Made by a program: the position numbers and the translations under genes. The notes under the pieces are model-generated. The model was not told the DNA's origin. It made no database searches and worked only from the letters and a program-made list of their open reading frames with translations. A stretch of 64,000 bases of DNA from Polynucleobacter necessarius (GTDB lineage: Bacteria; Pseudomonadota; Gammaproteobacteria; Burkholderiales; Burkholderiaceae). Positions 1 to 64,000 of this stretch are shown piece after piece (the first letter of the stretch is position 1; the number at the start of each line of letters is the position of its first letter). The DNA lies in contig NZ_LT606951.1 of assembly GCF_900095205.1 (NCBI RefSeq), positions 744,001-808,000 on the forward strand, written 5' to 3'.

Positions 1-35
1 TTGCCAGTTTTAAAACTTTTTTGCTTTTAAAGACC

Positions 36-881
36 CTAGTGTTTACCAGTAATTGCAAGGGTTCTTTGAGCTAATAAAACAACCGGTCGATCAATCATGC
101 GGCCATCTAATTTCACGGCGCCACCTTTAGAAGCTTTATCAGCTTCAATGACCCGGCTTTGCCCAAGCCAACTCCTCATCAGTCGGGGTGAATGCTTTGC
201 TGACAATCTTGACTTGTTTTGGATGAATGCAGAGTTTGCCACCAAATCCCATGCGCTTTGCACGTTCAGCATCATCGGTAATTCGTTCAATGTCTTCGGT
301 AGAAGGTGTAACCCCGTCAATAGGAGGGGCAATCTGGGCAAGGCGGGATGCTAAAATAATTTGATAACGCGCTGTTTGTAATTCTGTTTCTTGGCGATCG
401 CACACCAAGCCTAGATCGGCTTGTAGATCTAGATTTCCTAAAGCAAGGTGAATGACCTGATTGGAGTTTGCAATTTCTTTTAATTTATCTAAACCAACTG
501 CGGTTTCAATCATGGGGATGATAGCTGTATTAGGCAGGATCATCGTTGCGCCATTAATTTGATCTAAAGACTCACTTTTTGGAATGAGCAAGCAAGGCTA
601 CTTGAAGCTCTTGCGCGAGTATTAAATCGGCTGCATAAAACTTACTACCAGGTGAGTTGGTTGATGGTTAAGCGCTTCTTTTGTTCAGGGGTAAAGCTAG
701 GCCATGCATTGCGAATGGCGCTTCGTGCAAGGTCTTTGTCTTCTTCAGCTACCGCATCCTCTAGGTCTAAGACAACCCCACTAACACCGCTATCCAAGGC
801 TTTGATAAAGCGTTTCGGGCGGGTACCTGGTACGAATAAAAAGTTGGTGCTAAAGCCAAGAGGTGGATCGAGTGGGTTCAT
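36..881 (-). pseudogene. Broken CitE-like / HpcH-HpaI family lyase
   Basis: Remnant of a citrate lyase beta-like (CitE) protein, a family that cleaves or forms C-C bonds of CoA thioesters such as malyl-CoA or citramalyl-CoA. The ATG at 881 starts a readable N-terminus with the family motif FVPGTRPKRF and the acidic stretch VVLDLEDAV. The frame is lost near 650. The middle part (about 591-340) and the C-terminal part with GFGGKLCIHPKQV and a normal end lie in other frames, so at least two frameshifts are present. It is the last gene of a minus-strand cluster after the MmgE/PrpD and MaoC-like genes, which suggests a lost branched dicarboxylic acid pathway. The exact substrate cannot be told from sequence. 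Confidence 0.85.
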
Positions 882-894
882 ATAAGTGGGTAAA

Positions 895-2283
895 TTATGA
901 AGATGGGAGTAAGAAGCCTATCTTGGCTTGTTTACGAATATTCCACAAGAGTTCAATGGCGTTACTCATCTCTTCTGGGGTGGCGCCACCGCTGTAGGCA
1001 GCAAGACGTATTGCTTTATCGGTAATTTCTGCACGTGAAAGGGTATTGCCAGGATCGCCCTTAGGCTCATCTACTCGACCATCCAGAATTTGCCCATTGT
1101 TCTCAAACGTACTCGAACCTTTCCGATCCAGCGTTGAGGATGGGCGCTATCGACTTCGGGATCTAGCTCCATAGGTGACTCGATCACGGAAGTTGCAAAT
1201 TTCAACATCATGAAAATGGGCATCAAATTCTTGTAAGCCTGCAAATTGGTAATGCGCTACTAAGGCCAACACCGTTCCCATCGAGAATTTAGATTGATGC
1301 ACGGTTGCTGGATCTGTGGCTGGACCCAAAACATCAATTGCTCCTTGGTGAACCATAGTCTCTACTTTTGCAATATCGCTCGGTGCAAGAGCTGGTTTGC
1401 CAATATCACTTGCAATAAGGCATCGGCTGCTGGGTGGGTATGTCTGCACGATGCGTAATATTTAAAGCTAGTTTCTGCTAAGGCCCAGCGAGCGCCTAGG
1501 CGATCAACCAGTTTGCTTGGATCGCTATCGCTAGTCATGCCTGCTGCCAAGCCTTGCTTGCCTTCCAAAATGTGCTGTGCGCCAGTAAATCCAGAGTGTT
1601 TGCAAGATAGGGCGGACATTAAGCCAGTAGACGCCGCATGGGCGGTATGCAGTTGCTTAGAATCAGCAGCATCTCGAAGAAACTCCCAAAGACCCGCTGA
1701 TTGAGTGCCAGCAGAACCAAAGGCATTTAGCATTTGCTCGGGGTTTAGTTTGAGAAGACGGCCAACAGCAGCAGCGGCCGCTAAAGTGCCAGCAGTACCA
1801 GTAGTGTGAAATACCTTGTAGTGAGAACGACCTAAAAATTTACCAACACGGATGTCCACTTCATATCCTGCAACCGCAGCTACCAAGAGATCTTCTCCAG
1901 AAGCGCCAATCGCCTGAGCACAAGATAGTGCCGGAGGAAAGACAACTGTTGCGGGATGAAAAACTGAACCATTGTGAACGTCATCTTGTTCAGCAACATG
2001 TGATGCCGCGGCATTAGCCATTGCCGCCAAAAAAGGGCTAGAGGTTTTGCGAGAAATCAAAACTTCAGATGGGCCAGCATGAGTCGAAGCAAAAGCCACC
2101 CATATTGAAAGCGAATTGCGTAATTAACTCTACAGGACGCGATCCTTTTCCGGCGATTGCTGAACCAAACCAATCAACCAACAAATCTTCTGCTCGGTTC
2201 ATCACTTCGCCTGGAATATCTTCAACACAAAGATTGGCGGCAAAGCTTGCTAGTTCGCGAGAGAGGTGTGGTGAAGTTATCAT
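895..2283 (-). pseudogene. Broken MmgE/PrpD family protein
   Basis: Remnant of a MmgE/PrpD protein, the family of 2-methylcitrate dehydratase and itaconate-type decarboxylases (usually about 450 residues). The N-terminus (SRELASFAANL, then DWFGSAIAGKGSRPVE) starts with the ATG at 2283. The frame shifts near 2100, then gives a long central stretch including AGYEVDIRVGKFLG and the HTHPAADALLQ region. It shifts again near 1410, and the C-terminus down to the TAA at 895 is in pieces. At least three frame breaks are visible. It lies 8 bp after the MaoC-like pseudogene and 13 bp before the CitE-like one, so the three formed one operon. The original substrate is unknown. Confidence 0.85.
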
Positions 2284-2291
2284 CTTTATCT

Positions 2292-3177
2292 TTAGGCTAG
2301 TATGGCAGTAGCCTGCATAGTGAGCCAGCCTTCATGGTCTTGAGCCCAAATAGAAATGGTTTTTCCAGTAGGATCCACTTCAAGGTCGGGTTTAGCGCTG
2401 ACTTTGAAGACATTGATATCAAAGGTGGGGCGAATCGCGCGGAACTCAAACCGTTTGAGCCTGCACCCAGGAATGCTTTGACGCACAAGATCCACTAACA
2501 AAGTAGCAATTAACGGCCCATGCACAATTAAACCTGGGTAGGCCCTCCACTTCAGTCACATATTTGCGATCGTAGTGAATGCGGTGCCCATTGAACGTCA
2601 GGGCTGAATAGCGAAATAGCAGAACATCATCCGGCGTGATGGTTTTGCTCCACTGTGCATCAGTAGGAGCTGGAGTAGGGGCAACTGGCTTATCGTCAGG
2701 ACCAGGAGCATCTCGATACACGATGTCATGTTCTTCAATAATGGCAAGACCATTTTGGTTGGAGATCTGGTGATTGACTAAGACGAAAATCAAATCACCG
2801 GTGCGACCTGCTTTATGGGTAACCGATTCAATTGTAGAAACACGCTCTATCTCATCACCCACCGCGAGGGGGTTTAGCCATTCAATTTTGCTACCTGCCC
2901 ACATCCGACGTGGCAATGGAACAGGGGGTAGAAAGCCACCGCGTTTCGGATGACCATCAGGACCAATTTCAGATCCACGCGCATGCGGCAGAAAGTAAGG
3001 CCAATGCCAAAGCTCTGGCAAGAAAGTTCCAATGCTGGGCGCTGGATCATCGCGATCCAAAGTTGCCGATAGAGCGCGCACAGGAGCTGCTGTCACAGTG
3101 TCTTGAAGAGACTCGGTTTTACCAAGCCATTCTTGAAGGTGGGTAATGGTTTGAGGTTCGATTCGCATAAGTTCCAT
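2292..3177 (-). pseudogene. Broken MaoC-like / mesaconyl-CoA hydratase-type dehydratase
   Basis: Remnant of a hot-dog-fold dehydratase resembling the FAS1-like and mesaconyl-C4-CoA hydratase group (about 290 residues). The N-terminal 210 residues read cleanly from ATG 3177, including LPRRMWAGSKIEW and the hydratase-like NGHRIHYDRKYV. Near 2535-2545 one frameshift moves the C-terminal half (HGPLIATLLVDLVRQ to the end at 2292) into another frame. Only this single lesion was found, so inactivation may be recent. It is first in the operon with the MmgE/PrpD and CitE-like pseudogenes, consistent with a lost C5-dicarboxylate CoA pathway. That pathway is an inference from family membership. Confidence 0.8.
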
Positions 3178-3199
3178 TATGCCAATCTTGCTAGAAAAC

Positions 3200-4527
3200 T
3201 CACCCTAGCAAAACAGAGGTGTAATAAAAGAGAAGTCCAGCTAAAGCAGACCCACCAATGACGGAAAGGACGCTTTTTGAAACTTAAACAAAGCTAAACC
3301 CGCCAAGGTGCAGATCAGAATCGATATCCAAGAGACTGACCCCCGAAACCCTTTGGCAAAAACACATGGTAAGCAAAAAATAAGCCCAGATTAGCAATCA
3401 CACCTACTACAGCAGTGGTAATAGCGGTGAGGAGGGGGCGGTAAAACTCAGTTTGCCATGGGTCGATTCAATCAAGGGGCCGCCAACTAAGATAAAAAAG
3501 AAGGACGGCAAGAAAGTAAACCAAGTGGCGACGCAGGCACCAATCACACCAAACCAAAACGGATTGCTGTTGCCAATCAAGTGTTGAATATGCTCCGCCA
3601 GATATCCAACAAAGGCCACCACCATAATGAGCGGTCCAGGAGTAGTTTCTCCAAGGGCCAAGCCATCAATCATTTGATTGGCGCTCAGCCAATGGAAGTG
3701 CTCAACAGCACCCTGATAAACATAAGGTAGTACCGCATAGGCGCCACCAAAGGTGAGCAGCGCGGCCTTCGTAAAGAACCAAGCCAGTCGAGGGTAGAGC
3801 GTCTTCCAGCCAAAAATGGTGATCAACCCGCCTATTGGCAATAGCCAGTAAAAGAGAGCGACGAGGCTATGACGAATAGTTTTTTGATAAGAAAATTTTG
3901 CGTGCTCAGGGGTTGGGGTGTGATCATCAATGATGGCATCGCCATATTTTTTCACTTCATTGGATCCATGTCCGCTACCTTGCTGAAAATTTTCTGGATA
4001 ACGCTTACCACCCCAGTAGCCAATCGCAGCAGCGATAGCTACGATGATCGAAAAGGCTACGTTCAAGATGAAGATCGCTAGAAATGATCCCAGTGCAATC
4101 CATTGAAGCGCTTGATTGTGAATGGTGCGTTTTTCAATGCGCACTGCAGCATGCAACACGATTGCAGTCACCGCAGGCTTGATGCCAAAAAAAATAGCGG
4201 CTATCCAGGGTACTTGTCCAAAGGTGAGATAAACCCAAGACAAACCTATCAAAATTAATAAAGAGGGCAGAACAAAAAGACTTCCAGCCAGAATGCCGCC
4301 CTAGCTACGATGCATGAGCCAGCCAATCTAGGCAACCAACTGTTGTGCTTCAGGCCCAGGTAATAGCATGCAATAGTTGAGGGCATGTAAAAGCGCCGCT
4401 CAGAAATCCAGCGACGCTTTTCAACTAACTCTTGGTGAAGAACGGCAATTTGTCCTGCAGGCCCACCAAAACTAATGAAGCCTAGCTTGGCCCAAAACTT
4501 TAAGGCCTCGCGTAGTGGAATACTCAA
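3200..4527 (-). pseudogene. chrA: Broken chromate transporter ChrA
   Basis: Remnant of a two-domain CHR-family chromate efflux permease. The first domain begins FWAKLGFISFGGPAGQIAVL, and the second begins FFTKAALLTFGGAYAVLPYV and contains LGETTPGPLIMVVAFVGY, both diagnostic of the family. The reading frame breaks near 4380 and 4300 in the first domain, and near 3410 and 3300 before the end at the TGA at 3200. The likely start is a TTG at 4527 whose last bases overlap the fabI stop codon (TTGA), so it was probably translationally coupled to fabI. Loss would remove chromate efflux. Confidence 0.88.
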
Positions 4528-5309
4528 ACCTCGTCCATTCCGCCAACTACTTGGCTAAAGCCGTTATCTACATAGATGATTTCAGCAGTAATACCATTTG
4601 CTAGGTCGGACAATAAAAATGCTGCAGTATTACCTACATCATCAATCGTGACGTTACGACGTAAGGGAGCAGTTTGTTCAACCGCCTCCAAAATCTTGCT
4701 AAAGCCTTTAATACCTGATGCCGCTAAAGTTTTGATGGGGCCAGCAGAAATTCCATTCGCACGCATCCCTTTAGGGCCTACTGAGCCTGCAAGGTAGCGT
4801 ACTGAGGCTTCTAAGGAAGCTTTTGCTAAACCCATCGTGTTGTAGTTGGGAACATTCTTCATTGAGCCCAAATAGGTCAGCGTCAGCAATGAGGATTTGT
4901 CACGCAACATTGGAAATGCTTCTTTAGCCATCGCTGGGAAGCTATACGCCGAGATGTCATGCGCTATTTTGAAGCCTTCACGTGAAAGACCTTCTAAAAA
5001 GTCTCCGGCAATTGCTTCGCGTGGGGCAAAACCAATAGCATGCACAAAACCATCAAATTGAGGCCAAGTTTTGGCTAAATCCTTAAAAAGCGCGCTGATT
5101 TGCTCGTCGCTACCCACATCACAGTCAAAAATCAGGTCAGTATTGAATTCTTTAGCAAAATCCACAATCCGATCTTTGAAGCGCTCGCCCACGTAGGTAA
5201 AGGCTAGTTCAGCCCCTTCACGGTGACAAGCCTTGGCAATCCCATATGCTATAGAGCGATTTGAGAGTAGGCCGGTAATAAGAATTTTTTTGCCAATAAG
5301 AAAGCCCAT
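4524..5309 (-). CDS. fabI: Enoyl-[acyl-carrier-protein] reductase (NADH) FabI
   Basis: Performs the last reduction of each fatty-acid elongation cycle, trans-2-enoyl-ACP to acyl-ACP with NADH, in the cytosol. The protein is 261 residues, the usual length. It shows the FabI-type glycine-rich cofactor site GLLSNRSIAYGIA (residues 13-25) and the catalytic set Tyr146, Tyr156 and Lys163 in YLGSMKNVPNYNTMGLAK, with spacing identical to the Escherichia coli enzyme. ATG 5309 is preceded by an AAAGGA ribosome-binding site. It is intact although the downstream chrA gene is dead. It is divergent from yejA with only 50 bp between, which must hold both promoters. Fatty-acid synthesis is expected to be retained even in host-restricted bacteria. 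Confidence 0.97.
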   Translation of the reverse strand: MGFLIGKKILITGLLSNRSIAYGIAKACHREGAELAFTYVGERFKDRIVDFAKEFNTDLIFDCDVGSDEQISALFKDLAKTWPQFDGFVHAIGFAPREAIAGDFLEGLSREGFKIAHDISAYSFPAMAKEAFPMLRDKSSLLTLTYLGSMKNVPNYNTMGLAKASLEASVRYLAGSVGPKGMRANGISAGPIKTLAASGIKGFSKILEAVEQTAPLRRNVTIDDVGNTAAFLLSDLANGITAEIIYVDNGFSQVVGGMDEV

Positions 5310-5359
5310 GTTGTGTCCTTTGCTTCAAATATGATTAGCTGTCTACAATTGTTGCATAT

Positions 5360-7228
5360 ATGCCTAGCTTAAAACCCATTCACCACATTGCCCATTTATT
5401 GATCCTAACTCTGCTGCTGGGGCTTGGAGTCAATGCAGCCCAGGCCGGCCAAGGTATAGCGCAATACGGAATGCCTAAGTATCCCGACGGATTTGCCCAT
5501 TTTGATTATGTGAATCCCAATGCTCCCAGGGGTGGAACCTTAGTTTTACCAAACCCAGGGCAAAGAACTAGCTTTGATAAATTCAATCCATTTACCCTCC
5601 GAGGAATTACCGCTCCAGGCATTGATCTCATGTTTGAATCTCTTGCAGAGGGAAGTGCGGATGAGGTTTCTAGTATTTATGGGCTATTGGCTGATGATAT
5701 TCAAGTAGCAAAAGATCGTAAGTCAGTGACATTTCGCATACGCCCTGAGGCTAAATTTTCAGATAGTAGCCCAGTGTTGGCGGCCGATGTTAAGTACAGC
5801 TTTGATACCTTAATGAGCGGGAAAGCGCATCCTCGTTATAAAACCACCTTCGCCGACATTAAAGAAGCTGTAGTTTTATCCGAAAGATCTATTCGCTTTG
5901 ACTTTAAAAATGACAATGCTGAGCTCCCGATATTGGCTGGAACGTTTCCTGTTTTCTCGCGTAATTGGGGTAAGAAGCCAGATGGATCCATGATCCCATT
6001 TGAGAAGCTTGCCTTTGAGCCTCCTATCGGTAGCGGTCCCTATTTAATTGAATCTTTTAAAGCGGGCAAATCAATTACCTATAAAAGAAATCCCCAGTAC
6101 TGGGCAGATCATCTTGGTAAGCCTTTAAACATTCGCGTTGGTTTTTATAACTTTGATCGTGTTCTATATAAGTTATATAGCGATTACGCTGTGAGACTAG
6201 AAGCCTTTAAGGCAGGGGAGTTTGATGCACTAGTTGAGTATCGTGCCAAGATCTGGGCGAAAGGATACGTCGGTTCAAAGTTTGACAAAGGAATTTTGCT
6301 AAAGAAAGCATTTTTAAATCACAACGGTGCTGGAATGCAGGGCTTTGCGATGAATGTGCGTCGATCGATCTTTAAAGATGTGCGAGTTCGCGAAGCATTG
6401 GGTTATGCGTTGGATTTTGAATGGCTTAATCGGCAAATATTTTTTGATCAGTACAGCCGTATCAATAGTTATTTCACAAACAGTGATTTAAGTGCAAACT
6501 TTGACGGGCCACGCAAGCCAACCGAGGCTGAATTGAAATTGCTTAAGCCTCTAAAGGCGAAATATCCACAGTGGGTCCCCGACGCTGTTTTTGGTCCAAT
6601 GCCTGCAGCACCCTCTACCACCCCTCCCGGTAGCCTACGTCAGAATTTAAAGAAAGCACGTGAACTGCTGATGCATGCTGGCTGGCAATATCGGGACGGA
6701 GCCTTACGTAATGAAAAAGGTGAGCCATTTCGGTTTGAGATTGTGGAAGATGGCGGATTCTTTCTGAGGGTGATTTCTGCTTATGTACGCAATTTAGAAA
6801 AATTGGGTGTGCACGTAGATATTCGGACGAGTGACTTTGCCCTGCATCAAAAGCGCATGAATGAATATGACTTTGATATGACTACGGTTCGTTTTCAGGA
6901 TTCTCAAAACCCAGGCAATGAACTCTGGGATCGATTTGGTAGTGAGGCTGCTAAAGAGAAAGGCTCAGACAATGCCATTGGCGTGCAATCTCCAGTGGTA
7001 GACGCCTTGATTGATGAGATAACGAAAGCACAAAATCGTGAACAGCTCAGAACTGCCACAAGAGCTCTGGATCGCGTTTTGTGGAATAGTTATTACGTGG
7101 TTCCTCAATGGTATAACCCAACGCATCGTGTCGCCTTCCGTCATGAGATGCGATATCCAGAGCCGCCCTTGTATTACTCTGCCGAGTTGTGGATCATGCA
7201 AAACTGGTGGAAAGAGGAGGCTAAATAA
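5360..7228 (+). CDS. yejA: Oligopeptide ABC transporter substrate-binding protein (YejA type)
   Basis: Periplasmic solute receptor of family 5 (DppA/OppA/YejA), delivering peptides to the YejBE-F importer. It has 622 residues, typical of YejA. A signal peptide covers about residues 1-29, with hydrophobic core LLILTLLLGLGVNAAQA. The mature N-terminus GIAQYGMPKYPDGFAHFDYV is characteristic of YejA proteins. The later conserved blocks (YSFDTLMSG, PIGSGPYLI, FAMNVRRSIFKDVRVREAL) follow in order and no disruption is visible. The stop overlaps the yejB start (TAATG), so the four genes form one operon. In enterobacteria Yej imports microcin C and peptides; peptide uptake is the inferred role here. 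Confidence 0.93.
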   Translation: MPSLKPIHHIAHLLILTLLLGLGVNAAQAGQGIAQYGMPKYPDGFAHFDYVNPNAPRGGTLVLPNPGQRTSFDKFNPFTLRGITAPGIDLMFESLAEGSADEVSSIYGLLADDIQVAKDRKSVTFRIRPEAKFSDSSPVLAADVKYSFDTLMSGKAHPRYKTTFADIKEAVVLSERSIRFDFKNDNAELPILAGTFPVFSRNWGKKPDGSMIPFEKLAFEPPIGSGPYLIESFKAGKSITYKRNPQYWADHLGKPLNIRVGFYNFDRVLYKLYSDYAVRLEAFKAGEFDALVEYRAKIWAKGYVGSKFDKGILLKKAFLNHNGAGMQGFAMNVRRSIFKDVRVREALGYALDFEWLNRQIFFDQYSRINSYFTNSDLSANFDGPRKPTEAELKLLKPLKAKYPQWVPDAVFGPMPAAPSTTPPGSLRQNLKKARELLMHAGWQYRDGALRNEKGEPFRFEIVEDGGFFLRVISAYVRNLEKLGVHVDIRTSDFALHQKRMNEYDFDMTTVRFQDSQNPGNELWDRFGSEAAKEKGSDNAIGVQSPVVDALIDEITKAQNREQLRTATRALDRVLWNSYYVVPQWYNPTHRVAFRHEMRYPEPPLYYSAELWIMQNWWKEEAK

Positions 7229-8304
7229 TGCAAGGTCAAATGCGCGCTTATATTTTTAAACGGTTGCTCTTAATGATTCCCACCATTATCGGAGTGCTTA
7301 CGCTCGCCTTTGCGGTTGTGCAATTTGTTCCGGGCGGGCCAGTAGAGCAAATGGTTCTTGAGCTCAAAGGGAAGGGTAATGCAGCCACTGGAGGGTCAGA
7401 GTCTTCTGGTGCGGGATCAACCTATCGTGGTCGTCAAGGTGTTGATGCGCAACGCTTAGAAGAGGTTAAAGCACTATATGGATTTGATAAGCCTCCACTG
7501 GAGCGCTATTTCATGATGTTGGGGCGTTTTGCACGTTTTGATCTGGGACAAAGTTACTACCAACATGAAAGTGTTTGGCGTTTAGTGGTTTCTAAGCTAC
7601 CTGTGTCAATCAGTATTGGTCTATGGACCTTCTTTATTACCTATTTAGTTTCCATTCCATTGGGGATTGCTAAAGCTGTTCGAGATGGCTCTCGTTTTGA
7701 TGCAATTACCAGCAGCATGATTTTGGTTGGCTATGCCATCCCTGGATTTGTATTGGGTGTCTTGTTGTTGGTAGTTTTTGGTGGCGGTAATTTTTTACAA
7801 ATATTTCCGCTACGAGGACTCACTTCGGACAACTGGAGCGATTTGAGTTTGATGGGTAAGGTGATGGATTATTTGTGGCATTTAGTCCTTCCGATTACAG
7901 CATCCGTTCTAGGTAGTTTTGCTGTGGTCACAATGCTTACCAAGAATTCTTTCTTAGAAGAGATTCGCAAGCAATATGTCTTGACTGCACGCGCAAAAGG
8001 ACTTACTGAGAAACAGATATTGTGGAAGCATGTTTTCCGCAATGCATTATTGCCGCTAGTGACTGGTTTTCCAGCAGCATTTATTGGCGCCTTCTTTACT
8101 GGCTCTTTGTTAATCGAAACGTTATTTTCTCTAGATGGCCTTGGCTTGCTCTCTTATGAGTCAGTGATGCGTCGTGACTATCCAGTAGTGTTCGGTACCC
8201 TATATTTATTTACCTTAATCGGCTTGTTTACGAAGTTAATTTCTGATCTTTGCTACGTCTATGTAGATCCACGCATTCAGTTTGGTGTGGGAGGCGGTTC
8301 ATGA
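7228..8304 (+). CDS. yejB: Peptide ABC transporter permease YejB
   Basis: Inner-membrane permease of the binding-protein-dependent family (DppB/OppB/YejB), 358 residues. The N-terminal transmembrane segment (about residues 8-30, LLLMIPTIIGVLTLAFAVVQ) precedes a periplasmic loop, then five further hydrophobic segments. The cytoplasmic EAA loop, which contacts the ATPase, is seen as YVLTARAKGLTEKQILWKHVFRNALLPL. The start overlaps the yejA stop by one base, and the end overlaps the yejE start in ATGA. The insertion GNAATGGSESSGAGS around residues 50-64 is a low-complexity Gly/Ser loop, a common feature of YejB. Intact. Confidence 0.94.
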   Translation: MQGQMRAYIFKRLLLMIPTIIGVLTLAFAVVQFVPGGPVEQMVLELKGKGNAATGGSESSGAGSTYRGRQGVDAQRLEEVKALYGFDKPPLERYFMMLGRFARFDLGQSYYQHESVWRLVVSKLPVSISIGLWTFFITYLVSIPLGIAKAVRDGSRFDAITSSMILVGYAIPGFVLGVLLLVVFGGGNFLQIFPLRGLTSDNWSDLSLMGKVMDYLWHLVLPITASVLGSFAVVTMLTKNSFLEEIRKQYVLTARAKGLTEKQILWKHVFRNALLPLVTGFPAAFIGAFFTGSLLIETLFSLDGLGLLSYESVMRRDYPVVFGTLYLFTLIGLFTKLISDLCYVYVDPRIQFGVGGGS

Positions 8305-9326
8305 ATCGCTGGCTGCGTTTTAAAAATAATCGCATGGGCTATGTCAGCCTATGGATCTTCGCTGTACTGTTCGGCCTATCGATGTGCGCCGAGTTGATTG
8401 CAAACGATAAGCCTTTGGTTGTTCGCTATGAAGGGCGCTTCTATTTCTCTATTGTGAAGAGTCAGCCTGAGACGGTTTTTGGTGGAGACTTTGCGACGCC
8501 TACAGATTTTTTAGATCCAGATATTCGCCAAAATATTACTAGCAATGGTAATTGGGCTATTTATCCGCCAATTCACTATAGCTATGAAACACTAAATTAC
8601 TTTTCTAAGGTGCCTAATCCTGCGCCACCCTCTTGGGAGAACTGGTTGGGCACGGATGATCGCGGGCGTGATGTCTTAGCGCGTCTCATTTACGGCTTTC
8701 GTTTATCGATTCTCTTTGGATTGGCGCTTACGATCGTGGGAGTAAGCGTAGGAATCATCACCGGATCTCTCATGGGCTTTTTTGGCGGCAAATTCGATTT
8801 GATCTCGCAACGCTTGATTGAGATCTGGTCGGCGATGCCAGAGTTGTATTTACTCATTATTTTTGCCTCCATCTTTAACCCTAGCGTTTCCCTCTTGATT
8901 ATCTTGTTGGCCGCTTTTGGTTGGATGGGTTTATCTGATTACGTTCGTGCGGAATTTTTCCGTAACCGCGCTCTCGAATATGTGCGTGCAGCAAGGGCGC
9001 TAGGATTGACCAATGTGCAAATCATGTGGCGTCACATTCTTCCCAATAGCTTGACTCCAGTAATTACCTTTTTGCCGTTTCGTATGAGTGCTGCGATTTT
9101 GTCTTTAACCAGCCTAGACTTTTTAGGCTTGGGTGTTCCTCCTGGAACACCGAGTTTGGGAGAGTTGCTTTCTCAGGGGAAAAGCAATCTTGATGCTTGG
9201 TGGATTTCGCTATCGACTTTCGTGGTCTTGGTCGCCACCTTGCTTTTGTTAACCTTTATGGGCGAAGCATTACGTAATGCATTTGACTCGCGCAAGGCTG
9301 GGTTGATGAGCGGGGGTCGACCATGA
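8301..9326 (+). CDS. yejE: Peptide ABC transporter permease YejE
   Basis: Second permease of the Yej importer, 341 residues from the ATG at 8301. This start is preferred over an upstream in-frame start at 8250 because it gives the usual DppC/YejE N-terminus (MNRWLRFKNNRMGYVSLWIF) and the four-base ATGA overlap with yejB. It shows the family motif NWLGTDDRGRDVLARLIYGF before the permease domain, and the EAA loop YVRAARALGLTNVQIMWRHI. It ends overlapping the yejF start. Intact. Confidence 0.94.
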   Translation: MNRWLRFKNNRMGYVSLWIFAVLFGLSMCAELIANDKPLVVRYEGRFYFSIVKSQPETVFGGDFATPTDFLDPDIRQNITSNGNWAIYPPIHYSYETLNYFSKVPNPAPPSWENWLGTDDRGRDVLARLIYGFRLSILFGLALTIVGVSVGIITGSLMGFFGGKFDLISQRLIEIWSAMPELYLLIIFASIFNPSVSLLIILLAAFGWMGLSDYVRAEFFRNRALEYVRAARALGLTNVQIMWRHILPNSLTPVITFLPFRMSAAILSLTSLDFLGLGVPPGTPSLGELLSQGKSNLDAWWISLSTFVVLVATLLLLTFMGEALRNAFDSRKAGLMSGGRP

Positions 9327-10960
9327 GCTTGCTGCGCTATGAAGACCTTTGTATTTCTTTCGGAGCAGGGCGCCGAGAAAAGTTTGCCGTTAAGCATCTT
9401 GATTTAGAAATCGGAATTGGTGAACGGGTTGCCCTGGTGGGTGAATCGGGCTCAGGTAAGACCTTAACTGCTCTCGCTCCATTGCGGCTAGAGCCCGAGG
9501 GCGCCAAAGTGACTGGCAAGATTCTGTGGAATGCTAAGGATGGAAAAGGCACAGTAGATTTACTATCTCTGCCCATAGAAGATATTCGCGAGATTCGAGG
9601 ACGTGAAATTGCCATGGTGTTTCAGGAGCCCATGACGGCTTTAAATCCCTTGTTTACGATCGGCAATCAAATTATCGAAGCAGTGCAAAGCTATGAGCCC
9701 CTGATCTCTAAGGCTAGTGCAATGGATGCTGCCATTGATTTGCTGAGAAAGACTGGCATTCCCGAACCTGAGCGGCGTTTTCATGCTTACCCACATCAGC
9801 TATCTGGCGGACAAAGGCAGCGCGCCATGATTGCCATGGCTTTGGCATGTAAGCCAAGATTGCTGATAGCGGACGAGCCTACTACAGCATTAGATGTTAG
9901 TTTACGTTTGCAGATTTTGGATCTACTGAAAGAGCTGCAGGAAGAATCTAAAAATGACGGTGGCATGGGAATTCTTTTGATCACCCATGACCTCAATCTA
10001 GTGAAGCATTTCGCGCAACGCGTTGCCGTTTTAAATCAGGGCAATTTAATGGAGGCGGGATCAACGAAGCAAATATTTCAACATCCTGAAGATCCATACA
10101 CTCGCGCATTGGTCAATAGTGAACCCGTTCGTGCAATAGCGCCATTAATGCCTTTGGCCCCCGTGTTGCTAGAAACAGAAGAGTTATCAGTTGCATACCC
10201 CAGCTCAGAATCTAGTTCATGGTTTAAAAAAGCACCATCACATAAAGTTTTGAAAAAGGTCAGCTTTGCGTTAAAGCAAGGTCAAACGATTGGTGTTATT
10301 GGTGAGTCTGGATCTGGTAAGACCACCTTGGGTATGGCGGTACTGGGTTTATTGGGGGACTCTGCAGCAGAGGTGACTGGCGACGTGGATGTTCTTGGTA
10401 ATGACTGGCAAAAATTGAAGCCAGTAGAACGCCGCACCATGCGCTCGAGTTTGCAAGTGATCTTTCAAGATCCTTTTGGATCGCTATCGCCTCGGATGAA
10501 TGTATTGCAAATTGTCTCTGAGGGCTTAGATGTTCATTTTTCTAAGCTGTCAGCTTCTGAACGTGAGACGCGTGTAATCGAGATGCTGAAAGAAGTGGGA
10601 ATAGATCGATCGGCTCTGCTACGTTACCCGCATGAATTTTCTGGAGGACAGCGCCAAAGGATTGCGATTGCGCGCGCACTCATTTTGCGCCCACAAATTT
10701 TGGTTTTAGATGAACCTACTTCCGCATTGGATGTCTCGATTCAAAAGCAGGTTCTCGCTTTGCTGACTGAGCTACAGAAAAAATACAACTTAGCCTATCT
10801 GATGATTAGTCATGATTTGGCAGTGATCAGAGCAATGTCACATGAGGTAATGGTGCTGAAGGAGGGTAGGGTGATTGAGTTTGGCGACACCGAAACTCTC
10901 ATCAAGCACCCACGCCAAACGTATACCAAGGAGCTTTTTGCAGCCGCTGAGTTGACTTAA
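9323..10960 (+). CDS. yejF: Peptide ABC transporter ATPase YejF (two fused ATPase domains)
   Basis: Energises the Yej importer by ATP hydrolysis at the cytosolic face. It has 545 residues with two complete ABC domains in one chain. Domain 1 has Walker A GESGSGKT (residues 40-47), signature LSGGQRQR and Walker [13 protein letters not shown]. Domain 2 has a second GESGSGKT, signature FSGGQRQR and Walker B ILVLDEPTSALD. The short region after the first domain is the usual linker. All catalytic motifs are present, in contrast to the mutated dppD and dppF at 45-47 kb. It is the last gene of the operon; nothing clearly terminator-like follows within the 138 bp gap. Confidence 0.95.
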   Translation: MSLLRYEDLCISFGAGRREKFAVKHLDLEIGIGERVALVGESGSGKTLTALAPLRLEPEGAKVTGKILWNAKDGKGTVDLLSLPIEDIREIRGREIAMVFQEPMTALNPLFTIGNQIIEAVQSYEPLISKASAMDAAIDLLRKTGIPEPERRFHAYPHQLSGGQRQRAMIAMALACKPRLLIADEPTTALDVSLRLQILDLLKELQEESKNDGGMGILLITHDLNLVKHFAQRVAVLNQGNLMEAGSTKQIFQHPEDPYTRALVNSEPVRAIAPLMPLAPVLLETEELSVAYPSSESSSWFKKAPSHKVLKKVSFALKQGQTIGVIGESGSGKTTLGMAVLGLLGDSAAEVTGDVDVLGNDWQKLKPVERRTMRSSLQVIFQDPFGSLSPRMNVLQIVSEGLDVHFSKLSASERETRVIEMLKEVGIDRSALLRYPHEFSGGQRQRIAIARALILRPQILVLDEPTSALDVSIQKQVLALLTELQKKYNLAYLMISHDLAVIRAMSHEVMVLKEGRVIEFGDTETLIKHPRQTYTKELFAAAELT

Positions 10961-11098
10961 GGGTGCTTATTAAATAATGCGTTGTTGGTCTAAATTGGTG
11001 CATATGCCCTCATTTAATGCAAAATTAACTTTATAAACAAAGACTTATGAGTAAGCTGAATGCTTGGTAAATTAAGGGTTCTTTGTTAAACTGATTCG

Positions 11099-11737
11099 AT
11101 GTCACTGAAGCTTTCAAAAATTTTAGGCCTGAGCTTGTTCGCTCTGGTTTCCAGCTCTGCTATTGCTGCTGATGCAACGATAGACGCATCTGTGGAAACG
11201 GTTGTCCCCAAGGAAAGTATGTTCCAAGCGAGTAAGTCTTATGTCGTTCGTGTTTCGGATCGTTTGGCGGATACCGTAACTGGAAAGTCAGAAGAGTTAA
11301 TCAACCGCGCGATGGAAGTGATTGGTGTTCGCTATCGTTGGGATGTAGAATTACCCCAATCCGGTTTAGATGGCAGTAGTTTTGTGGGTTATGTATTTAA
11401 AGATAAGCTGGGTTTTTTATTGCCACGTAAATCTACGCAGATGAGTCGTGTTGGTAAGCCAATTACCCGCGAAGAGTTACAGCCGGGCGATCTCGTGTTT
11501 TTTAATACGATGCGCCTCACTTTTTCTCATGTAGGCATCTATGTGGGTGATAACAAGTTTATTCATTCCCCTTCAAAGGGCACGAATGTGCGAGTTGATG
11601 ATCTTGGTAGTTTGTATTGGGATAAGCGTTTTGATGGAGCCCGACGTTTAGATGGTAGCGACAATTTCAATGACCCAGAGCGTCAAGAACTCCTAAACGA
11701 AGTAAAAAATCTCAAACGTAAGTCACGCAGTCTTTAA
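11099..11737 (+). CDS. NlpC/P60 (C40) family protein lacking the catalytic cysteine
   Basis: Full-length member of the NlpC/P60 family of murein peptidases, which cut D-Glu-to-diamino-acid peptide bonds in the periplasm. It has 212 residues, with a signal peptide at about 1-24 and the domain at about 65-180. The nucleophile motif is normally DCSGFV. Here it reads DGSSFV, so Gly92 (GGC at 11372-11374) replaces Cys and a Ser replaces the next Gly. The usual WGG before it is also lost (WDVELPQSGLDGSS). The histidine motif FSHVGIYVGDNKFIH (His144, His156) is kept. The frame is open throughout, so the gene is either early in decay or a non-catalytic peptidoglycan-binding protein. Confidence 0.88.
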   Translation: MSLKLSKILGLSLFALVSSSAIAADATIDASVETVVPKESMFQASKSYVVRVSDRLADTVTGKSEELINRAMEVIGVRYRWDVELPQSGLDGSSFVGYVFKDKLGFLLPRKSTQMSRVGKPITREELQPGDLVFFNTMRLTFSHVGIYVGDNKFIHSPSKGTNVRVDDLGSLYWDKRFDGARRLDGSDNFNDPERQELLNEVKNLKRKSRSL

Positions 11738-11772
11738 TCAGGCAATTCATTGTGGGCTTTTCTGCCCGATGA

Positions 11773-12652
11773 CTATTGGCCTCTGAGCTTTTCTTTAATG
11801 AGACTCATTTGCTCTTGAGTCTGCCACTTCACCTGCAAGAATGGCGGCATTTCTGGATTTAAAATCGCTACTACTCATCTACTTAAGGTGCGGTTGAATG
11901 ACGATATCGGCACTCTTTAATTCGTACTGATTAATGCTTCGCTGCATGATGGATATGGTCTGTTGTAAGATGCCTAAGGTGCCACACTGGCATCTTGATG
12001 AACAGGTTCAGATGAGATATTGACTGCAATTACGAGTGTTTGCCCCCATTTGCCTTGCATAGCTTACTGGGACGGGCGCGACCAATCCGCCACATCAACA
12101 TATTCTTTGCCGCTAATGACTGCTGGCTGAAATACGCCAGGAACGCTGCACGATGCGCGAATCGCTAAGCCGGTGTTTCCCGGTACGAAATAAAACTCCT
12201 TTACCGGATTGCAATTCGATAGCAACAATGCCCAGTGGAATGCGCATTTGCTCGATGGATTTGTTCTGCACTTCGCGATTCACCATGTTTTGCAGGGCAT
12301 CACCCTTGATCAACCCTCCAAACTTACCGGCAAAAGGAAGTCCCCAGTCGGCAATGGTGGCCTCATCTAAGTTCAAAGCTAGCCTGTTGAGGTCGTTTCC
12401 TGTTGCGCCGGACGCGAGTAAAGCAGCAATGACGCTACCTGCACTACTGCCAACAACAATATCGGGTCTGATACCTTGAGCTTCTAAAGTTTTAATAACG
12501 CCGATGTGAGCAAAGCCACGCGCAGCTCCAGCGCCAAGAACTAGACCAACTACTGGTTTTTTGCTGCCCATGAGACTGCAAGAACTCAGGCTTGCACCCC
12601 CAAGTAAGGCGCCAAGGCCAATTCCTAGGCTGAGAAGTCGACGCCGTTCCAT
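11773..12652 (-). pseudogene. Broken patatin-like phospholipase lipoprotein (RssA-like)
   Basis: Remnant of a patatin-family lipid acyl hydrolase exported as a lipoprotein. ATG 12652 opens with ERRRLLSLG and a lipobox ending in SSC. The patatin glycine-rich oxyanion motif [13 protein letters not shown] and the nucleophile motif GSSAGS are intact. Near 12175 the frame shifts. The expected continuation ([21 protein letters not shown], then YVD) lies in another frame, followed by a further break near 12090 and several in-frame stops down to the C-terminal remnant ending with the TAG at 11773. The catalytic Asp region is therefore not joined to the nucleophile. Confidence 0.85.
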
Positions 12653-12889
12653 GGAATCAGGGGTATTTGCGGTTAAGAAAGGGGGTTTTGGAGAATTCTT
12701 ATACTTATTGTATTGAGCCTACCTTATAATGAGCGCAAGGTGAACGAAAAGGATTTCGTATCAGCTCGGACATATCCCAATAAGAACTGATGAGATGAAA
12801 TATCCAAAGTAGCTTGAGAACACCAAAACCCATTACTGAAATACATTTATTAAAGCCTAATCAGGTTGAGTCCTGGTAACCCAACTTTT
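12653..12889. other. Intergenic region upstream of scpB
   Basis: 237 bp between the divergent patatin pseudogene and scpB. A TATAAT hexamer lies near 12725 on the plus strand and could be part of the scpB-rluB promoter, but no convincing -35 at the right spacing was found. A TTG at 12866 is in frame with scpB, but the ATG at 12890 gives the family N-terminus. Nothing else coding was recognised. Confidence 0.3.
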
Positions 12890-13615
12890 ATGGACGATCA
12901 CAATAAGCGCGTAATTGAAACAGCCCTCCTATGCGCGCAGGAGCCACTCACCGTTGCTGATATATCTCGTTTATTTGTGGAAGACATCACTACGGCCGAT
13001 ATAGACGAGGCATTGGTTGAATTGCAGCGCGCTTGGGATAACAAGGGCATGGAGCTGGTACATATTGCCACCGGTTGGCGTTTTCAAAGCCGTCTGTCTA
13101 TGCGCGAGTACTTGGATCGCTTAACTCCAGAAAAGCCACCAAAGTATTCACGTGCTGTGATGGAGACTCTAGCGATTATTGCCTACCGTCAGCCAGTCAC
13201 ACGTGGTGAGATTGAAGAAATTCGTGGTGTCGCAGTCAGTAGCAATGTGATGAAGCAATTAGAAGATCGCGGTTGGGTTGAAGTCATTGGTCACAAAGAA
13301 ACGATTGGCCGACCAGGTTTATATGCAACCACGAAGCAATTTTTGGATGATCTCAGCCTAACGAATTTACAAAGCTTGCCCATCCTAGAGGATGCGGCAC
13401 CTATGGCAGCAGCAGAGCAATTAGGGCAGGCTGTAATGGAGATTGATGCTGATGCCAAGGAAGTCAATGAGCATGAAGAGCAAGCGGTAGAAGTAGAAAC
13501 TGAAGAATTAGAAATAACCGAAGTGACTTTAGAAGAAACAGTGATTGAAGTTACCGAAGAAGCGACAGAAGAAGTTATCCCTGAGTCTGAAGACAATCCA
13601 GACAAAACAAAATAA
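12890..13615 (+). CDS. scpB: Segregation and condensation protein B (ScpB)
   Basis: Subunit of the Smc-ScpA-ScpB condensin that organises and segregates the chromosome. It has 241 residues from ATG 12890. Two winged-helix domains cover about residues 1-170 ([21 protein letters not shown] at the N-terminus; [20 protein letters not shown] and [19 protein letters not shown] in the second), the conserved core of ScpB. The last 60 residues are a very acidic Glu/Val/Thr-rich tail, common in this genus but variable. An upstream in-frame TTG at 12866 would add 8 residues and is not favoured. rluB starts 6 bp downstream, so the pair is probably cotranscribed, a common arrangement. Intact. Confidence 0.94.
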
Positions 13616-13621
13616 TAATTA

Positions 13622-15346
13622 ATGACAAGCCCTAACGAAAACGATTCATCTCCGGTAGTAAATCCATCGGCAACTCCTTCCAATTCAGATACGATGCCAT
13701 CAAATGTAGAGGGTTCGAAGTCTGAAGGTGGGCAGAGCGGCGAGCGCCGTCCACGTCGTCAAGGTACGGACAAACATTCATTTAACAAGAAGCGTCTGTT
13801 CAATAAGGATCGGCCACGCCGCAAGGGTGGCGATGTTACTGGCCCACGCGAAGGTAACCATAATCAATCCTCCAAGTTAGCGCCTAACCCAGCTGAAAGC
13901 GAAGCCTTGTTTGCTTCTGTTGTGTCCGGAGAGTTTGATGCTGCCTTAGATGCGCCTGAAGTTGAGGAAGTTAAAAATCCTGATGGTCTAAATGAGAGTG
14001 AGATCTCTCATCAAACAGGCGCAGAGCGCCGTGCACAGCGTGCGCAACGTTCGCGTGAAGATGAAGATCCAGATGCTCCCACAGAAGATGAAGTGAGCAG
14101 TTTGCAATTTGCAAATGTAGATGATTTGCCTTTGAGTTTGCGTGATGAAGTGTGGTCAGATCTTGATGGTCTCGATGCTGATGATGAAGACACTGTTAAG
14201 TTGCATAAGGTATTAGCTGACGTTGGTATGGGTTCGCGTCGCGACATGGAAGACCTGATTATTCAGGGGCGCGTTTCCGTGAATGGACTTCCTGCTCATA
14301 TTGGTCAACGCATTGGACCAGCCGATCAAGTTCGTATTAACGGTAAGCCTGTCCATCGTAAGATTCAGACAAAACCACCACGCGTTATTTTGTATCACAA
14401 GCCAGCCGGTGAAATCGTCAGCCAGTCTGATCCTGAAGGTCGTCCAACAGTATTTGATCGTTTGCCTAAGCCACGTCAGGGACGTTGGATCGCTGTAGGC
14501 CGCTTAGATTTTAATACCGAAGGGCTGTTGCTATTTACAACCTCTGGTGAGTTAGCAAATCGCTTGATGCATCCCCGTTATGGAGTTGAGCGCGAATATG
14601 CTGTCCGTATTTTGGGTGAGTTGAGTCAAGAAAATACTTCGCAATTAAAGAGCGGTATTACGCTCGATGACGGCCAAGCTAAATTCCTTCGCCTTGCAAT
14701 GGGTGGCGGTGATGGCGCTAATCGCTGGTATCACGTTGCTTTAACCGAAGGGCGTAATCGTGAAGTGCGTCGCATGTTTGAGGCTGTAGGGCATACCGTT
14801 TCTCGATTGATTCGTACTCGTTATGGCATTTTCTTGTTGCCTCCACGTTTAAGACGGGGGAAGTGGGAGGAAGTTGAGGCAGGCGGCATCTATAACTTGA
14901 TGAAGTCTGCTGGTTTAAAGGTGCCCCAAGCCTCAGATAAAGCACGTAACCCGAATCCAAATAACCGTGATCGACACCAGTCTGATGGTGATTTCCAGCC
15001 TGATCCTATGCAAACCTCGGTTTCTTATTGGGGTTCCCGCGACGCCTTAACCCTTGCCAGCGGCCATAACGGCCTAACTCATCAAGGTAGGGGCGGAAAA
15101 CCGGGGGGGGGTGATTCTGGAGAAGGGCGCGGACCATTTCGTGGGCGCACTCAAGGCGGAAGACCTGGACAAGGTGGTCAGGGTCAAAGCCGCAGTAAAG
15201 GCGGCAAAGTTCACCATGGTCAGTCTGCTTTTGTAAACGGCAACCCTCAGACTCCTGGAAATGGACCTAAACGCAGCGTACCAAAAGGGCGCAAACCCTT
15301 TAATAAAGGTCCAAGAAAGCCCCGCAATCCGGGCAAAAGCTTCTGA
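13622..15346 (+). CDS. rluB: 23S rRNA pseudouridine synthase RluB with long low-complexity tails
   Basis: Modifies U2605 of 23S rRNA (E. coli numbering) to pseudouridine. It has 574 residues, about twice the catalytic core. Residues 1-190 are a charged disordered extension rich in Arg, Glu, Asp and Ser. An S4 RNA-binding domain follows ([20 protein letters not shown], about 192-240), then the catalytic domain with [11 protein letters not shown] (catalytic Asp296) and the later motif [15 protein letters not shown]. The final 130 residues are Gly/Arg/Gln-rich. A run of nine G (15103-15111) lies in the C-terminal tail in frame. Long tails are usual in burkholderial RluB. The ribosome-binding site before ATG 13622 is weak, suggesting coupling to scpB. 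Confidence 0.94.
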
Positions 15347-15373
15347 TTTGTATCAGTTTTCTGCTAAATAGGC

Positions 15374-15494
15374 TATAATTCCGATCTTACAGCAAGATTT
15401 TGCTGTGAAGTGTTGTTACCGACTGATGTTGCGATCAACGTAAGTCGGCCTGTTCTGAATTTCGAGAATATGGGCTTTGAAGCCCATTTTTTTT
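15374..15494 (+). promoter_or_regulatory. Structured leader of the rimP-nusA-infB operon
   Basis: A consensus -10 hexamer TATAAT sits at 15374-15379, with only a weak -35 candidate. Downstream the RNA can form three hairpins in a row. The first is ACAGCAA/TTGCTGT (15389-15395 with 15400-15406). The second is CCGACT/AGTCGG (15419-15424 with 15443-15448), with an inner GTTG/CAAC helix. The third is a terminator hairpin with a T-run at 15470-15494. The whole lies between rluB and rimP. Because NusA stimulates intrinsic termination, a terminator before its own operon would suit feedback control. This is inference from arrangement only; no known Rfam family was recognised. Confidence 0.5.
15470..15494 (+). 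terminator. Intrinsic terminator or attenuator before rimP
   Basis: Stem ATGGGCTT/AAGCCCAT with a two-base loop is followed by a run of eight or more T. It ends about 25 bp before the rimP start, so it either ends rluB transcription or attenuates the rimP operon. Confidence 0.75.
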
Positions 15495-15518
15495 GCCATT
15501 TTGGTATGAAGGGGTGAC

Positions 15519-16010
15519 GTGAAGGATCAGCAGGTTATTTCTGCGGAGGTAGAAAACTTGGGTTACACGCTAGTCGATATTGAGCGTGAAGCCGGAGGTT
15601 TGCTGCGCGTCACGATAGAAAACCCAGATTACGAACGGATGATTACCGTTTTGGACTGCGAGAAGGTTAGCCACCAATTGAGCTATACCTTGCCAGTTGA
15701 AAACATTCCTTATGAGCGTTTGGAGATTTCATCTCCAGGTCTGGATCGTCCAGTGAAAAGTGCTGCAGATTTTGAGCGCTTTGCTGGAATGCAAGTGGAT
15801 TTGAAATTGCGCGTTGCTGTTGGTAATCGCAAAAATTTTCGTGGTGAGTTGCAGGGTTTGTTGAGTGGTGAGTTGAATTCACCCGATGCAAAGTTTGGTT
15901 TGGTATTTGAGGGTGCTGATGGTCAGCCCTCTCAATTGGAGTTCTCTTTAGCCGAGGTCGATAAGACTCGGTTGGTCCCTGTTATTGATTTCAAAGGAAG
16001 AAAGTCATGA
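15519..16010 (+). CDS. rimP: Ribosome maturation factor RimP
   Basis: Cytosolic factor for 30S subunit maturation. It has 163 residues from a GTG at 15519, with an AAGGGG ribosome-binding site 6 bp upstream; the nearby ATG at 15505 runs straight into a stop and is rejected. The N-terminal alpha-beta domain shows [20 protein letters not shown] and the conserved [16 protein letters not shown]. The C-terminal SH3-like domain follows. The stop overlaps the nusA start (ATGA). First gene of the conserved rimP-nusA-infB-rbfA-truB operon; intact. Confidence 0.95.
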
Positions 16011-17488
16011 GCCGAGAAGTTCTCATGTTGGCAAACGCCCTAGCGCGTGAAAAGAACGTCGATCAAGCAATTGTGTTTGAAGCGTTGGAGATGGCTTTGG
16101 CCTCTGCAACCAAAAAACGCTATGCAACAGAAGCTGTGGATATTCGTGTTTCGATTGATCGCGAAAGCGGTGAATATGAAACCTTCCGTCGCTGGCTGGT
16201 AGTTCCTAACGAAGCAGGTCTGCAAGAGCCAGATAAAGAGATTTTGCAATTCGAAGCTCAAGAACAGTTCCCTGATATGGAAGTTGGTGAATACATTGAA
16301 GAGCAGATTGAGTCTTTGGCATTTGGCCGTATTGGTGCGCAAGCTGCTAAGCAAGTGATCTTGCAACGTATTCGTGATGCTGAGCGCGAACAAATTTTGA
16401 ATGACTACCTAGAGCGTGGCGAAAAAGTCATGACTGGTACCGTCAAGCGTGCTGATAAGAATGGTCTCATCATTGAATCAGGCCGTGTTGAAGCATTACT
16501 CCGCCGCGATCAAATGATTCCAAAAGAGAATTTACGTTCAGGTGACCGCGTGCGCGCCTACATTCTCAAGGTTGATCGTGAAGCTCGTGGACCTCAAGTT
16601 GAACTCTCACGTACCTGCCCAGATTTTTTGATCAAGTTGTTCGAGAATGGAGTTCCAGAAATGAAGCAAGGTTTGCTCGAGATTAAAGGCGCTGCTCGTG
16701 ATCCTGGTATCCGCGCAAAAATTGCTGTGATTACTTACGATATGCGTATTGACCCAATCGGCACTTGCGTTGGTGTACGTGGCACACGCGTTACTGCGGT
16801 TCGCAATGAAGTTGCTGGTGAAGCGGTTGATATCGTGTTGTGGTCTGAAGATCCAGCCCAGTTTGTGATCGGTGCTTTAGCTCCTGCTCAAGTGTCTTCT
16901 ATCGTAGTTGACGAAGAGCGTCATGCAATGGACGTAGTAGTTGATGAAGAGAACTTGGCTATCGCGATTGGTCGTAGCGGACAAAACGTTCGTTTGGCTA
17001 GCGATTTGACTGGTTGGCAAATTAACATCATGACCCCTGAAGAATCTGCAGAGAAAACAGAAAAAGAAGCATCCTCAGTACGCCAGTTGTTTATGGATAA
17101 ATTAGATGTGGATCAAGAAGTAGCTGACATCTTGATTGAAGAAGGTTTCAATACATTGGAAGAAGTGGCTTATGTGCCATTGTCTGAAATGTTAGAGATT
17201 GATTCTTTCGACGAAGACACTGTGAATGAGTTGCGTACCCGCGCTCGTGATTTCTTGTTGACGATGGAATTGGCTAAAGAAGAGCGCGTTGGTGAAGTTT
17301 CCCAAGACTTGCGCTCTTTAGAAGACATGACAACAGAACTGATTGCTAAGCTTGCTGACAATCAAATTCATACCCGTGACGACCTTGCTGAACTAGCTGT
17401 TGATGAGCTGGTTGAGGCGACACAAATTGACGAAGAAACTGCGAAAACGCTCATCATGAAAGCGCGCGAACATTGGTTTACTTCATGA
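16007..17488 (+). CDS. nusA: Transcription termination/antitermination factor NusA
   Basis: RNA polymerase-binding elongation factor acting in pausing, intrinsic termination and rRNA antitermination. It has 493 residues, the normal length for Gram-negative bacteria. Domains in order: N-terminal polymerase-binding domain (about 1-130, starting [20 protein letters not shown]), S1 domain (about 135-200, [24 protein letters not shown]), KH1/KH2 region (about 205-345, containing [19 protein letters not shown] and [19 protein letters not shown]), and two acidic helix-hairpin-helix repeats at the C-terminus (about 360-490). It starts inside the rimP stop codon. Intact, and its product may act on the terminator upstream of rimP. 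Confidence 0.97.
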
Positions 17489-17501
17489 GAGGAAGTAGTG
17501 C

Positions 17502-20261
17502 ATGGCAACAATAGTAAAAGTACTCGCTAAAGAATTAAAACGTACCGCGCCAGACCTCTTGGAGCAGTTGAAGGCGGCCGGTATCGAAAAAGGTTCTGAG
17601 GACGATAGCATTACCGAAAAAGATAAAACAATCCTACTCGAGCATTTGCAGAAAGCGCATGGTAGTGCTGATACTGGCGCTCGCAAGAAGATCACTTTGA
17701 TCAAGCGAGAGAGTTCAGAAATTCGTCAAGCAGATTCTGCTGGTCGCATGCGCACTGTGCAAGTTGAGGTTCGGAAAAAGCGTGTGCTCGTTAAGGCAGG
17801 CGATAAGGCTTCTGAGGAAACTCCAGTTGCGCCAGTTAAAGAAGTAGCTCCGGCTGCACCTGCCAAGCCAATTATTTCTGAACAAGAGCTGGAAAAGCGC
17901 GCAGCTGAAGCTACTCGTCAAGCTGAATTGTTAGCTCGCCAAGAGGCTGAAATGAAGGCGGCTGAAGAGGCGCGTCAAAAGGAGGTTGCTGCTCCTGTAG
18001 TTGCTAAAGAAGAGGCTCCAGTAGATGAGGCTCCTGCCGCCGCAGCGGCTGCCGCAGATAAAAAAGCAGTGGCTGATAAGACAGCTAAAGAGTTGGCTGC
18101 AAGCAAAGAAAAAGAGTTAGCAGATATTCGTGTGCGTCGTGCAGCTGCCGAAGCAGAAGCTTTAGCCATTCGCGACATGATGAGCGCTCCCGCTCGCGTT
18201 CTAAAAGCGCCGAGTAAGATTGCAGCTGAAGAAGCGAAAAAAGGCACCTTGCATAAACCTGCAAAAGTTGAGGGCGCCGATGACAAGAAGAAAGCAGTTG
18301 TTAAAGTTGGTGGCAAAACCATTAAGTCTTCTGAAACATCATCTACATGGCAAGAAGAAGGCGCTAAGAAACCTGGCGGATTAAAGACTCGTGGCGATTC
18401 ATCAGGCGGTGTTGGTGGTTGGCGTTCAGGTGGCGGTCGCAAGAAGCAACGCCAAATTGCTGAAGTGAACGTGGATACGAACTTCCAAGTACCTATTGAG
18501 CCTGTAGTGCGTGATGTTCATGTGCCAGAAACAATTACTGTTGCTGAGTTAGCTCATGCAATGGCAGTCAAGAGTGCAGAAGTGATCAAGTTGTTGATGG
18601 GTATGGGCCAAATGGTTACCATTAATCAAGTGCTTGATCAAGATACTGCGATGATCATCGTGGAAGAAATGGGCCATAAGGCGCATGCCGCGAAATTGGA
18701 TGATCCAGATTTAGATTTGGGTACCGATGGACATGATGCGGAGTTGTTGCCACGTCCTCCAGTTGTTACTGTTATGGGACACGTTGATCACGGTAAAACT
18801 TCTTTGCTCGATAAGATTCGTGCTGCAAAGGTGGCGACTGGTGAAGCTGGTGGCATTACTCAGCATATTGGCGCATACCACGTAGAAACTCCACGCGGCA
18901 TGATTACTTTCTTAGATACCCCAGGTCACGAAGCCTTTACGGCAATGCGTGCTCGTGGTGCTAAGGCAACTGATATTGTTATTTTGGTTGTAGCTGCCGA
19001 TGACGGTGTGATGCCGCAAACTAAAGAAGCGATTCACCATGCAGTAGCAGGCGGAGTGCCTTTGGTGGTTGCTATTAACAAGATTGATAAACTAGAAGCC
19101 AATTCTGAGCGCGTTAAAACCGAGTTGGTTGCAGAGCAAGTAGTTCCAGAAGAGTACGGTGGCGATGTTCCATTTATTCCTGTATCAGCCAAAACTGGCG
19201 AAGGCATCGATGCTTTGCTAGAGAACGTTCTCTTGCAAGCTGAAATCTTGGAATTGAAAGCACCGAAAGATGCTCCTGCTCAAGGTTTAGTGATTGAAGC
19301 CCGTTTGGATAAAGGTAAGGGACCAGTTGCCACTGTATTGGTTCAGTCTGGCACGCTTAAGCGTGGTGATATGTTGTTGGCTGGCTCTACATTTGGACGC
19401 GTGCGCGCCATGATGGACGAGAACGGTAAGCCTTGTAATGAAGCTGGCCCATCTATACCTGTAGAGATTCAAGGTTTATCAGAAGTACCTGCAGCTGGTG
19501 AGGCAGTACAAGTTGTTCCTGATGAGCGTAAAGCACGTGAAATCGCTTTGTTCCGCCAACGCAAGTTCCGCGATGTGAAGCTTGCTAAACGGCAAGCAGT
19601 CAAGCTTGAAACCATGATGGAAAACATGGGTGAGGGAGCAATTGAAGCTAAATTGTTGCCACTGATTATCAAGGCAGACGTACAAGGCTCTCAAGAGGCA
19701 TTATCTCAGTCGCTCATGAAACTCTCTACACCAGAAGTGAAGGTTCAGATCGTTCATGCTGCTGTAGGTGGCATTACTGAAACTGATGTGAACTTAGCGG
19801 TTGCATCTAAAGCAGTCGTGATTGGCTTTAACTCTCGTGCTGCTGCAGCAGCACGAGAGTTGGCCGAGAAAAATGGTGTTGATATCCGATATCACAACAT
19901 TATTTATAACGCGGTTGATGAAGTGAAATTAGCTCTGAGCGGTATGTTGACTCCAGATAAGAAAGAGGAGATCACTGGCCTTGTAGAGATTCGTCAAGTC
20001 TTCTTGGTGTCTAAAGTTGGCGCCATTGCAGGTTGCTTGGTAGTGGACGGTATCGTTAAGCGCACATCTAGTGTTCGCCTCTTGCGTGACAACGTCGTTA
20101 TTTGGACTGGTGAGTTGGATTCCCTTAAGCGCTTTAAAGATGACGCTAAAGAAGTTCGTGCCGGTGTTGAGTGTGGTTTGTCATTAAAAGGTTATAACGA
20201 CATCAAAGAAGGCGATCAGCTTGAAGTGTTCGAAGTCACTGAAGTTGCTCGTTCACTCTAA
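17502..20261 (+). CDS. infB: Translation initiation factor IF-2
   Basis: GTPase that brings fMet-tRNA to the 30S subunit and promotes subunit joining. It has 919 residues, the long beta/gammaproteobacterial form. An IF2N domain comes first (residues 1-50), then an Ala/Glu/Lys-rich linker (about 60-330) and a second IF2N-like segment near 345-395. The G domain begins at about 425, with [20 protein letters not shown] and SAKTGEG. Domains II-IV end with the fMet-tRNA-binding C-terminal domain ([15 protein letters not shown]). A 32-bp perfect inverted repeat lies inside the gene at 19830-19861. It starts 13 bp after nusA. Intact. Confidence 0.97.
19830..19861 (+). repeat. Perfect 32-bp palindrome inside infB
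   Basis: Every base from 19830 to 19845 is complementary to its partner from 19861 back to 19846, with the centre CTGCAG. It falls in the codons for an Arg-Ala-rich segment ([11 protein letters not shown]). As RNA it could fold into a very stable stem. No similar copy was noticed elsewhere in the window. Confidence 0.85.
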
Positions 20262-20266
20262 TCGAT

Positions 20267-20635
20267 ATGCACAAGACTAGTCCGCATCGTAACCAGAGGC
20301 TTGCCGATCAAATTCAGCGAGACCTAGCCGAGCTTATCCCTCGTGAATTACGTAGTCCGAGTTTGGGCTTGATTACTTTGCAAAGTATCGAGCTCACTCC
20401 CGATTTAGCTCATGCTAAGGTGTTCTTTACTGTTTTGGGTGCAGAACCTGAACATGCTTTAAAGGCGCTTCAGGAAAAAGCAGGTTATTTACATTCACTA
20501 TTGTTTAAGCGTTTGCATATTCACACTGTTCCTACTTTGCATTTTCACTATGACAGCTCAGTTGAGCACGGCATAGAAATGTTTCGATTGATCGACCAGG
20601 CTGTAGAGAGCGATCACAAAGACGAGACTAAGTAA
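20267..20635 (+). CDS. rbfA: Ribosome-binding factor A
   Basis: Small KH-fold factor that binds the 30S subunit during late 16S rRNA maturation and cold adaptation. It has 122 residues, normal length. The family signature is seen at the N-terminus ([21 protein letters not shown]) and in [19 protein letters not shown], and the C-terminal half ends in the typical [20 protein letters not shown]. It starts 5 bp after infB and precedes truB by 5 bp, the conserved operon order. Intact. Confidence 0.95.
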
Positions 20636-20640
20636 TTCTC

Positions 20641-21552
20641 ATGTCTATACGAATTGACGGCGTAGTGCTTCTTGATAAACCTGCTGGGATGAGCTCGCAG
20701 GGTGCAGTAACTGCTGTTAAACGTGCTTTCAACGCAGATAAGGCTGGTCATACCGGAACTCTAGATCCTATGGCCACTGGATTATTGCCAATCTGCTTAG
20801 GTGAGGCAACCAAGTATTCGCAAGACTTGCTTGAGGCTAACAAAACTTATATTGCGCGCGTGAGATTTGGATCGCGTACTGATACTGGTGATGCAGAAGG
20901 TGTCACCATTGAAGAATTACCTCTACCAGCATTTACATCCGATGCTGAAATTCAACTTGCATTAGAGGCCTTGCTTCCAAAATTTACTGGTGCAATTTCA
21001 CAAGTACCTCCAATGTATTCTGCGCTTAAGCGCGACGGTAAGCCATTGTATGAGTATGCTCGTGCTGGTGTTGAATTAGAACGTGCTCCACGTGATATCA
21101 CGATTCATTCTATTTGCTGGACTGATGTTACTTGGCCAGAAGCTTCTTTAGAAGTTAGCTGTAGCAAGGGAACTTATATTCGTGTTTTGGCAGAAGATTT
21201 AGGCAATGCTCTTGGATGCGGCGCTCACCTCGTGGGGCTGCGACGTACTGAAGTGGGGCACCTCAATCTAGAGCAGTCCTTTACGATTGAATCCATTCAA
21301 AGTGGTTTGCAAAATAGCGCTAACTATATTTTGCCGGTTGACGCGCTCTTACAAACGTTACCTCACCTCACGGTTGATGAGCAGCAAGCAAAGCGTTTGG
21401 AGATGGGGCAACGAGTTCCACTCAACTTACCATCCGTTGAAGCTTTAGTGCGTATTTATCGTGCTACAGCTGCTCCTCACAACTTTATAGGCACTGCCGA
21501 TTGGCGTTCTGGGGTTTTACATCCTAAGCGCGTGATTTCGCAGGCTCATTAA
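20641..21552 (+). CDS. truB: tRNA pseudouridine(55) synthase TruB
   Basis: Makes pseudouridine 55 in the T-loop of nearly all tRNAs. It has 303 residues. The catalytic motif GHTGTLDPMATGLLP gives Asp42 as the nucleophile. Further family blocks are YIARVRFGSRTDTGDAEG, QVPPMYSALKRDGKPLYEYAR and CSKGTYIRVLAEDLG. A C-terminal PUA-like region is partly recognisable (residues 235-300). It is the last gene of the rimP operon. Intact. Confidence 0.96.
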   Translation: MSIRIDGVVLLDKPAGMSSQGAVTAVKRAFNADKAGHTGTLDPMATGLLPICLGEATKYSQDLLEANKTYIARVRFGSRTDTGDAEGVTIEELPLPAFTSDAEIQLALEALLPKFTGAISQVPPMYSALKRDGKPLYEYARAGVELERAPRDITIHSICWTDVTWPEASLEVSCSKGTYIRVLAEDLGNALGCGAHLVGLRRTEVGHLNLEQSFTIESIQSGLQNSANYILPVDALLQTLPHLTVDEQQAKRLEMGQRVPLNLPSVEALVRIYRATAAPHNFIGTADWRSGVLHPKRVISQAH

Positions 21553-21589
21553 TTAACCCTTTACTTACCTTTAACTTTAGAAGCTTCAC

Positions 21590-23407
21590 ATGACTAAACG
21601 CGCACTTCGTAACATTGCCATCATCGCCCACGTTGACCACGGTAAAACCACTTTGGTTGACCAACTCTTACGCCAATCTGGCACATTCCGCTCCAATGAA
21701 AAAATAACCGAACGCGTCATGGATTCAAATGACTTGGAAAAAGAGCGCGGCATTACTATTTTGTCCAAAAACTGTGCGGTGGAGTATGACGGCACTCATA
21801 TCAATATTGTCGACACCCCAGGACATGCTGACTTCGGCGGTGAAGTAGAGCGTGTGCTCTCGATGGTTGACGGTGTTTTGCTTTTGGTTGACGCGGTTGA
21901 AGGCCCAATGCCACAAACCCGCTTCGTGACCAAGAAGGCCCTGGCTTTAGGTCTGAAGCCAATTGTGGTGATTAACAAGGTTGACCGCCCAGGCACACGT
22001 ACCGATTACGTAATCAATGCAACCTTTGAGTTGTTTGACAAATTAGGCGCTACTGAAGAGCAGCTGGACTTCCCTGTGGTGTATGCATCTGGCTTGAACG
22101 GTTATGCAGATTTGACCGACGATGTACGTGAAGGCGATATGCGCCCATTGTTTGACACAGTGTTGAAGCACGTGCCAGTTCGTGACGACAATCCAGAAGG
22201 GCCATTGCAATTACAAATTACCTCGATTGAATACAGCACTTACGTCGGTAAGATCGGCGTAGGTCGTGTAAATTGCGGAACTGTGAAGCCTTTGATGGAC
22301 GTTATGTTTATGGATGGCCCTGATGGCGTTCAACGTAAAGGCCGCATTAACCAGGTATTGAAGTTCCGTGGCTTAGAGCGCGAAATCGTTGACGAAGCAC
22401 AAGCTGGCGACATCGTATTGGTAAACGGCATTGAAGATTTAGCGATTGGTACAACGATCTGTGCTCCAGACGTTCCTGAGGCATTGCCAATGCTCAAGAT
22501 TGATGAGCCTACTTTAACCATGAACTTCATGGTGAACACTAGCCCGTTGGCTGGTCGTGAAGGCAAGTTTGTTACTAGCCGCCAGATTCGTGAACGTCTT
22601 GACCGCGAACTAAAGTCGAATATGGCTTTGCGTGTAAAAGAAACTGACGATGACACAGTGTTTGAAGTGTCTGGTCGTGGCGAATTGCATTTGACTATTT
22701 TGGTAGAAACTATGCGTCGTGAAGGTTATGAATTAGCAGTTTCTCGTCCACGCGTTGTTTTCCACGAGGAAGATGGTGTGAAGATGGAGCCGTACGAGAA
22801 TTTAACAGTTGACGTGGAAGATACAACTCAAGGCGCCGTCATGGAGGATTTGGGTAAGCGTAAGGGTGAATTACTTGATATGGTGAGCGATGGCAAAGGT
22901 CGCACACGTCTTGAGTATCGTATTCCTGCGCGTGGCCTGATCGGCTTCCAAGGAGATTTCATGACCATGACTCGCGGTAATGGTTTGATGAGTCACACGT
23001 TTGATTCTTATGCGCCAGCTAAAGATGGTATCTTGGGTGAGCGCCATAACGGCGTATTGATTAGTCAAGATGATGGTGAGGCAGTAGCTTACGCATTATG
23101 GAAGTTGCAAGACCGAGGCCGCATGTTTGTAAGTCCTGGCGATCCTTTGTATGAAGGTATGGTTATTGGTATTCATAGCCGCGATAACGACTTAGTTGTG
23201 AACCCAATTAAGGGCAAGCAATTAACCAACGTTCGCGCATCTGGTACTGACGAAGCAGTTCGCTTGGTTACTCCAATTGCTATGAACTTAGAATACGCGG
23301 TTGAGTTTATTGATGATGATGAGTTGGTTGAAGTAACTCCAAAGAGTATTCGTATACGCAAGCGCTATCTCAAAGAGCAAGAGCGTAAAAAAGCTTCACG
23401 CGAGTAA
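21590..23407 (+). CDS. typA: Ribosome-associated GTPase TypA/BipA
   Basis: Translational GTPase involved in 50S assembly and stress adaptation. It has 605 residues, typical. The G domain at residues 1-200 shows [31 protein letters not shown] and NKVDR. The elongation-factor-like domains II, III and V follow ([16 protein letters not shown] block near 400, [19 protein letters not shown] near 450) and the BipA-specific C-terminal domain. An intrinsic terminator follows directly. Intact, and it closes the core block; the next gene, tex, is broken. Confidence 0.96.
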
Positions 23408-23425
23408 GTAACTCAAGTTACAAAC

Positions 23426-23454
23426 CAAAAGTCACCTCCGGGTGGCTTTTGTTC
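23426..23454 (+). terminator. Terminator after typA
   Basis: Stem AAAAGTCACC paired with GGGTGGCTTTT around a TCC loop, followed by a T-rich stretch, 20 bp after the typA stop. It could work in both directions because the stem ends in A and T runs. Confidence 0.8.
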
Positions 23455-23499
23455 TTCATTGAAATCAAAACTCTAAAATATAAGTAAATCCCTAACTTT

Positions 23500-25731
23500 A
23501 TGCTGCCATCTATTGAACAACGACTTGCTCAAGAACTTTCTGCTAAACCTGCTCAAGTAGCCGCTGCAATAGCCCTGATGGATGAGGGTGCAACCGTACC
23601 CTTTATTGCGCGCTATCGTAAAGAAGTCGCTGGGGGTTTGGATGATGCACAGTTACGCTTGTTAGAAGAGCGCCTTAGCTACCTCCGAGAATTAGAAGAC
23701 CGTTGTAAAACCATTGTTACTTCAATAGAAGAGCAGGGCAAGATGACGCCAGACTTGCTCAAGGGCAATTATGTTGGCAGAGAATAAGACTCGCCTAGAG
23801 GATCTCTACCTTCCTTACAAGCCAAAGCGTAGAACCAAAGCGCAAATCGCGTTGGAGGCTGGATTAGAGCCGCTAGCAAATGACTTGCTCAATAATCTCA
23901 ATCTCGATCCCGAAGTAGAGGCCGTCAAATATCTCAAAGAGGCATTTCAGGTGGATGGCACAGATAATGCTGGTGTTCCTGATACTAAGGCTGCTCTGGA
24001 AGGTGCTCGTCAGATCTTGATGGAGCGCTTTGCTGAAGATGCAACTTTGGTTCGGTCTTTGCGGGAATGCTTGCAAGATCATGGAGTGGTTGAATCCAAA
24101 GTAATTGCCGGCAAGGAGCAAGAGGGTGAAAAGTTCGCCGATTACTTTGATTACTCAGAACCAATTAAAGCCATTCCTTCTCACCGTGCCTTAGCTTTAT
24201 TTAGGGGGCGCGAGCAGATATTGATGGTTGTCCTGCGTTTAGATAGTGAAGAAGAAAAGCCTAAATGTGATGCCCCACATAATCCATGTGAAAACCGCAT
24301 CGCCAAGCATTTCAAGATTAAAAATGAAGGCCATCCTGCTGATGCATGGTTAGCCGACACCGTACGCTGGACATGGCGCGTTAAGTGTTCCCTACACCTT
24401 GAGTTAGAGTTGATGACTGCTATGCGTGAGCGCTCAGAAACTGAGGCGAATAATGTCTTTGCACGCAATCTTAAGGACCTTTTATTGGCTGCTCCAGCAG
24501 GACCCCAGAGTTACCATTGGTCTGGATCCAGGTATGCGTACAGGAGTCAAAGTGGCAGTGGTGGATGCGACTGGCAAAGTAGTCGACACCGATGTGATTT
24601 ATCCTCATCAACCCAAAAATGATTGGGCTGGTTCATTGTTTGCTTTAGCCAAATTGGCCGAGAAACATCATGCAACTTTGATATCGATTGGTAACGGTAC
24701 CGCCTCTCGTGAAACCGATAAATTAGCGCAGGATCTTATTAAAGCAAAGCTGGAGCTTCAGCTTACTAAGATCGTTGTTTCAGAAGCGGGCGCTTCTGTT
24801 TATTCTGCTTCGGAATATGTCTCAAAAGAGTTGCCAGGAATGGATGTCTCCTTACGAGGCGCAGTTTCTATTGCGAGAAGATTGCAAGATCTATTAGCGG
24901 AGTTGGTGAAGATTGATCCTAAGTCGATTGGCGTCGGTCAGTACCAGCATGACGTGATGCAAACGCAATTGGCGAAGTCTCTTGTCGCGCGGTGGCAGAG
25001 GATTGCGTGAACGCTGTTGGTGTCGATGTAAATGCTGCCTCTGCGCCCTTGTTAGCTAGGGTATCAGGACTCAGTTCGACTGTGGCTGAGGGTATCTCGT
25101 CGCCTACCGAGATAGTAAGGGTGCATTTAAATCCAGAACAGAGTTAAAGAGTGTGCCGCGTTTGGGTGATAAAACATATGAACAAGCTGTTGGCTTTTTG
25201 CGCATCATGAATGGGGATGATCCATTAGATGCACCTGCGGTTCATCCTGAGTCCTATCCTTTGGTTGAGAAGATTTTGAAGGACATTAAAAAAGGGGTGA
25301 AAGAGGTGATTGGGGATGCGGGCTTACTTAAATCACTCGCGCCAGAAAAGTATGTCGACAGTCAATTCGGTTTACCCACTGTTACTGACATTATTAAAGA
25401 GTTAGAGAAACCCGGACGTGATCCGCGTCCAGAATTTACCACTGCTACATTTAAAGAAGGCGTAGAAAAAATCAGCGACCTGAAAACAGATATGATTCTT
25501 GAGGGCGTTGTTACAAACGTAGCGGCCGTTGGCGCATTTGTTGATATCGGCGTTCGTCAGGATGGTTTGGTGCATATTTCAGCTCTATCAAATACCTTTG
25601 TGAAGGACTCTCATACCGTTGTGAAAGCCGGACAAGTAGTGAAGGTGAAAGTATTGGAGATCGATGAAAAGCGTAAGCGTATAGCGTTAACTATGCGTTT
25701 AACTGATGAGGCGCCCAAGGCCAGGGTCTAA
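23500..25731 (+). pseudogene. tex: Broken RNA-binding transcription accessory protein Tex
   Basis: Remnant of Tex, a conserved cytosolic RNA-binding protein of about 770 residues (N-terminal helical region, YqgF-like nuclease fold, helix-hairpin-helix, S1). Four frame breaks are visible. There is an extra G near 23763, after which [20 protein letters not shown] continues in another frame, and an extra C in a CCCC run near 24503 before [14 protein letters not shown] shift near 24985 interrupts the sequence before [15 protein letters not shown], and two extra bases near 25088 lie before [11 protein letters not shown]. The S1 domain ([20 protein letters not shown]) reads cleanly to the TAA at 25731. 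No single frame covers more than a third of the gene. Confidence 0.93.
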
Positions 25732-25942
25732 AGCTGAGCAAAAAAATCCTAGAGAGTCTAACATCGGATGCTAGAAAGCCTTAAGAGGCAAGACATTCAG
25801 CGCCTCCAGTGAATAATGCAATGGCTGCCGCATTTAGTAGGCTATAAAAAATAGCAGGTTATTTTTGGAATTTGTAACATTTATGGCGCAAATTCTCTAA
25901 ACTATCGTTTCACTTGTTTAATCACGAAAGGCTCGGAATCCT

Positions 25943-26937
25943 GTGAAAATGTCTCAATCAATTTTCCGCATTGCAGCAATTATGCTGTGTGCATTCGGTG
26001 TCAGCATTTCTGCTGTCAAAGCTGCAGATTTTTCTGAGGATCGCCCAATTACCTTAGTAGTGCCATTTTCTGCTGGTGGGCCAACTGACAAAGTAGCGCG
26101 TGAGCTAGCTCTGGCCATGGGTAAACAACTCAAGGGTCAAGTGATTGTGGATAACAGCCCTGGCGCTGGTGGAACAATTGCTGCTAAGCGAGTGATTAAT
26201 TCCAAGAATGATGGGTATACATTACTGATTCATCATATTGGCATGTCTACTGCCCCAGCTTTATATAAGAACCTGGGCTTTGATCCATTAAATGACTATG
26301 AGTATGTGGGTCAGGTTGCTGACGTGCCAATGTTATTAGTTGGTAATAAAGATTTGCCACCTAAGAACTATCAAGAACTCCTCCCGTACATGAAAGCAAA
26401 CGTCAGCAAGATTGCTTATGCTAATGCTGGTGTAGGATCTGCTAGTCATTTATGTGGCTTGCTCGTTATGAGCCGCATTCAATTAGATTTGACGACTATT
26501 CCCTATAAAGGCACTGCACCAGCTTTGACAGATTTGATTGGTGGTCAAGTTCAGTTAATGTGTGACCAGACAACCAATCTTTCAGGTCAGTTGGCAACCA
26601 ATGCTGTTAAGCCTCTTGTGGCATAACAACCACGCAACGTATCAAAGCCTTCGATAAAATTCCTACCTTAATGAGCAGGGGCTTAAAGAACTTTGAAGTA
26701 AAGGTTTGGCATGGCGTTTATGCTCCAAAGGGAACACCTAAGCCAGAAATGGATAAATTGGCCAAGGCTTTACAAGGGGCTATTCAAGACCCACTGTATA
26801 AGCAACACATGGCTGAGTTGGGTGTAGAAATTCCCTCACAAGCTAACGTAACGCCTGAGGGTTTGAAAAAACATCTGAAGACACAGATTGATTTGTGGAC
26901 TCCAATTATTAAATCTGCAGGCATCTACGCAGATTAA
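25943..26937 (+). pseudogene. Broken Bug-family (TctC) periplasmic receptor
   Basis: Remnant of a tripartite tricarboxylate transporter receptor, a periplasmic binding protein for carboxylates, normally about 325 residues. From the GTG at 25943, with GAAAGG 11 bp upstream, it has a signal peptide and the family block RPITLVVPFSAGGPTDKVAREL, then SPGAGGTIAAKRV. A frameshift near 26620 puts a stop after KPLVA. The rest (AFDKIPTL, then FEVKVWHGVYAPKGTPKP to IDLWTPIIKSAGIYAD) continues in another frame to the TAA at 26937. The permease genes TctA/TctB are not in this window, as is usual for orphan Bug receptors of this order. Confidence 0.88.
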
Positions 26938-26966
26938 TAAAAAGAAAAAATTGCTGATAGATAAAG

Positions 26967-26987
26967 ACCGCCTCCGGGCGGTTTTTC
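26967..26987. terminator. Terminator shared by two converging dead genes
   Basis: Perfect stem ACCGCC/GGCGGT (26967-26972 with 26977-26982), loop TCCG, followed by TTTTT. It lies between the end of the Bug receptor (plus) and the transglutaminase gene (minus). An A-rich flank on the other side may allow use in both directions. Confidence 0.8.
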
Positions 26988-27007
26988 TATTTCAGCAAGA
27001 TCAAATA

Positions 27008-27928
27008 CTAAGAATTGATAGGAAGCGCTGTGACCGCTACATCGAGTGTATGGTCTGCCGCCATGAATCACTCCGCGTATCGGCGACACGTCTGAGTAGT
27101 CACGTCCTTGGGCTAGATGCACATAGTCCTCGCCTGGGGTGCCGTAGCCCCAGCGATTATTAGTAGGATCTAGGTCACATCAAATGCCTTCGGATAGAGC
27201 TGTCCATTTTCATCTAGGGTAGGCACATAAACAGACACCCAGGCATGCGAGGCATCGCCACCAATAAGCCTTGCTTGGCCCGGGGGTGGATTGGTAAGAA
27301 TATATCCGCTGATATATTTTGCAGGCAAACCAATGCTACGCAAAGAAGCGATCAGAATATGTGCAAAGTCCTGGCATATACCTTGTCTCTTCTTTAGCGC
27401 TTCTAATGCTGGAGTTCCAATATCTGTACTCTTGCTGACATAATGAAACTCGCTATAAATGTGCTTCATCAAATCAATTGCGGCATCCAAGAGGGGTCGC
27501 CCAGAGGTAAAGTTTGCACGGGCAAATTCTGCGAACTCAGGGCGCAAGGTAATGAAAGATGAAGTAAATAGAAATTCTGAAGCAGCGTCCCACTTGGTAT
27601 TCGAGTGATAGCGAAAATATTCTCGTACCAATTCCCAGGCAGGGGTATCTAGAGGTTTTGGCCCGTAATCAATACTAGAAGTTTCTATTAATGACTTTGC
27701 GGTAATTAACGATTCATTATGCCTACTTTGTAAGGAAAAGAAAGTGCATACATTGCCGTAGCTATCTTTATTTTCCTCACTCCATGCAGGCCTAGGATCA
27801 ACAGAAATTTCAGAATTGAGGACTTTCTGTGTTTCGGTATCTGCAGGTTTAAGGTGGGCAAAATGCTGGGCAATCTCGACATTGGGGTCGTATGCATAAT
27901 GGGTATCGTGGGTGATCTCAAGTAGCAT
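27008..27928 (-). pseudogene. Broken transglutaminase-like protein
   Basis: Remnant of a bacterial transglutaminase-like protein (about 300 residues) of the kind found with ATP-grasp/alpha-E genes. From the ATG at 27928 it opens MLLEITHDTHYAYDP. The catalytic core is readable: the Cys of RQGICQDFAHILIASLRSIG and the His of GDASHAWVSVYVP. A frameshift near 27175 creates a stop just after the core. The expected C-terminus ([20 protein letters not shown], then [10 protein letters not shown]) is in another frame, and a second shift near 27055 precedes the last residues and the TAG at 27008. Last gene of a three-gene operon; all three are broken. Confidence 0.87.
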
Positions 27929-27935
27929 GATGTGC

Positions 27936-30553
27936 TTATTGCATTTGAATGCTGTATTCGTTGGAGTGAATCAAATTGAAATAGCGCGCGCTAATTTCAT
28001 CTGATACGTTCCAAGCTGATTGGGAGCAGTTGCGTAAACAATTTCTGAGATTTGAGAAATTGCCAGAGTTATCTGTGCTGGATAAATCGTAGAGGTCATA
28101 ATCTAGCATGTTGATGACGCTACGAGTTAGTTCATTTGGTTTATCTCGTTCGGTACCTGCAAGCTTATAAAGTCGCGCCCGAAGAGCCTTGCTTGCCCAC
28201 GCAAGTGAGCGAGGGTTTTCATCATCCATAACCAATAAGCTCACTAAAGGCGCCATTTCTCGACTTTGTTGATGCTGTGCATGGAATATGATTGTGCTAT
28301 CAAATAAATTTAGTAGGGCAATATAGCCCGAGCTATCCCCATTCGGATTATTCAGAAGCCCAGCAAGAATCGCTGAATCTAAAATAGTCGTTAGAAAAGC
28401 AAGTCTTTCTATATGCCTGCCAATTGAAAGCAGTTGCCAGCCATCATCGCGCGTCATTCGATCGGTTTGGGCGCCGGTGATGGCAGCTAAACAACTGCTT
28501 GCACCATTTAAGGCATCAATGGCCAAGGATGAGGAGAAGTCCTGAAACATATTGGCTTTATGACAATCGGCTTGAAATTGTTCAATGCAATGATTGATGG
28601 TGCTCCATTGCTCTGTGGATAAACGCTCTCTCACATTGGAGGCGGTACGGCTTCATTGCATTGAGGTTAAACCCAATGCTGGTCACATTTTCACTTGCAT
28701 TGAGTGAATGAATTAAAGTGCGCTCAAATATACGATGACGAGTATCTTCTTGATCAAAGTTACTTGGTACACCCTCAGGAACAAGCCCATAGAAGTGACA
28801 GAGATTTTCTAGCCATGTCCAAAGTGGGCGAGAGGGGGTATATTCGCTATTAATTTTTTCAAGATACAGTTTGGCTAAACGCAGAATATTTTCACTCCGC
28901 TCCGTATAGCGGCCAAACCAATACAAATTTTCCGCAGCTCTGCTGGTAACCAAGCGTTTGCGGATTAACTTTTCAGGGGTTTGTATGGACTGATGTTTCT
29001 GTTGTCCCTGGTCTTGAGTAGATGGAGTATTTTGCACCCACACATCTGCACTACTACCCCCTCTTTGCATAGAAGCAATACCAGAGTTAGCGTCTGCAAT
29101 TCGCGCAAGAGACCCCCGGCAAGACCTGCCAACTATTGGGACCATCGCTTAGTGCAAATACACGCAACATATAAGAATGGGGCTCAATTAAGCTTGGGTC
29201 ATTGAGGTTAAATGCATTGAGCCAGGTCGGCATCTGAGCTAAAGGGATATAGGTTTGAACGGTGTGCTCATCTGGCTGACGAGTAATGCGTCCAACCCAT
29301 TCATCCAATTGAGCTTGGCTTAATTCACCACCTAAAACAGACTCATATCTTTGGTGACCCGAATTAGGAGGGTAGGTAGGCTTGATAGCGCTATGACTTA
29401 AATTTGGGATGGCAGCCTCTAAAGCGGTACGTTCTCCGCACCACCAAGTATCCATTGCTGGAAGCTGAATTTTTTCATTCAGCAATCTTTCACTAATTGC
29501 GGGTAAGAAGCCTAGCAAAGCAGGGAATTCTAAAAAAGCTGATCCTGGTGCGTTCGCCAATATGACATTGCCTGCTCGGATGGCCTGTAATAATCCTGGT
29601 ATTCCCAGTGTGGAATCAGAGCGAAGCTCAAGTGGGTCTAAGAACTCATCATCTAAACGCTTTAGAAGGATATGAACAGGCTCTAATCCGCGAACGGTTT
29701 TTAAGAACAAACGCTGATCGCGAACTGTTAAATCTCCTCCCTCTACCAAGGTCAATCCAAGATAGCGAGCCAAATAAGCATGCTCGAAATAGGTTTCGTT
29801 ATATGGTCCAGGAGTGAGAAGAGCAATGGGGCGTTCATACCTGCTGGGCTCTCAAGCTTTAAGGCATCTATCAGCCCTCTATAAGCATTCGCTAAGGGGG
29901 CGATATGCATTTGCTCATAAGCTTGCGGAAACTGCCTCGCAATTAGATTGCGGTTTTCTAACAAGCAACCTAAGCTAGAAGGGGCTTGAGTCCGCTGCAA
30001 TAACACTGACCATGAGCCATTAGGTGCTCTAGCTAAGTCAAAAGCCATAATATACAGATGCTTATTGCTGTTGAGTTTTACACCATGCATGGATCGTAAA
30101 TATCCTGGGTGTCCATGAATTAAGGCAGGCGGAATAAACCCTTCTTTTAGTAAATTTTGAGATCCATAAATATCGGCCATGATGGCTTCTAATAATTTGG
30201 CTCGTTGCAATACTCCAGCTTGAATTTCTTGCCAAGATTCTGGGCTAATGATGAGCGGGAACAAATCTACAGAGCATGGCCGCTGAGGACCAAATTCATC
30301 TGCATAGACGTTTATAGGTAATTCCGTTATCTCGAATTTGCCTATTGAGTTCTTGGGTGCGCTGATCGAGATCGCTTAATCCTGATGTGCCAAGAGCATT
30401 GAAAAATGTTTTCCACTGGGGCAACAAAGAATTTGAGTTGCCGCGTAACTCATCGAAGTGACCCATGCCCGCCTTAGGAGAAAGGCGAGCAATTTCTTCT
30501 GCAAGAGAAGGATTGGCTGTAGCTTTTAATGGGTTGGCTTGAGAAGGTTCCAC
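27936..30553 (-). pseudogene. Broken circularly permuted ATP-grasp / alpha-E fusion protein
   Basis: Remnant of one long gene (about 870 codons, GTG start at 30553). It encoded a circularly permuted type-2 ATP-grasp domain followed by an alpha-E helical domain. The ATP-grasp part is recognised by GHPGYLRSMHGVKLNSNKHL, a YNETYFEHAYLARYLG-type block, and ILANAPGSAFLEFPAL. The alpha-E part is recognised by SRAAENLYWFGRYTERSENI and DDGWQLLSIGRHIERL. Frame breaks lie near 30300 (one extra A in a TATAAAC context), 29835, 29120 and 28640. These proteins are predicted peptide-type ligases with no established product; that is family knowledge, not evidence from this window. It starts 11 bp after the DUF2126 gene and ends 7 bp before the transglutaminase gene. 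Confidence 0.88.
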
Positions 30554-30564
30554 AAGCTATTGTC

Positions 30565-33500
30565 TCATCGCCGCATATCTAGCGTAAACGGGAATTCCCT
30601 ACTGCCCGGCAGATCAATATTCGCCTGAATGTCCTCAATAGTTCCTGGGGTATGACCCATACGGAAAAAGCGTGAGAGACGTCTACTTTCAGCCTCGTAA
30701 GCATTGATAGGGAAGTTATCGTAATTGCGACCGCCCGGGTGGGGCGACGTGATATTGACAACCACCTACTGAGCGTTTCATCCAAGTATCAATCACATCA
30801 AATATGAGTGGGACATGGATGCCAATACTGGGATGCAGGCTGACGGCGGATTCCAGGCCTTGTAACGAGTGCCAGCAACGCCTGTAGGTTGAAGAGGTAA
30901 AGGCTCGCCATTACAGGTAATGGTGTATCGGCTTTGGTTTAGTCCGGTTACGCGGACTTCAATACGCTCTAAAGATGAATCAACATAGCGAGCCAGTGCC
31001 ACCTGCGGCATTTTCTTCACCCATCACATGCCAGGGCTCTAAAGCATTACGCAAAGTGATCTCTGTACCCATCGCCTGAACTTGACCAATCAATGGGAAG
31101 CGGAACTCTAGGCGAGGCGCAAACCATTCAGGTTTAAAGTCGTAACCATGTTTTTGCATTTCTTCAATTACATCATCAAAATCCATCTTGATGAAAGTGG
31201 GCAAGAGGCAACGATCATGAAGTTCAGTGTCCCAGCGAGTCATTGGGGCATTATAAGGTTCATCCCAGGGGTGCGCTATTAACGCCCGAATTAATAATTG
31301 TTGAACAATACTCATTTGAGCGTGCGGTGGCATTTCAAAAGCCCGCAACTTTAATAAACCAAGCCTGCCTGTTTGACTGTCAGGGGGGTACATTTGTCGA
31401 TACAAAATTCACTGCGGTGTGTATTGCCGGTGACGTCAATCAAAATATTGCGCAGGGTTCTGTCAACTAGCCATGGTGGCATGCTCTGACCATACTTCTT
31501 TCGATTCTCCCGAATTTCTTTGAGAGCAATTTCTAATTCGTAGACTTGGTCATTGCGAGCTTCATCAACTCGAGGTGCTTGGCTAGTTGGACCAATGAAC
31601 ATGCCACTAAATAAGTAGCTAAGGCTTGGATGGTTGTGCCAATACAAAATTAAACTTGCCAGCAGCTCGGGCCTACGTAAGAAGGGGCTATCAATCGGCG
31701 TAGCGCCACCCATGACAAAATGGTTGCCTCCACCTGTACCAGTATGACGACCATCAGCCATAAACTTTTCTGCCGAGAGGCGAGCTTCAAAAGCGGCTTG
31801 ATATAAGAACTCAGTATGTGCAACCAATTCATCCCAGTTGTGTGCGGGATGAATATTCACCTCGATGACACCTGGGTCAGGTGTTACTTGTAAAAGCTTT
31901 AACCTTGGATCACGAGGTGGAGGGTATCCCTCTAAAACGATTTGGAACTTCAATTCTTCTGTAGTTGCTTCCACTGCATTTAATAAATTGAGATAGTCCT
32001 CTAGACGGGCAAGTGGGGGCATAAATACATAAAGCACACCAGACTTACCGCCATGTTCGTTTTCTGCTTTAGGGCCATTTGAGCGCATTGGGTCCCGAGG
32101 TCTCAACGCACATTGCTGTTCTAGTGATCTATGCTGCAGATTTTGGCGCTGTGGATGCTTCACTTCCTGTGACTGGCTCCAAATAGTTTTGTTGGTATTT
32201 GTTGTCTTGCCGGCGCTTGGGAATTCATTCTTACTTGGCCTTTGTTGATGAACGACCGATGAATGTGTACTCAGCGCTGGTCTTGGTGCAAAGGGATCTT
32301 GTTCAATCAAGTAGGGGTAATCAGCCTTACTTGTCCAAGGGAGGGAATCTAGAGGTAAGCGGTAGCCCATGGGCGAATCGCCTGGTAGAAGATAGAGGCG
32401 ATCATCTCTATATAGCCAAGGACCAGTTTTCCAGTTGGTATCAAAGTAATTTTGTCCTTGATCTGCTTCAATGGGGAGGACATATCCAATGACAGAATCC
32501 AGTTTTTGAGTAAACACCCCCTTTAGGCGGGTACGTTCCATCTCATCATCCAAATTAGGCTTAAATGGATCAACATTGACTGGGAATTTGGATTCACGCC
32601 AGAGGTAATAAAACACATCTTCATAAGCGAGCTTAATAAATTTATTTGCTAACCCCAATTTTTTTGAGAGTGTGTAGACAAATTTTTCGGCATCTTTACT
32701 GGTGTAGTTAGCAGACTTTCGCTCATCCGCAAACAAGTTAGGATTTTTCCAAATGGGCTGCCCATCAGCCCTCCAGTAGATTGATAGAGCCCAGCGAGGG
32801 AGTTGTTCGCCTGGATACCACTTTCCTTGGCCAAAATGTAAAAAGCCTCCATCGCCATATTCTTTGCGTAGTCTTTCTACTAAATCCGTTGCATACCCTC
32901 GTTTGGTTGGACCGAGTGCATCCACATTCCATTCGCGTTCGTCGCGACCATTCACGGATACAAAAGTAGGTTCACCACCCATTGTTAATCTAACGTCGCC
33001 GGCAACAAGTTGTTCGTCAACCTTGTGGCCAAGATCCACAATGGCCTGCCACTGTTCCTCTGTATAAAGTTTGGTTACTCGCGGTGCTTCATAGATGCGA
33101 GTGACTTCCATGCTGTGAGAGAACTTCACTTCACATTCATCAACGCCACCTTCAATAGGCGCCGCTCCCGAAGGTTCTGGAGTACAGGCAACTGGAATAT
33201 GCCCCTCACCAGCAAAGAGTCCAGAGGTGGGATCTAGGCCAATCCATCCTGCGCCAGGTAAATACACTTCACACCAGGTATGTAGATCCGTGAAGTCAAC
33301 TTCGGTGCCGCTTGGGCCATCCAATGCTTTCACATCTGGCTTTAGCTGTATGAGATAGCCCGATACAAAGCGTGATGCTAGTCCACAAAGGCGGAGTAGA
33401 TTAACCATCAGCCACGCTGAGTCACGGCATGAGTCACTTCGTATCTTTAGAGTCTCTTCTGGAGTTTGCACTCCAGGTTCCATGCGAATGGTGTAATCAA

Positions 33501-33894
33501 TATCGTGATGAATTTTTTGGTTTAGGGCAACCAAAAAATCGATCGTGCGCATTTTTCTGCGATATCTACCGTTTTGAAATATTTATTTAACCCATCGGTA
33601 CGTTTTTTCCCTAAGTAAGGGCGCAACTCTTTTTAAGACCATAGCTGTAAGTGAATGGATAGTTTTCTGCATCTGGTTCTAGAAAGAAGTCGAAGGGGTT
33701 ATAAACCGCCATTTCCGTAACCAAATCAACAGTCACCTTAAAGCGCGTTGTTTTTTCAGGAAACACTAAGCGAGCTTGATAGTTTGCAAATGGATCTTGT
33801 TGCCAGTTGATGAAGTGATCCTCGGGCTCAACTTTTAATGAATAAGAAGGAATATGGCTTCGGCAATGAGGTGCAGGGCGGCGTGTATAGACAT
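30565..33894 (-). pseudogene. Broken DUF2126 / transglutaminase large protein
   Basis: Remnant of a protein of about 1,100 residues with an N-terminal transglutaminase-like domain and a C-terminal DUF2126 region. A 733-codon stretch (33552-31351) still reads openly and contains the core motifs RSDSCRDSAWLMVNLLRLCG and FTDLHTWCEVYLPGAGWIGLD, then DUF2126 blocks such as MGGEPTFVS and GGGNHFVMGGATP. The start ATG at 33894 gives MSIHA and then jumps directly to RPAPHCR-type sequence, implying a small deletion of the expected N-terminal segment. Further frame breaks lie near 33590, 31385, 31015, 30840 and 30770. First gene of the operon with the ATP-grasp/alpha-E and transglutaminase genes. Confidence 0.88.
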
Positions 33895-34103
33895 AAGCCA
33901 AAGTCTAGAAGTTAGGATTATTCGCACCGTATTGCGGCGCACAAATATAATGCGTAAGCAAATCAAACGTCCAAAAAGGGTATTTTGAGGTCAAAAAACG
34001 TGCATTTGGGAGCTTTAAGGTGGCTTAGAAGGAATAAGTTATAGCTAAGCCCAATGAAAGTGCAAAAGCTGAAGTTATTTGGACATACCTTTTAGGAGGA
34101 ATT
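33895..34103. other. Intergenic region between DUF2126 and a small ORF
   Basis: About 209 bp between divergent genes. It holds the AGGAGG ribosome-binding site of the small gene at its right end. No consensus promoter or further coding sequence was recognised. Confidence 0.3.
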
Positions 34104-34295
34104 ATGTACGTTTATGTCACCCGGAATATTATCGTTCGTATGCGCTGCAATGACGGTACCGATAAAGGTTGCAAGCCTTTAAACCCCGGTAAATATCAAG
34201 CAAACAAAACGAATGATGGTGCTCTTGAGATTTTGCAAGAAGCAGGTGAGCCCGTTTATCTTTTGCCCTTTATCTGGTGGAAAAAATGGAGATAG
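34104..34295 (+). CDS. Small hypothetical protein, 63 residues
   Basis: Not recognised as a characterised family. It is treated as a real gene because ATG 34104 follows a near-perfect ribosome-binding site (TTTTAGGAGGAATT) at ideal spacing, and the frame is open although everything around it is broken. The peptide is basic, with MRCNDGTDKGCKPLNPGKYQ in the middle, including a pair of Cys seven residues apart, and a Trp/aromatic-rich end (PVYLLPFIWWKKWR). No signal peptide or clear transmembrane helix is seen. Function unknown. Confidence 0.6.
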   Translation: MYVYVTRNIIVRMRCNDGTDKGCKPLNPGKYQANKTNDGALEILQEAGEPVYLLPFIWWKKWR

Positions 34296-34470
34296 GCGAT
34301 ATCTTGATAGCAGCTTAATTAACTAGTGACTACGCTAGTCAAAAGCAAAAGAATTACCAGCACATACTTACTTTAATCCCCGCTTTCTAGAAAAGCTTAG
34401 TCCAGTCTTTGGTCAAGCTAAGTAGAAAAAAGATCAGCTTAAAATAGCAGACTCCAATGTATGGGGTTTG
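34296..34470. other. Intergenic region with an inverted repeat
   Basis: 175 bp upstream of the RluA-type pseudogene. An imperfect hairpin ACTAG/CTAGT around 34321-34339 is visible but lacks a T-run, so it is not called a terminator. Nothing else recognised. Confidence 0.25.
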
Positions 34471-35379
34471 ATGGTTATGCAAATTAACTCAGAAGGAGTT
34501 TCTGCCTCGTAGGTCTTTTTGCCTGCCGACCAAACTCATGCAAACTTGTTGATGTTTTTTATTGCTCAATTTCCTCATATTGAGACCAGCAAGTGGGTCA
34601 AGCGCTTCGACGAGGGTCTTGTAATGGACAGAAATGGCCAGTCTCTATCAGCTAATGACGCCTACCGACCTGATCTCACTTGTTATATTTCAGGCGCTAG
34701 AGCGCGAGCCAGAAATTCCTTTTGAAGAAGAGATTCTTTATCAAGATAGCCATATTTTGGTTGCAGATAAATCTCATTTTTTGCCAGCAACGCCATCTGG
34801 ACTTTACTTGCACCAAACACTACTTAATCGACTTAAGAAAAAGACTGGCATAGCGACCTTAAGCCCAATACATCGGATCGATCGTAACACTGCTGGGCTT
34901 GTGATTTTTTCTATCAATCCCACGGAGCGTGCGCAGTATCAAAACTTATTTAGAGATAGGGCGGTAGAAAAAGTCTACGAAGCTATTGCACCCTACAGAA
35001 AAGAGCTGGTAGAAAAATTACCGCTGACTTATTGCAGTCGTTTAAAGGAATCCGAGCATTTCCTGCAGATGAAAGAGGTGGAAGGAGATCCTAACTCAGA
35101 TACCTTCATTGAGCTTGTCGGGGTTGGTGAGGATTGGGGTAAATATCGTTTAACGCCTGGGTAGTGGCAAAAAACACCAACTACGATGTCACCTGAACTC
35201 ATTGGGAATTCCAATTAAGAATGATCAGATTTACCCAGTTCTTACTCCCTATCAAGAATATGACTTAGATTTCACTAAGCCATTGCAATTACTGGCTAAA
35301 GAGATTGCCTTCATTAGATCCTATTACTGGTGAATCTAGGTTTTTTAATAGCCGCCTAGCCTTGAGTTTTGAAATTTAA
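34471..35379 (+). pseudogene. Broken RluA-family pseudouridine synthase
   Basis: Remnant of an RluA-type rRNA/tRNA pseudouridine synthase of about 300 residues. The probable start ATG at 34471 is followed by an in-frame TAG at 34510-34512. A frame break lies near 34640-34700, after which the catalytic core reads openly: LSPIHRIDRNTAGLVIF with the nucleophilic Asp, followed by YEAIAPY. Another break at about 35162 separates the core from the C-terminal KHQLRCHLNSLGIPIKND, the usual RluA C-terminal motif. The stop TAA at 35379 ends 4 bp from the convergent FMN-binding gene. Confidence 0.85.
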
Positions 35380-35382
35380 AGA

Positions 35383-37017
35383 TTAGATTGGCAGTATCTT
35401 GAAGCTTTGTGCCTGAGAGCGGCGCCAATAAAGTTCAAATACCTTTGGTAAATTCAGGCTAGGGTCAATATGCTCTGCTTCCAGTAAAAGGCCTGCAGGC
35501 ATCTCCGGTAAGAGGGTAGATAACAAACGAACTTCGTGTTGGTTGATGCGACGAATGATATGAGGTGCATCAATTTCACCGGGGTGGTTTAAGCCTGCGG
35601 CCTCAACTAATTCTTTTAGCGTCCTCAGTGTTTCGTTGTGAAAGTTATAAACGCGCTCAGCTTTATTGGAAACCACTAAAGCTTTCTGGCGCAATGCATT
35701 TTGAGTTGTCACTCCAGTAGGACAGTTTCCGGTATTACAGGTTTGGGCTTGGATGCAACCAATGGAGAACATAAATCCTCGAGCACTATTACACCAATCT
35801 GCTCCAAGAGCAAAAGCAACTGCCATATCAAATGCGCTAATGATTTTTCCGGCACAGCCAATCTTAATTTGATCGCGCAAATTGACGCCCATCAACGTAT
35901 TGTGAACCAAGCGTAAGCCTTCCTGTAAAGGGGTTCCCACATGGTTTGTGAATTCAACGGGGGAAGCACCGGTGCCGCCTTCGGAGCCGTCCACCACGAT
36001 AAAGTCTGGATAGACGCCTGTTTCTAGCATGGCTTTGACAATTCCAAACCACTCCCATGGATGGCCAACGCAGAATTTAAATCCGACAGGTTTTCCATCA
36101 GCAAGATCCCGCAACTTCTTCAAAAAGTAGAGCAATTCAAGTGGGGTTGAGAAGGCGTTATGAAAAGCTGGGGAAATACAGACCTCACCCTCCTTAACGC
36201 CCCGGGCGGCAGCAATCTCCGCTGTCACTTTAGAACCAGGCAAGATCCCGCCATGTCCTGGCTTAGCTCCTTGGCTTAATTTAAGCTCAATCATTTTTAC
36301 TTGCGGATCTAAAGCATTCTGAGTATATTTTTCGGCGTTAAAACTGCCATCTGAATTACGACAGCCGAAATAACCGGAGCCAATTTCCCAAATTAAATCT
36401 CCACCATGAATGCGGTGATATTTAGAAATCGATCCTTCGCCCGTATCGTGAGCAAATCCACCTTTTTTGGCACCCAGATTTAAAGCCAGGATGGCGTTGG
36501 CGCTGAGCGAGCCAAAGCTCATTGCGGAGATATTAAAAATACTTGCTGAATATTGTTGTTTGCAGTCTTTACTGCCTATCTCAATACGAAAGTCATGACT
36601 AGGTAGATGTGTGGGTGCTAATGATTGATTTATCCATTGATACCCTGGCGCCATCACATCTAGGGTTGTGCCAAATGGAATTTCGTCTGGAACTGCCTTG
36701 GCGCGGGAATATACCAAGGTACGCTGCTCCTTTGAAAAAGGCGCCTCATCGTTATCGCCCTCAATAAAGTATTGTCGAATTTCAGGACGAATAAATTCCA
36801 GCATGAATCGTAAATGACCGATAACAGGGTAGTTGCGAAGGATGGATGTTTTGGTTTGAAGAAGGTCGTAAATACCAACTAAGGTAAGAAAGCCAAATAA
36901 CAATAAGAATCGCCCAGCCTTTGGCTGATCATCTAAAACTGTGTAGCTTAGAGTTGTGCCTATGACACAAAGGCCAAAAGGAATATATCGAATAGGGAAG
37001 TACTTATTAGGAGACAT
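35383..37017 (-). CDS. FMN-binding glutamate synthase-like protein
   Basis: Stand-alone relative of the glutamate synthase central and FMN domains, 544 residues, with two predicted membrane segments at the N-terminus (about residues 10-30 and 36-54). The (beta/alpha)8 FMN domain shows ISAMSFGSLSANAILALN, GGDLIWEIGSGYFGCR, PGHGGILPGSKV and DGSEGGTGASPVEF. A cysteine cluster CIQAQTCNTGNCPTGV matches the 3Fe-4S site of the family. It lacks the amidotransferase domain, so true glutamate synthase activity cannot be assumed. The frame is intact although both neighbours on the right-hand side of 30-35 kb are dead. Confidence 0.9.
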   Translation of the reverse strand: MSPNKYFPIRYIPFGLCVIGTTLSYTVLDDQPKAGRFLLLFGFLTLVGIYDLLQTKTSILRNYPVIGHLRFMLEFIRPEIRQYFIEGDNDEAPFSKEQRTLVYSRAKAVPDEIPFGTTLDVMAPGYQWINQSLAPTHLPSHDFRIEIGSKDCKQQYSASIFNISAMSFGSLSANAILALNLGAKKGGFAHDTGEGSISKYHRIHGGDLIWEIGSGYFGCRNSDGSFNAEKYTQNALDPQVKMIELKLSQGAKPGHGGILPGSKVTAEIAAARGVKEGEVCISPAFHNAFSTPLELLYFLKKLRDLADGKPVGFKFCVGHPWEWFGIVKAMLETGVYPDFIVVDGSEGGTGASPVEFTNHVGTPLQEGLRLVHNTLMGVNLRDQIKIGCAGKIISAFDMAVAFALGADWCNSARGFMFSIGCIQAQTCNTGNCPTGVTTQNALRQKALVVSNKAERVYNFHNETLRTLKELVEAAGLNHPGEIDAPHIIRRINQHEVRLLSTLLPEMPAGLLLEAEHIDPSLNLPKVFELYWRRSQAQSFKILPI

Positions 37018-37152
37018 AGGCTTAGTAAGCTGAATGTGGATTGGCTCAGTATACGAATTTAATACTCAATGGATCAATTTGACTTAAATCAAGCTTGCTA
37101 AAGCCTCCTTTGCTAGGGAGGAGTATTCTTAACAAAGTAGTCATTATTAATA

Positions 37153-37548
37153 ATGGGGATTAATACGTCATTAAATCATGCAGTTATTTGGATCGACCAT
37201 CAAAAGGCTCATGTCATGTTTTTGAGTGCTGATGCTAGTGAAGCCGAAGTCATTAAAAGCAAAACTACACATTCTCATTTACATCACAAGGGTGGAGAAG
37301 TGGGCAGCGGAAAACTGGCTCTAGATTCCAAGTATCTGCACTCCGTAATTCAGGCGGTAAAAGAATCAAAAGAAATCTTGATCTTGGGTCCTGGATCTGC
37401 AAAGCTGGAACTTATTAAGCGTGCCCATCATCATGATGGGCAAATTGCTGAAAAAATTGTTGGTGTAGAAACTGTTGATCACCCAAGTGATAAAGAAATT
37501 CTTGCTTATGCACGCAAGTTTTTCTATAAAGTGGATCAGATGCTGTAA
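37153..37548 (+). CDS. Hypothetical protein of the 'translational machinery protein' type
   Basis: 131 residues, intact. It resembles small burkholderial proteins annotated as translational machinery proteins, with a fold recalling the third domain of eukaryotic release factor eRF1. The recall is from family knowledge and was not tested. Features: NHAVIWIDHQKAHVMFL at the N-terminus, a His-rich segment THSHLHHKG near residue 43, and EILILGPGSAKLELIKRA in the middle. It is followed after 17 bp by the 87-residue gene, which has its own strong ribosome-binding site, so the two form a small operon. Confidence 0.75.
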   Translation: MGINTSLNHAVIWIDHQKAHVMFLSADASEAEVIKSKTTHSHLHHKGGEVGSGKLALDSKYLHSVIQAVKESKEILILGPGSAKLELIKRAHHHDGQIAEKIVGVETVDHPSDKEILAYARKFFYKVDQML

Positions 37549-37565
37549 TAGATAGGAGGCTTATT

Positions 37566-37829
37566 GTGAGCAAAGAAATTAAAGAAGCCTTAGGGCCAGA
37601 TGGGTTGCCGAGCCACGATTATTTCTTGGATGCAGTCAACCATATTGACGAAGCGGTAGAAAATAATACGATTGCAGTTGGAGCTGCCAAGGGAATCATC
37701 TTTAGTCTCGTTGAAATATTGGGGGCAATGGTTGGTGATCCTGACCTGCCAAATCATTTGAAGTCTGGTTACATGGGCGTATTGGACCTTGCTGTTGAGT
37801 TAGAGGCAAAGTTAGCTAAGCACCGTTAA
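37566..37829 (+). CDS. Hypothetical protein, 87 residues
   Basis: Not recognised as a characterised family. It has a GTG start at 37566, preceded by a good ribosome-binding site (AGGAGG, 8 bp upstream). It is acidic, mostly predicted alpha-helical, with DYFLDAVNHIDEAVENN and a hydrophobic helix AAKGIIFSLVEILGAMVG. It lies directly behind the 131-residue gene and before a terminator. The frame is intact. Confidence 0.7.
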   Translation: MSKEIKEALGPDGLPSHDYFLDAVNHIDEAVENNTIAVGAAKGIIFSLVEILGAMVGDPDLPNHLKSGYMGVLDLAVELEAKLAKHR

Positions 37830-37851
37830 TAACAATGATTTAACACAGAGC

Positions 37852-37880
37852 CCTCATCAGAAATGATGGGGTTTCTTTTT
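37852..37880 (+). terminator. Terminator after the two small genes
   Basis: Stem CCTCATCA/TGATGGGG (one G-T pair), loop GAAA, followed by TTTCTTTTT, 23 bp after the stop at 37829. Confidence 0.75.
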
Positions 37881-37981
37881 ATTGGCGATCTTGTTTTGGT
37901 GGGTAATTGGAGTTAGGATTTGAGAAGCTCATTCACCACGATTGATTGTTTTTTAACGTCAGCTAGCTAAAGGCACTGCAA

Positions 37982-38571
37982 TTGAATGTGGATTTAAGTC
38001 AAGTGCTTCTCCGAGAGCGCTATGTCGCAGGAAAGCTCAGAGATGGTAGAGAATATCCTGCTGTCGATGAGCTAAAGCCGCTTAGTTTATTAAACGCTAG
38101 TATTCCTACCTTGTTTCAATATACAGGTAAGGATGAGCTGATTCCGCCTCCAGAAAGATCTCGTCCGAGAAAAGAAATTCAGGCTGCCACACTATTAAGA
38201 GTAATCCAGTCAAAAGGTTACTGGGAAGAGGAGTGGATTGGTTTTTGGAGGGATCATTTCTCGGTTTATGGATACGATCAAAATGTTGGGGCCTTTTTGC
38301 CTCATTGGGAAAATCAGGTCATTCGAAAATTTGCTTTTGGTAATTTTCGGCAATTTTTAGAGGTTACTTCCACCCACCCATGCATGTTGTATTACCTCAA
38401 TAACAAAAGTTCTCGACTAACCTAAGCACTCCTGCGCTCGCAAAACTGGAGGGCTCTGAGCGCCTAAGCGATATTAAGTTGGCAAGAAAAATGGTGGGAT
38501 ATTTGGCTTGCGCACCATCCTTCCAAACTGAGGCAATTGATCCAGATTTTTCTGCTGGAGAGCGAGCATGA
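37982..38571 (+). pseudogene. DUF1800 protein with a large internal deletion
   Basis: Remnant of a DUF1800 family protein, usually about 450 residues and paired with DUF1501. The N-terminal third is readable from a TTG at 37982 and includes WEEEWIGFWRDHFSVYG and HPCMLYYLNNKSSR. The sequence then stops abruptly at a junction near 38420 and continues in another frame with what looks like the family C-terminus (KLARKMVGYLACAPSFQTEA). More than half of the expected length, at least 230 residues, is missing. Its end overlaps the DUF1501 start (ATGA). Function of the pair is not established. Confidence 0.8.
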
Positions 38572-39777
38572 ATTTTGATTATCTGAATCGGCGAGATTTT
38601 TTAAAGATTGGTATTGCTAGTTCTATTGCCGGCATTAGTGACCTTGGATCCGCGCAGGTTCAAAAAAAATCGAATGGCGTATTGATGGCACCACGGATGT
38701 CACATCCATTTATTGTCGTCTTTTTGCGTGGAGGGGCTGATGGATTGGCTATGTTGTCGCCACTTAATGATGAAAATTTCATCGCCGCAAGACCGCCTGA
38801 AATGCGATTTACAATTGAGGCTAGCAGCGGAAAAGTTGAATCAGAAAATGCTACCTTTTATTGGCACCCTGAAGCATCACCACTAGCAAGTCTTTTTATG
38901 GACCGAAAGTTGATAGTGTGGAATGCTTTAGGAATTACTGATGAGACCCGCTCTCACTTTGAGGCACAAGAAATAATGGAGAGGGGTGTTAAATCTTTGA
39001 ACTCCCTGCCTGACGACTTGGGCTGGATGGCTAGACAAGTTGTTGACAAAACTCGCTTTCAGGCAGCAAATTCCATCCCATTATTTGCAGGCAACAATAA
39101 TTCACCAAGATCTATGCAGGGCGCTCATCGAGCGATCGCAGTTAGAGATATTCAGGGAGGCATTGCATTGCCAAATGGAGTGAATGGATTCAATGCGCTT
39201 AGCGCATTATGTAATGCCGATGGAAATTCAATTGCATCACCATGGATTAAAGATCACCTCAGTAATTTAGATTTCATTAATCAAACTCTCGGAAGGGGCA
39301 ATGGAAAAGCATTGTCGTATGATAGTTCAGGAAAAATTCCTTACCCTAACGCAGATCCAGGCGTTGGCTTGCGGTCTGTTGTTAGATTGATAGATGCTAA
39401 TGTAGGTCTGCAATATGCATGGGTAGATCAGTCTGGTTGGGACACCCATGAAAATCAACCAGGAAGAATGAATGGACAAATCAAAAACCTGAGCAATAGT
39501 TTGGCAGCATTCGCCCAAGACATGGAGGGTAAAAATCAGCCTTATACATTGGCGGTAATGACGGAATTTGGAAGACGCTTACGTAGTAACCATAGTAACG
39601 GGACTGATCACGATCATGGCTCATTGGGTTTAATCATGGGGAGTCACATTCCAGGTGGGTCAGTCATTAGGGCAATGGCCTGGCTTAAGTACAAGAGTGC
39701 TAGACAGGGGCGTAGATTTGGCGGTGACAACTGATTATCAGCAATGTTTAAGTATCACAAGGTTTGAGACGAATTAG
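38568..39777 (+). pseudogene. DUF1501 protein, frameshifted near the C-terminus
   Basis: DUF1501 protein with a twin-arginine signal (NRRDFLKIGIASSIAG), so it was probably exported folded to the periplasm. Most of the chain is intact, with FIVVFLRGGADGLAMLSPL, QSGWDTHENQPGRMNGQI and MTEFGRRLRSNHSNGTDHDHG. Near 39675 the frame shifts, so the usual end (WPGLSTRVLDRGVDLAVTTD) lies in another frame that runs to the TAG at 39777. The present frame ends at 39734 with unrelated residues. Only this single lesion was noticed, but the partner DUF1800 gene is deleted, so the pair is non-functional. Confidence 0.8.
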
Positions 39778-39824
39778 TAAGCTACAAAACAAACTAAAAT
39801 GCGGTAATTAATCATTCAAATGAA

Positions 39825-40898
39825 GTGCCCGTGGAAACTAAAAGCAAGAAGAGATTAGCCGTTGCTCCCATGATGGAATGGACAGATCGTCATTGCCGAT
39901 CATTTCATCGCACTCTAACGAAAGAGGTCGTTCTCTATACCGAGATGGTAACTACAGGCGCCTTGATTCATGGTGATGTTCCTCGTCACTTAGATTTCTC
40001 ACAAGATCAACATCCCGTCGTACTTCAGTTAGGGGGATCAGAGCCAGCAGATTTAGCAAAGGCTGCTGAGTTGGCCCAGCAATGGGGCTACGATGAAATC
40101 GATCTAAATTGCGGATGTCCTTCTGAGAGGGTGCAGCGTGGTGCGTTTGGTGCTTGCTTAATGGCGGAACCAGCTTTAGTTGCCGACTGCGTCAGGTCAA
40201 TGAAAAGCGCAGTGGATATTCCGATATCAGTAAAGCATCGTCTTGGTTTGGATTCTATGGATGCGTCAAACTCTGAATCAGATTACCAATTTGCACTCCA
40301 TTTTATTCTTGCGGTTGCGGATGCTGGAGCAGGTCAAGTTACTATTCATGCGCGTAACGCTGTGCTGAAGGGGCTATCACCCAAAGAGAATCGCAGTAAA
40401 CCACCATTGCATTATGAGGTTGCAGCCAAACTAAGATTGGATGCGCAGAAGCAATTCCCCAATTTAAAAGTACTTCTCAATGGCGGTCTTGAAACCAATG
40501 AACAAATTGCAGGTCATTGGGATCAATTTGATGGTTTTATGGTGGGAAGAGCCGCTTATCATTTTCCAGCCATGCTTTTGGGTTGGGATGACTTGATTAA
40601 TACCAGCGGTGAAGCGGCAGGCTATCTTTTTAGCGAAACAGAATGGCAACGCATTCAAATTGCTTTAGTAAAGCAAGTCCAAGCTTGGTTTGATGAATGT
40701 CAGGCTAAGAAAAAACCTTTTTATATTGGTGCTTTTACAAGGCATATATTGGGTCTGGCTCACGGTAGGGCGGGGGCTCGATATTGGCGCCAACGCCTCT
40801 CAGATCACCATGCTTTGGCCAAGGTTCAAAGTAAAGCAGCAATCGCTGATTTTTTCCTAAACGCCAGCTTAACCCTTGGGGGATTGGGCTGCTTTTGA
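39825..40898 (+). CDS. dusA: tRNA-dihydrouridine synthase A
   Basis: Reduces uridines 20/20a of the tRNA D-loop to dihydrouridine with FMN and NADPH. It has 357 residues from a GTG at 39825; a second GTG at 39831 is also possible. The TIM-barrel motifs are complete: VAPMMEWTDRHCRSFHR, LNCGCPSERVQRGAFGACLM (catalytic Cys98) and KHRLGLDSMD, with the DusA-type C-terminal RHILGLAHGRAGARYWRQRL. It lies just upstream of tRNA-His on the same strand. Intact among broken neighbours, as expected for a tRNA-modification gene. Confidence 0.94.
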   Translation: MPVETKSKKRLAVAPMMEWTDRHCRSFHRTLTKEVVLYTEMVTTGALIHGDVPRHLDFSQDQHPVVLQLGGSEPADLAKAAELAQQWGYDEIDLNCGCPSERVQRGAFGACLMAEPALVADCVRSMKSAVDIPISVKHRLGLDSMDASNSESDYQFALHFILAVADAGAGQVTIHARNAVLKGLSPKENRSKPPLHYEVAAKLRLDAQKQFPNLKVLLNGGLETNEQIAGHWDQFDGFMVGRAAYHFPAMLLGWDDLINTSGEAAGYLFSETEWQRIQIALVKQVQAWFDECQAKKKPFYIGAFTRHILGLAHGRAGARYWRQRLSDHHALAKVQSKAAIADFFLNASLTLGGLGCF

Positions 40899-40924
40899 CA
40901 TCGAGGGCGCCTAGAAGTGTGTTT

Positions 40925-40954
40925 TTGACAGGTTTTTGAGCAAAAAGCTATAAT
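40925..40954 (+). promoter_or_regulatory. Sigma-70 promoter of tRNA-His
   Basis: Exact consensus -35 TTGACA (40925-40930) and -10 TATAAT (40949-40954), separated by 18 bp. The tRNA starts 15 bp after the -10 box. Confidence 0.88.
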
Positions 40955-40968
40955 GTCACCTCTACAAT

Positions 40969-41045
40969 GGCGGACGTAGCTCAGTTGGTAGAGTCCCAGA
41001 TTGTGATTCTGGTTGTCGCGGGTTCGAGCCCCGTCGTTCGCCCCA
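40969..41045 (+). tRNA. tRNA-His (anticodon GTG)
   Basis: Clover-leaf can be folded by eye. The acceptor stem GCGGACG pairs with CGTTCGC (one G-T pair at the fourth position). There is an extra 5' G at 40969 opposite C73, the hallmark of tRNA-His. The D arm is GCTC...GAGT, the anticodon stem CCAGA/TCTGG carries loop TTGTGAT, and the T arm reads GCGGGTTCGAGCCCCGT. The 3' CCA is encoded. It is expressed from its own consensus promoter. Confidence 0.96.
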
Positions 41046-41056
41046 AAATAATTATT

Positions 41057-41084
41057 AAAAAGCTCCTTTAAGGGACTTTTTTAT
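41057..41084 (+). terminator. Terminator after tRNA-His
   Basis: AAAAAGCTCC and GGGACTTTTTT form a stem with one mismatch and a short loop, ending in six T. Confidence 0.65.
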
Positions 41085-41097
41085 TGGAGCAATCAAA

Positions 41098-41881
41098 GTG
41101 AAAAATTTGATATCTACCAAATTCTTTTTGGTTTAGTTCTTAGTGTGATCGCTCTATTTTTTATGCTCCGACCTGCTCCGAGTCAGGGCGCACCTAGTTC
41201 ATCTATTCCAAAGGTACAGATTGGTCATTTATCTGGGATCAAACCAAGATGAACATTGCTGATGTCAAAGCATTTGCCGCCTCAACAGGTTTTGTGAGTG
41301 CTGCTGAAAAGAAAGGTGGTGGATTTGTCATATGAGTCCGGATTTGTACAAAAGCCTGGCTGGACTTGGCGGACCCCTTACGGAGTGCCTGCTCAAGATG
41401 GTGAGCCAGCGGTACATTTAAATCAAAAAGAGGCTGAGTCAATCTGTCGTTATTTCGGAAAGCGTTTACCAATAGATGCTGAGTGGACTAATGCCGCATT
41501 CTTAGAGCAAAGAGTAAAGCCTCCAGTGGGATATGTGCAGGGTCAGCCGCTTACCCCTATCCTGGTGACAGCACTCCAACTGTTTCGCACTGCCTTAGTG
41601 GGTTGTGGTGACTACAAGGGTTTGGCTCCAGCAGGTGCTTTGAATCGAGGTACAGGTCATGTGATGACTGGAAGTACTAGGCCGGGCGCGAATGGTATGC
41701 ATGACATGGGTGGTAATGTCTGGGAATAGACTGCCACTGAGCGTAATGGTGGATATATCACCCGTAGTTGCCTCATTGGTGGTATGGCCCTGAACGTCAG
41801 CAGGAGTCAGATGTGGAGTCTAAGCCCGGTGATATCGCTGTGGTTTATATCGGATTTCGACGTGTTGCAGATGCCGTGTGA
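41098..41881 (+). pseudogene. Broken SUMF1 / formylglycine-generating-enzyme-like protein
   Basis: Remnant of an exported FGE-sulfatase (SUMF1-like) domain protein. A likely GTG start at 41098 gives a signal-like N-terminus. After a frameshift near 41137 this continues as LSVIALFFMLRPAP. The domain signatures are scattered in different frames: PAVHLNQKEAESICRYFGKRLPIDAEW, then NGMHDMGGNVWE. The Trp codon after NVWE has become TAG (41727-41729). The C-terminal VVYIGFRRVADAV (TGA at 41881) lies in another frame. Several breaks are present. The family includes cofactor-modifying and structural members, so the former role is not known. Confidence 0.82.
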
Positions 41882-41892
41882 AACAATAGGGA

Positions 41893-43227
41893 ATGACTAG
41901 TCCCGTTGTAGATTCTTCTGAAATAGAAATCACCCCTGACTATCAGGCGGTTATCGAGGCTATTGAGCGTCACGATCCTTATATTTTCGTTAGCGGTAAA
42001 GCGGGTACAGGTAAAACCACTTTAATTGGCTATCTCCGAGAAACTATTCCGGGCAATGTCGTAGTAGTTGCGCCTACAGGTGTAGCAGCATTGCAAGTAA
42101 AAGGAGTAACGATCCATTCTTTTTTTCGTTTGCCACCGCGCTTAATCTTTCCTGAGGAGGATATCAAGCCACTACGAGATAAGCGCCTCTACAAAGATAT
42201 TCGATTGTTGATCATTGATGAGATATCCATGGTTCGCGCAGATGTAGTCGACGCCATGGATTTATTCTTACGTGAGAATGGACCTCAAAAGGGCAAACCC
42301 TTTGGTGGTATTCAGGTGATGTTTGTTGGGGACTTATTTCAATTGCCTCCCGTGGTTTCTAGTTCAGATATGCAGGTTCTATCTGATCGCGGATATGAAG
42401 GCCCGTATTTCTTTTGCGCAATGGCTCTTCATCGTAAAGAGGTCACGAGGGTGGAGCTTTCCAAAATATTTCGTCAAAAGGATGAGCGCTTTGCGAGTCT
42501 GCTCAATCGAATTCGCATTAATCACGACGTGGATGAAGCCATTGATATTCTGAATGCGCAATGTTATCAACAGGGTGCCGCAGCTGACGAGCAGACTATT
42601 ACTCTGACAACGACTAACGCACGAGCAGATCAAATCAACGGCGCAGGACTGCGTGCTATTGATACCGAGGGTAAGGTCTACGTTGGTAAAATGACAGGTA
42701 AATTTAATATTGATGAATGCAATTTACCTTCGCCGAATAATTTGGTGCTAAAGGTTGGTGCCAAAGTCATGTTTACGGCAACTGATCCAGGTTTTCCTAA
42801 GCGCTGGGTGAATGGCACGATCGGCGTTGTCCGCGAGCTGTTGCCAGACAAGGTAAAGGTGATGGTGCAAAACGGCCCTTATGCTAATACAGTTGAAGTG
42901 GTGGGTCATCAGTGGGAGTCTTATCGTTATGATCACGACATGATGTCGGGAAAAATTTCTCCCAGCATCATCGGTACCTATGTGCAGATTCCCTTAATGC
43001 TTGCTTGGGCAGTCACTATTCATAAGAGCCAAGGAAAGACACTTGATAAAGTGAAGATCGATCTTTCATCAGGCGCATTTGCTTCAGGACAGGTATATGT
43101 TGCCCTTAGTAGGTGTAAAACAATCGAAGGCATTTCGCTACAACGACCGATTGAGCCCAGGGAGGTGAGTTGCGATCAAGAGATCAAGCGCTTTTATATC
43201 AACTGCCTGCCAAATAGCAATTCTTAA
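41893..43227 (+). CDS. Pif1/RecD-like ATP-dependent helicase domain protein
   Basis: Superfamily-1B DNA helicase-like ATPase, 444 residues, cytosolic. Walker A is FVSGKAGTGKTTL (residues about 32-44), motif II is LLIIDEISMVRADV, motif III is VGDLFQLPPVV, and the later motifs are AWAVTIHKSQGKTLDKV and VYVALSRCKTI. No accessory domain is seen. It starts 11 bp after the dead SUMF1-like gene. It is intact in a region where almost everything is broken, suggesting it is still under selection, perhaps in replication fork maintenance; that role is inferred. Confidence 0.9.
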   Translation: MTSPVVDSSEIEITPDYQAVIEAIERHDPYIFVSGKAGTGKTTLIGYLRETIPGNVVVVAPTGVAALQVKGVTIHSFFRLPPRLIFPEEDIKPLRDKRLYKDIRLLIIDEISMVRADVVDAMDLFLRENGPQKGKPFGGIQVMFVGDLFQLPPVVSSSDMQVLSDRGYEGPYFFCAMALHRKEVTRVELSKIFRQKDERFASLLNRIRINHDVDEAIDILNAQCYQQGAAADEQTITLTTTNARADQINGAGLRAIDTEGKVYVGKMTGKFNIDECNLPSPNNLVLKVGAKVMFTATDPGFPKRWVNGTIGVVRELLPDKVKVMVQNGPYANTVEVVGHQWESYRYDHDMMSGKISPSIIGTYVQIPLMLAWAVTIHKSQGKTLDKVKIDLSSGAFASGQVYVALSRCKTIEGISLQRPIEPREVSCDQEIKRFYINCLPNSNS

Positions 43228-43228
43228 C

Positions 43229-44815
43229 TCAGAAACCAGCAGCCAAGCCGTCCCTGCGATGATCGCTACCCGCAATATATGCTGAGTTGGCGTCATCATT
43301 TAATTTAGCAATTGCTTGCGCGCTACTAAAATCTAGGCTACTTACAGGTTGTACGGCCACCTCGTGATCCAGGGCTCTCAATCCTTCTACAACGCTCGCC
43401 GGCATTGAGGCTTCAACTGTGAGTTTTCCTAAATCATCAATACGCCAACGCGGCGCATCAGAGGAGGGTTCAAGCACTTATCTATAAAACGCATCACAAA
43501 CTAAATATGGCCTTGGGGCTGCATATTTCCACTCATCACACCAAATGCCATGACCGGCTTACTATCTTTAGTAAGGAATGCGGGAAGAATGGTGTGAAAA
43601 GGGCGCTTACCTGGAGCAACTCGATTGGTATGGCCCCCTTCTAATCTAAAGCTCATGCCTCGGTTATGAAAAGCAATTCCGCCGGGAGCAACAACTCCAG
43701 AACCAAAGCCTTTGAAATTAGATTGAATATAAGAAATCATCATGCTCGATTCATCTGCGGCGCAGAGATAGACCGTGCCTCCCGAGTGAGGATCCCCTGG
43801 GCAATAACTGCCAGCTTTTTGGTGATCAATCATTGCTGCGCGATGGGCTAAATATTTCCGATTCAAAAGAGAGTCTGGGGGCATTTTCATCGAGCTTGCA
43901 TCAGATACGTACGTGTAGGCATCTGCAAATGCCATGCGCATAGCTCTTCTATCTGTAAATGGATTCGTTGTGCAGAATTAGCTGGGTATTGCTTCACATT
44001 TGCTGCTTGCAAAATTCCCAATGCTATTTGCGCCGCAATTCCTGAGCGCCATTGGGTGGAATTTCATGGAGAGTGTAATCCCCGTAATCAAACGCAAGCG
44101 GTTCAACCCATTCTGATTGGTTATCAGCAAAATCTTGCATAGTGAAGCAACCACCGGTGGCTTGAGAAAACTCCACCATGCTTTTCGCTAGTGATCCTGT
44201 GTAAAAAGATACACCTTCAGTAGCAGCAATCTCTTTTAGCGTCTTAGCCTGCGCTGGGTACTTCCAGATTTGACCTGCTTGAGGAGCTTTACCGTCAATT
44301 AAAAATGAATCAGAAAAACCCGGTTGATTTTTCAGAATCGGAATGGCCTTGCGCCATTGGCGTGCTATGACAGGGGATACTAGGAAACCATTTTCAGCAT
44401 AATCAATTGCGCGTTTAAATAATTGAGCAAAAGGCAATTTGCCGAACTTTCTGGAGAGTTCAACCCATCCAACCACCATGCCAGGAATAGTGACGGTATT
44501 CCAACCAATTAAATCCATGGAAGACTTGCCAGAAAAATAATCTGGGGCCCATGCTGCTGGGGCGCGACCAGAGGCATTTAAGCCATGGAGTTTTTCCCCA
44601 TCCCAAAGAATTGCAAAGCCATTTCCACCCAAGCCATTCATCGTAGGTTCAACTACAGTCAGCGTGATAGCTGTAGCGAGTGCAGCGTCAACAGCATTGC
44701 CGCCATATTGAAGGACTTCTATTCCGGCTTGAGTAGCCAATGGTTGAGAACTTGCAACTGTATTTCTAGCCAGAACTGGAGCGCGGCCATCACCAAATGG
44801 AGGGGAAATCAACAT
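43229..44815 (-). pseudogene. ggt: Broken gamma-glutamyltransferase family protein
   Basis: Remnant of a gamma-glutamyltransferase-type Ntn hydrolase of about 530 residues, which transfers or hydrolyses gamma-glutamyl groups. The ATG at 44813-44815 starts a clean large-subunit part, with VASSQPLATQAGIEVLQYGG and ALATAITLTVVEPTMNGLGG. Breaks near 44035, 43945 and 43490 separate it from the small-subunit region. That region begins at the candidate nucleophile Thr in HSGGTVYLCAADES and contains GFGSGVVAPGG. The C-terminus ends at 43229, 2 bp from the helicase stop. Confidence 0.85.
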
Positions 44816-44846
44816 AGAGAAGTCTTCTTTTTAATAAAAATAGTAA

Positions 44847-44937
44847 TTAATTAATCTTGATATTGGAGGCCTTCACAATCTTTGCCCACTTAGCTTGTTC
44901 AGCGATCGTAATCTCAGTTAATTTTTCGGAGTTTGCG
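44847..44937 (-). pseudogene. C-terminal stub of a Bug-family receptor
   Basis: About 30 codons on the minus strand (SEKLTEITIAEQAKWAKIV to a TAA at 44847) match the end of a Bug-type periplasmic receptor. Upstream the frame hits a stop at once and the sequence instead matches a dipeptide permease on the other strand. This is the left side of a deletion junction near 44936. Confidence 0.6.
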
Positions 44938-45431
44938 AATTATGGATGGATTAATGTCCGTTCCCTCAATCCTGCTTGCAATAGCCTTGATGGCATTAAC
45001 TAAGGCTAGTATTGAAAACGTCATCATTGCCATTACTCTGGCAGAGGTTCCACGGGTAGTACGCTTAGTGCGCAGTCTTGTATTAGGTTAGCCCTATGTC
45101 GAGGCCGCCGCTGCATCTTGTACTCCATTGCCAAAAACTTTAGTGCGCCATATTTTGCCCAATATTGCTGCGCCATTGCTAGTGCAGGCAACGTATATTT
45201 GCGCCTCTGCAATGATTACCCGAAGCGATTCTGTCGTTTATTGGCGCTGGAACACCAGCTAATATTCCGAGTTGGGGAAACATCATGGCTGAATCTAGAA
45301 CCTTGTTCCAGATTGCCGGTTACCTGATTTTATTTCCATCCATTTTTCTCTCAGCAACAGTGTTGGCTGTAAATTACTTGGGTGATGGTTTGCGTGATGC
45401 ATTAGATCCTCGACTTTCTAGGAGGATGTAA
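44936..45431 (+). pseudogene. dppC: 5'-deleted dipeptide ABC permease (DppC-like)
   Basis: Second half of a DppC-type permease. It starts abruptly with RIMDGLMSVPSILLAIALMA, which belongs in the middle of the protein, and runs through the EAA loop region to LGDGLRDALDPRLSRRM and a TAA at 45431. Inside it are an in-frame TAG at 45089-45091 (LVLG-stop-PYVEAAAA) and a frame break near 45215. The N-terminal half and the expected upstream dppA and dppB genes are absent. Together with the Bug stub this marks a deletion. Confidence 0.82.
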
Positions 45432-45434
45432 GCA

Positions 45435-46442
45435 ATGACTCAAAACACTGCAAAATCAATTTTAGAAGTGAAAGATCTGCGTACTTAATTTTATACGCGT
45501 GATGGTGTAGTGCGCTCAGTAGATGGCGTTTCATTTTCAGTTTCCCAAGGTGAAACACTGGCAATTGTTGGAGAATCGGGCTGCGGTAAGAGCGTCACAT
45601 CCTTATCTTTGTTACGACTCATTCCTTCGCCATCAGGAAAAATTGTTTCAGGCTCAATTCTTTTTCATGGCAAAGACCTGTTGTCGCTCTCGGATGCAGA
45701 GATGTGAGATATTCGTGGGGATAAGATCTCCATGATCTTTCAGGAGCCCATGGCTTCACTAAACCCAGTGTTGACTATCGGTAGACAAATTAGCGAAGTG
45801 CTTGAGCTTCATCGCCATTGCACTAAAGATGAGGCGCGCACTCGAATATTAGAATTATTAAGGCTCGTTAATATTCCTGAGCCAGATAGACGCATTGATG
45901 AATATCCTCATCAGCTTTCTGGTGGCATGCGGCAACGAATCATGATTGCCATGGCATTAGCCTGCGATCCCGAGATATTGATTGCGGATGAACCGACTAC
46001 TGCTTTGGACGTTACTATTCAGGCACAGATTTTGAACCTCATGCGTGAGTTGCGAGATCGTACTCGTGCAGCCATTATTTTAATTACCCATGACCTCGGG
46101 GTTGTTGCTGAAATGGCGCAACGCGTAGTGGTGATGTATGCTGGACGAAAGGTGGAAGAGGCGAGTGTTTTTGATTTATTCGCCAATCCATTGCATTCCT
46201 ATACATTGGGACTTTTAAATTCAATGCCACGTTTAGATGATGAGAGCTCTAAACGTCTGGTAGAGATTCCTGGCATGGTTCCTTCAATGAAGACCGAGAT
46301 TCGCGGATGCGCTTTTGCGCCGCGTTGCTCATCAGCTACTGAGCGTTGCCCTCTGGAATCTCCCGATCTAAAAAATTATGGCAATGATCACTGAGCAGCA
46401 TGCTGGAATCCAGTCTCAGCAGTAGAGGCTAAACATGAGTAA
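45435..46442 (+). pseudogene. dppD: Dipeptide ABC transporter ATPase (DppD-like) with three nonsense codons
   Basis: Otherwise full-length oligo/dipeptide transporter ATPase, with Walker A GESGCGKS, signature LSGGMRQR, Walker [12 protein letters not shown] and the C-terminal CAFAPRCSSATERCPLE. It is killed by three in-frame stops without any indel: TAA 45486-45488 after KDLRT, TGA 45705-45707 after DAEM (an Arg codon in relatives), and TGA 46392-46394 after YGNDH (Trp expected). The other components are also dead, so import through this system is lost. Confidence 0.9.
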
Positions 46443-47419
46443 GAGTAAAAAAGTGCTCTTAGAGCTAAAGAACTTGTGTAAGCACTATCCCATTCGCAAG
46501 GGGATGTTGGGCAGGGTAACAGGCCATGTTTATGCTGTTGATGGGGTCAGTTTTTCTATCCATGAAGGCGAGACATTAGGCTTGGTAGGGGAGAGCGGTT
46601 GTGGCAAATCGACTGTTGGCCGAACAATTCTGCGCTTAATGGATCCTACTGCAGGCGAAATTATCTGGAACGGAGAGCGTATTGATCAGCTTTCTCGTGC
46701 TGAAATGCGCCCATTTCGTAAAGAGATACAGGCGGTTTTCCAAGACCCTTATTCCTCTTTAAATCCCCGCATGCGCGCCGCTGATATTGTTTCAGAGCCC
46801 TTGGCGAAATTTTGAGAAACTAACGCAGGCTGAAGGTCGTGAACGCGTAAGTGATCTATTCGCATTGGTGGGGCTTCGTCCTGATCAAATGTTGCGTTAT
46901 CCCCATGAGTTTTCTGGTGGCTAGAGGCAGCGCTTAGGTATCGCTTGCGCCTTATCAGTCAGGCCAAAGTTGATTATGTGTGATGAGCCCGTTTCAGCAT
47001 TGGATGTTTCCGTTCAAGCGCAGGTTATTAACTTATTGGGCGATCTTCAAAAAGAAATTGGCGTGTCTTATTTATTCATTGCGCATGATCTAGCGGTGGT
47101 GAAGCATATCAGCCACAGAATTGCAGTAATGTATTTAGGTCGTATTGTCGAGTTGGCAGAAACCGCAGAGTTGTTTAGCCGTCTATCCCATCCTTATACT
47201 GAGGCATTGTTATCGGCAGTACCTATTCCAGATCCTACCAAGCAGCGTAAACAAATTGTCTTGGGTGGAGATATCCCAAGCCACATCAATCGCCCTAGTG
47301 GGTACCATTTTCATACGCGCTGCATCTATGCCAAAGAGCGTTGCAAAGTGGAGGAGCCTCGCTTAGAGGAAGTTTTTCCTGGTCATTTTGTGGCGTGCCA
47401 CTTTAAGTTAAATACTTAA
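46435..47419 (+). pseudogene. dppF: Dipeptide ABC transporter ATPase (DppF-like), broken
   Basis: Partner ATPase of the Dpp system. The N-terminal half is intact to [19 protein letters not shown], with Walker [10 protein letters not shown] frameshift near 46812 is followed, in the restored frame, by a stop in the signature: FSGG-TAG-RQR at 46922-46924, where Gln CAG is expected. Walker [14 protein letters not shown] and the C-terminal [16 protein letters not shown] remain. It overlaps the start of the DppD pseudogene's end by 8 bp and the lysE stop by 12 bp. Confidence 0.9.
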
Positions 47420-48034
47420 AGTCCAAAGAGCAGTAACTACCAATAAAAAGGCTAGTAAGTAGTTAAAAATTACTAGTCGTCGGCCAGTCCCAAGCCATTC
47501 TCTGAAAAGAGAGCCTGCGATTGCATAAGTTAGATTGCTGGTAAATGCGAAGAGCATCACTATTACACAAGCGAATACGAGTCTTGCGCTTGGATTGGAG
47601 CTAGGCTGTCCACTGGAGTATAGAATCCAAGAGCCCGTCGCCGTAATCGCTAACAACCACACCTTAATATTTAAAAACTGAAGCGCTACACCCTTTAAAA
47701 AGGTCATATTAAGACGTGCGGAATCAATTTCTTGCAACTTCTTACTTTGACATAGTTTAAAAGCAAGCCAAATTAAATATGCACAGCCAAGTAATTTAAT
47801 AGCAATCCGCAGGCTAGGTATTTCCGTCACCAACGCCCCAAGGCCAAAGCCGCATGCCAACATAATGAATAACCAGCCAAATGGCACCGATAGGGTAAAA
47901 GGTATGGCGCAACGAAATCCCTCGTTTGCAGCGATAGCAGTTGTCAGCATCGTATTGGGACCAGGAGAAAAGCTCATGGCAGCGCAAAAGATGATGAGCG
48001 CAATCAGCTCTTGAGCGGTAAAAATAGAGGCCAT
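47408..48034 (-). CDS. LysE-type amino-acid/metabolite exporter
   Basis: Six-helix inner-membrane exporter of the LysE/RhtB family, 208 residues. The N-terminal signature is complete: [24 protein letters not shown] conserved second half carries [16 protein letters not shown] and ends with a final helix. It is the only intact gene between 43.2 and 58.2 kb. Its 3' end overlaps dppF and its 5' end overlaps the M81 peptidase gene, which limits how fast either overlap could change. The substrate cannot be predicted. Confidence 0.88.
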
Positions 48035-49576
48035 CGGGATATCAGGATTGTGATGACTGCTATGAGGGCAGTCATGTTATTCAGAGGAAAGATTGGGCGT
48101 CTAATGCGCTTGATATCAAACCAAGCGTAATTTGAACTAGTGGGGCCACCCTGATCCGAGTCGCACTCTACATAGCCCTTGCTTAGCGGAAAGAATGCAG
48201 GTCGACAATACATGCGAGACTTGAGCAATACATAGGACTTGCTGGCTAAGTCGATGCCTAGAACGGTCATCACTGCAATATCGTATGGCTCTACACGTTC
48301 GGAGCTGATAACAATCTCAGCGTTTGGAGTTTGGAATAGAACACTAGGCCCCATCTTTAAGATCGATCCATTAAAGATCGGGTCAGTTACTTTGACCTTG
48401 CCATCGCTGATCACTTTTACAGATCCAGTCAATTTGAAGGGATGTTTTGTTACGCCTCGATAAGTCCAGCCAGACTTATTTCCAAGTTCAATGGTTACCT
48501 CTTTATCCTTGCCGATAGCAATGAGTTTTTGCACTGTTGATGGATCGGCTATAGGGCCTGCAGCAATATTACTTAAGCCATAGTTCAATGCAGACTCTAA
48601 TATGTCAGTCGTATCACAAGAGCCGCCTGACATCACATTATCACTATGGTCAAGCAGTAACACTGGACCATCTCCGGGAAACTTGGCCATCTCAGCAGCT
48701 CTTTGTAAAGAGAGTTCCAGTGGCGTACTTTCGTATATGAATCCATCTGCTTGAGTCAAAATCATGGCTTCTAGTTTATCCGCTAATTCATTTGCTGTAG
48801 CAATGAAAGAAGGATTGCTTGCATCGGCAACCACGATGACTGACACGCCTGCATCCTTAAAGTCCGCCAAACTAAAGCCCGCCATAATAGAGATGCCTAA
48901 AATGCCGGGTTTGGATTCCATGACAATAGCTGTATCCACTACAGCTTTCATTGCGCCTTCGTTGGTATTGCTTCTCAGGGTATGAGAAAGCAGGGGGATT
49001 TGCCGGTAAACCAACAAGGGTTTGACATCCCCTTTGAGAGAATCACGCAATAAATTACCCGCATGTAAGCCAGTTTCATAGATATCAATATGCGGATAGG
49101 TTTTGAAACTCACCATGACATCGCTGTTGTCAATCATGGCTGGCGTCACGTTACCGTGTAAATCGAGTGCCACTTGGAGTATTGGGAGCAACCGATTTAA
49201 TTCTTCGCAGCAAGTTACCTTCACCATCAACGACGCGTTCAGAGACCATTGCTCCATGTAGATCCAAGAGGATTGCATCGCATCCTTGCTCTACTGCCGC
49301 GACGATGCTATCGCAAATGCGATCATAGGCTTTTGCACAGACTGTACCGCTTGGATTGGAGAATGCACAAACGGGGGTAATAATTTCAACGGCCTCCTGC
49401 TTGGCGATAGCAATAAATGCACCCATTGCAGTCCTGGCATTTTCTTGATCTTTATAGGCATCTGCACCCCAGAGGGGATTAAAGGCTTCTAAGGGAGTGG
49501 GGATGGGTGTGAAGGTATTGGTTTCGTGCTGAAAGCGTGCAATTACCCATTTGCCACCAATTTTTTTATCAGTCAT
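48004..49576 (-). pseudogene. Broken M81 (MlrC-like) metallopeptidase
   Basis: Remnant of an M81-family metallopeptidase (microcystinase C type), about 500 residues. The N-terminus is clean from ATG 49576, with VIARFQHETNTFTPIPTPLEAF and DAILLDLHGAMVSE. A small deletion and frameshift near 49165 separates it from LDLHGNVTPAMIDNSDVMV. The remaining large region (DHSDNVMSGGSCDTT, the C-terminal MlrC domain to KRIRRPIFPLNN) is one open frame that ends with extra residues over the start of lysE. One main lesion was found; the residual open frame has no credible start of its own. Confidence 0.8.
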
Positions 49577-49590
49577 CTCAAGTCAGTTAT

Positions 49591-50856
49591 TTATTTAGAT
49601 CGTTTGGCATAAGCCAGAATGGATTGGAGAAGAACATTTGCACCAGCCTCCAAATGATCAGCTTTTGCATCTTCAATTTCATTGTGACTAACTCCATCCT
49701 TACAAGGGATGAAAATCATTCCGGTTGGAGCAAGGCTTTTCATATAAATGGCATCATGCCCAGCTCCAGAAACCGCATCCATTTGGGAATATCCTAAATC
49801 TTGGGCTGCTTTACGGATAGTTTGGATACATCCCTCATCAAAATTGCACGGAGGGAAATAAGATACTTCTTGTAAGTCGATCTTGATTGAATTATTAGTA
49901 GCGATTGCCTCAATACATTCTTTAAGCTTTAGCAGTCATCTGATTTAATATAGCGGCGTCTATATGGCGGATATCAATCGAGAACTGTACTCGCCCTGGG
50001 ATGACGTTTCTGTTATTCGGAAATACTTGCACCATACCCACTGTGCCTCTTCCATGCGGAGCATATTGATTGGCGACATCAACTACTTTTTGCATAATGC
50101 TTAGGGAATTTTGTAGAGCATCAACCCGAATCTCCATGGGAGTTGGGCCGGCATGTGCTTCAAAACCGTGGACGGTGCAATCAAACCAACGCAGACCCAT
50201 CACCGCTGGAACTACACCAATGATCTTGTCTTGATATTCCAGTATGGGTCCTTGCTCGATGTGCGCTTCAAAATAAGCGCCGCAGGGATGGTCACCAGGT
50301 TTCTGTGTACCTAAAAAACCAATGCGAGTAAGGCTCGTCTTTAACATTTTTACCATCGATATCTTTGGCTGCATAAGCTAGTTCTTGGCTAATGGCCCCA
50401 GAAAAAACTCCAGATCCCATCATGACTGGGGTAAACCGTGAACCTTCTTCATTGGTCCAGAACACAACTTCAATGGGCGCTTCAGTTTCAATTTGATGAT
50501 CATTAAGAGTTTCAATGACTTCTAGGCCTGCCAGTACGCCGTAATTACCATCGTATTTACCGCCAGTTGGTTGGGTGTCTATATGACTGCCTGTCATGAT
50601 GGGTGGCAGGTTAGGGTTCTTGCCCTCGCGGCGCATGAAGGTGTTGCCAATTTGGTCGGTCACTACAGTGAGACCAAGACTTAACGCTTTATTAATGACC
50701 CATTGACGGCCTTGCTTATCAAGATCAGTCAGGGCGTCGACAAACTCCTCCTTTAGGAGTGGCCCCAATTTGAGCCAGCTCTAATAGAGAGGAGTAGAGT
50801 CGTTCGCTACGAACACGAAGTTGTTCATCAAAGTGCGCAACGCGATTGCTTACCAA
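49591..50856 (-). pseudogene. Broken N-carbamoyl-amino-acid / allantoate amidohydrolase (M20 type)
   Basis: Remnant of a zinc hydrolase of the HyuC/AllC group (about 415 residues). The N-terminus probably starts at a TTG at 50856 (NRVAHFDEQLRVRSERLYS). A frameshift near 50765 precedes GRQWVINKALSLGLTV and the metal-binding stretch TGSHIDTQPTGGKYDG. Further breaks lie near 50340 and 49925. The C-terminus has MDAVSGAGHDAIYM and GVSHNEIEDAKADHLEAGANV to the end at 49591. It lies between the M81 and aminotransferase pseudogenes on the same strand. Confidence 0.83.
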
Positions 50857-50858
50857 AA

Positions 50859-52227
50859 TCAGAAAGCCTTCTTTAGAACTTTGCCAAAGGTGTCAATAAA
50901 GGATTCAAGCTCAGTTGGTGTGGCTACAAATGGAGGGCCCATTGCAATGGTGTCCCCAGTAATTTGAACTAGGATGCCATTCTCAATACAGCTTTCAAGA
51001 ACTTGCATACCCCGCAGACCTGGTTTTCCAGCAATCGGCTCTAAATCAATAACTGCTGCTAAGCCACAGTTGCGAATATCTAATATGCCTGGCATTCCTT
51101 TGTATGAATGAACGCCGTCCTCAAATACCTTTTCCAATACCTTGGTCTTTTCTATGATGCCATCGGACTCAAAAATGTCTAGGCAGGCATGTGCAGCTGC
51201 TGTAGCAATTGGATGTCCTGAGTAAGTAAATCCATGGAAAAACTCAATCACCTGCTCTTGGCCGCCAGCCCCAACAATGGTGTTGTAAATATCTTCACGA
51301 GCAATGACGCCACCCATCGGGATAACGCCATTCGTAATTGTTTTTGCAAACGCGATCATGTCGGGTTTGACCCCAAAACGATCCGCGCCAAAATTGGAAG
51401 CTAAACGTCCAAAGCCTGTAATGCCCTCATCAAAAATGAGCAGGATGCCATGTTTGTCACAAATTTCTCGAATTTTTTGCAAGTAACTAACTGGTGGCAC
51501 GATCACACCAGTAGACCCTTGAACGGGCCTCGAGAATGACGGCTGCAATATTACTAGCATCATGCAACAAAACAATACGCTCTAATTCATCTGCTAAATG
51601 AGCGCCCCAAGTTGGCATTCCTTTTGAGAAAGCCATTTGTGACAAATTTAATGTATGGGGAAGGTGGTCTACTCCCGGCATCATCATGGAGCCACAAATG
51701 ATTTGCGGTTTGTTGGGATTCCCCGCCGACTGAGATTCCGCCTACGCATCCACCATGATACGCACGCTCTCTGCCGATAAAGCGAGTACGACTTGCTTCG
51801 CCTTTCGCACGATGATAAGCAAGTGCAATCTTCAGAGAAGTGTCGACTGCCTCTGAGCCCGAGTTAACAAAAAATACTTTATTTAAACCAGGAGGGGCGT
51901 ACTCTTGACGATCCTTTCTGCTAGACGAAACGTTTCTGGTCCTGCCATTTGAAAGGCGGGAACATAATCCATCTTGTGATATTGCTTTTGAATGGCATCA
52001 ATAATGCGTGGATCACCATGACCTAAAGGAGAGGTCCATAGTCCGGATGCGCTATCGAATAATTTACGACCATGGTCATCGGTGTAATAAATCCCTTTGG
52101 CCGCAACCATAATTTTGGGTTTATTTTTAAAGTAGCGATTGGGCGTATACGGAAGCCAATAGGCATCCATGTTAGCTACATAAGTATCGGCGTCCATTTC
52201 CTTGAATGGAGTGTTCTCAATTTTCAT
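50859..52227 (-). pseudogene. Broken class III (omega) aminotransferase
   Basis: Remnant of a PLP-dependent aspartate aminotransferase-like class III enzyme of about 450 residues. The N-terminus is clean from ATG 52227 (YWLPYTPNRYFKNKPKIMV, then YYTDDHGRKLFDSASGLW). Breaks near 51890, 51720 and 51530 scatter the centre (VFFVNSGSEAVDTSLKIALAY in another frame). The final 238 residues read openly, including LIFDEGITGFGRL and the PLP lysine in MIAFAKTITNGVIPMGGVI. The order next to hydrolase and deacetylase pseudogenes suggests a former amino-compound pathway. Confidence 0.85.
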
Positions 52228-52241
52228 TTTGCATCTGCCTT

Positions 52242-53383
52242 TTAATGTGAATTATTGTTCTGCCAATCTATGATAAGCTTTTTAAATAAGGCTGTAGCTT
52301 GGGTAATTTTGTCGGTAAAGCAAAATTCATTGGTTTGATGCGCCATTTCTGGTTGTCCAGGTCCAAGCACTACAGTTGGGGCTCCCCAATCAAACCTTTG
52401 AGAGCAGATGCATCCGTAAAGTAAGAGATGGATTTTGGAGCAGAGCCTTTACGCCATTAATTTCTTCGCAAAAAGCATAGACTGTTTGAATCCATGGATG
52501 ATCTGGCGGGGTATAGATTCCCTCAACATCCATGATGGTTTCTAGCTTAATGTTTGGGTCGAGTGTTTTGCAAAGGCAGCCAAAAATATGCTGATGGCTT
52601 TGTCCCGGTACGGAGCGAATATCTAAGGTCATTTCAGCGGCGTCGGGAACAGAATTAATATTTAATCCTGCTTTAGCTGTACCTATATTCAATGTGCCTT
52701 GGCCCATAAGGTCATGAGGTGGAGTGTCAAACTGAAATTTCTCAAGCAGTAGGGCACCTTTGGCAAGTTTGTAAAAGCGTTATCACCCCGTTCAGGCATA
52801 GAGCCATGAGCAGTAATACCCTCAGCCTTAGCGCGGAGTCAATAAGCACCTTTGTGACCAATGTGATTGGTTCATTAGCAGTTGGTTCTGCAACGACAAA
52901 GTAACCAACCTTGCCAATAAAATCAATTACTTCTTTTTGTTGGGCAATATAGAAGGCGCCCTCACAACCGGTTTCCTCACCAGCAGTAATAATCATGCTG
53001 ATGCCGTTTTTGCCCTGAGCTAAATTGGCTGTTTTCATTGCTGCTACGATAAAAGCGGCAATACCACTTTTCATATCACTAGAGCCACGTCCAAATAATT
53101 TGCCATCCTGAATGACGCCTGAGAAAGGATCATGATCCCATGGGCGATCACCCAATGGAACTACATCTACATGCCCTGTAAAGCAAATGTTCGTGGTGTT
53201 GGGGGGCTCCTGGTATGCGCGCGACAATGCTTCTGCGTCTTGGGGCAAAGTCCACGTTGAGGCACTCAAAGTTCGCCGACTCCAACAATCCGGTTGGATA
53301 GTTGCATAACTCATCTTCATTTCCTGGGGGTTAATCGTATTAAAACGGATTAATTCTTGAGTTAATTTGACTGGATCTGGAAT
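52242..53383 (-). pseudogene. Broken ArgE/DapE-type M20 deacetylase
   Basis: Remnant of a zinc-dependent amidase of the acetylornithine deacetylase/succinyl-diaminopimelate desuccinylase family. The N-terminal IPDPVKLTQELIRFNTINP is readable near 53383, but no standard start codon lies upstream; the frame meets TAA within about 50 bp. Frame breaks follow near 53325, 53240, 52785 and 52400. Recognisable parts are CFTGHVDVVPLGDRPWDHDP, FGRGSSDMKSGIAAFI, TAGEETGCEGA and the C-terminus PEMAHQTNEFCFTDKI, ending at the TAA at 52242. Confidence 0.83.
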
Positions 53384-53431
53384 ATTTATTTGGTGCTTGT
53401 ATTTTGTCTCTTATGGTTAATGTATGGTAAT

Positions 53432-54160
53432 TCACTTATTCAATAGATGGTAGAGCACCGGAATGGCTACCGCGCTTACAACGCCATTCATGCCCATTGC
53501 CAGACTGGCATAGGTTCCTGCTTCAGGATAAATGCTAAATGCGCGTGAAGTACCTATGCCATGAGCGCCGATTCCAATGGCAAAACCTCTTTGTCACCAA
53601 GCTTTCATTTTTAAGGCATTCAGAATAAAAGGCGCAAGGATGGCGCCTAATATGCCGGTGCCGACTGCAAAAATTGCAGCTAGTGTAGGTGACACGCCGA
53701 TGCGCTCAGCAATACCCATGGCTATCGGTGCCGTCACAGATTTTGGATACATCGCTCCAGTGATGCTCGCATCTGCACCTAGAAGGGTAGCAATACCTAC
53801 TGCACTAATAATCGATACGAGACCACCAGTACATAGTGAGGCTATCAGTGGAAGAGATCTGCCTTTTAGGCTGCTAAGACCTCGATAGATAGGGATTGCA
53901 AGAGACACTGTTGCCGACCCTAGAAGAAAGTGAATGAATTGAGCGCCTTCAAAATAGGTTGAATAAGGCATCTCAATCAACTGAATCGTGGTCGCAACAA
54001 TGAGAATCGCTATCGCTACAGGATTGGCTAATGGGTTTTGCCGAGTCGATTTATAGATGCTAAGGCCGATTTGATAGGCTGCAAGAGTAATGAATAGGGC
54101 AAATAGTGGGCTCCCAGAAAGATAGACCCAAATCTCAACAATCGAGTGCTTCTCACTCAT
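53432..54160 (-). pseudogene. LrgB/YohK-family protein killed by a single TGA codon
   Basis: Membrane protein of the LrgB/YohK family, associated with murein hydrolase control or small-molecule export. The sequence reads cleanly from ATG 54160 to ALKMKAW. There a TGA (53594-53596) replaces an expected Trp codon, and the same frame continues without further damage: QRGFAIGIGAHGIGTSRAFS to YHLLNK and TGA at 53432. The hydrophobic architecture is otherwise complete. A single nonsense change suggests late inactivation. It overlaps the partner lrgA-like gene by 8 bp. Confidence 0.85.
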
Positions 54161-54503
54161 GAGGTGCTTTCTGACTCAAGAAGCGCGCAACCAATGCACT
54201 AGAGGCAATGGTAAGAATGACGCTACCAATGAGGGCGCTAATTATTGCCAATGCATTTGCCTTAAGCTGCGATAGAAATAAGACCACCCCGACTGCTGCC
54301 GGAACAAAGAGGAGTCCAAGGTATTGGCTAAATCCATCGGCAACCATGGCTAACTCAGTATTAATGCCTTTGCGCAAAACGAGCCATAACACCATGAGAA
54401 TCAGGCCGATCACAGGTCCTGGTAGGGTAGGCAAAATGAATTTAGAGGCCAGCTCGCCGAGGCTCCTCTGAAAAAGAAGGATTTGTACTAGCCCGTAAAT
54501 TAT
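54153..54503 (-). pseudogene. LrgA/CidA-family protein with a lost start codon
   Basis: Small holin-like membrane protein of the CidA/LrgA family, partner of LrgB. The complete family N-terminus is in frame (IIYGLVQILLFQRSLGELAS, then FILPTLPGPVIGLILM), but the expected initiator is ATA at 54501-54503 instead of ATG, and no other ATG or GTG lies at the N-terminus. A TTG at 54434 is the next possible start and would remove the first transmembrane helix. The rest of the 116 codons is undamaged, so inactivation is probable but not certain. Confidence 0.65.
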
Positions 54504-54629
54504 GTTTTGATCTTACAGTGCCTTGATTTATGTTGCATTGCAATAAGTAAATTCTTGGTTAATATGATCACATTATAAATAGGGTTAATTAGATCCTAAA
54601 AGAATAAATGACTGAATAGGAGAGCACAC

Positions 54630-55078
54630 ATGGCTGAGTTAAATGTCAATGGCAAAAAATACAAGGTGGATGTTGATCCAGAAACCCCATTACTTTGGGT
54701 AATCCGTGAACAAGTGGGTCTCACTGGAACTAAGTATGGCTATGGAGTCGGTCAGTGTGGTGCATGACTGTTCTATTGAACGGACAGGCTACGCGCAGCT
54801 GTGCATTGCCTGTATCCGCAGTGGCGGGTTAAAAAATCGAGACGATTGAAAGTCTCGAAAAAAGCGGTCAGCTCTCCAAAGTGCAAAAAGCTTGGGTTGA
54901 CAATCAAGTGCCTCAGTGTGGCTACTGTCAATCTGGGATGGTGATGGCCACTACAGCGTTACTGAGAAATAATCCGAAGTCTACCGATGCGCAAATTGAT
55001 GAATCCATCACCAATATTTGCCGTTGTGGCACTTTCCAACAAGTGCGCGTAGCGATTCATGCTGCTAGCAAGGCTTAA
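54630..55078 (+). pseudogene. Broken 2Fe-2S subunit of a molybdenum hydroxylase (IorA type)
   Basis: Remnant of the small iron-sulfur subunit of a xanthine-oxidase-family enzyme such as isoquinoline 1-oxidoreductase. ATG 54630 starts [20 protein letters not shown]. In the first cluster motif GQCGACTVLL one base is missing inside the second Cys codon (near 54766), which shifts the frame and destroys a ligand. An in-frame TAA follows at 54830-54832. The second cluster, QCGYCQSGM and NICRCGT, remains readable. It lies just before the large-subunit pseudogene. Confidence 0.9.
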
Positions 55079-55088
55079 GAAGATAACG

Positions 55089-57238
55089 ATGACTATGAAA
55101 ACAAATACCTCCCGCCGTCATTTTGTTATTGACTCTAGTGCTATTGCTACTGGTTTGGCTATTGGCTTTGACCTCGCTCTAATTATCTACAGCAAACGCT
55201 GCAATCGGTACTGGTACTACTGCCATGACGCCACTAGCGACCCCTGAGATTGGAGTATGGGTTGTTGTAAAGCCGAATGATGATGTGATCATCCGTGTCG
55301 TCCGCTCAGAAATGGGGCAGGGAACCATTACCGGTTTAGCGCAATTGGTTGCCGAAGAATCGCAGTGCGATTGGAAAAAGTTTTTTATGACTATCCGTCT
55401 CCTGCTGAGAACTTAAGGCGTAGCAAGGTATGGGGTAGCTACTCCACCGGCGGTAGTCGCGGTATTCGGACATCTGAGTTATATGTTCGTAAGGGCGACG
55501 CTTCCGCACGTATGATGCTCATTCAAGCTGCTGCAAATCAATGGAATGTTCCTGCGTCAGAGTGTGTTGCTGAAAATAGTGTGATTACCCACACGCTTAC
55601 CGGTAAAAAAACTACCTTCGGTAAAGTATCGGTAGCTGCATCACAGCTAGAGGTGCCCAAAGATCCGCCATTAAAAGATCCAAAAGAATGGAAGTTGATT
55701 GGCAAATCAGTTGATCGTATTGACGGAGTAGCTGACAAAGTAACGGGTAGACAAGTTTATGCCATTGACTTGAAGATGCCAGGCATGTTGGTCGCTAATA
55801 TTAAGCAGTCTCCTGTATTTGGCGGTAAAGTGTCGAGCTACGATGCCACTAAAGCATTGAGTATGAAAGGCGTTAAGAAGGTGGTTCCAGTTGGGAATTC
55901 TGCTGGAGCGGTGTAGTTGCAGAAACCTTTTGGCAAGCAAAAACTGCCATGGACCAAGTCAGCATCACTTGGGATGATGGCGCGAACGCTAACGTCTCAA
56001 GTGCTTCAATTAAAAAGATGTTAGAAGAAGGTTTAAATGCGAACGATACCTTTGTTCACAATACCAATGGTGATGTAAAGGCTGCTTTTTCTTCTGCATC
56101 TAAAACGATTGAAGCTACTTATGAAGCTTGGGTGCCAACACAAGATGGCGAAGCGTCTTTGGCCGCAGTGATTGAAGCGTCAGGACTTCCTGCGGATAAG
56201 TGCAATGTCTATAAAGTTAATCTTGGTGGTGGCTTTGGGCATCGTGGCGCTTTCCAGGATTACACAACACAGGTAGTCAATATTGCTAAGCAGATGCCTG
56301 GGACTCCGATCAAGTTAATTTGGACTCGTGAAGAAGGTATGACGCAGGGTCGTTACCATCCAGTCATGATGTGCAAGATGAGCGCTGCTATTGACGACAA
56401 GAAAAATGTTACTGGCGTCAATATGCGTCTATCTGGTCAGTCCATTTTGGCTGCAGTTCGTCCAGCAGTTGTGGCGTCATTTAAGGGCAAAGATCCGTTG
56501 GCATTTCAGGGTGTTGACCCAACTGGTGAGCACGGTATTACTTATAGTTTCCCGAATTTAAATATTGATCACGCCATGCGCAATACTCATGTGCCTCCCG
56601 GTTTTTGGCGCGGTGTGAATGTAAACCAAAATGCAATCTTTGTTGAAACGTTCATGGATGAATTGGCTGAGGCTACTGGTGTAGATGCGGGGGAGTTTCG
56701 TCGCAAGCATATGGCAGAGTATCCGCGAGCCATTGCGGTGTTGAATGCAGTGGCCGATGGTATCGGTTGGACCAAGCCGGCTGCATCTGGTGTATATCGT
56801 GGAGTAGCGCAAATACGCTCTTTTGGAGGCTACGTTGCCGCGGCTTGCGAGATTTCGGTTAAAAATGGCAATGAAGTGAAGATTCATCGTATTGTTGCTG
56901 CAACTGATCCTGGTTATGTTGTAAATCCTGCGCAAGTTGCACGCCAAGTTTCCGGTTCTTTTGTTTACGGTCTATCAGCTTTATTCGAAGAGGAAATTAC
57001 GATTGAAAATGGCGCCGTAGTTCAGAAGAACTTTGACACCTTTAACTCTATTCGTCTTTATCAGATGCCTCCAGTGGAAACCATCATCGTTCAAGGTGGC
57101 GGTAAAGATTGGGGTGGGGTTGGAGAGCCCAACGATTGCGGGGTAGCTGCACCAGCTGTTTTGAATGCATTCTATCGAGCAACAAGCAAGCGTTTGCGCA
57201 CGGTACCCCTGAAAAATAGCGGCATCAAGTTGGTATAA
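55089..57238 (+). pseudogene. Broken molybdopterin-binding large subunit (IorB type)
   Basis: Remnant of a large subunit of about 720 residues that binds the molybdenum-molybdopterin cofactor. The N-terminus has an Arg-rich signal (SRRHFVIDSSAIATGLAIGFD), then frame breaks near 55195, 55370 and 55910. The final 429 residues (55949-57238) read openly and include GGGFGHRGAFQDYTT and ending GGKDWGGVGEPNDCGVAAPA. It forms a pair with the 2Fe-2S subunit. Loss of both halves removes the enzyme; the substrate is not known. Confidence 0.88.
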
Positions 57239-57266
57239 GAACTGGCTTTCCGCATAATTTCTACCA

Positions 57267-57712
57267 ATGAGAAAGAAGGTTGCTGTAGCATTTTTATTGC
57301 TGGCAATCTTCTCGCTTAATGCTGGAAATGCTCAGGTAATTCAGGGGGTTCAATTGTTGAATCCCTCTCTGCTGAACCAGGTAATCCAACTCGCGGCAGG
57401 GCAATTGTCGTTAGTCGTCAGACTGGATTATGTTTGTTGTGTCATAGCGGACCATTTCCAGAAGAGCGATTTCAGGGTAATTTAGCGCGTGAATTAAAAG
57501 CCAGCGTTGCTCGCTTAGATGCGCCTCAATTGAGGGCGCGCATTGTGAACGCAGCACACTTTAACTCTCAAACTATCATGCCAGCCTATTACCAAACCAG
57601 CCATTTAAATCGGGTTGCACCCAAATTTGTAGGGCAAACTATATTAAGCGGCCAAGAGATTGAAGATGTAATAGCTTTCTTATTGACTTTGAATGCTCAA
57701 AATGGCGATTGA
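57267..57712 (+). pseudogene. soxX: Broken SoxX cytochrome c
   Basis: Remnant of the diheme/monoheme cytochrome partner of SoxA in thiosulfate oxidation (periplasm). The signal peptide reads from ATG 57267. Two frame breaks (near 57350 and 57430) surround the heme-binding CLLCHSGPFPEERF. The C-terminal part, RARIVNAAHFNSQTIMPAYY and VGQTILSGQEIEDVIAFLL, ends at 57712. First gene of a soxX-Y-Z-A order. Confidence 0.85.
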
Positions 57713-57719
57713 AAAAGAG

Positions 57720-58197
57720 ATGAAAAAAATGATTCAAACTCACCGTCGAGACTGGTTTAAACAGGTCCGTGGGCTTGGGTTTTTGGCTTTAGGTTTTTGC
57801 TTTAACCCAATCGCAGCCTTTGCTAAAAAAGAAGACGCCGTAGAAGCAATCAAAAAAATTACTGGCGGAGCGAAAGTGCAAGAGGGTCGCGTTAATCTGG
57901 TTATTCCACCGCCAGTTGAGAACGGCAATTTAGTGGTGTTGAAAGTGAGTGTGGATAGTCCAATGACTGCGAATGATTATGTCAAGGCGATTCATGTCAT
58001 CGCAGAGGGCAATCCCTTGCCTAATATTTTTTACCGCTTACCTGACTCCACGATCTGGCACAGCAAATATCACTACTCGAGTTCGCTTGGCTGATAGTCA
58101 GATAGTATGGGCCATTGCTCAAATGAGTAATGGTAGTTTTTGGCAGGGCTCAGCAGAAACCTTGGTGACCCTTTCAGCCTGTACGGAGTTAGTATGA
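57720..58197 (+). pseudogene. soxY: Broken SoxY sulfur carrier protein
   Basis: Remnant of SoxY, the periplasmic carrier that holds sulfur intermediates on a C-terminal Cys. Twin-arginine-type signal (THRRDWFKQVRGLGFLALGF) from ATG 57720. The central part (LVVLKVSVDSPMTANDYVKAI) is open. A frameshift near 58035 moves the end (TTRVRLADSQIVWAIAQM, then ETLVTLSACTELV) to another frame, and the C-terminal sequence is not the Gly-Gly-Cys-Gly-Gly motif expected in active SoxY. It overlaps the soxZ start by 4 bp (ATGA). Confidence 0.85.
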
Positions 58198-58523
58198 GTA
58201 AAGCTTCTCGTACTTCCATCACCATGCCTGCAACGGCAAAAAAAGATTCCATTATCGAGATTCGAGCTATCGCACAGCATGATATGGACTCGGGCTTTCG
58301 CTATACAGAAGATGGCAAGCTTATTCCGCGTGACATCATTCGAGCCTTTACCTGTAACTACAACTCTGTAGAAGTATTTAAAGCTGATTTATTCTCAGGC
58401 ATTGGAGCCAACCCTTTAATCATTTTCAATGCTGTGGCAGTGGAGTCCGGCACGCTTGGGTTTAGGTGGGTTGGGGATAATGGCTATGAAGCAGTCAACC
58501 AGGCTAGTATTTCTGTTTCGTGA
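58194..58523 (+). CDS. soxZ: SoxZ, thiosulfate oxidation carrier subunit (open frame in a dead operon)
   Basis: SoxZ pairs with SoxY to form the carrier of the periplasmic thiosulfate oxidation cycle. It has 109 residues from ATG 58194, normal size, all in one frame. It matches the family: SIIEIRAIAQHDMDSGFRYTEDGKLIPRDII, shown here by the pieces MDSGFRYTEDGKLIPR and NPLIIFNAVAVESG. The partner SoxY and both cytochrome subunits are broken, so it has no evident function now. It is probably a small target not yet hit, rather than a gene under selection. Confidence 0.85.
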   Translation: MSKASRTSITMPATAKKDSIIEIRAIAQHDMDSGFRYTEDGKLIPRDIIRAFTCNYNSVEVFKADLFSGIGANPLIIFNAVAVESGTLGFRWVGDNGYEAVNQASISVS

Positions 58524-59286
58524 AAAGACGAGCCTTCCTATATCTAGGAACTGCCTATTTAATCTGTAGCCTCTCCATTGCGGTAGCTGGTCCTACCCAG
58601 CAATCAAGCTATGAGTTGATGTCTGCTGAGAATAAAGCGATGCAAGACGATCCATTATTAAATCCCGCGATGTTTTGGGTTGGTGATGGGGAAGCGCTGT
58701 GGCAGCAAAAGTTGGGGCCACAAAATAAATCCTGCAGCACCTGTCATGCTGATGCCAAAAAATCGATGCGTGGTGTAGCCACGCAATTCCCAAAGGTGAT
58801 AAACGGTAAGTTGCAGACTCTAGAAGGTCAAATTAATCAATGTCGCGTCAATGCCCAATCTGCTCCTGCCTTAGCCTATGAGAGCAAGGATCTTTTGGCG
58901 CTAACAAGTTTTATTGCCTTTCAGTCAAAAGGCTTACCTATCGCTATCACTCAAAGCTCAGTAAATGGACCATGCTTGCAAAAAGACCGACGTATATTTA
59001 ATGAGCGCATGGGACAACTCAATTTATCTTGCGCACAATGTCATGAAGATAGAGCGGGCTTAAAGTTAGGAGGCAGCCTTATCCTTAAGGCCATCCTAAT
59101 GCCTATCCAATTTATCGCCTGGAGTGGCAAACACTGGGAGCATTACAAAGGCGGTTGCGTAATTGTATGAGCGGAGTCAGAGCACAACAATTTGAATATG
59201 GTTCGCCAGAGATGGCTCAGCTGGAGCTCTTTCTGATGTGGCGCGCTAGAGGTCTACCCTTGGAGTCCCCAGGGGTTAGACCTTAA
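58520..59286 (+). pseudogene. soxA: SoxA cytochrome c, frameshifted near the end
   Basis: SoxA is the diheme c-type cytochrome that couples thiosulfate to SoxY. A signal peptide and both heme motifs are present: CSTCH near residue 73 and CAQCH near residue 172, with NQCR between. A frameshift near 59075 ends the present frame at 59170. The expected C-terminus (GHPNAYPIYRLEWQTLGALQ, then RRLRNCMSGVRAQ with its heme-related Cys) continues in another frame to the TAA at 59286. It starts 4 bp before the soxZ stop. Confidence 0.87.
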
Positions 59287-59303
59287 TTTGACTTTATTGC
59301 TCT

Positions 59304-60158
59304 TTAATCCGAGAAGACTACCGAAGTTGCTCCGTTGATAAGGACGCGATCATGCAGGTAATAACGTAAGGCTCTAGAAAGTACAGTTCGCTCTAAGTCG
59401 CGACCCTTACGTACTAAATCATCTGGTGTGTCGCCATGGGTTACGCGAGTAACGTCTTGCGCAATAATTGGACCCTCATCTAAATCGCTAGTAACAAAGT
59501 GGGCTGTAGCACCAATAAGTTTGATGCCGCGAGAGCATGAGCCTGATGATATGGTTTTGCGCCTTTAAAGCTAGGCAAAAATGAGTGGCGTACGTTGACG
59601 CATCGCCCAGAAAGCTTGGAAGATAAGTCATCAGACAAAATTTGCATGTAGCGTGCCAAGATCACCATATCCACCTTGGATTCAGCGATGATCTCTAGCA
59701 ATCTAGCCTCTTGAGCGGGTTTGGTATCAGGGGTAACAGGTAAATGATAAAAAGGAATATCGGCAAAGTCGATGCTGGCATAGACGTCACGAGGATGATT
59801 GGAGACAATTCCACAAATAATCATGGGTAGCTCGCCAATGCGCCAACGATAAAGAAGATCTACCAAGCAATGATCTAATTTAGAGGCCATGATTAATACT
59901 CGTTTGAGATCCTTTACTGCGCGTAACTCCCAGGTGCGATCAAAGCGTTTGGCAATCTCTAGAAAACCAGCCCGCAAGGTATTGGCCTGAGCAGGTCAGC
60001 TGAAGCTGACGCGCATAAAAACGTTTAGAGGCCTTGTCATCAAATTGCTGTGCCTCTTCAATATCACCGCCAGCTTCATAGATGTACGTGGAAACGGTAG
60101 CAACAATGCCTGGTTTGTTTGGACAAGTGAGAGTGAGGTAGTAATTTTCCGCGGACAT
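59304..60158 (-). pseudogene. purU: Broken formyltetrahydrofolate deformylase PurU
   Basis: Remnant of PurU, which hydrolyses 10-formyltetrahydrofolate to formate and balances one-carbon units with purine synthesis. The N-terminal ACT domain reads from ATG 60158 (YYLTLTCPNKPGIVATVSTYIYEAGG). Breaks near 59980 and 59530 separate it from the catalytic domain ([20 protein letters not shown]) and from the C-terminus ([20 protein letters not shown]), which ends with the TAA at 59304. Confidence 0.88.
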
Positions 60159-60237
60159 TTAAATCACCAAAATATTGCTTACAAGTGTCAATTTTAGACT
60201 GTTATGGCCTTAAAGGGCATAAAGCTTTTGATGGTTA

Positions 60238-60592
60238 TTACTTGATGGAGCCCATCTCTTTATCTGCTGACCCCAATAGAGGTTCGCTTTTGTCAGTAAT
60301 GGGCGGCATTACTATTTCGATGCAAATGGGTTTTGAGTTAATGACATTAAAGAAACTACATTCTTTTTTTGTGGCCGCTGAGGCAGCATGCTCCAAAGGA
60401 GATTTTCTGGTTGTGGCGGTAGAGGCTAAGCTGATAGATGTAGCAGGGTTGGCTACAGCAACTGCACCAACACTACTTGCTGCGGGGCTGTGCTCGAACT
60501 GCTAAATACAGCCAATGGTGCGGCACACCCGGTGAGTATGCCAAGAGAAATGAGGGTGGGTGGCTGAATAAAAAACAGTCTTTACAACCAGA
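60238..60592 (-). pseudogene. Decayed lipoprotein gene, family not recognised
   Basis: On the minus strand an apparent lipoprotein N-terminus (SLGILTGCAAPLAVF, with lipobox LTGC) has no ATG start. After a frameshift near 60500 it continues as a plausible secreted segment (ASLASTATTRKSPLEHAAS, CSFFNVINSKPICIEIVMPP) to a TAA at 60238. The opposite strand also has an open frame, but the lipobox and composition favour the minus strand. Moderate certainty only. Confidence 0.45.
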
Positions 60593-60600
60593 AGACTTTT

Positions 60601-61005
60601 TTATTTGGTGCGACACGCAACATTGAATACTCCCGCAGCCCATGCACCATTTGGGATGGATACAAATACGCTATCAGGAGTTTTTTGGTCAACGACCACT
60701 TTGCCTCTGCCACGAGTTTCAGTGAATACTTTGAATTCAATGGGGCGATATTTTCCAGTGCTGCAATCGTATTCATTGAGACCAACAATAGAATTCACAT
60801 TCTCTTTGCTTTGTGGGTCTAAACCAGGTTTTTTAAAGTTGAGCATAGACATGATTTGTGCCAAATTGCCCTGAGTTTGAAGCGTATCAGTATCTACAAA
60901 AACAGAAGATTGATCGTTTTGGCCAATTTCTTGCCATTCTGCAAATGCATTATTTGAGCCAAAAAGTGTTGCGCTTAATGCCAAGAGAAGAGAAATTTTT
61001 TTCAT
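60601..61005 (-). CDS. Surface-adhesin E-like secreted protein
   Basis: 134 residues with a clear signal peptide (about 1-22, cleaved after AFA). The mature part, EWQEIGQNDQSSVFVDTDTLQ and then the central CSTGKYRPIEFKVF, with a C-terminal Cys pairing, matches small proteins of the surface-adhesin E family found in many betaproteobacteria. No enzymatic function is known for the family. ATG 61005 is the only sensible start. Intact between broken genes. Confidence 0.8.
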   Translation of the reverse strand: MKKISLLLALSATLFGSNNAFAEWQEIGQNDQSSVFVDTDTLQTQGNLAQIMSMLNFKKPGLDPQSKENVNSIVGLNEYDCSTGKYRPIEFKVFTETRGRGKVVVDQKTPDSVFVSIPNGAWAAGVFNVACRTK

Positions 61006-61096
61006 GCGAATAGCCTCTAGAGATTGCGTTTCAAAACACTTCTATTTTACCAACCATCAGCAAATAGATTGAAATTTTTATCTATTTTGCTGAGTT

Positions 61097-63559
61097 CTAC
61101 TTATTGATTAATTCAAGCTGCCGATTAACCTTTTCAGGCTTCATTTTTAAAGGAAGATATTCATTATTAGCCCAAAGAACATTCATATTGCGATAAAACT
61201 TACTTTGTATCCAGCCGGATTGGCCTGTTTGATAGATAAAGAAAGAATTTTCCAGGTCGGAAAGATCGTATACGGTATGTAAGCTCGGGGCTTGTAAGGT
61301 CTTGTACGGGTTCTTAGATTGCAAAAGTTCTAATCTGCCTACGTTGATAGAAAAGCTGTCGCTCGGAAGGGGGTCTTAATATTAAATAAGCCGCCAATGA
61401 GGGGAACTTTGCTAAAGGGGCGGTGTTCCAAAATGGCGATATGCGCCTTGCCCCAAGCCCAAGTGTTTGGGTCATTTCCATATTCTTTACTGAGGTAGTC
61501 CAGGGCTTTATCAAGGGCTTTGTTTGACGAGTCCTGACACGATTCCACGGCTTGCGTTTTAGGATCATCGCACCAAGGGCTATTCGGATTTTTTATCTGG
61601 AGCAAGAGTGGGGCTCGGTAATTACGTACGCCATAATTATCGGAAAATAAATAACCCAATCTTGAAAAAAGATTGCGCGTTAATTGATCAGCCCATGCAT
61701 TGAAAATAAGTGCACCAGAACTAGATACTTTCATGTCTCCCTCAAAGTTTTTCATCATCTCCATGGCCTGAGATGCTAGAGGATGAGTTGATTGACTCGC
61801 CTTGAATAGCTCCAATAGAGGCGTTGAGGCGAGGGATAAAGTATCGCCTTGCATTTTTTTCATATCATCGACGGAGTGTATATTTTTTGCCTTGATGAGC
61901 TCTACTATACGGTCGTAACGAGCAGGTAAGTCCCAGGCTCCCGTCAGGGGGTTAGGATCATTTGCTGCGATGATTTTTTGATTTGCAGTTGCCAACCAGC
62001 CTTGCTCAGGATTGTTGCTCGACGGTAGCTGTTCAAAAGGCACGTAGCCATTCCAGTCGTATTGCCTATCCCAGCCAGGTGTTGGAGCTACCCCATATAA
62101 GCCCTGATGCAAGATTCTTTTGGGGGCTACACCTGCAGCTTGAAAAGCAATGTTGCCATCCATATCTGCCATCACCACATTTTGCATGGGCGCGTAATTT
62201 TTTCGAATCGCCTATTTAAATTCAGTCAGGTCTTCCGAGCGATTAATCTCTAATAGACCAGCAACAGATTGATTCTCTATGTCTAGTGCGGTCTAACGCA
62301 AAGCTAGCGCATACCGATCGGTATCTATAGCTCGCTTGGCTCGTGCATAAGAATCTGAAATGACTGGACCATGATGCGTTTTTTTACCAAAAAAGTAAAT
62401 GATGGCGAACCTTTGATGTCAATGATTTCTTGTCGTACCTTAAAGGGCAGGGGGCCATCTGGCCCTCTGTGCATCCCGGGATTTTTTGCATCGATTTGTT
62501 CTATGTATAAATCCTGAACATCGGGTCCGGTATTGGCAAAGCTCCAGGCAAATTTATCTGTTCTACCCAACACTACTGCTGGAATTCCAGGAAGCGTTCC
62601 GCCCATTGCATTTAAATCTGGCGCCTCTAGATGGGCGAAGTACCAAATGGCAGGCACAGAAAGTCCTAAATGGGGATCATTCGCTAGTAAAGGCTTCCCA
62701 GTGGTAGTGAGTTTGCCGCTGAGAGCCCAATTATTCGATCCGATGCCATTATTACCTCCCATTTGCATCAGTTTACCTAGTTCAGTAGCCGGCAAGTTTT
62801 GTGGTTTGCCTTCTACAGGCTTGGGTGAAGAAGGGAAGACGCTCATCTCTCGATACATTTTTGCAAAATCTACATTGCTGACTGGCTCATCTGTGCCATA
62901 AGGTGGATACATCTCCCAGACTTGCTTTGTGGTGAGAAACTTGGATAACTCAAGTCTTTGCAATTCTCTTTGCCAATTGCCTCCAAGGTCATAAGCCATC
63001 ATGAGCATCCAGGCGACGCTATCGGTCGGTGACCAGTGCCCAAGGTTTAGAGCCAGTTAAAAAATATTCAACCGGCAAAGCCCATCCTAATTGTGAATTA
63101 CCAGCATTTACCCCATCAGCATAAGCTTGCAGTAGGCGTTTAGCCGAAACTGGATAGCGATCGAATTGACGTTCTTCAGCGGCGCGTTTAATGCCAAGCG
63201 TGCGTACAAACGGATCAATCTTGACTGTGTCATTGCCTAGGATTTCAGAAAGTCGTCCGCTAGCAATGCGGCGATTCATTTTCATTTGCCAAGAACGCTC
63301 GGTAGCATGAAGATAGCCCAAGGCAAAGTATGCATCTGCCTAACTTTTTGCTTTGATATGGGGAATGTCGGTCTCGTCAAATGTGATGACGACTGATTCA
63401 CCTAAACTTTTAATTATTCGCTTGCCAGAAATATTGGATTGGGCGAAATACATGTAGGTAAGGCCTAACGCTATGGCTGCCAAGATACTCAGTAAAAATA
63501 CCCAAAAGCAGACCCTCCAATAGCTTGCTTACCCCGGTTCGATTTCTTGGCGTTTTCAT
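61097..63559 (-). pseudogene. Broken penicillin acylase family protein
   Basis: Remnant of a penicillin amidase-type Ntn hydrolase (about 800 residues, acylated amine cleavage, periplasm or cytosol). The start is at ATG 63559 with a hydrophobic leader in a shifted frame. An in-frame TAG at 63340-63342 replaces a Glu codon in AKS-E-ADAYFALGYLHATERSWQ. Frame breaks lie near 63015 and 62350, and two more in-frame TAG codons occur between 62200 and 62300. The Ser nucleophile motif NNGIGSNNWALSG is still readable, as are LANDPHLGLSVPAIWY and the C-terminus to 61097. Confidence 0.88.
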
Positions 63560-63695
63560 CAGAATATTTTAGTTGCTTTAGGGGGACAAGCCTTGGGCGG
63601 TAGGGTGGGGAGGGCTCTAGGGGTGTATGGGGTGCTTGCGTGCTAAAATTTCGCTTGTCTTGATTTATTTAGCACGGCTTTATTTGTTTGTGCGA

Positions 63696-63784
63696 GCCCG
63701 AGTGGTGAAATCGGTAGACACAGCAGATTTAAAATCTGCCGACTCAAAAAAGTCGTGCCGGTTCGATTCCGGCCTCGGGCACCA
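63696..63784 (+). tRNA. tRNA-Leu (anticodon TAA)
   Basis: Acceptor GCCCGAG pairs with CTCGGGC. The anticodon stem GCAGA/TCTGC has loop TTTAAAA (anticodon TAA). The long variable arm GACTC...GTC is typical of tRNA-Leu, the T arm is CCGGTTCGATTCCGG, and CCA is encoded at the 3' end. It reads UUA and, by wobble, UUG leucine codons. Confidence 0.95.
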
Positions 63785-63883
63785 TTCTTATTCCCTTATT
63801 TCGCGCTTGCCGAATAATTCGGGTCCCTCTATAGGGATACAACATATGGCGTTTAAACCACTTTCGTTGTATAAAATAGAACA

Positions 63884-64000
63884 ATGCATGTAGAGACCTA
63901 TCGCTGGACTGAATCAAAGGGTGGGATAGTCACCTATTCACCGACCCCAGCGTCAACTTGGTTTTTGTTTGTGCTGAGCACCCCTTTTTTCATGATCCCC
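63884..64000 (+). CDS. Partial hypothetical protein at the window end
   Basis: ATG 63884 opens a frame (MHVETYRWTESKGGIVTYSP, then a hydrophobic stretch STWFLFVLSTPFFMIP) that continues beyond 64000. It is likely the start of a small membrane protein. No ribosome-binding site of quality is seen and the family was not recognised. Confidence 0.45.
   Translation, partial: MHVETYRWTESKGGIVTYSPTPASTWFLFVLSTPFFMIP

Follow-up and report, generated by a model that had tools for sequence, protein, structure and literature searches.

The window analysed here is a stretch of 64,000 nucleotides (G000:C1:744001-808000) within a single 1,934,415-bp contig, estimated to be 99.92% complete. Genes were assigned from family or domain matches and called broken or intact from the lesions they carry. 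The window starts with four broken reverse-strand genes (36–4527), encoding a CitE/RipC-like lyase, an MmgE/PrpD protein, a FAS1-type dehydratase and a chromate efflux transporter. The adjoining segment (4524–11737) is free of lesions and contains fabI (reverse strand), a Yej-type peptide ABC transporter with its binding protein, two permeases and ATPase, and an endopeptidase-family hydrolase. A patatin-like gene of the RssA family (11776–12707, reverse strand) is broken, as are its copies in two other decaying genomes, G017 and G202. On the forward strand, scpB, rluB, rimP, nusA, infB, rbfA, truB and typA form an intact core block (12866–23407). In a plasmid search the only matches were short ones to typA. 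Genes of this block can break elsewhere; specifically, truB is in pieces in G017, and the scpB frame is altered in both G017 and G202.

Downstream of the core block, the forward-strand genes for Tex (23500–25854) and a TctC receptor (25943–26937) are broken, and so are three reverse-strand genes at 27008–33970, encoding a transglutaminase-like protein, an ATP-grasp/Alpha-E protein and a transglutaminase/DUF2126 protein. A broken gene for an RluA-family pseudouridine synthase (34471–35379, forward strand) is followed by a 544-aa open frame with a match to a glutamate synthase domain (35383–37017, reverse strand), which aligns in three of the reference regions described below (G007, G004 and G024) and not in the stretches of G002 and G013. 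Four forward-strand genes come next, namely a DUF1501 gene with one frameshift (38568–39780), dusA, effectively intact with its frame altered only at the last residues (39825–40898), a broken FGE-sulfatase-domain gene (41098–41889) and an intact gene for a PIF1-like helicase (41893–43227). The gene for a gamma-glutamyltransferase (43229–44815, reverse strand) is broken. Compared with G002 and G007, the window has lost about 7.4 kb, and the alignment puts the deletion junction at 44934–44951, at the edge of a broken oligopeptide ABC transporter remnant (44930–47419, forward strand) made up of a permease fragment and OppD-like and OppF-like genes.

The gene for a LysE-type translocator (47408–48034, reverse strand) is intact, and the four reverse-strand genes beyond it (48061–53389), encoding an MlrC-like protein, a member of the allantoate amidohydrolase family, an AptA-like aminotransferase and an ArgE/DapE deacylase, are all broken. 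An LrgB-like gene (53432–54160, reverse strand) has a nonsense codon. A forward-strand cluster of six genes (54630–59286), comprising xanthine-dehydrogenase-type genes and a SoxA/TsdA-type cytochrome c gene, is broken or frame-altered throughout except at 58140–58523. The genes for formyltetrahydrofolate deformylase (PurU; 59304–60170) and a penicillin amidase-family protein (61097–63559), both on the reverse strand, are broken. The functions broken are uptake, degradation, redox and accessory enzymes, and those kept are the translation genes, fabI and one peptide importer.

The references are the syntenic 72-kb regions of five genomes of the same genus (G002, G007, G004, G024 and G013). The nearest is G002 (2,172,647 bp), with 84% nucleotide identity over 59 kb; judged from their intact genes, G002, G004 and G024 are probably free-living. 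A sequence-only reading of the window had assigned it to Polynucleobacter from protein resemblance, and the assignment holds. Specifically, the best named matches to the window truB are Polynucleobacter strains, and in a tree of nusA, infB, rbfA and typA the G000 window pairs with G002 with a support of 1.00. In the same tree, G017 and G067 each occupy a branch of their own apart from G000/G002, while G068 and strain PPGSP2 group with 80A-SIGWE, their mutual order having a support of 0.11.

In the five-reference alignment, 27 of 47 window genes are broken, with 83 net frameshifts and 24 nonsense codons in 54.3 kb; the 47 are those G002 genes for which the window has an equivalent, and each alignment includes as many as four further orthologues. 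With the G002 gene list alone, 29 of 50 genes are broken, including one at 63643–63889 that overlaps a tRNA-Leu and is probably spurious, and dusA, changed only in its final residues. The figure of roughly 33 broken genes in the sequence-only reading is therefore of the right order and a little high, and its description of the lesions as nonsense codons and small indels is borne out, the indels being mainly of 1–2 bp. Its single lost start codon was not recovered as such: in eight of the 47 genes the codon that opens the G002 frame is not ATG, GTG or TTG, a comparison limited by the mechanical start positions of G002; two of the eight have an in-frame start close by (11099 and 37153), and some others look like alignment effects. 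The same pipeline gave 3 frameshifts and 6 stops in the control G007 (9 of 45 genes affected), 1 and 4 in G004 (5 of 40), 2 and 5 in G024 (6 of 36) and 1 and 6 in G013 (5 of 37), mostly with one event per affected gene.

A larger sample of 544 kb of G000 (504001–1048000), which includes the window, gave the same picture. Protein-level matches were found for 491 G002 genes, of which 453 were aligned and 404 were comparable at cuts of 0.76 identity and 80% length. Of these 404 genes, 205 are intact, and the 199 broken ones together carry 488 frameshifts and 140 nonsense codons. Multiple hits per gene, which had also been proposed, are common, with up to 14 lesions in a broken gene. Most broken genes are 0.78–0.88 identical to G002, close to the intact genes.

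Four other decaying Polynucleobacter genomes, G017, G067, G068 and G202, were compared with G000 over G002-based stretches, at identity cuts of 0.70 or 0.74. G202 is PPGSP2 (LT606947, L034), whose record is named Polynucleobacter necessarius; G069 corresponds to L034, and STIR1 was not identified among the genomes compared. Of 49 genes that at least two of the other decaying genomes keep intact and none has broken, G000 keeps 44 intact. Of 88 genes broken or shortened in at least one of the others, 63 are broken in G000 and 25 are intact (odds ratio 22, p = 1.4e-12). Decay is slightest in G068, where 11 of 53 genes are broken (controls range from 2 of 34 to 4 of 51); with its near relative 80A-SIGWE as the reference, G068 has 5 broken genes among 18, and the control L029 has 0 of 16. 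Without G068 the odds ratio rises to 41 (45 of 48 genes intact; 63 of 86 broken and 23 intact). Among 124 genomes of the genus with a completeness of 97% or more, a search for Tex found it near full-length and without stops in 82 and fragmented in five (G000, G017, G067, G068 and G069, and no other genome among those listed); the other 37 have only weak matches among the matches listed. The positions of the decaying genomes on separate branches of the four-gene tree agree with the separate origins published, together with an increase in pseudogenes, for Polynucleobacter endosymbionts in PMC11253213.

We consider it most likely, with a probability of about 0.8, that G000 is a PnecC-type Polynucleobacter in early and recent reductive decay, and most probably an obligate endosymbiont of a ciliate such as Euplotes. 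It resembles PnecC members in its truB matches, its position in the tree and a search that did not find mutS or mutL, and its pseudogenes are widespread while the core is kept. Judging from gene content, G000 is probably host-restricted, because it shares many of its broken genes with a set that includes PPGSP2. After a move into a host, selection on dispensable genes would have lapsed, and the proposed absence of MutS and MutL would have left 1–2 bp indels unrepaired and so produced most of the inactivation.

The alternative that survives best is a free-living Polynucleobacter shedding genes for niche reasons, with no host. Consistent with this possibility, the genes of G002, the nearest of the relatives compared, are intact, and the 37 of 124 genomes with only weak Tex matches, among the matches listed, indicate that members of the genus often lose genes without undergoing decay. 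However, half of the comparable genes of G000 are broken, unlike in the four control genomes, and the pattern is common to the set with PPGSP2, so we regard a host-free life as unlikely. As to genome size, G000 has 1.93 Mb compared with 2.17 Mb for G002, other genomes of the genus that showed no sign of decay have 1.7–1.8 Mb, and endosymbiont genomes are quoted at 1.7–1.8 Mb in PMC11253213. G000 exceeds the quoted endosymbiont range, which counts against an endosymbiont.

Sequencing or assembly errors are a very improbable source of the lesions. Some long-read sequencing errors are also insertion-rich, as are the lesions described below. However, such errors are blind to gene function, and the eight genes of the core block (10.3 kb) have no lesions, compared with 15.1 expected at the sample-wide rate (P ~3e-7). 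In the 544-kb sample, 205 genes are intact, whereas random placement of the lesions in proportion to gene length would leave 114 ± 8 intact, and the longest lesion-free run covers 16.7 kb of coding sequence compared with 7.8 kb at the 99.9th percentile of random placement. Homopolymer runs of at least 4 hold only 45 of 318 single-base indels, so the indels are not confined to homopolymers, and the window also has the deletion of about 7.4 kb and many nonsense codons. Finally, the genes broken in G000 tend to be those broken in the four other decaying genomes. Gene decay in the window and in the 544-kb sample is thus real and selective. The spotless scpB–typA block, the argument that random error would not spare it, and the overall interpretation as selective decay all stand from the sequence-only reading; its word "advanced" and its expected pseudogene dN/dS near 1 do not.

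The age of the decay was estimated from branch-specific dN/dS (NG86, three-point, four outgroups), with the window branch set against the G002 branch. On the window branch, dN/dS of the broken genes is 0.073 with outgroup G007 (0.058–0.129; 25 genes) and 0.061–0.092 across outgroups; their orthologues on the G002 branch have 0.036–0.050. The intact genes have 0.039–0.044 on the window branch and 0.024–0.028 on the G002 branch. The low values in the broken genes indicate that inactivation is recent. An old, advanced decay with dN/dS near 1 would fit the many multiply hit genes, with up to 14 lesions. However, genes with at least three lesions have dN/dS no higher than that of other broken genes, and the broken genes are still nearly as similar to G002 as the intact ones. 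Coding GC is 46.0% in G000 compared with 45.5% in G002, and this lack of an AT shift fits recent decay as well. We therefore give old decay very little credence. Survivorship, in which older dead genes have already been deleted, could contribute to the low dN/dS.

These values give a rough date. Assuming neutrality after inactivation, the genes would have been inactivated in about the last 1.5–3.6% of the branch, at a neutral divergence near 1%, and the number of nonsense codons suggests a divergence of 1–2% since inactivation. Counts of derived single changes show a missense excess of 63 (23–105) for 20 frameshifted genes, which is small beside their 71 frameshifts. The missense rise relative to the G002 branch is 1.66-fold (1.20–2.62) in the frameshifted genes and at least as large, 1.94-fold (1.37–2.87), in 19 intact genes, so selection looks relaxed throughout G000, and the lesions postdate the start of the branch. 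That the broken genes have been neutral since inactivation is a conclusion drawn from the lesions more than from the missense changes. It is hardly credible that the broken genes still yield protein in the bacterium by frameshifting or stop read-through, a reading that their purifying-type dN/dS would fit but that is at odds with duplications in varied contexts without a clear motif, several lesions per gene, larger deletions and matching losses in the other decaying genomes.

Bacterial gene decay is usually described as deletion-biased. This expectation, that small deletions exceed small insertions, does not hold for the event count in G000. The isolated indels in broken genes of the 544-kb sample are 189 of +1, 94 of +2, 129 of −1 and 20 of −2, an insertion-to-deletion ratio for 1–2 bp events of 283:149 (p = 1e-10). 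A second aligner gave 277:152, and bootstrapping over genes gave a ratio of 1.82 (1.52–2.20). In the window alone, at sites where all references agree around the event, there are 28, 21, 20 and 5 events of +1, +2, −1 and −2, respectively. Tandem copies make up 158 of the 189 +1 insertions and 74 of the 94 +2 insertions, compared with 59% and 24.5% by chance in simulation, and 67 of the 94 +2 events have only a single copy of the unit beside them. No clear sequence motif was found at the G000 duplications. Single-base indel rates climb with run length and long runs favour deletion, so slippage is also at work in G000. Despite the count of insertions, broken genes have shrunk, with 1199 bases lost and 622 gained. 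The excess of small insertions over small deletions, most of the insertions being tandem copies and many lying at non-repetitive sites, points to a lineage-specific mutational bias beyond homopolymer slippage.

Among the other decaying genomes, G017 is deletion-biased, with an insertion-to-deletion ratio of 15:38 (p = 0.002; p = 3e-7 compared with G000) and of 6:19 at a stricter identity cut (p = 0.015). G067 is even at 20:18, and G202 (12:7) and G068 (6:3) have too few events to judge bias; most +2 insertions in G202 are not tandem copies (6 of 8). The ratio of frameshifts to nonsense codons is 526:158 in G000 compared with 119:78 in the four others pooled (p = 1e-5). Relative to nonsense codons, G000 exceeds the pooled four 3.4-fold in +1 duplications, 4.4-fold in +2 duplications and 2-fold in −1 deletions, and has no more −2 deletions; the four are less close to G002 (0.79–0.81 identity) than G000 (0.84), which may affect this comparison. 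A search of titles and the beginnings of abstracts found no report of an insertion-biased lesion spectrum in symbiotic Polynucleobacter, two primary genome papers lying outside that search. To our knowledge the insertion-rich spectrum is new, and we make no claim to the first report.

Several candidate causes of the bias were considered. Our search detected mutS and mutL in control genomes but in none of G000, G002, G017 and G202, and PMC5644125 gives MutS and MutL as absent in all 20 PnecC genomes tested. Their absence would raise indels generally but is common to the deletion-biased G017, so loss of MutS and MutL alone is rejected as the cause of the insertion bias. DNA polymerase I and DnaQ proofreading are probably not lost, as PolA is open in 5 of 5 and DnaQ in 7 of 7 genomes searched, and Ku end joining has no match in 5 of 5. 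The Y-family polymerase domain lies in a short frame in G000 and is incomplete or split in G017 and G202, and G002 and G024 have long frames; the short or broken frames are common to G017, so they do not explain the difference.

A type IA topoisomerase provides a lead. In E. coli, according to PMC6954433, topA R168C causes tandem duplications independent of existing repeats, as observed in G000, and R35P causes short deletions, so that the two mutators resemble the G000 and G017 signatures, respectively. The likeness has its bounds: in the same source, E. coli galK duplications measure 2–19 bp, unlike the mostly 1–2 bp duplications of G000, and the mutator alleles are in topA, whereas the sole type IA enzyme found in G000 is TopB-like. 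The type IA topoisomerase gene is open in 8 of 8 genomes. Of the eight, only the G000 enzyme carries Ser where the others and E. coli TopB have Gly, at a position N-terminal to a TYPR stretch that presumably holds the catalytic Tyr. From its residues, an altered type IA topoisomerase may be regarded as a candidate cause of the duplications, and only as a lead. A duplication-type indel mutator in the G000 lineage is plausible. The wider proposal is tentative and has less than an even chance in our judgement: that a 1–2 bp tandem-duplication mutator acting without mismatch repair would drive the first gene deaths, and that symbionts would differ in signature, with duplications in G000 and deletions in G017.

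G000 resembles the P. necessarius endosymbionts of Euplotes, STIR1 and PPGSP2, in genus, small chromosome, many pseudogenes and a core that is kept, and overlapping genes are broken in G000 and PPGSP2. Unlike PPGSP2, G000 lies on another branch, beside G002; it has more frameshifts per nonsense codon than the four other decaying genomes pooled, and it shows an insertion bias. SOPE and Sodalis likewise represent nascent symbioses with frameshift and stop pseudogenes, as described in PMC3914690. In SOPE, according to that source, IS elements take part in inactivation, whereas none is among the genes annotated here in G000. The hosts of SOPE and Sodalis are insects, while that of G000 would be a ciliate.

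Decay in symbiotic Polynucleobacter is already published; G000 is a further case, new or hardly described, whose spectrum is unusually rich in insertions. Contrary to what is commonly expected, recently inactivated genes with many lesions can keep a dN/dS close to that of functional genes. Here the same genes can be compared across several decaying lineages of a single genus; at least two differ in the direction of small indels, and in three of them MutS and MutL were searched for and neither was found. One can thereby examine whether early genome reduction owes its pace and manner to the mutational machinery of a new symbiont as well as to relaxed selection.

In the window, the frame change in DusA (window 39825-40898) touches only the last residues of the protein, and DusA is intact in all four of the other decaying Polynucleobacter genomes. 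The tRNA-Leu gene at window 63696-63784 is overlapped by an ORF (window 63643-63889) that is scored as broken in one gene list and is probably spurious. The core gene truB is intact in the core block of the window and is present only as pieces (G017:C1:513184-513651) in G017, a decaying relative of 1.55 Mb. Among the intact genes of the 544-kb sample (G000 504001-1048000), in-frame differences from the nearest relative, G002, number 16 of +3 versus 4 of −3, their direction being unpolarised.

The sole type IA topoisomerase match in the window's genome, G000, is a TopB-like enzyme (G000:C1:46739-48601; L208). A glycine of E. coli TopB is replaced by serine in G000 only, among eight genomes, and three residues present in the other seven are missing from G000.

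Tex is fragmented in both G067 (1,703,354 bp) and G068 (1,907,709 bp), each a single contig (loci L215-L234). By appearance, both look like additional decaying Polynucleobacter, G068 to a lesser degree.

The Y-family polymerase domain (loci L202-L205) lies within a short frame in G000 (G000:C1:1294430-1294870; L202) and is partial or split in the decaying genomes G017 and G202, while G002 and the control genome G024 have long frames. A translesion polymerase may possibly have been lost in parallel across G000, G017, and G202.
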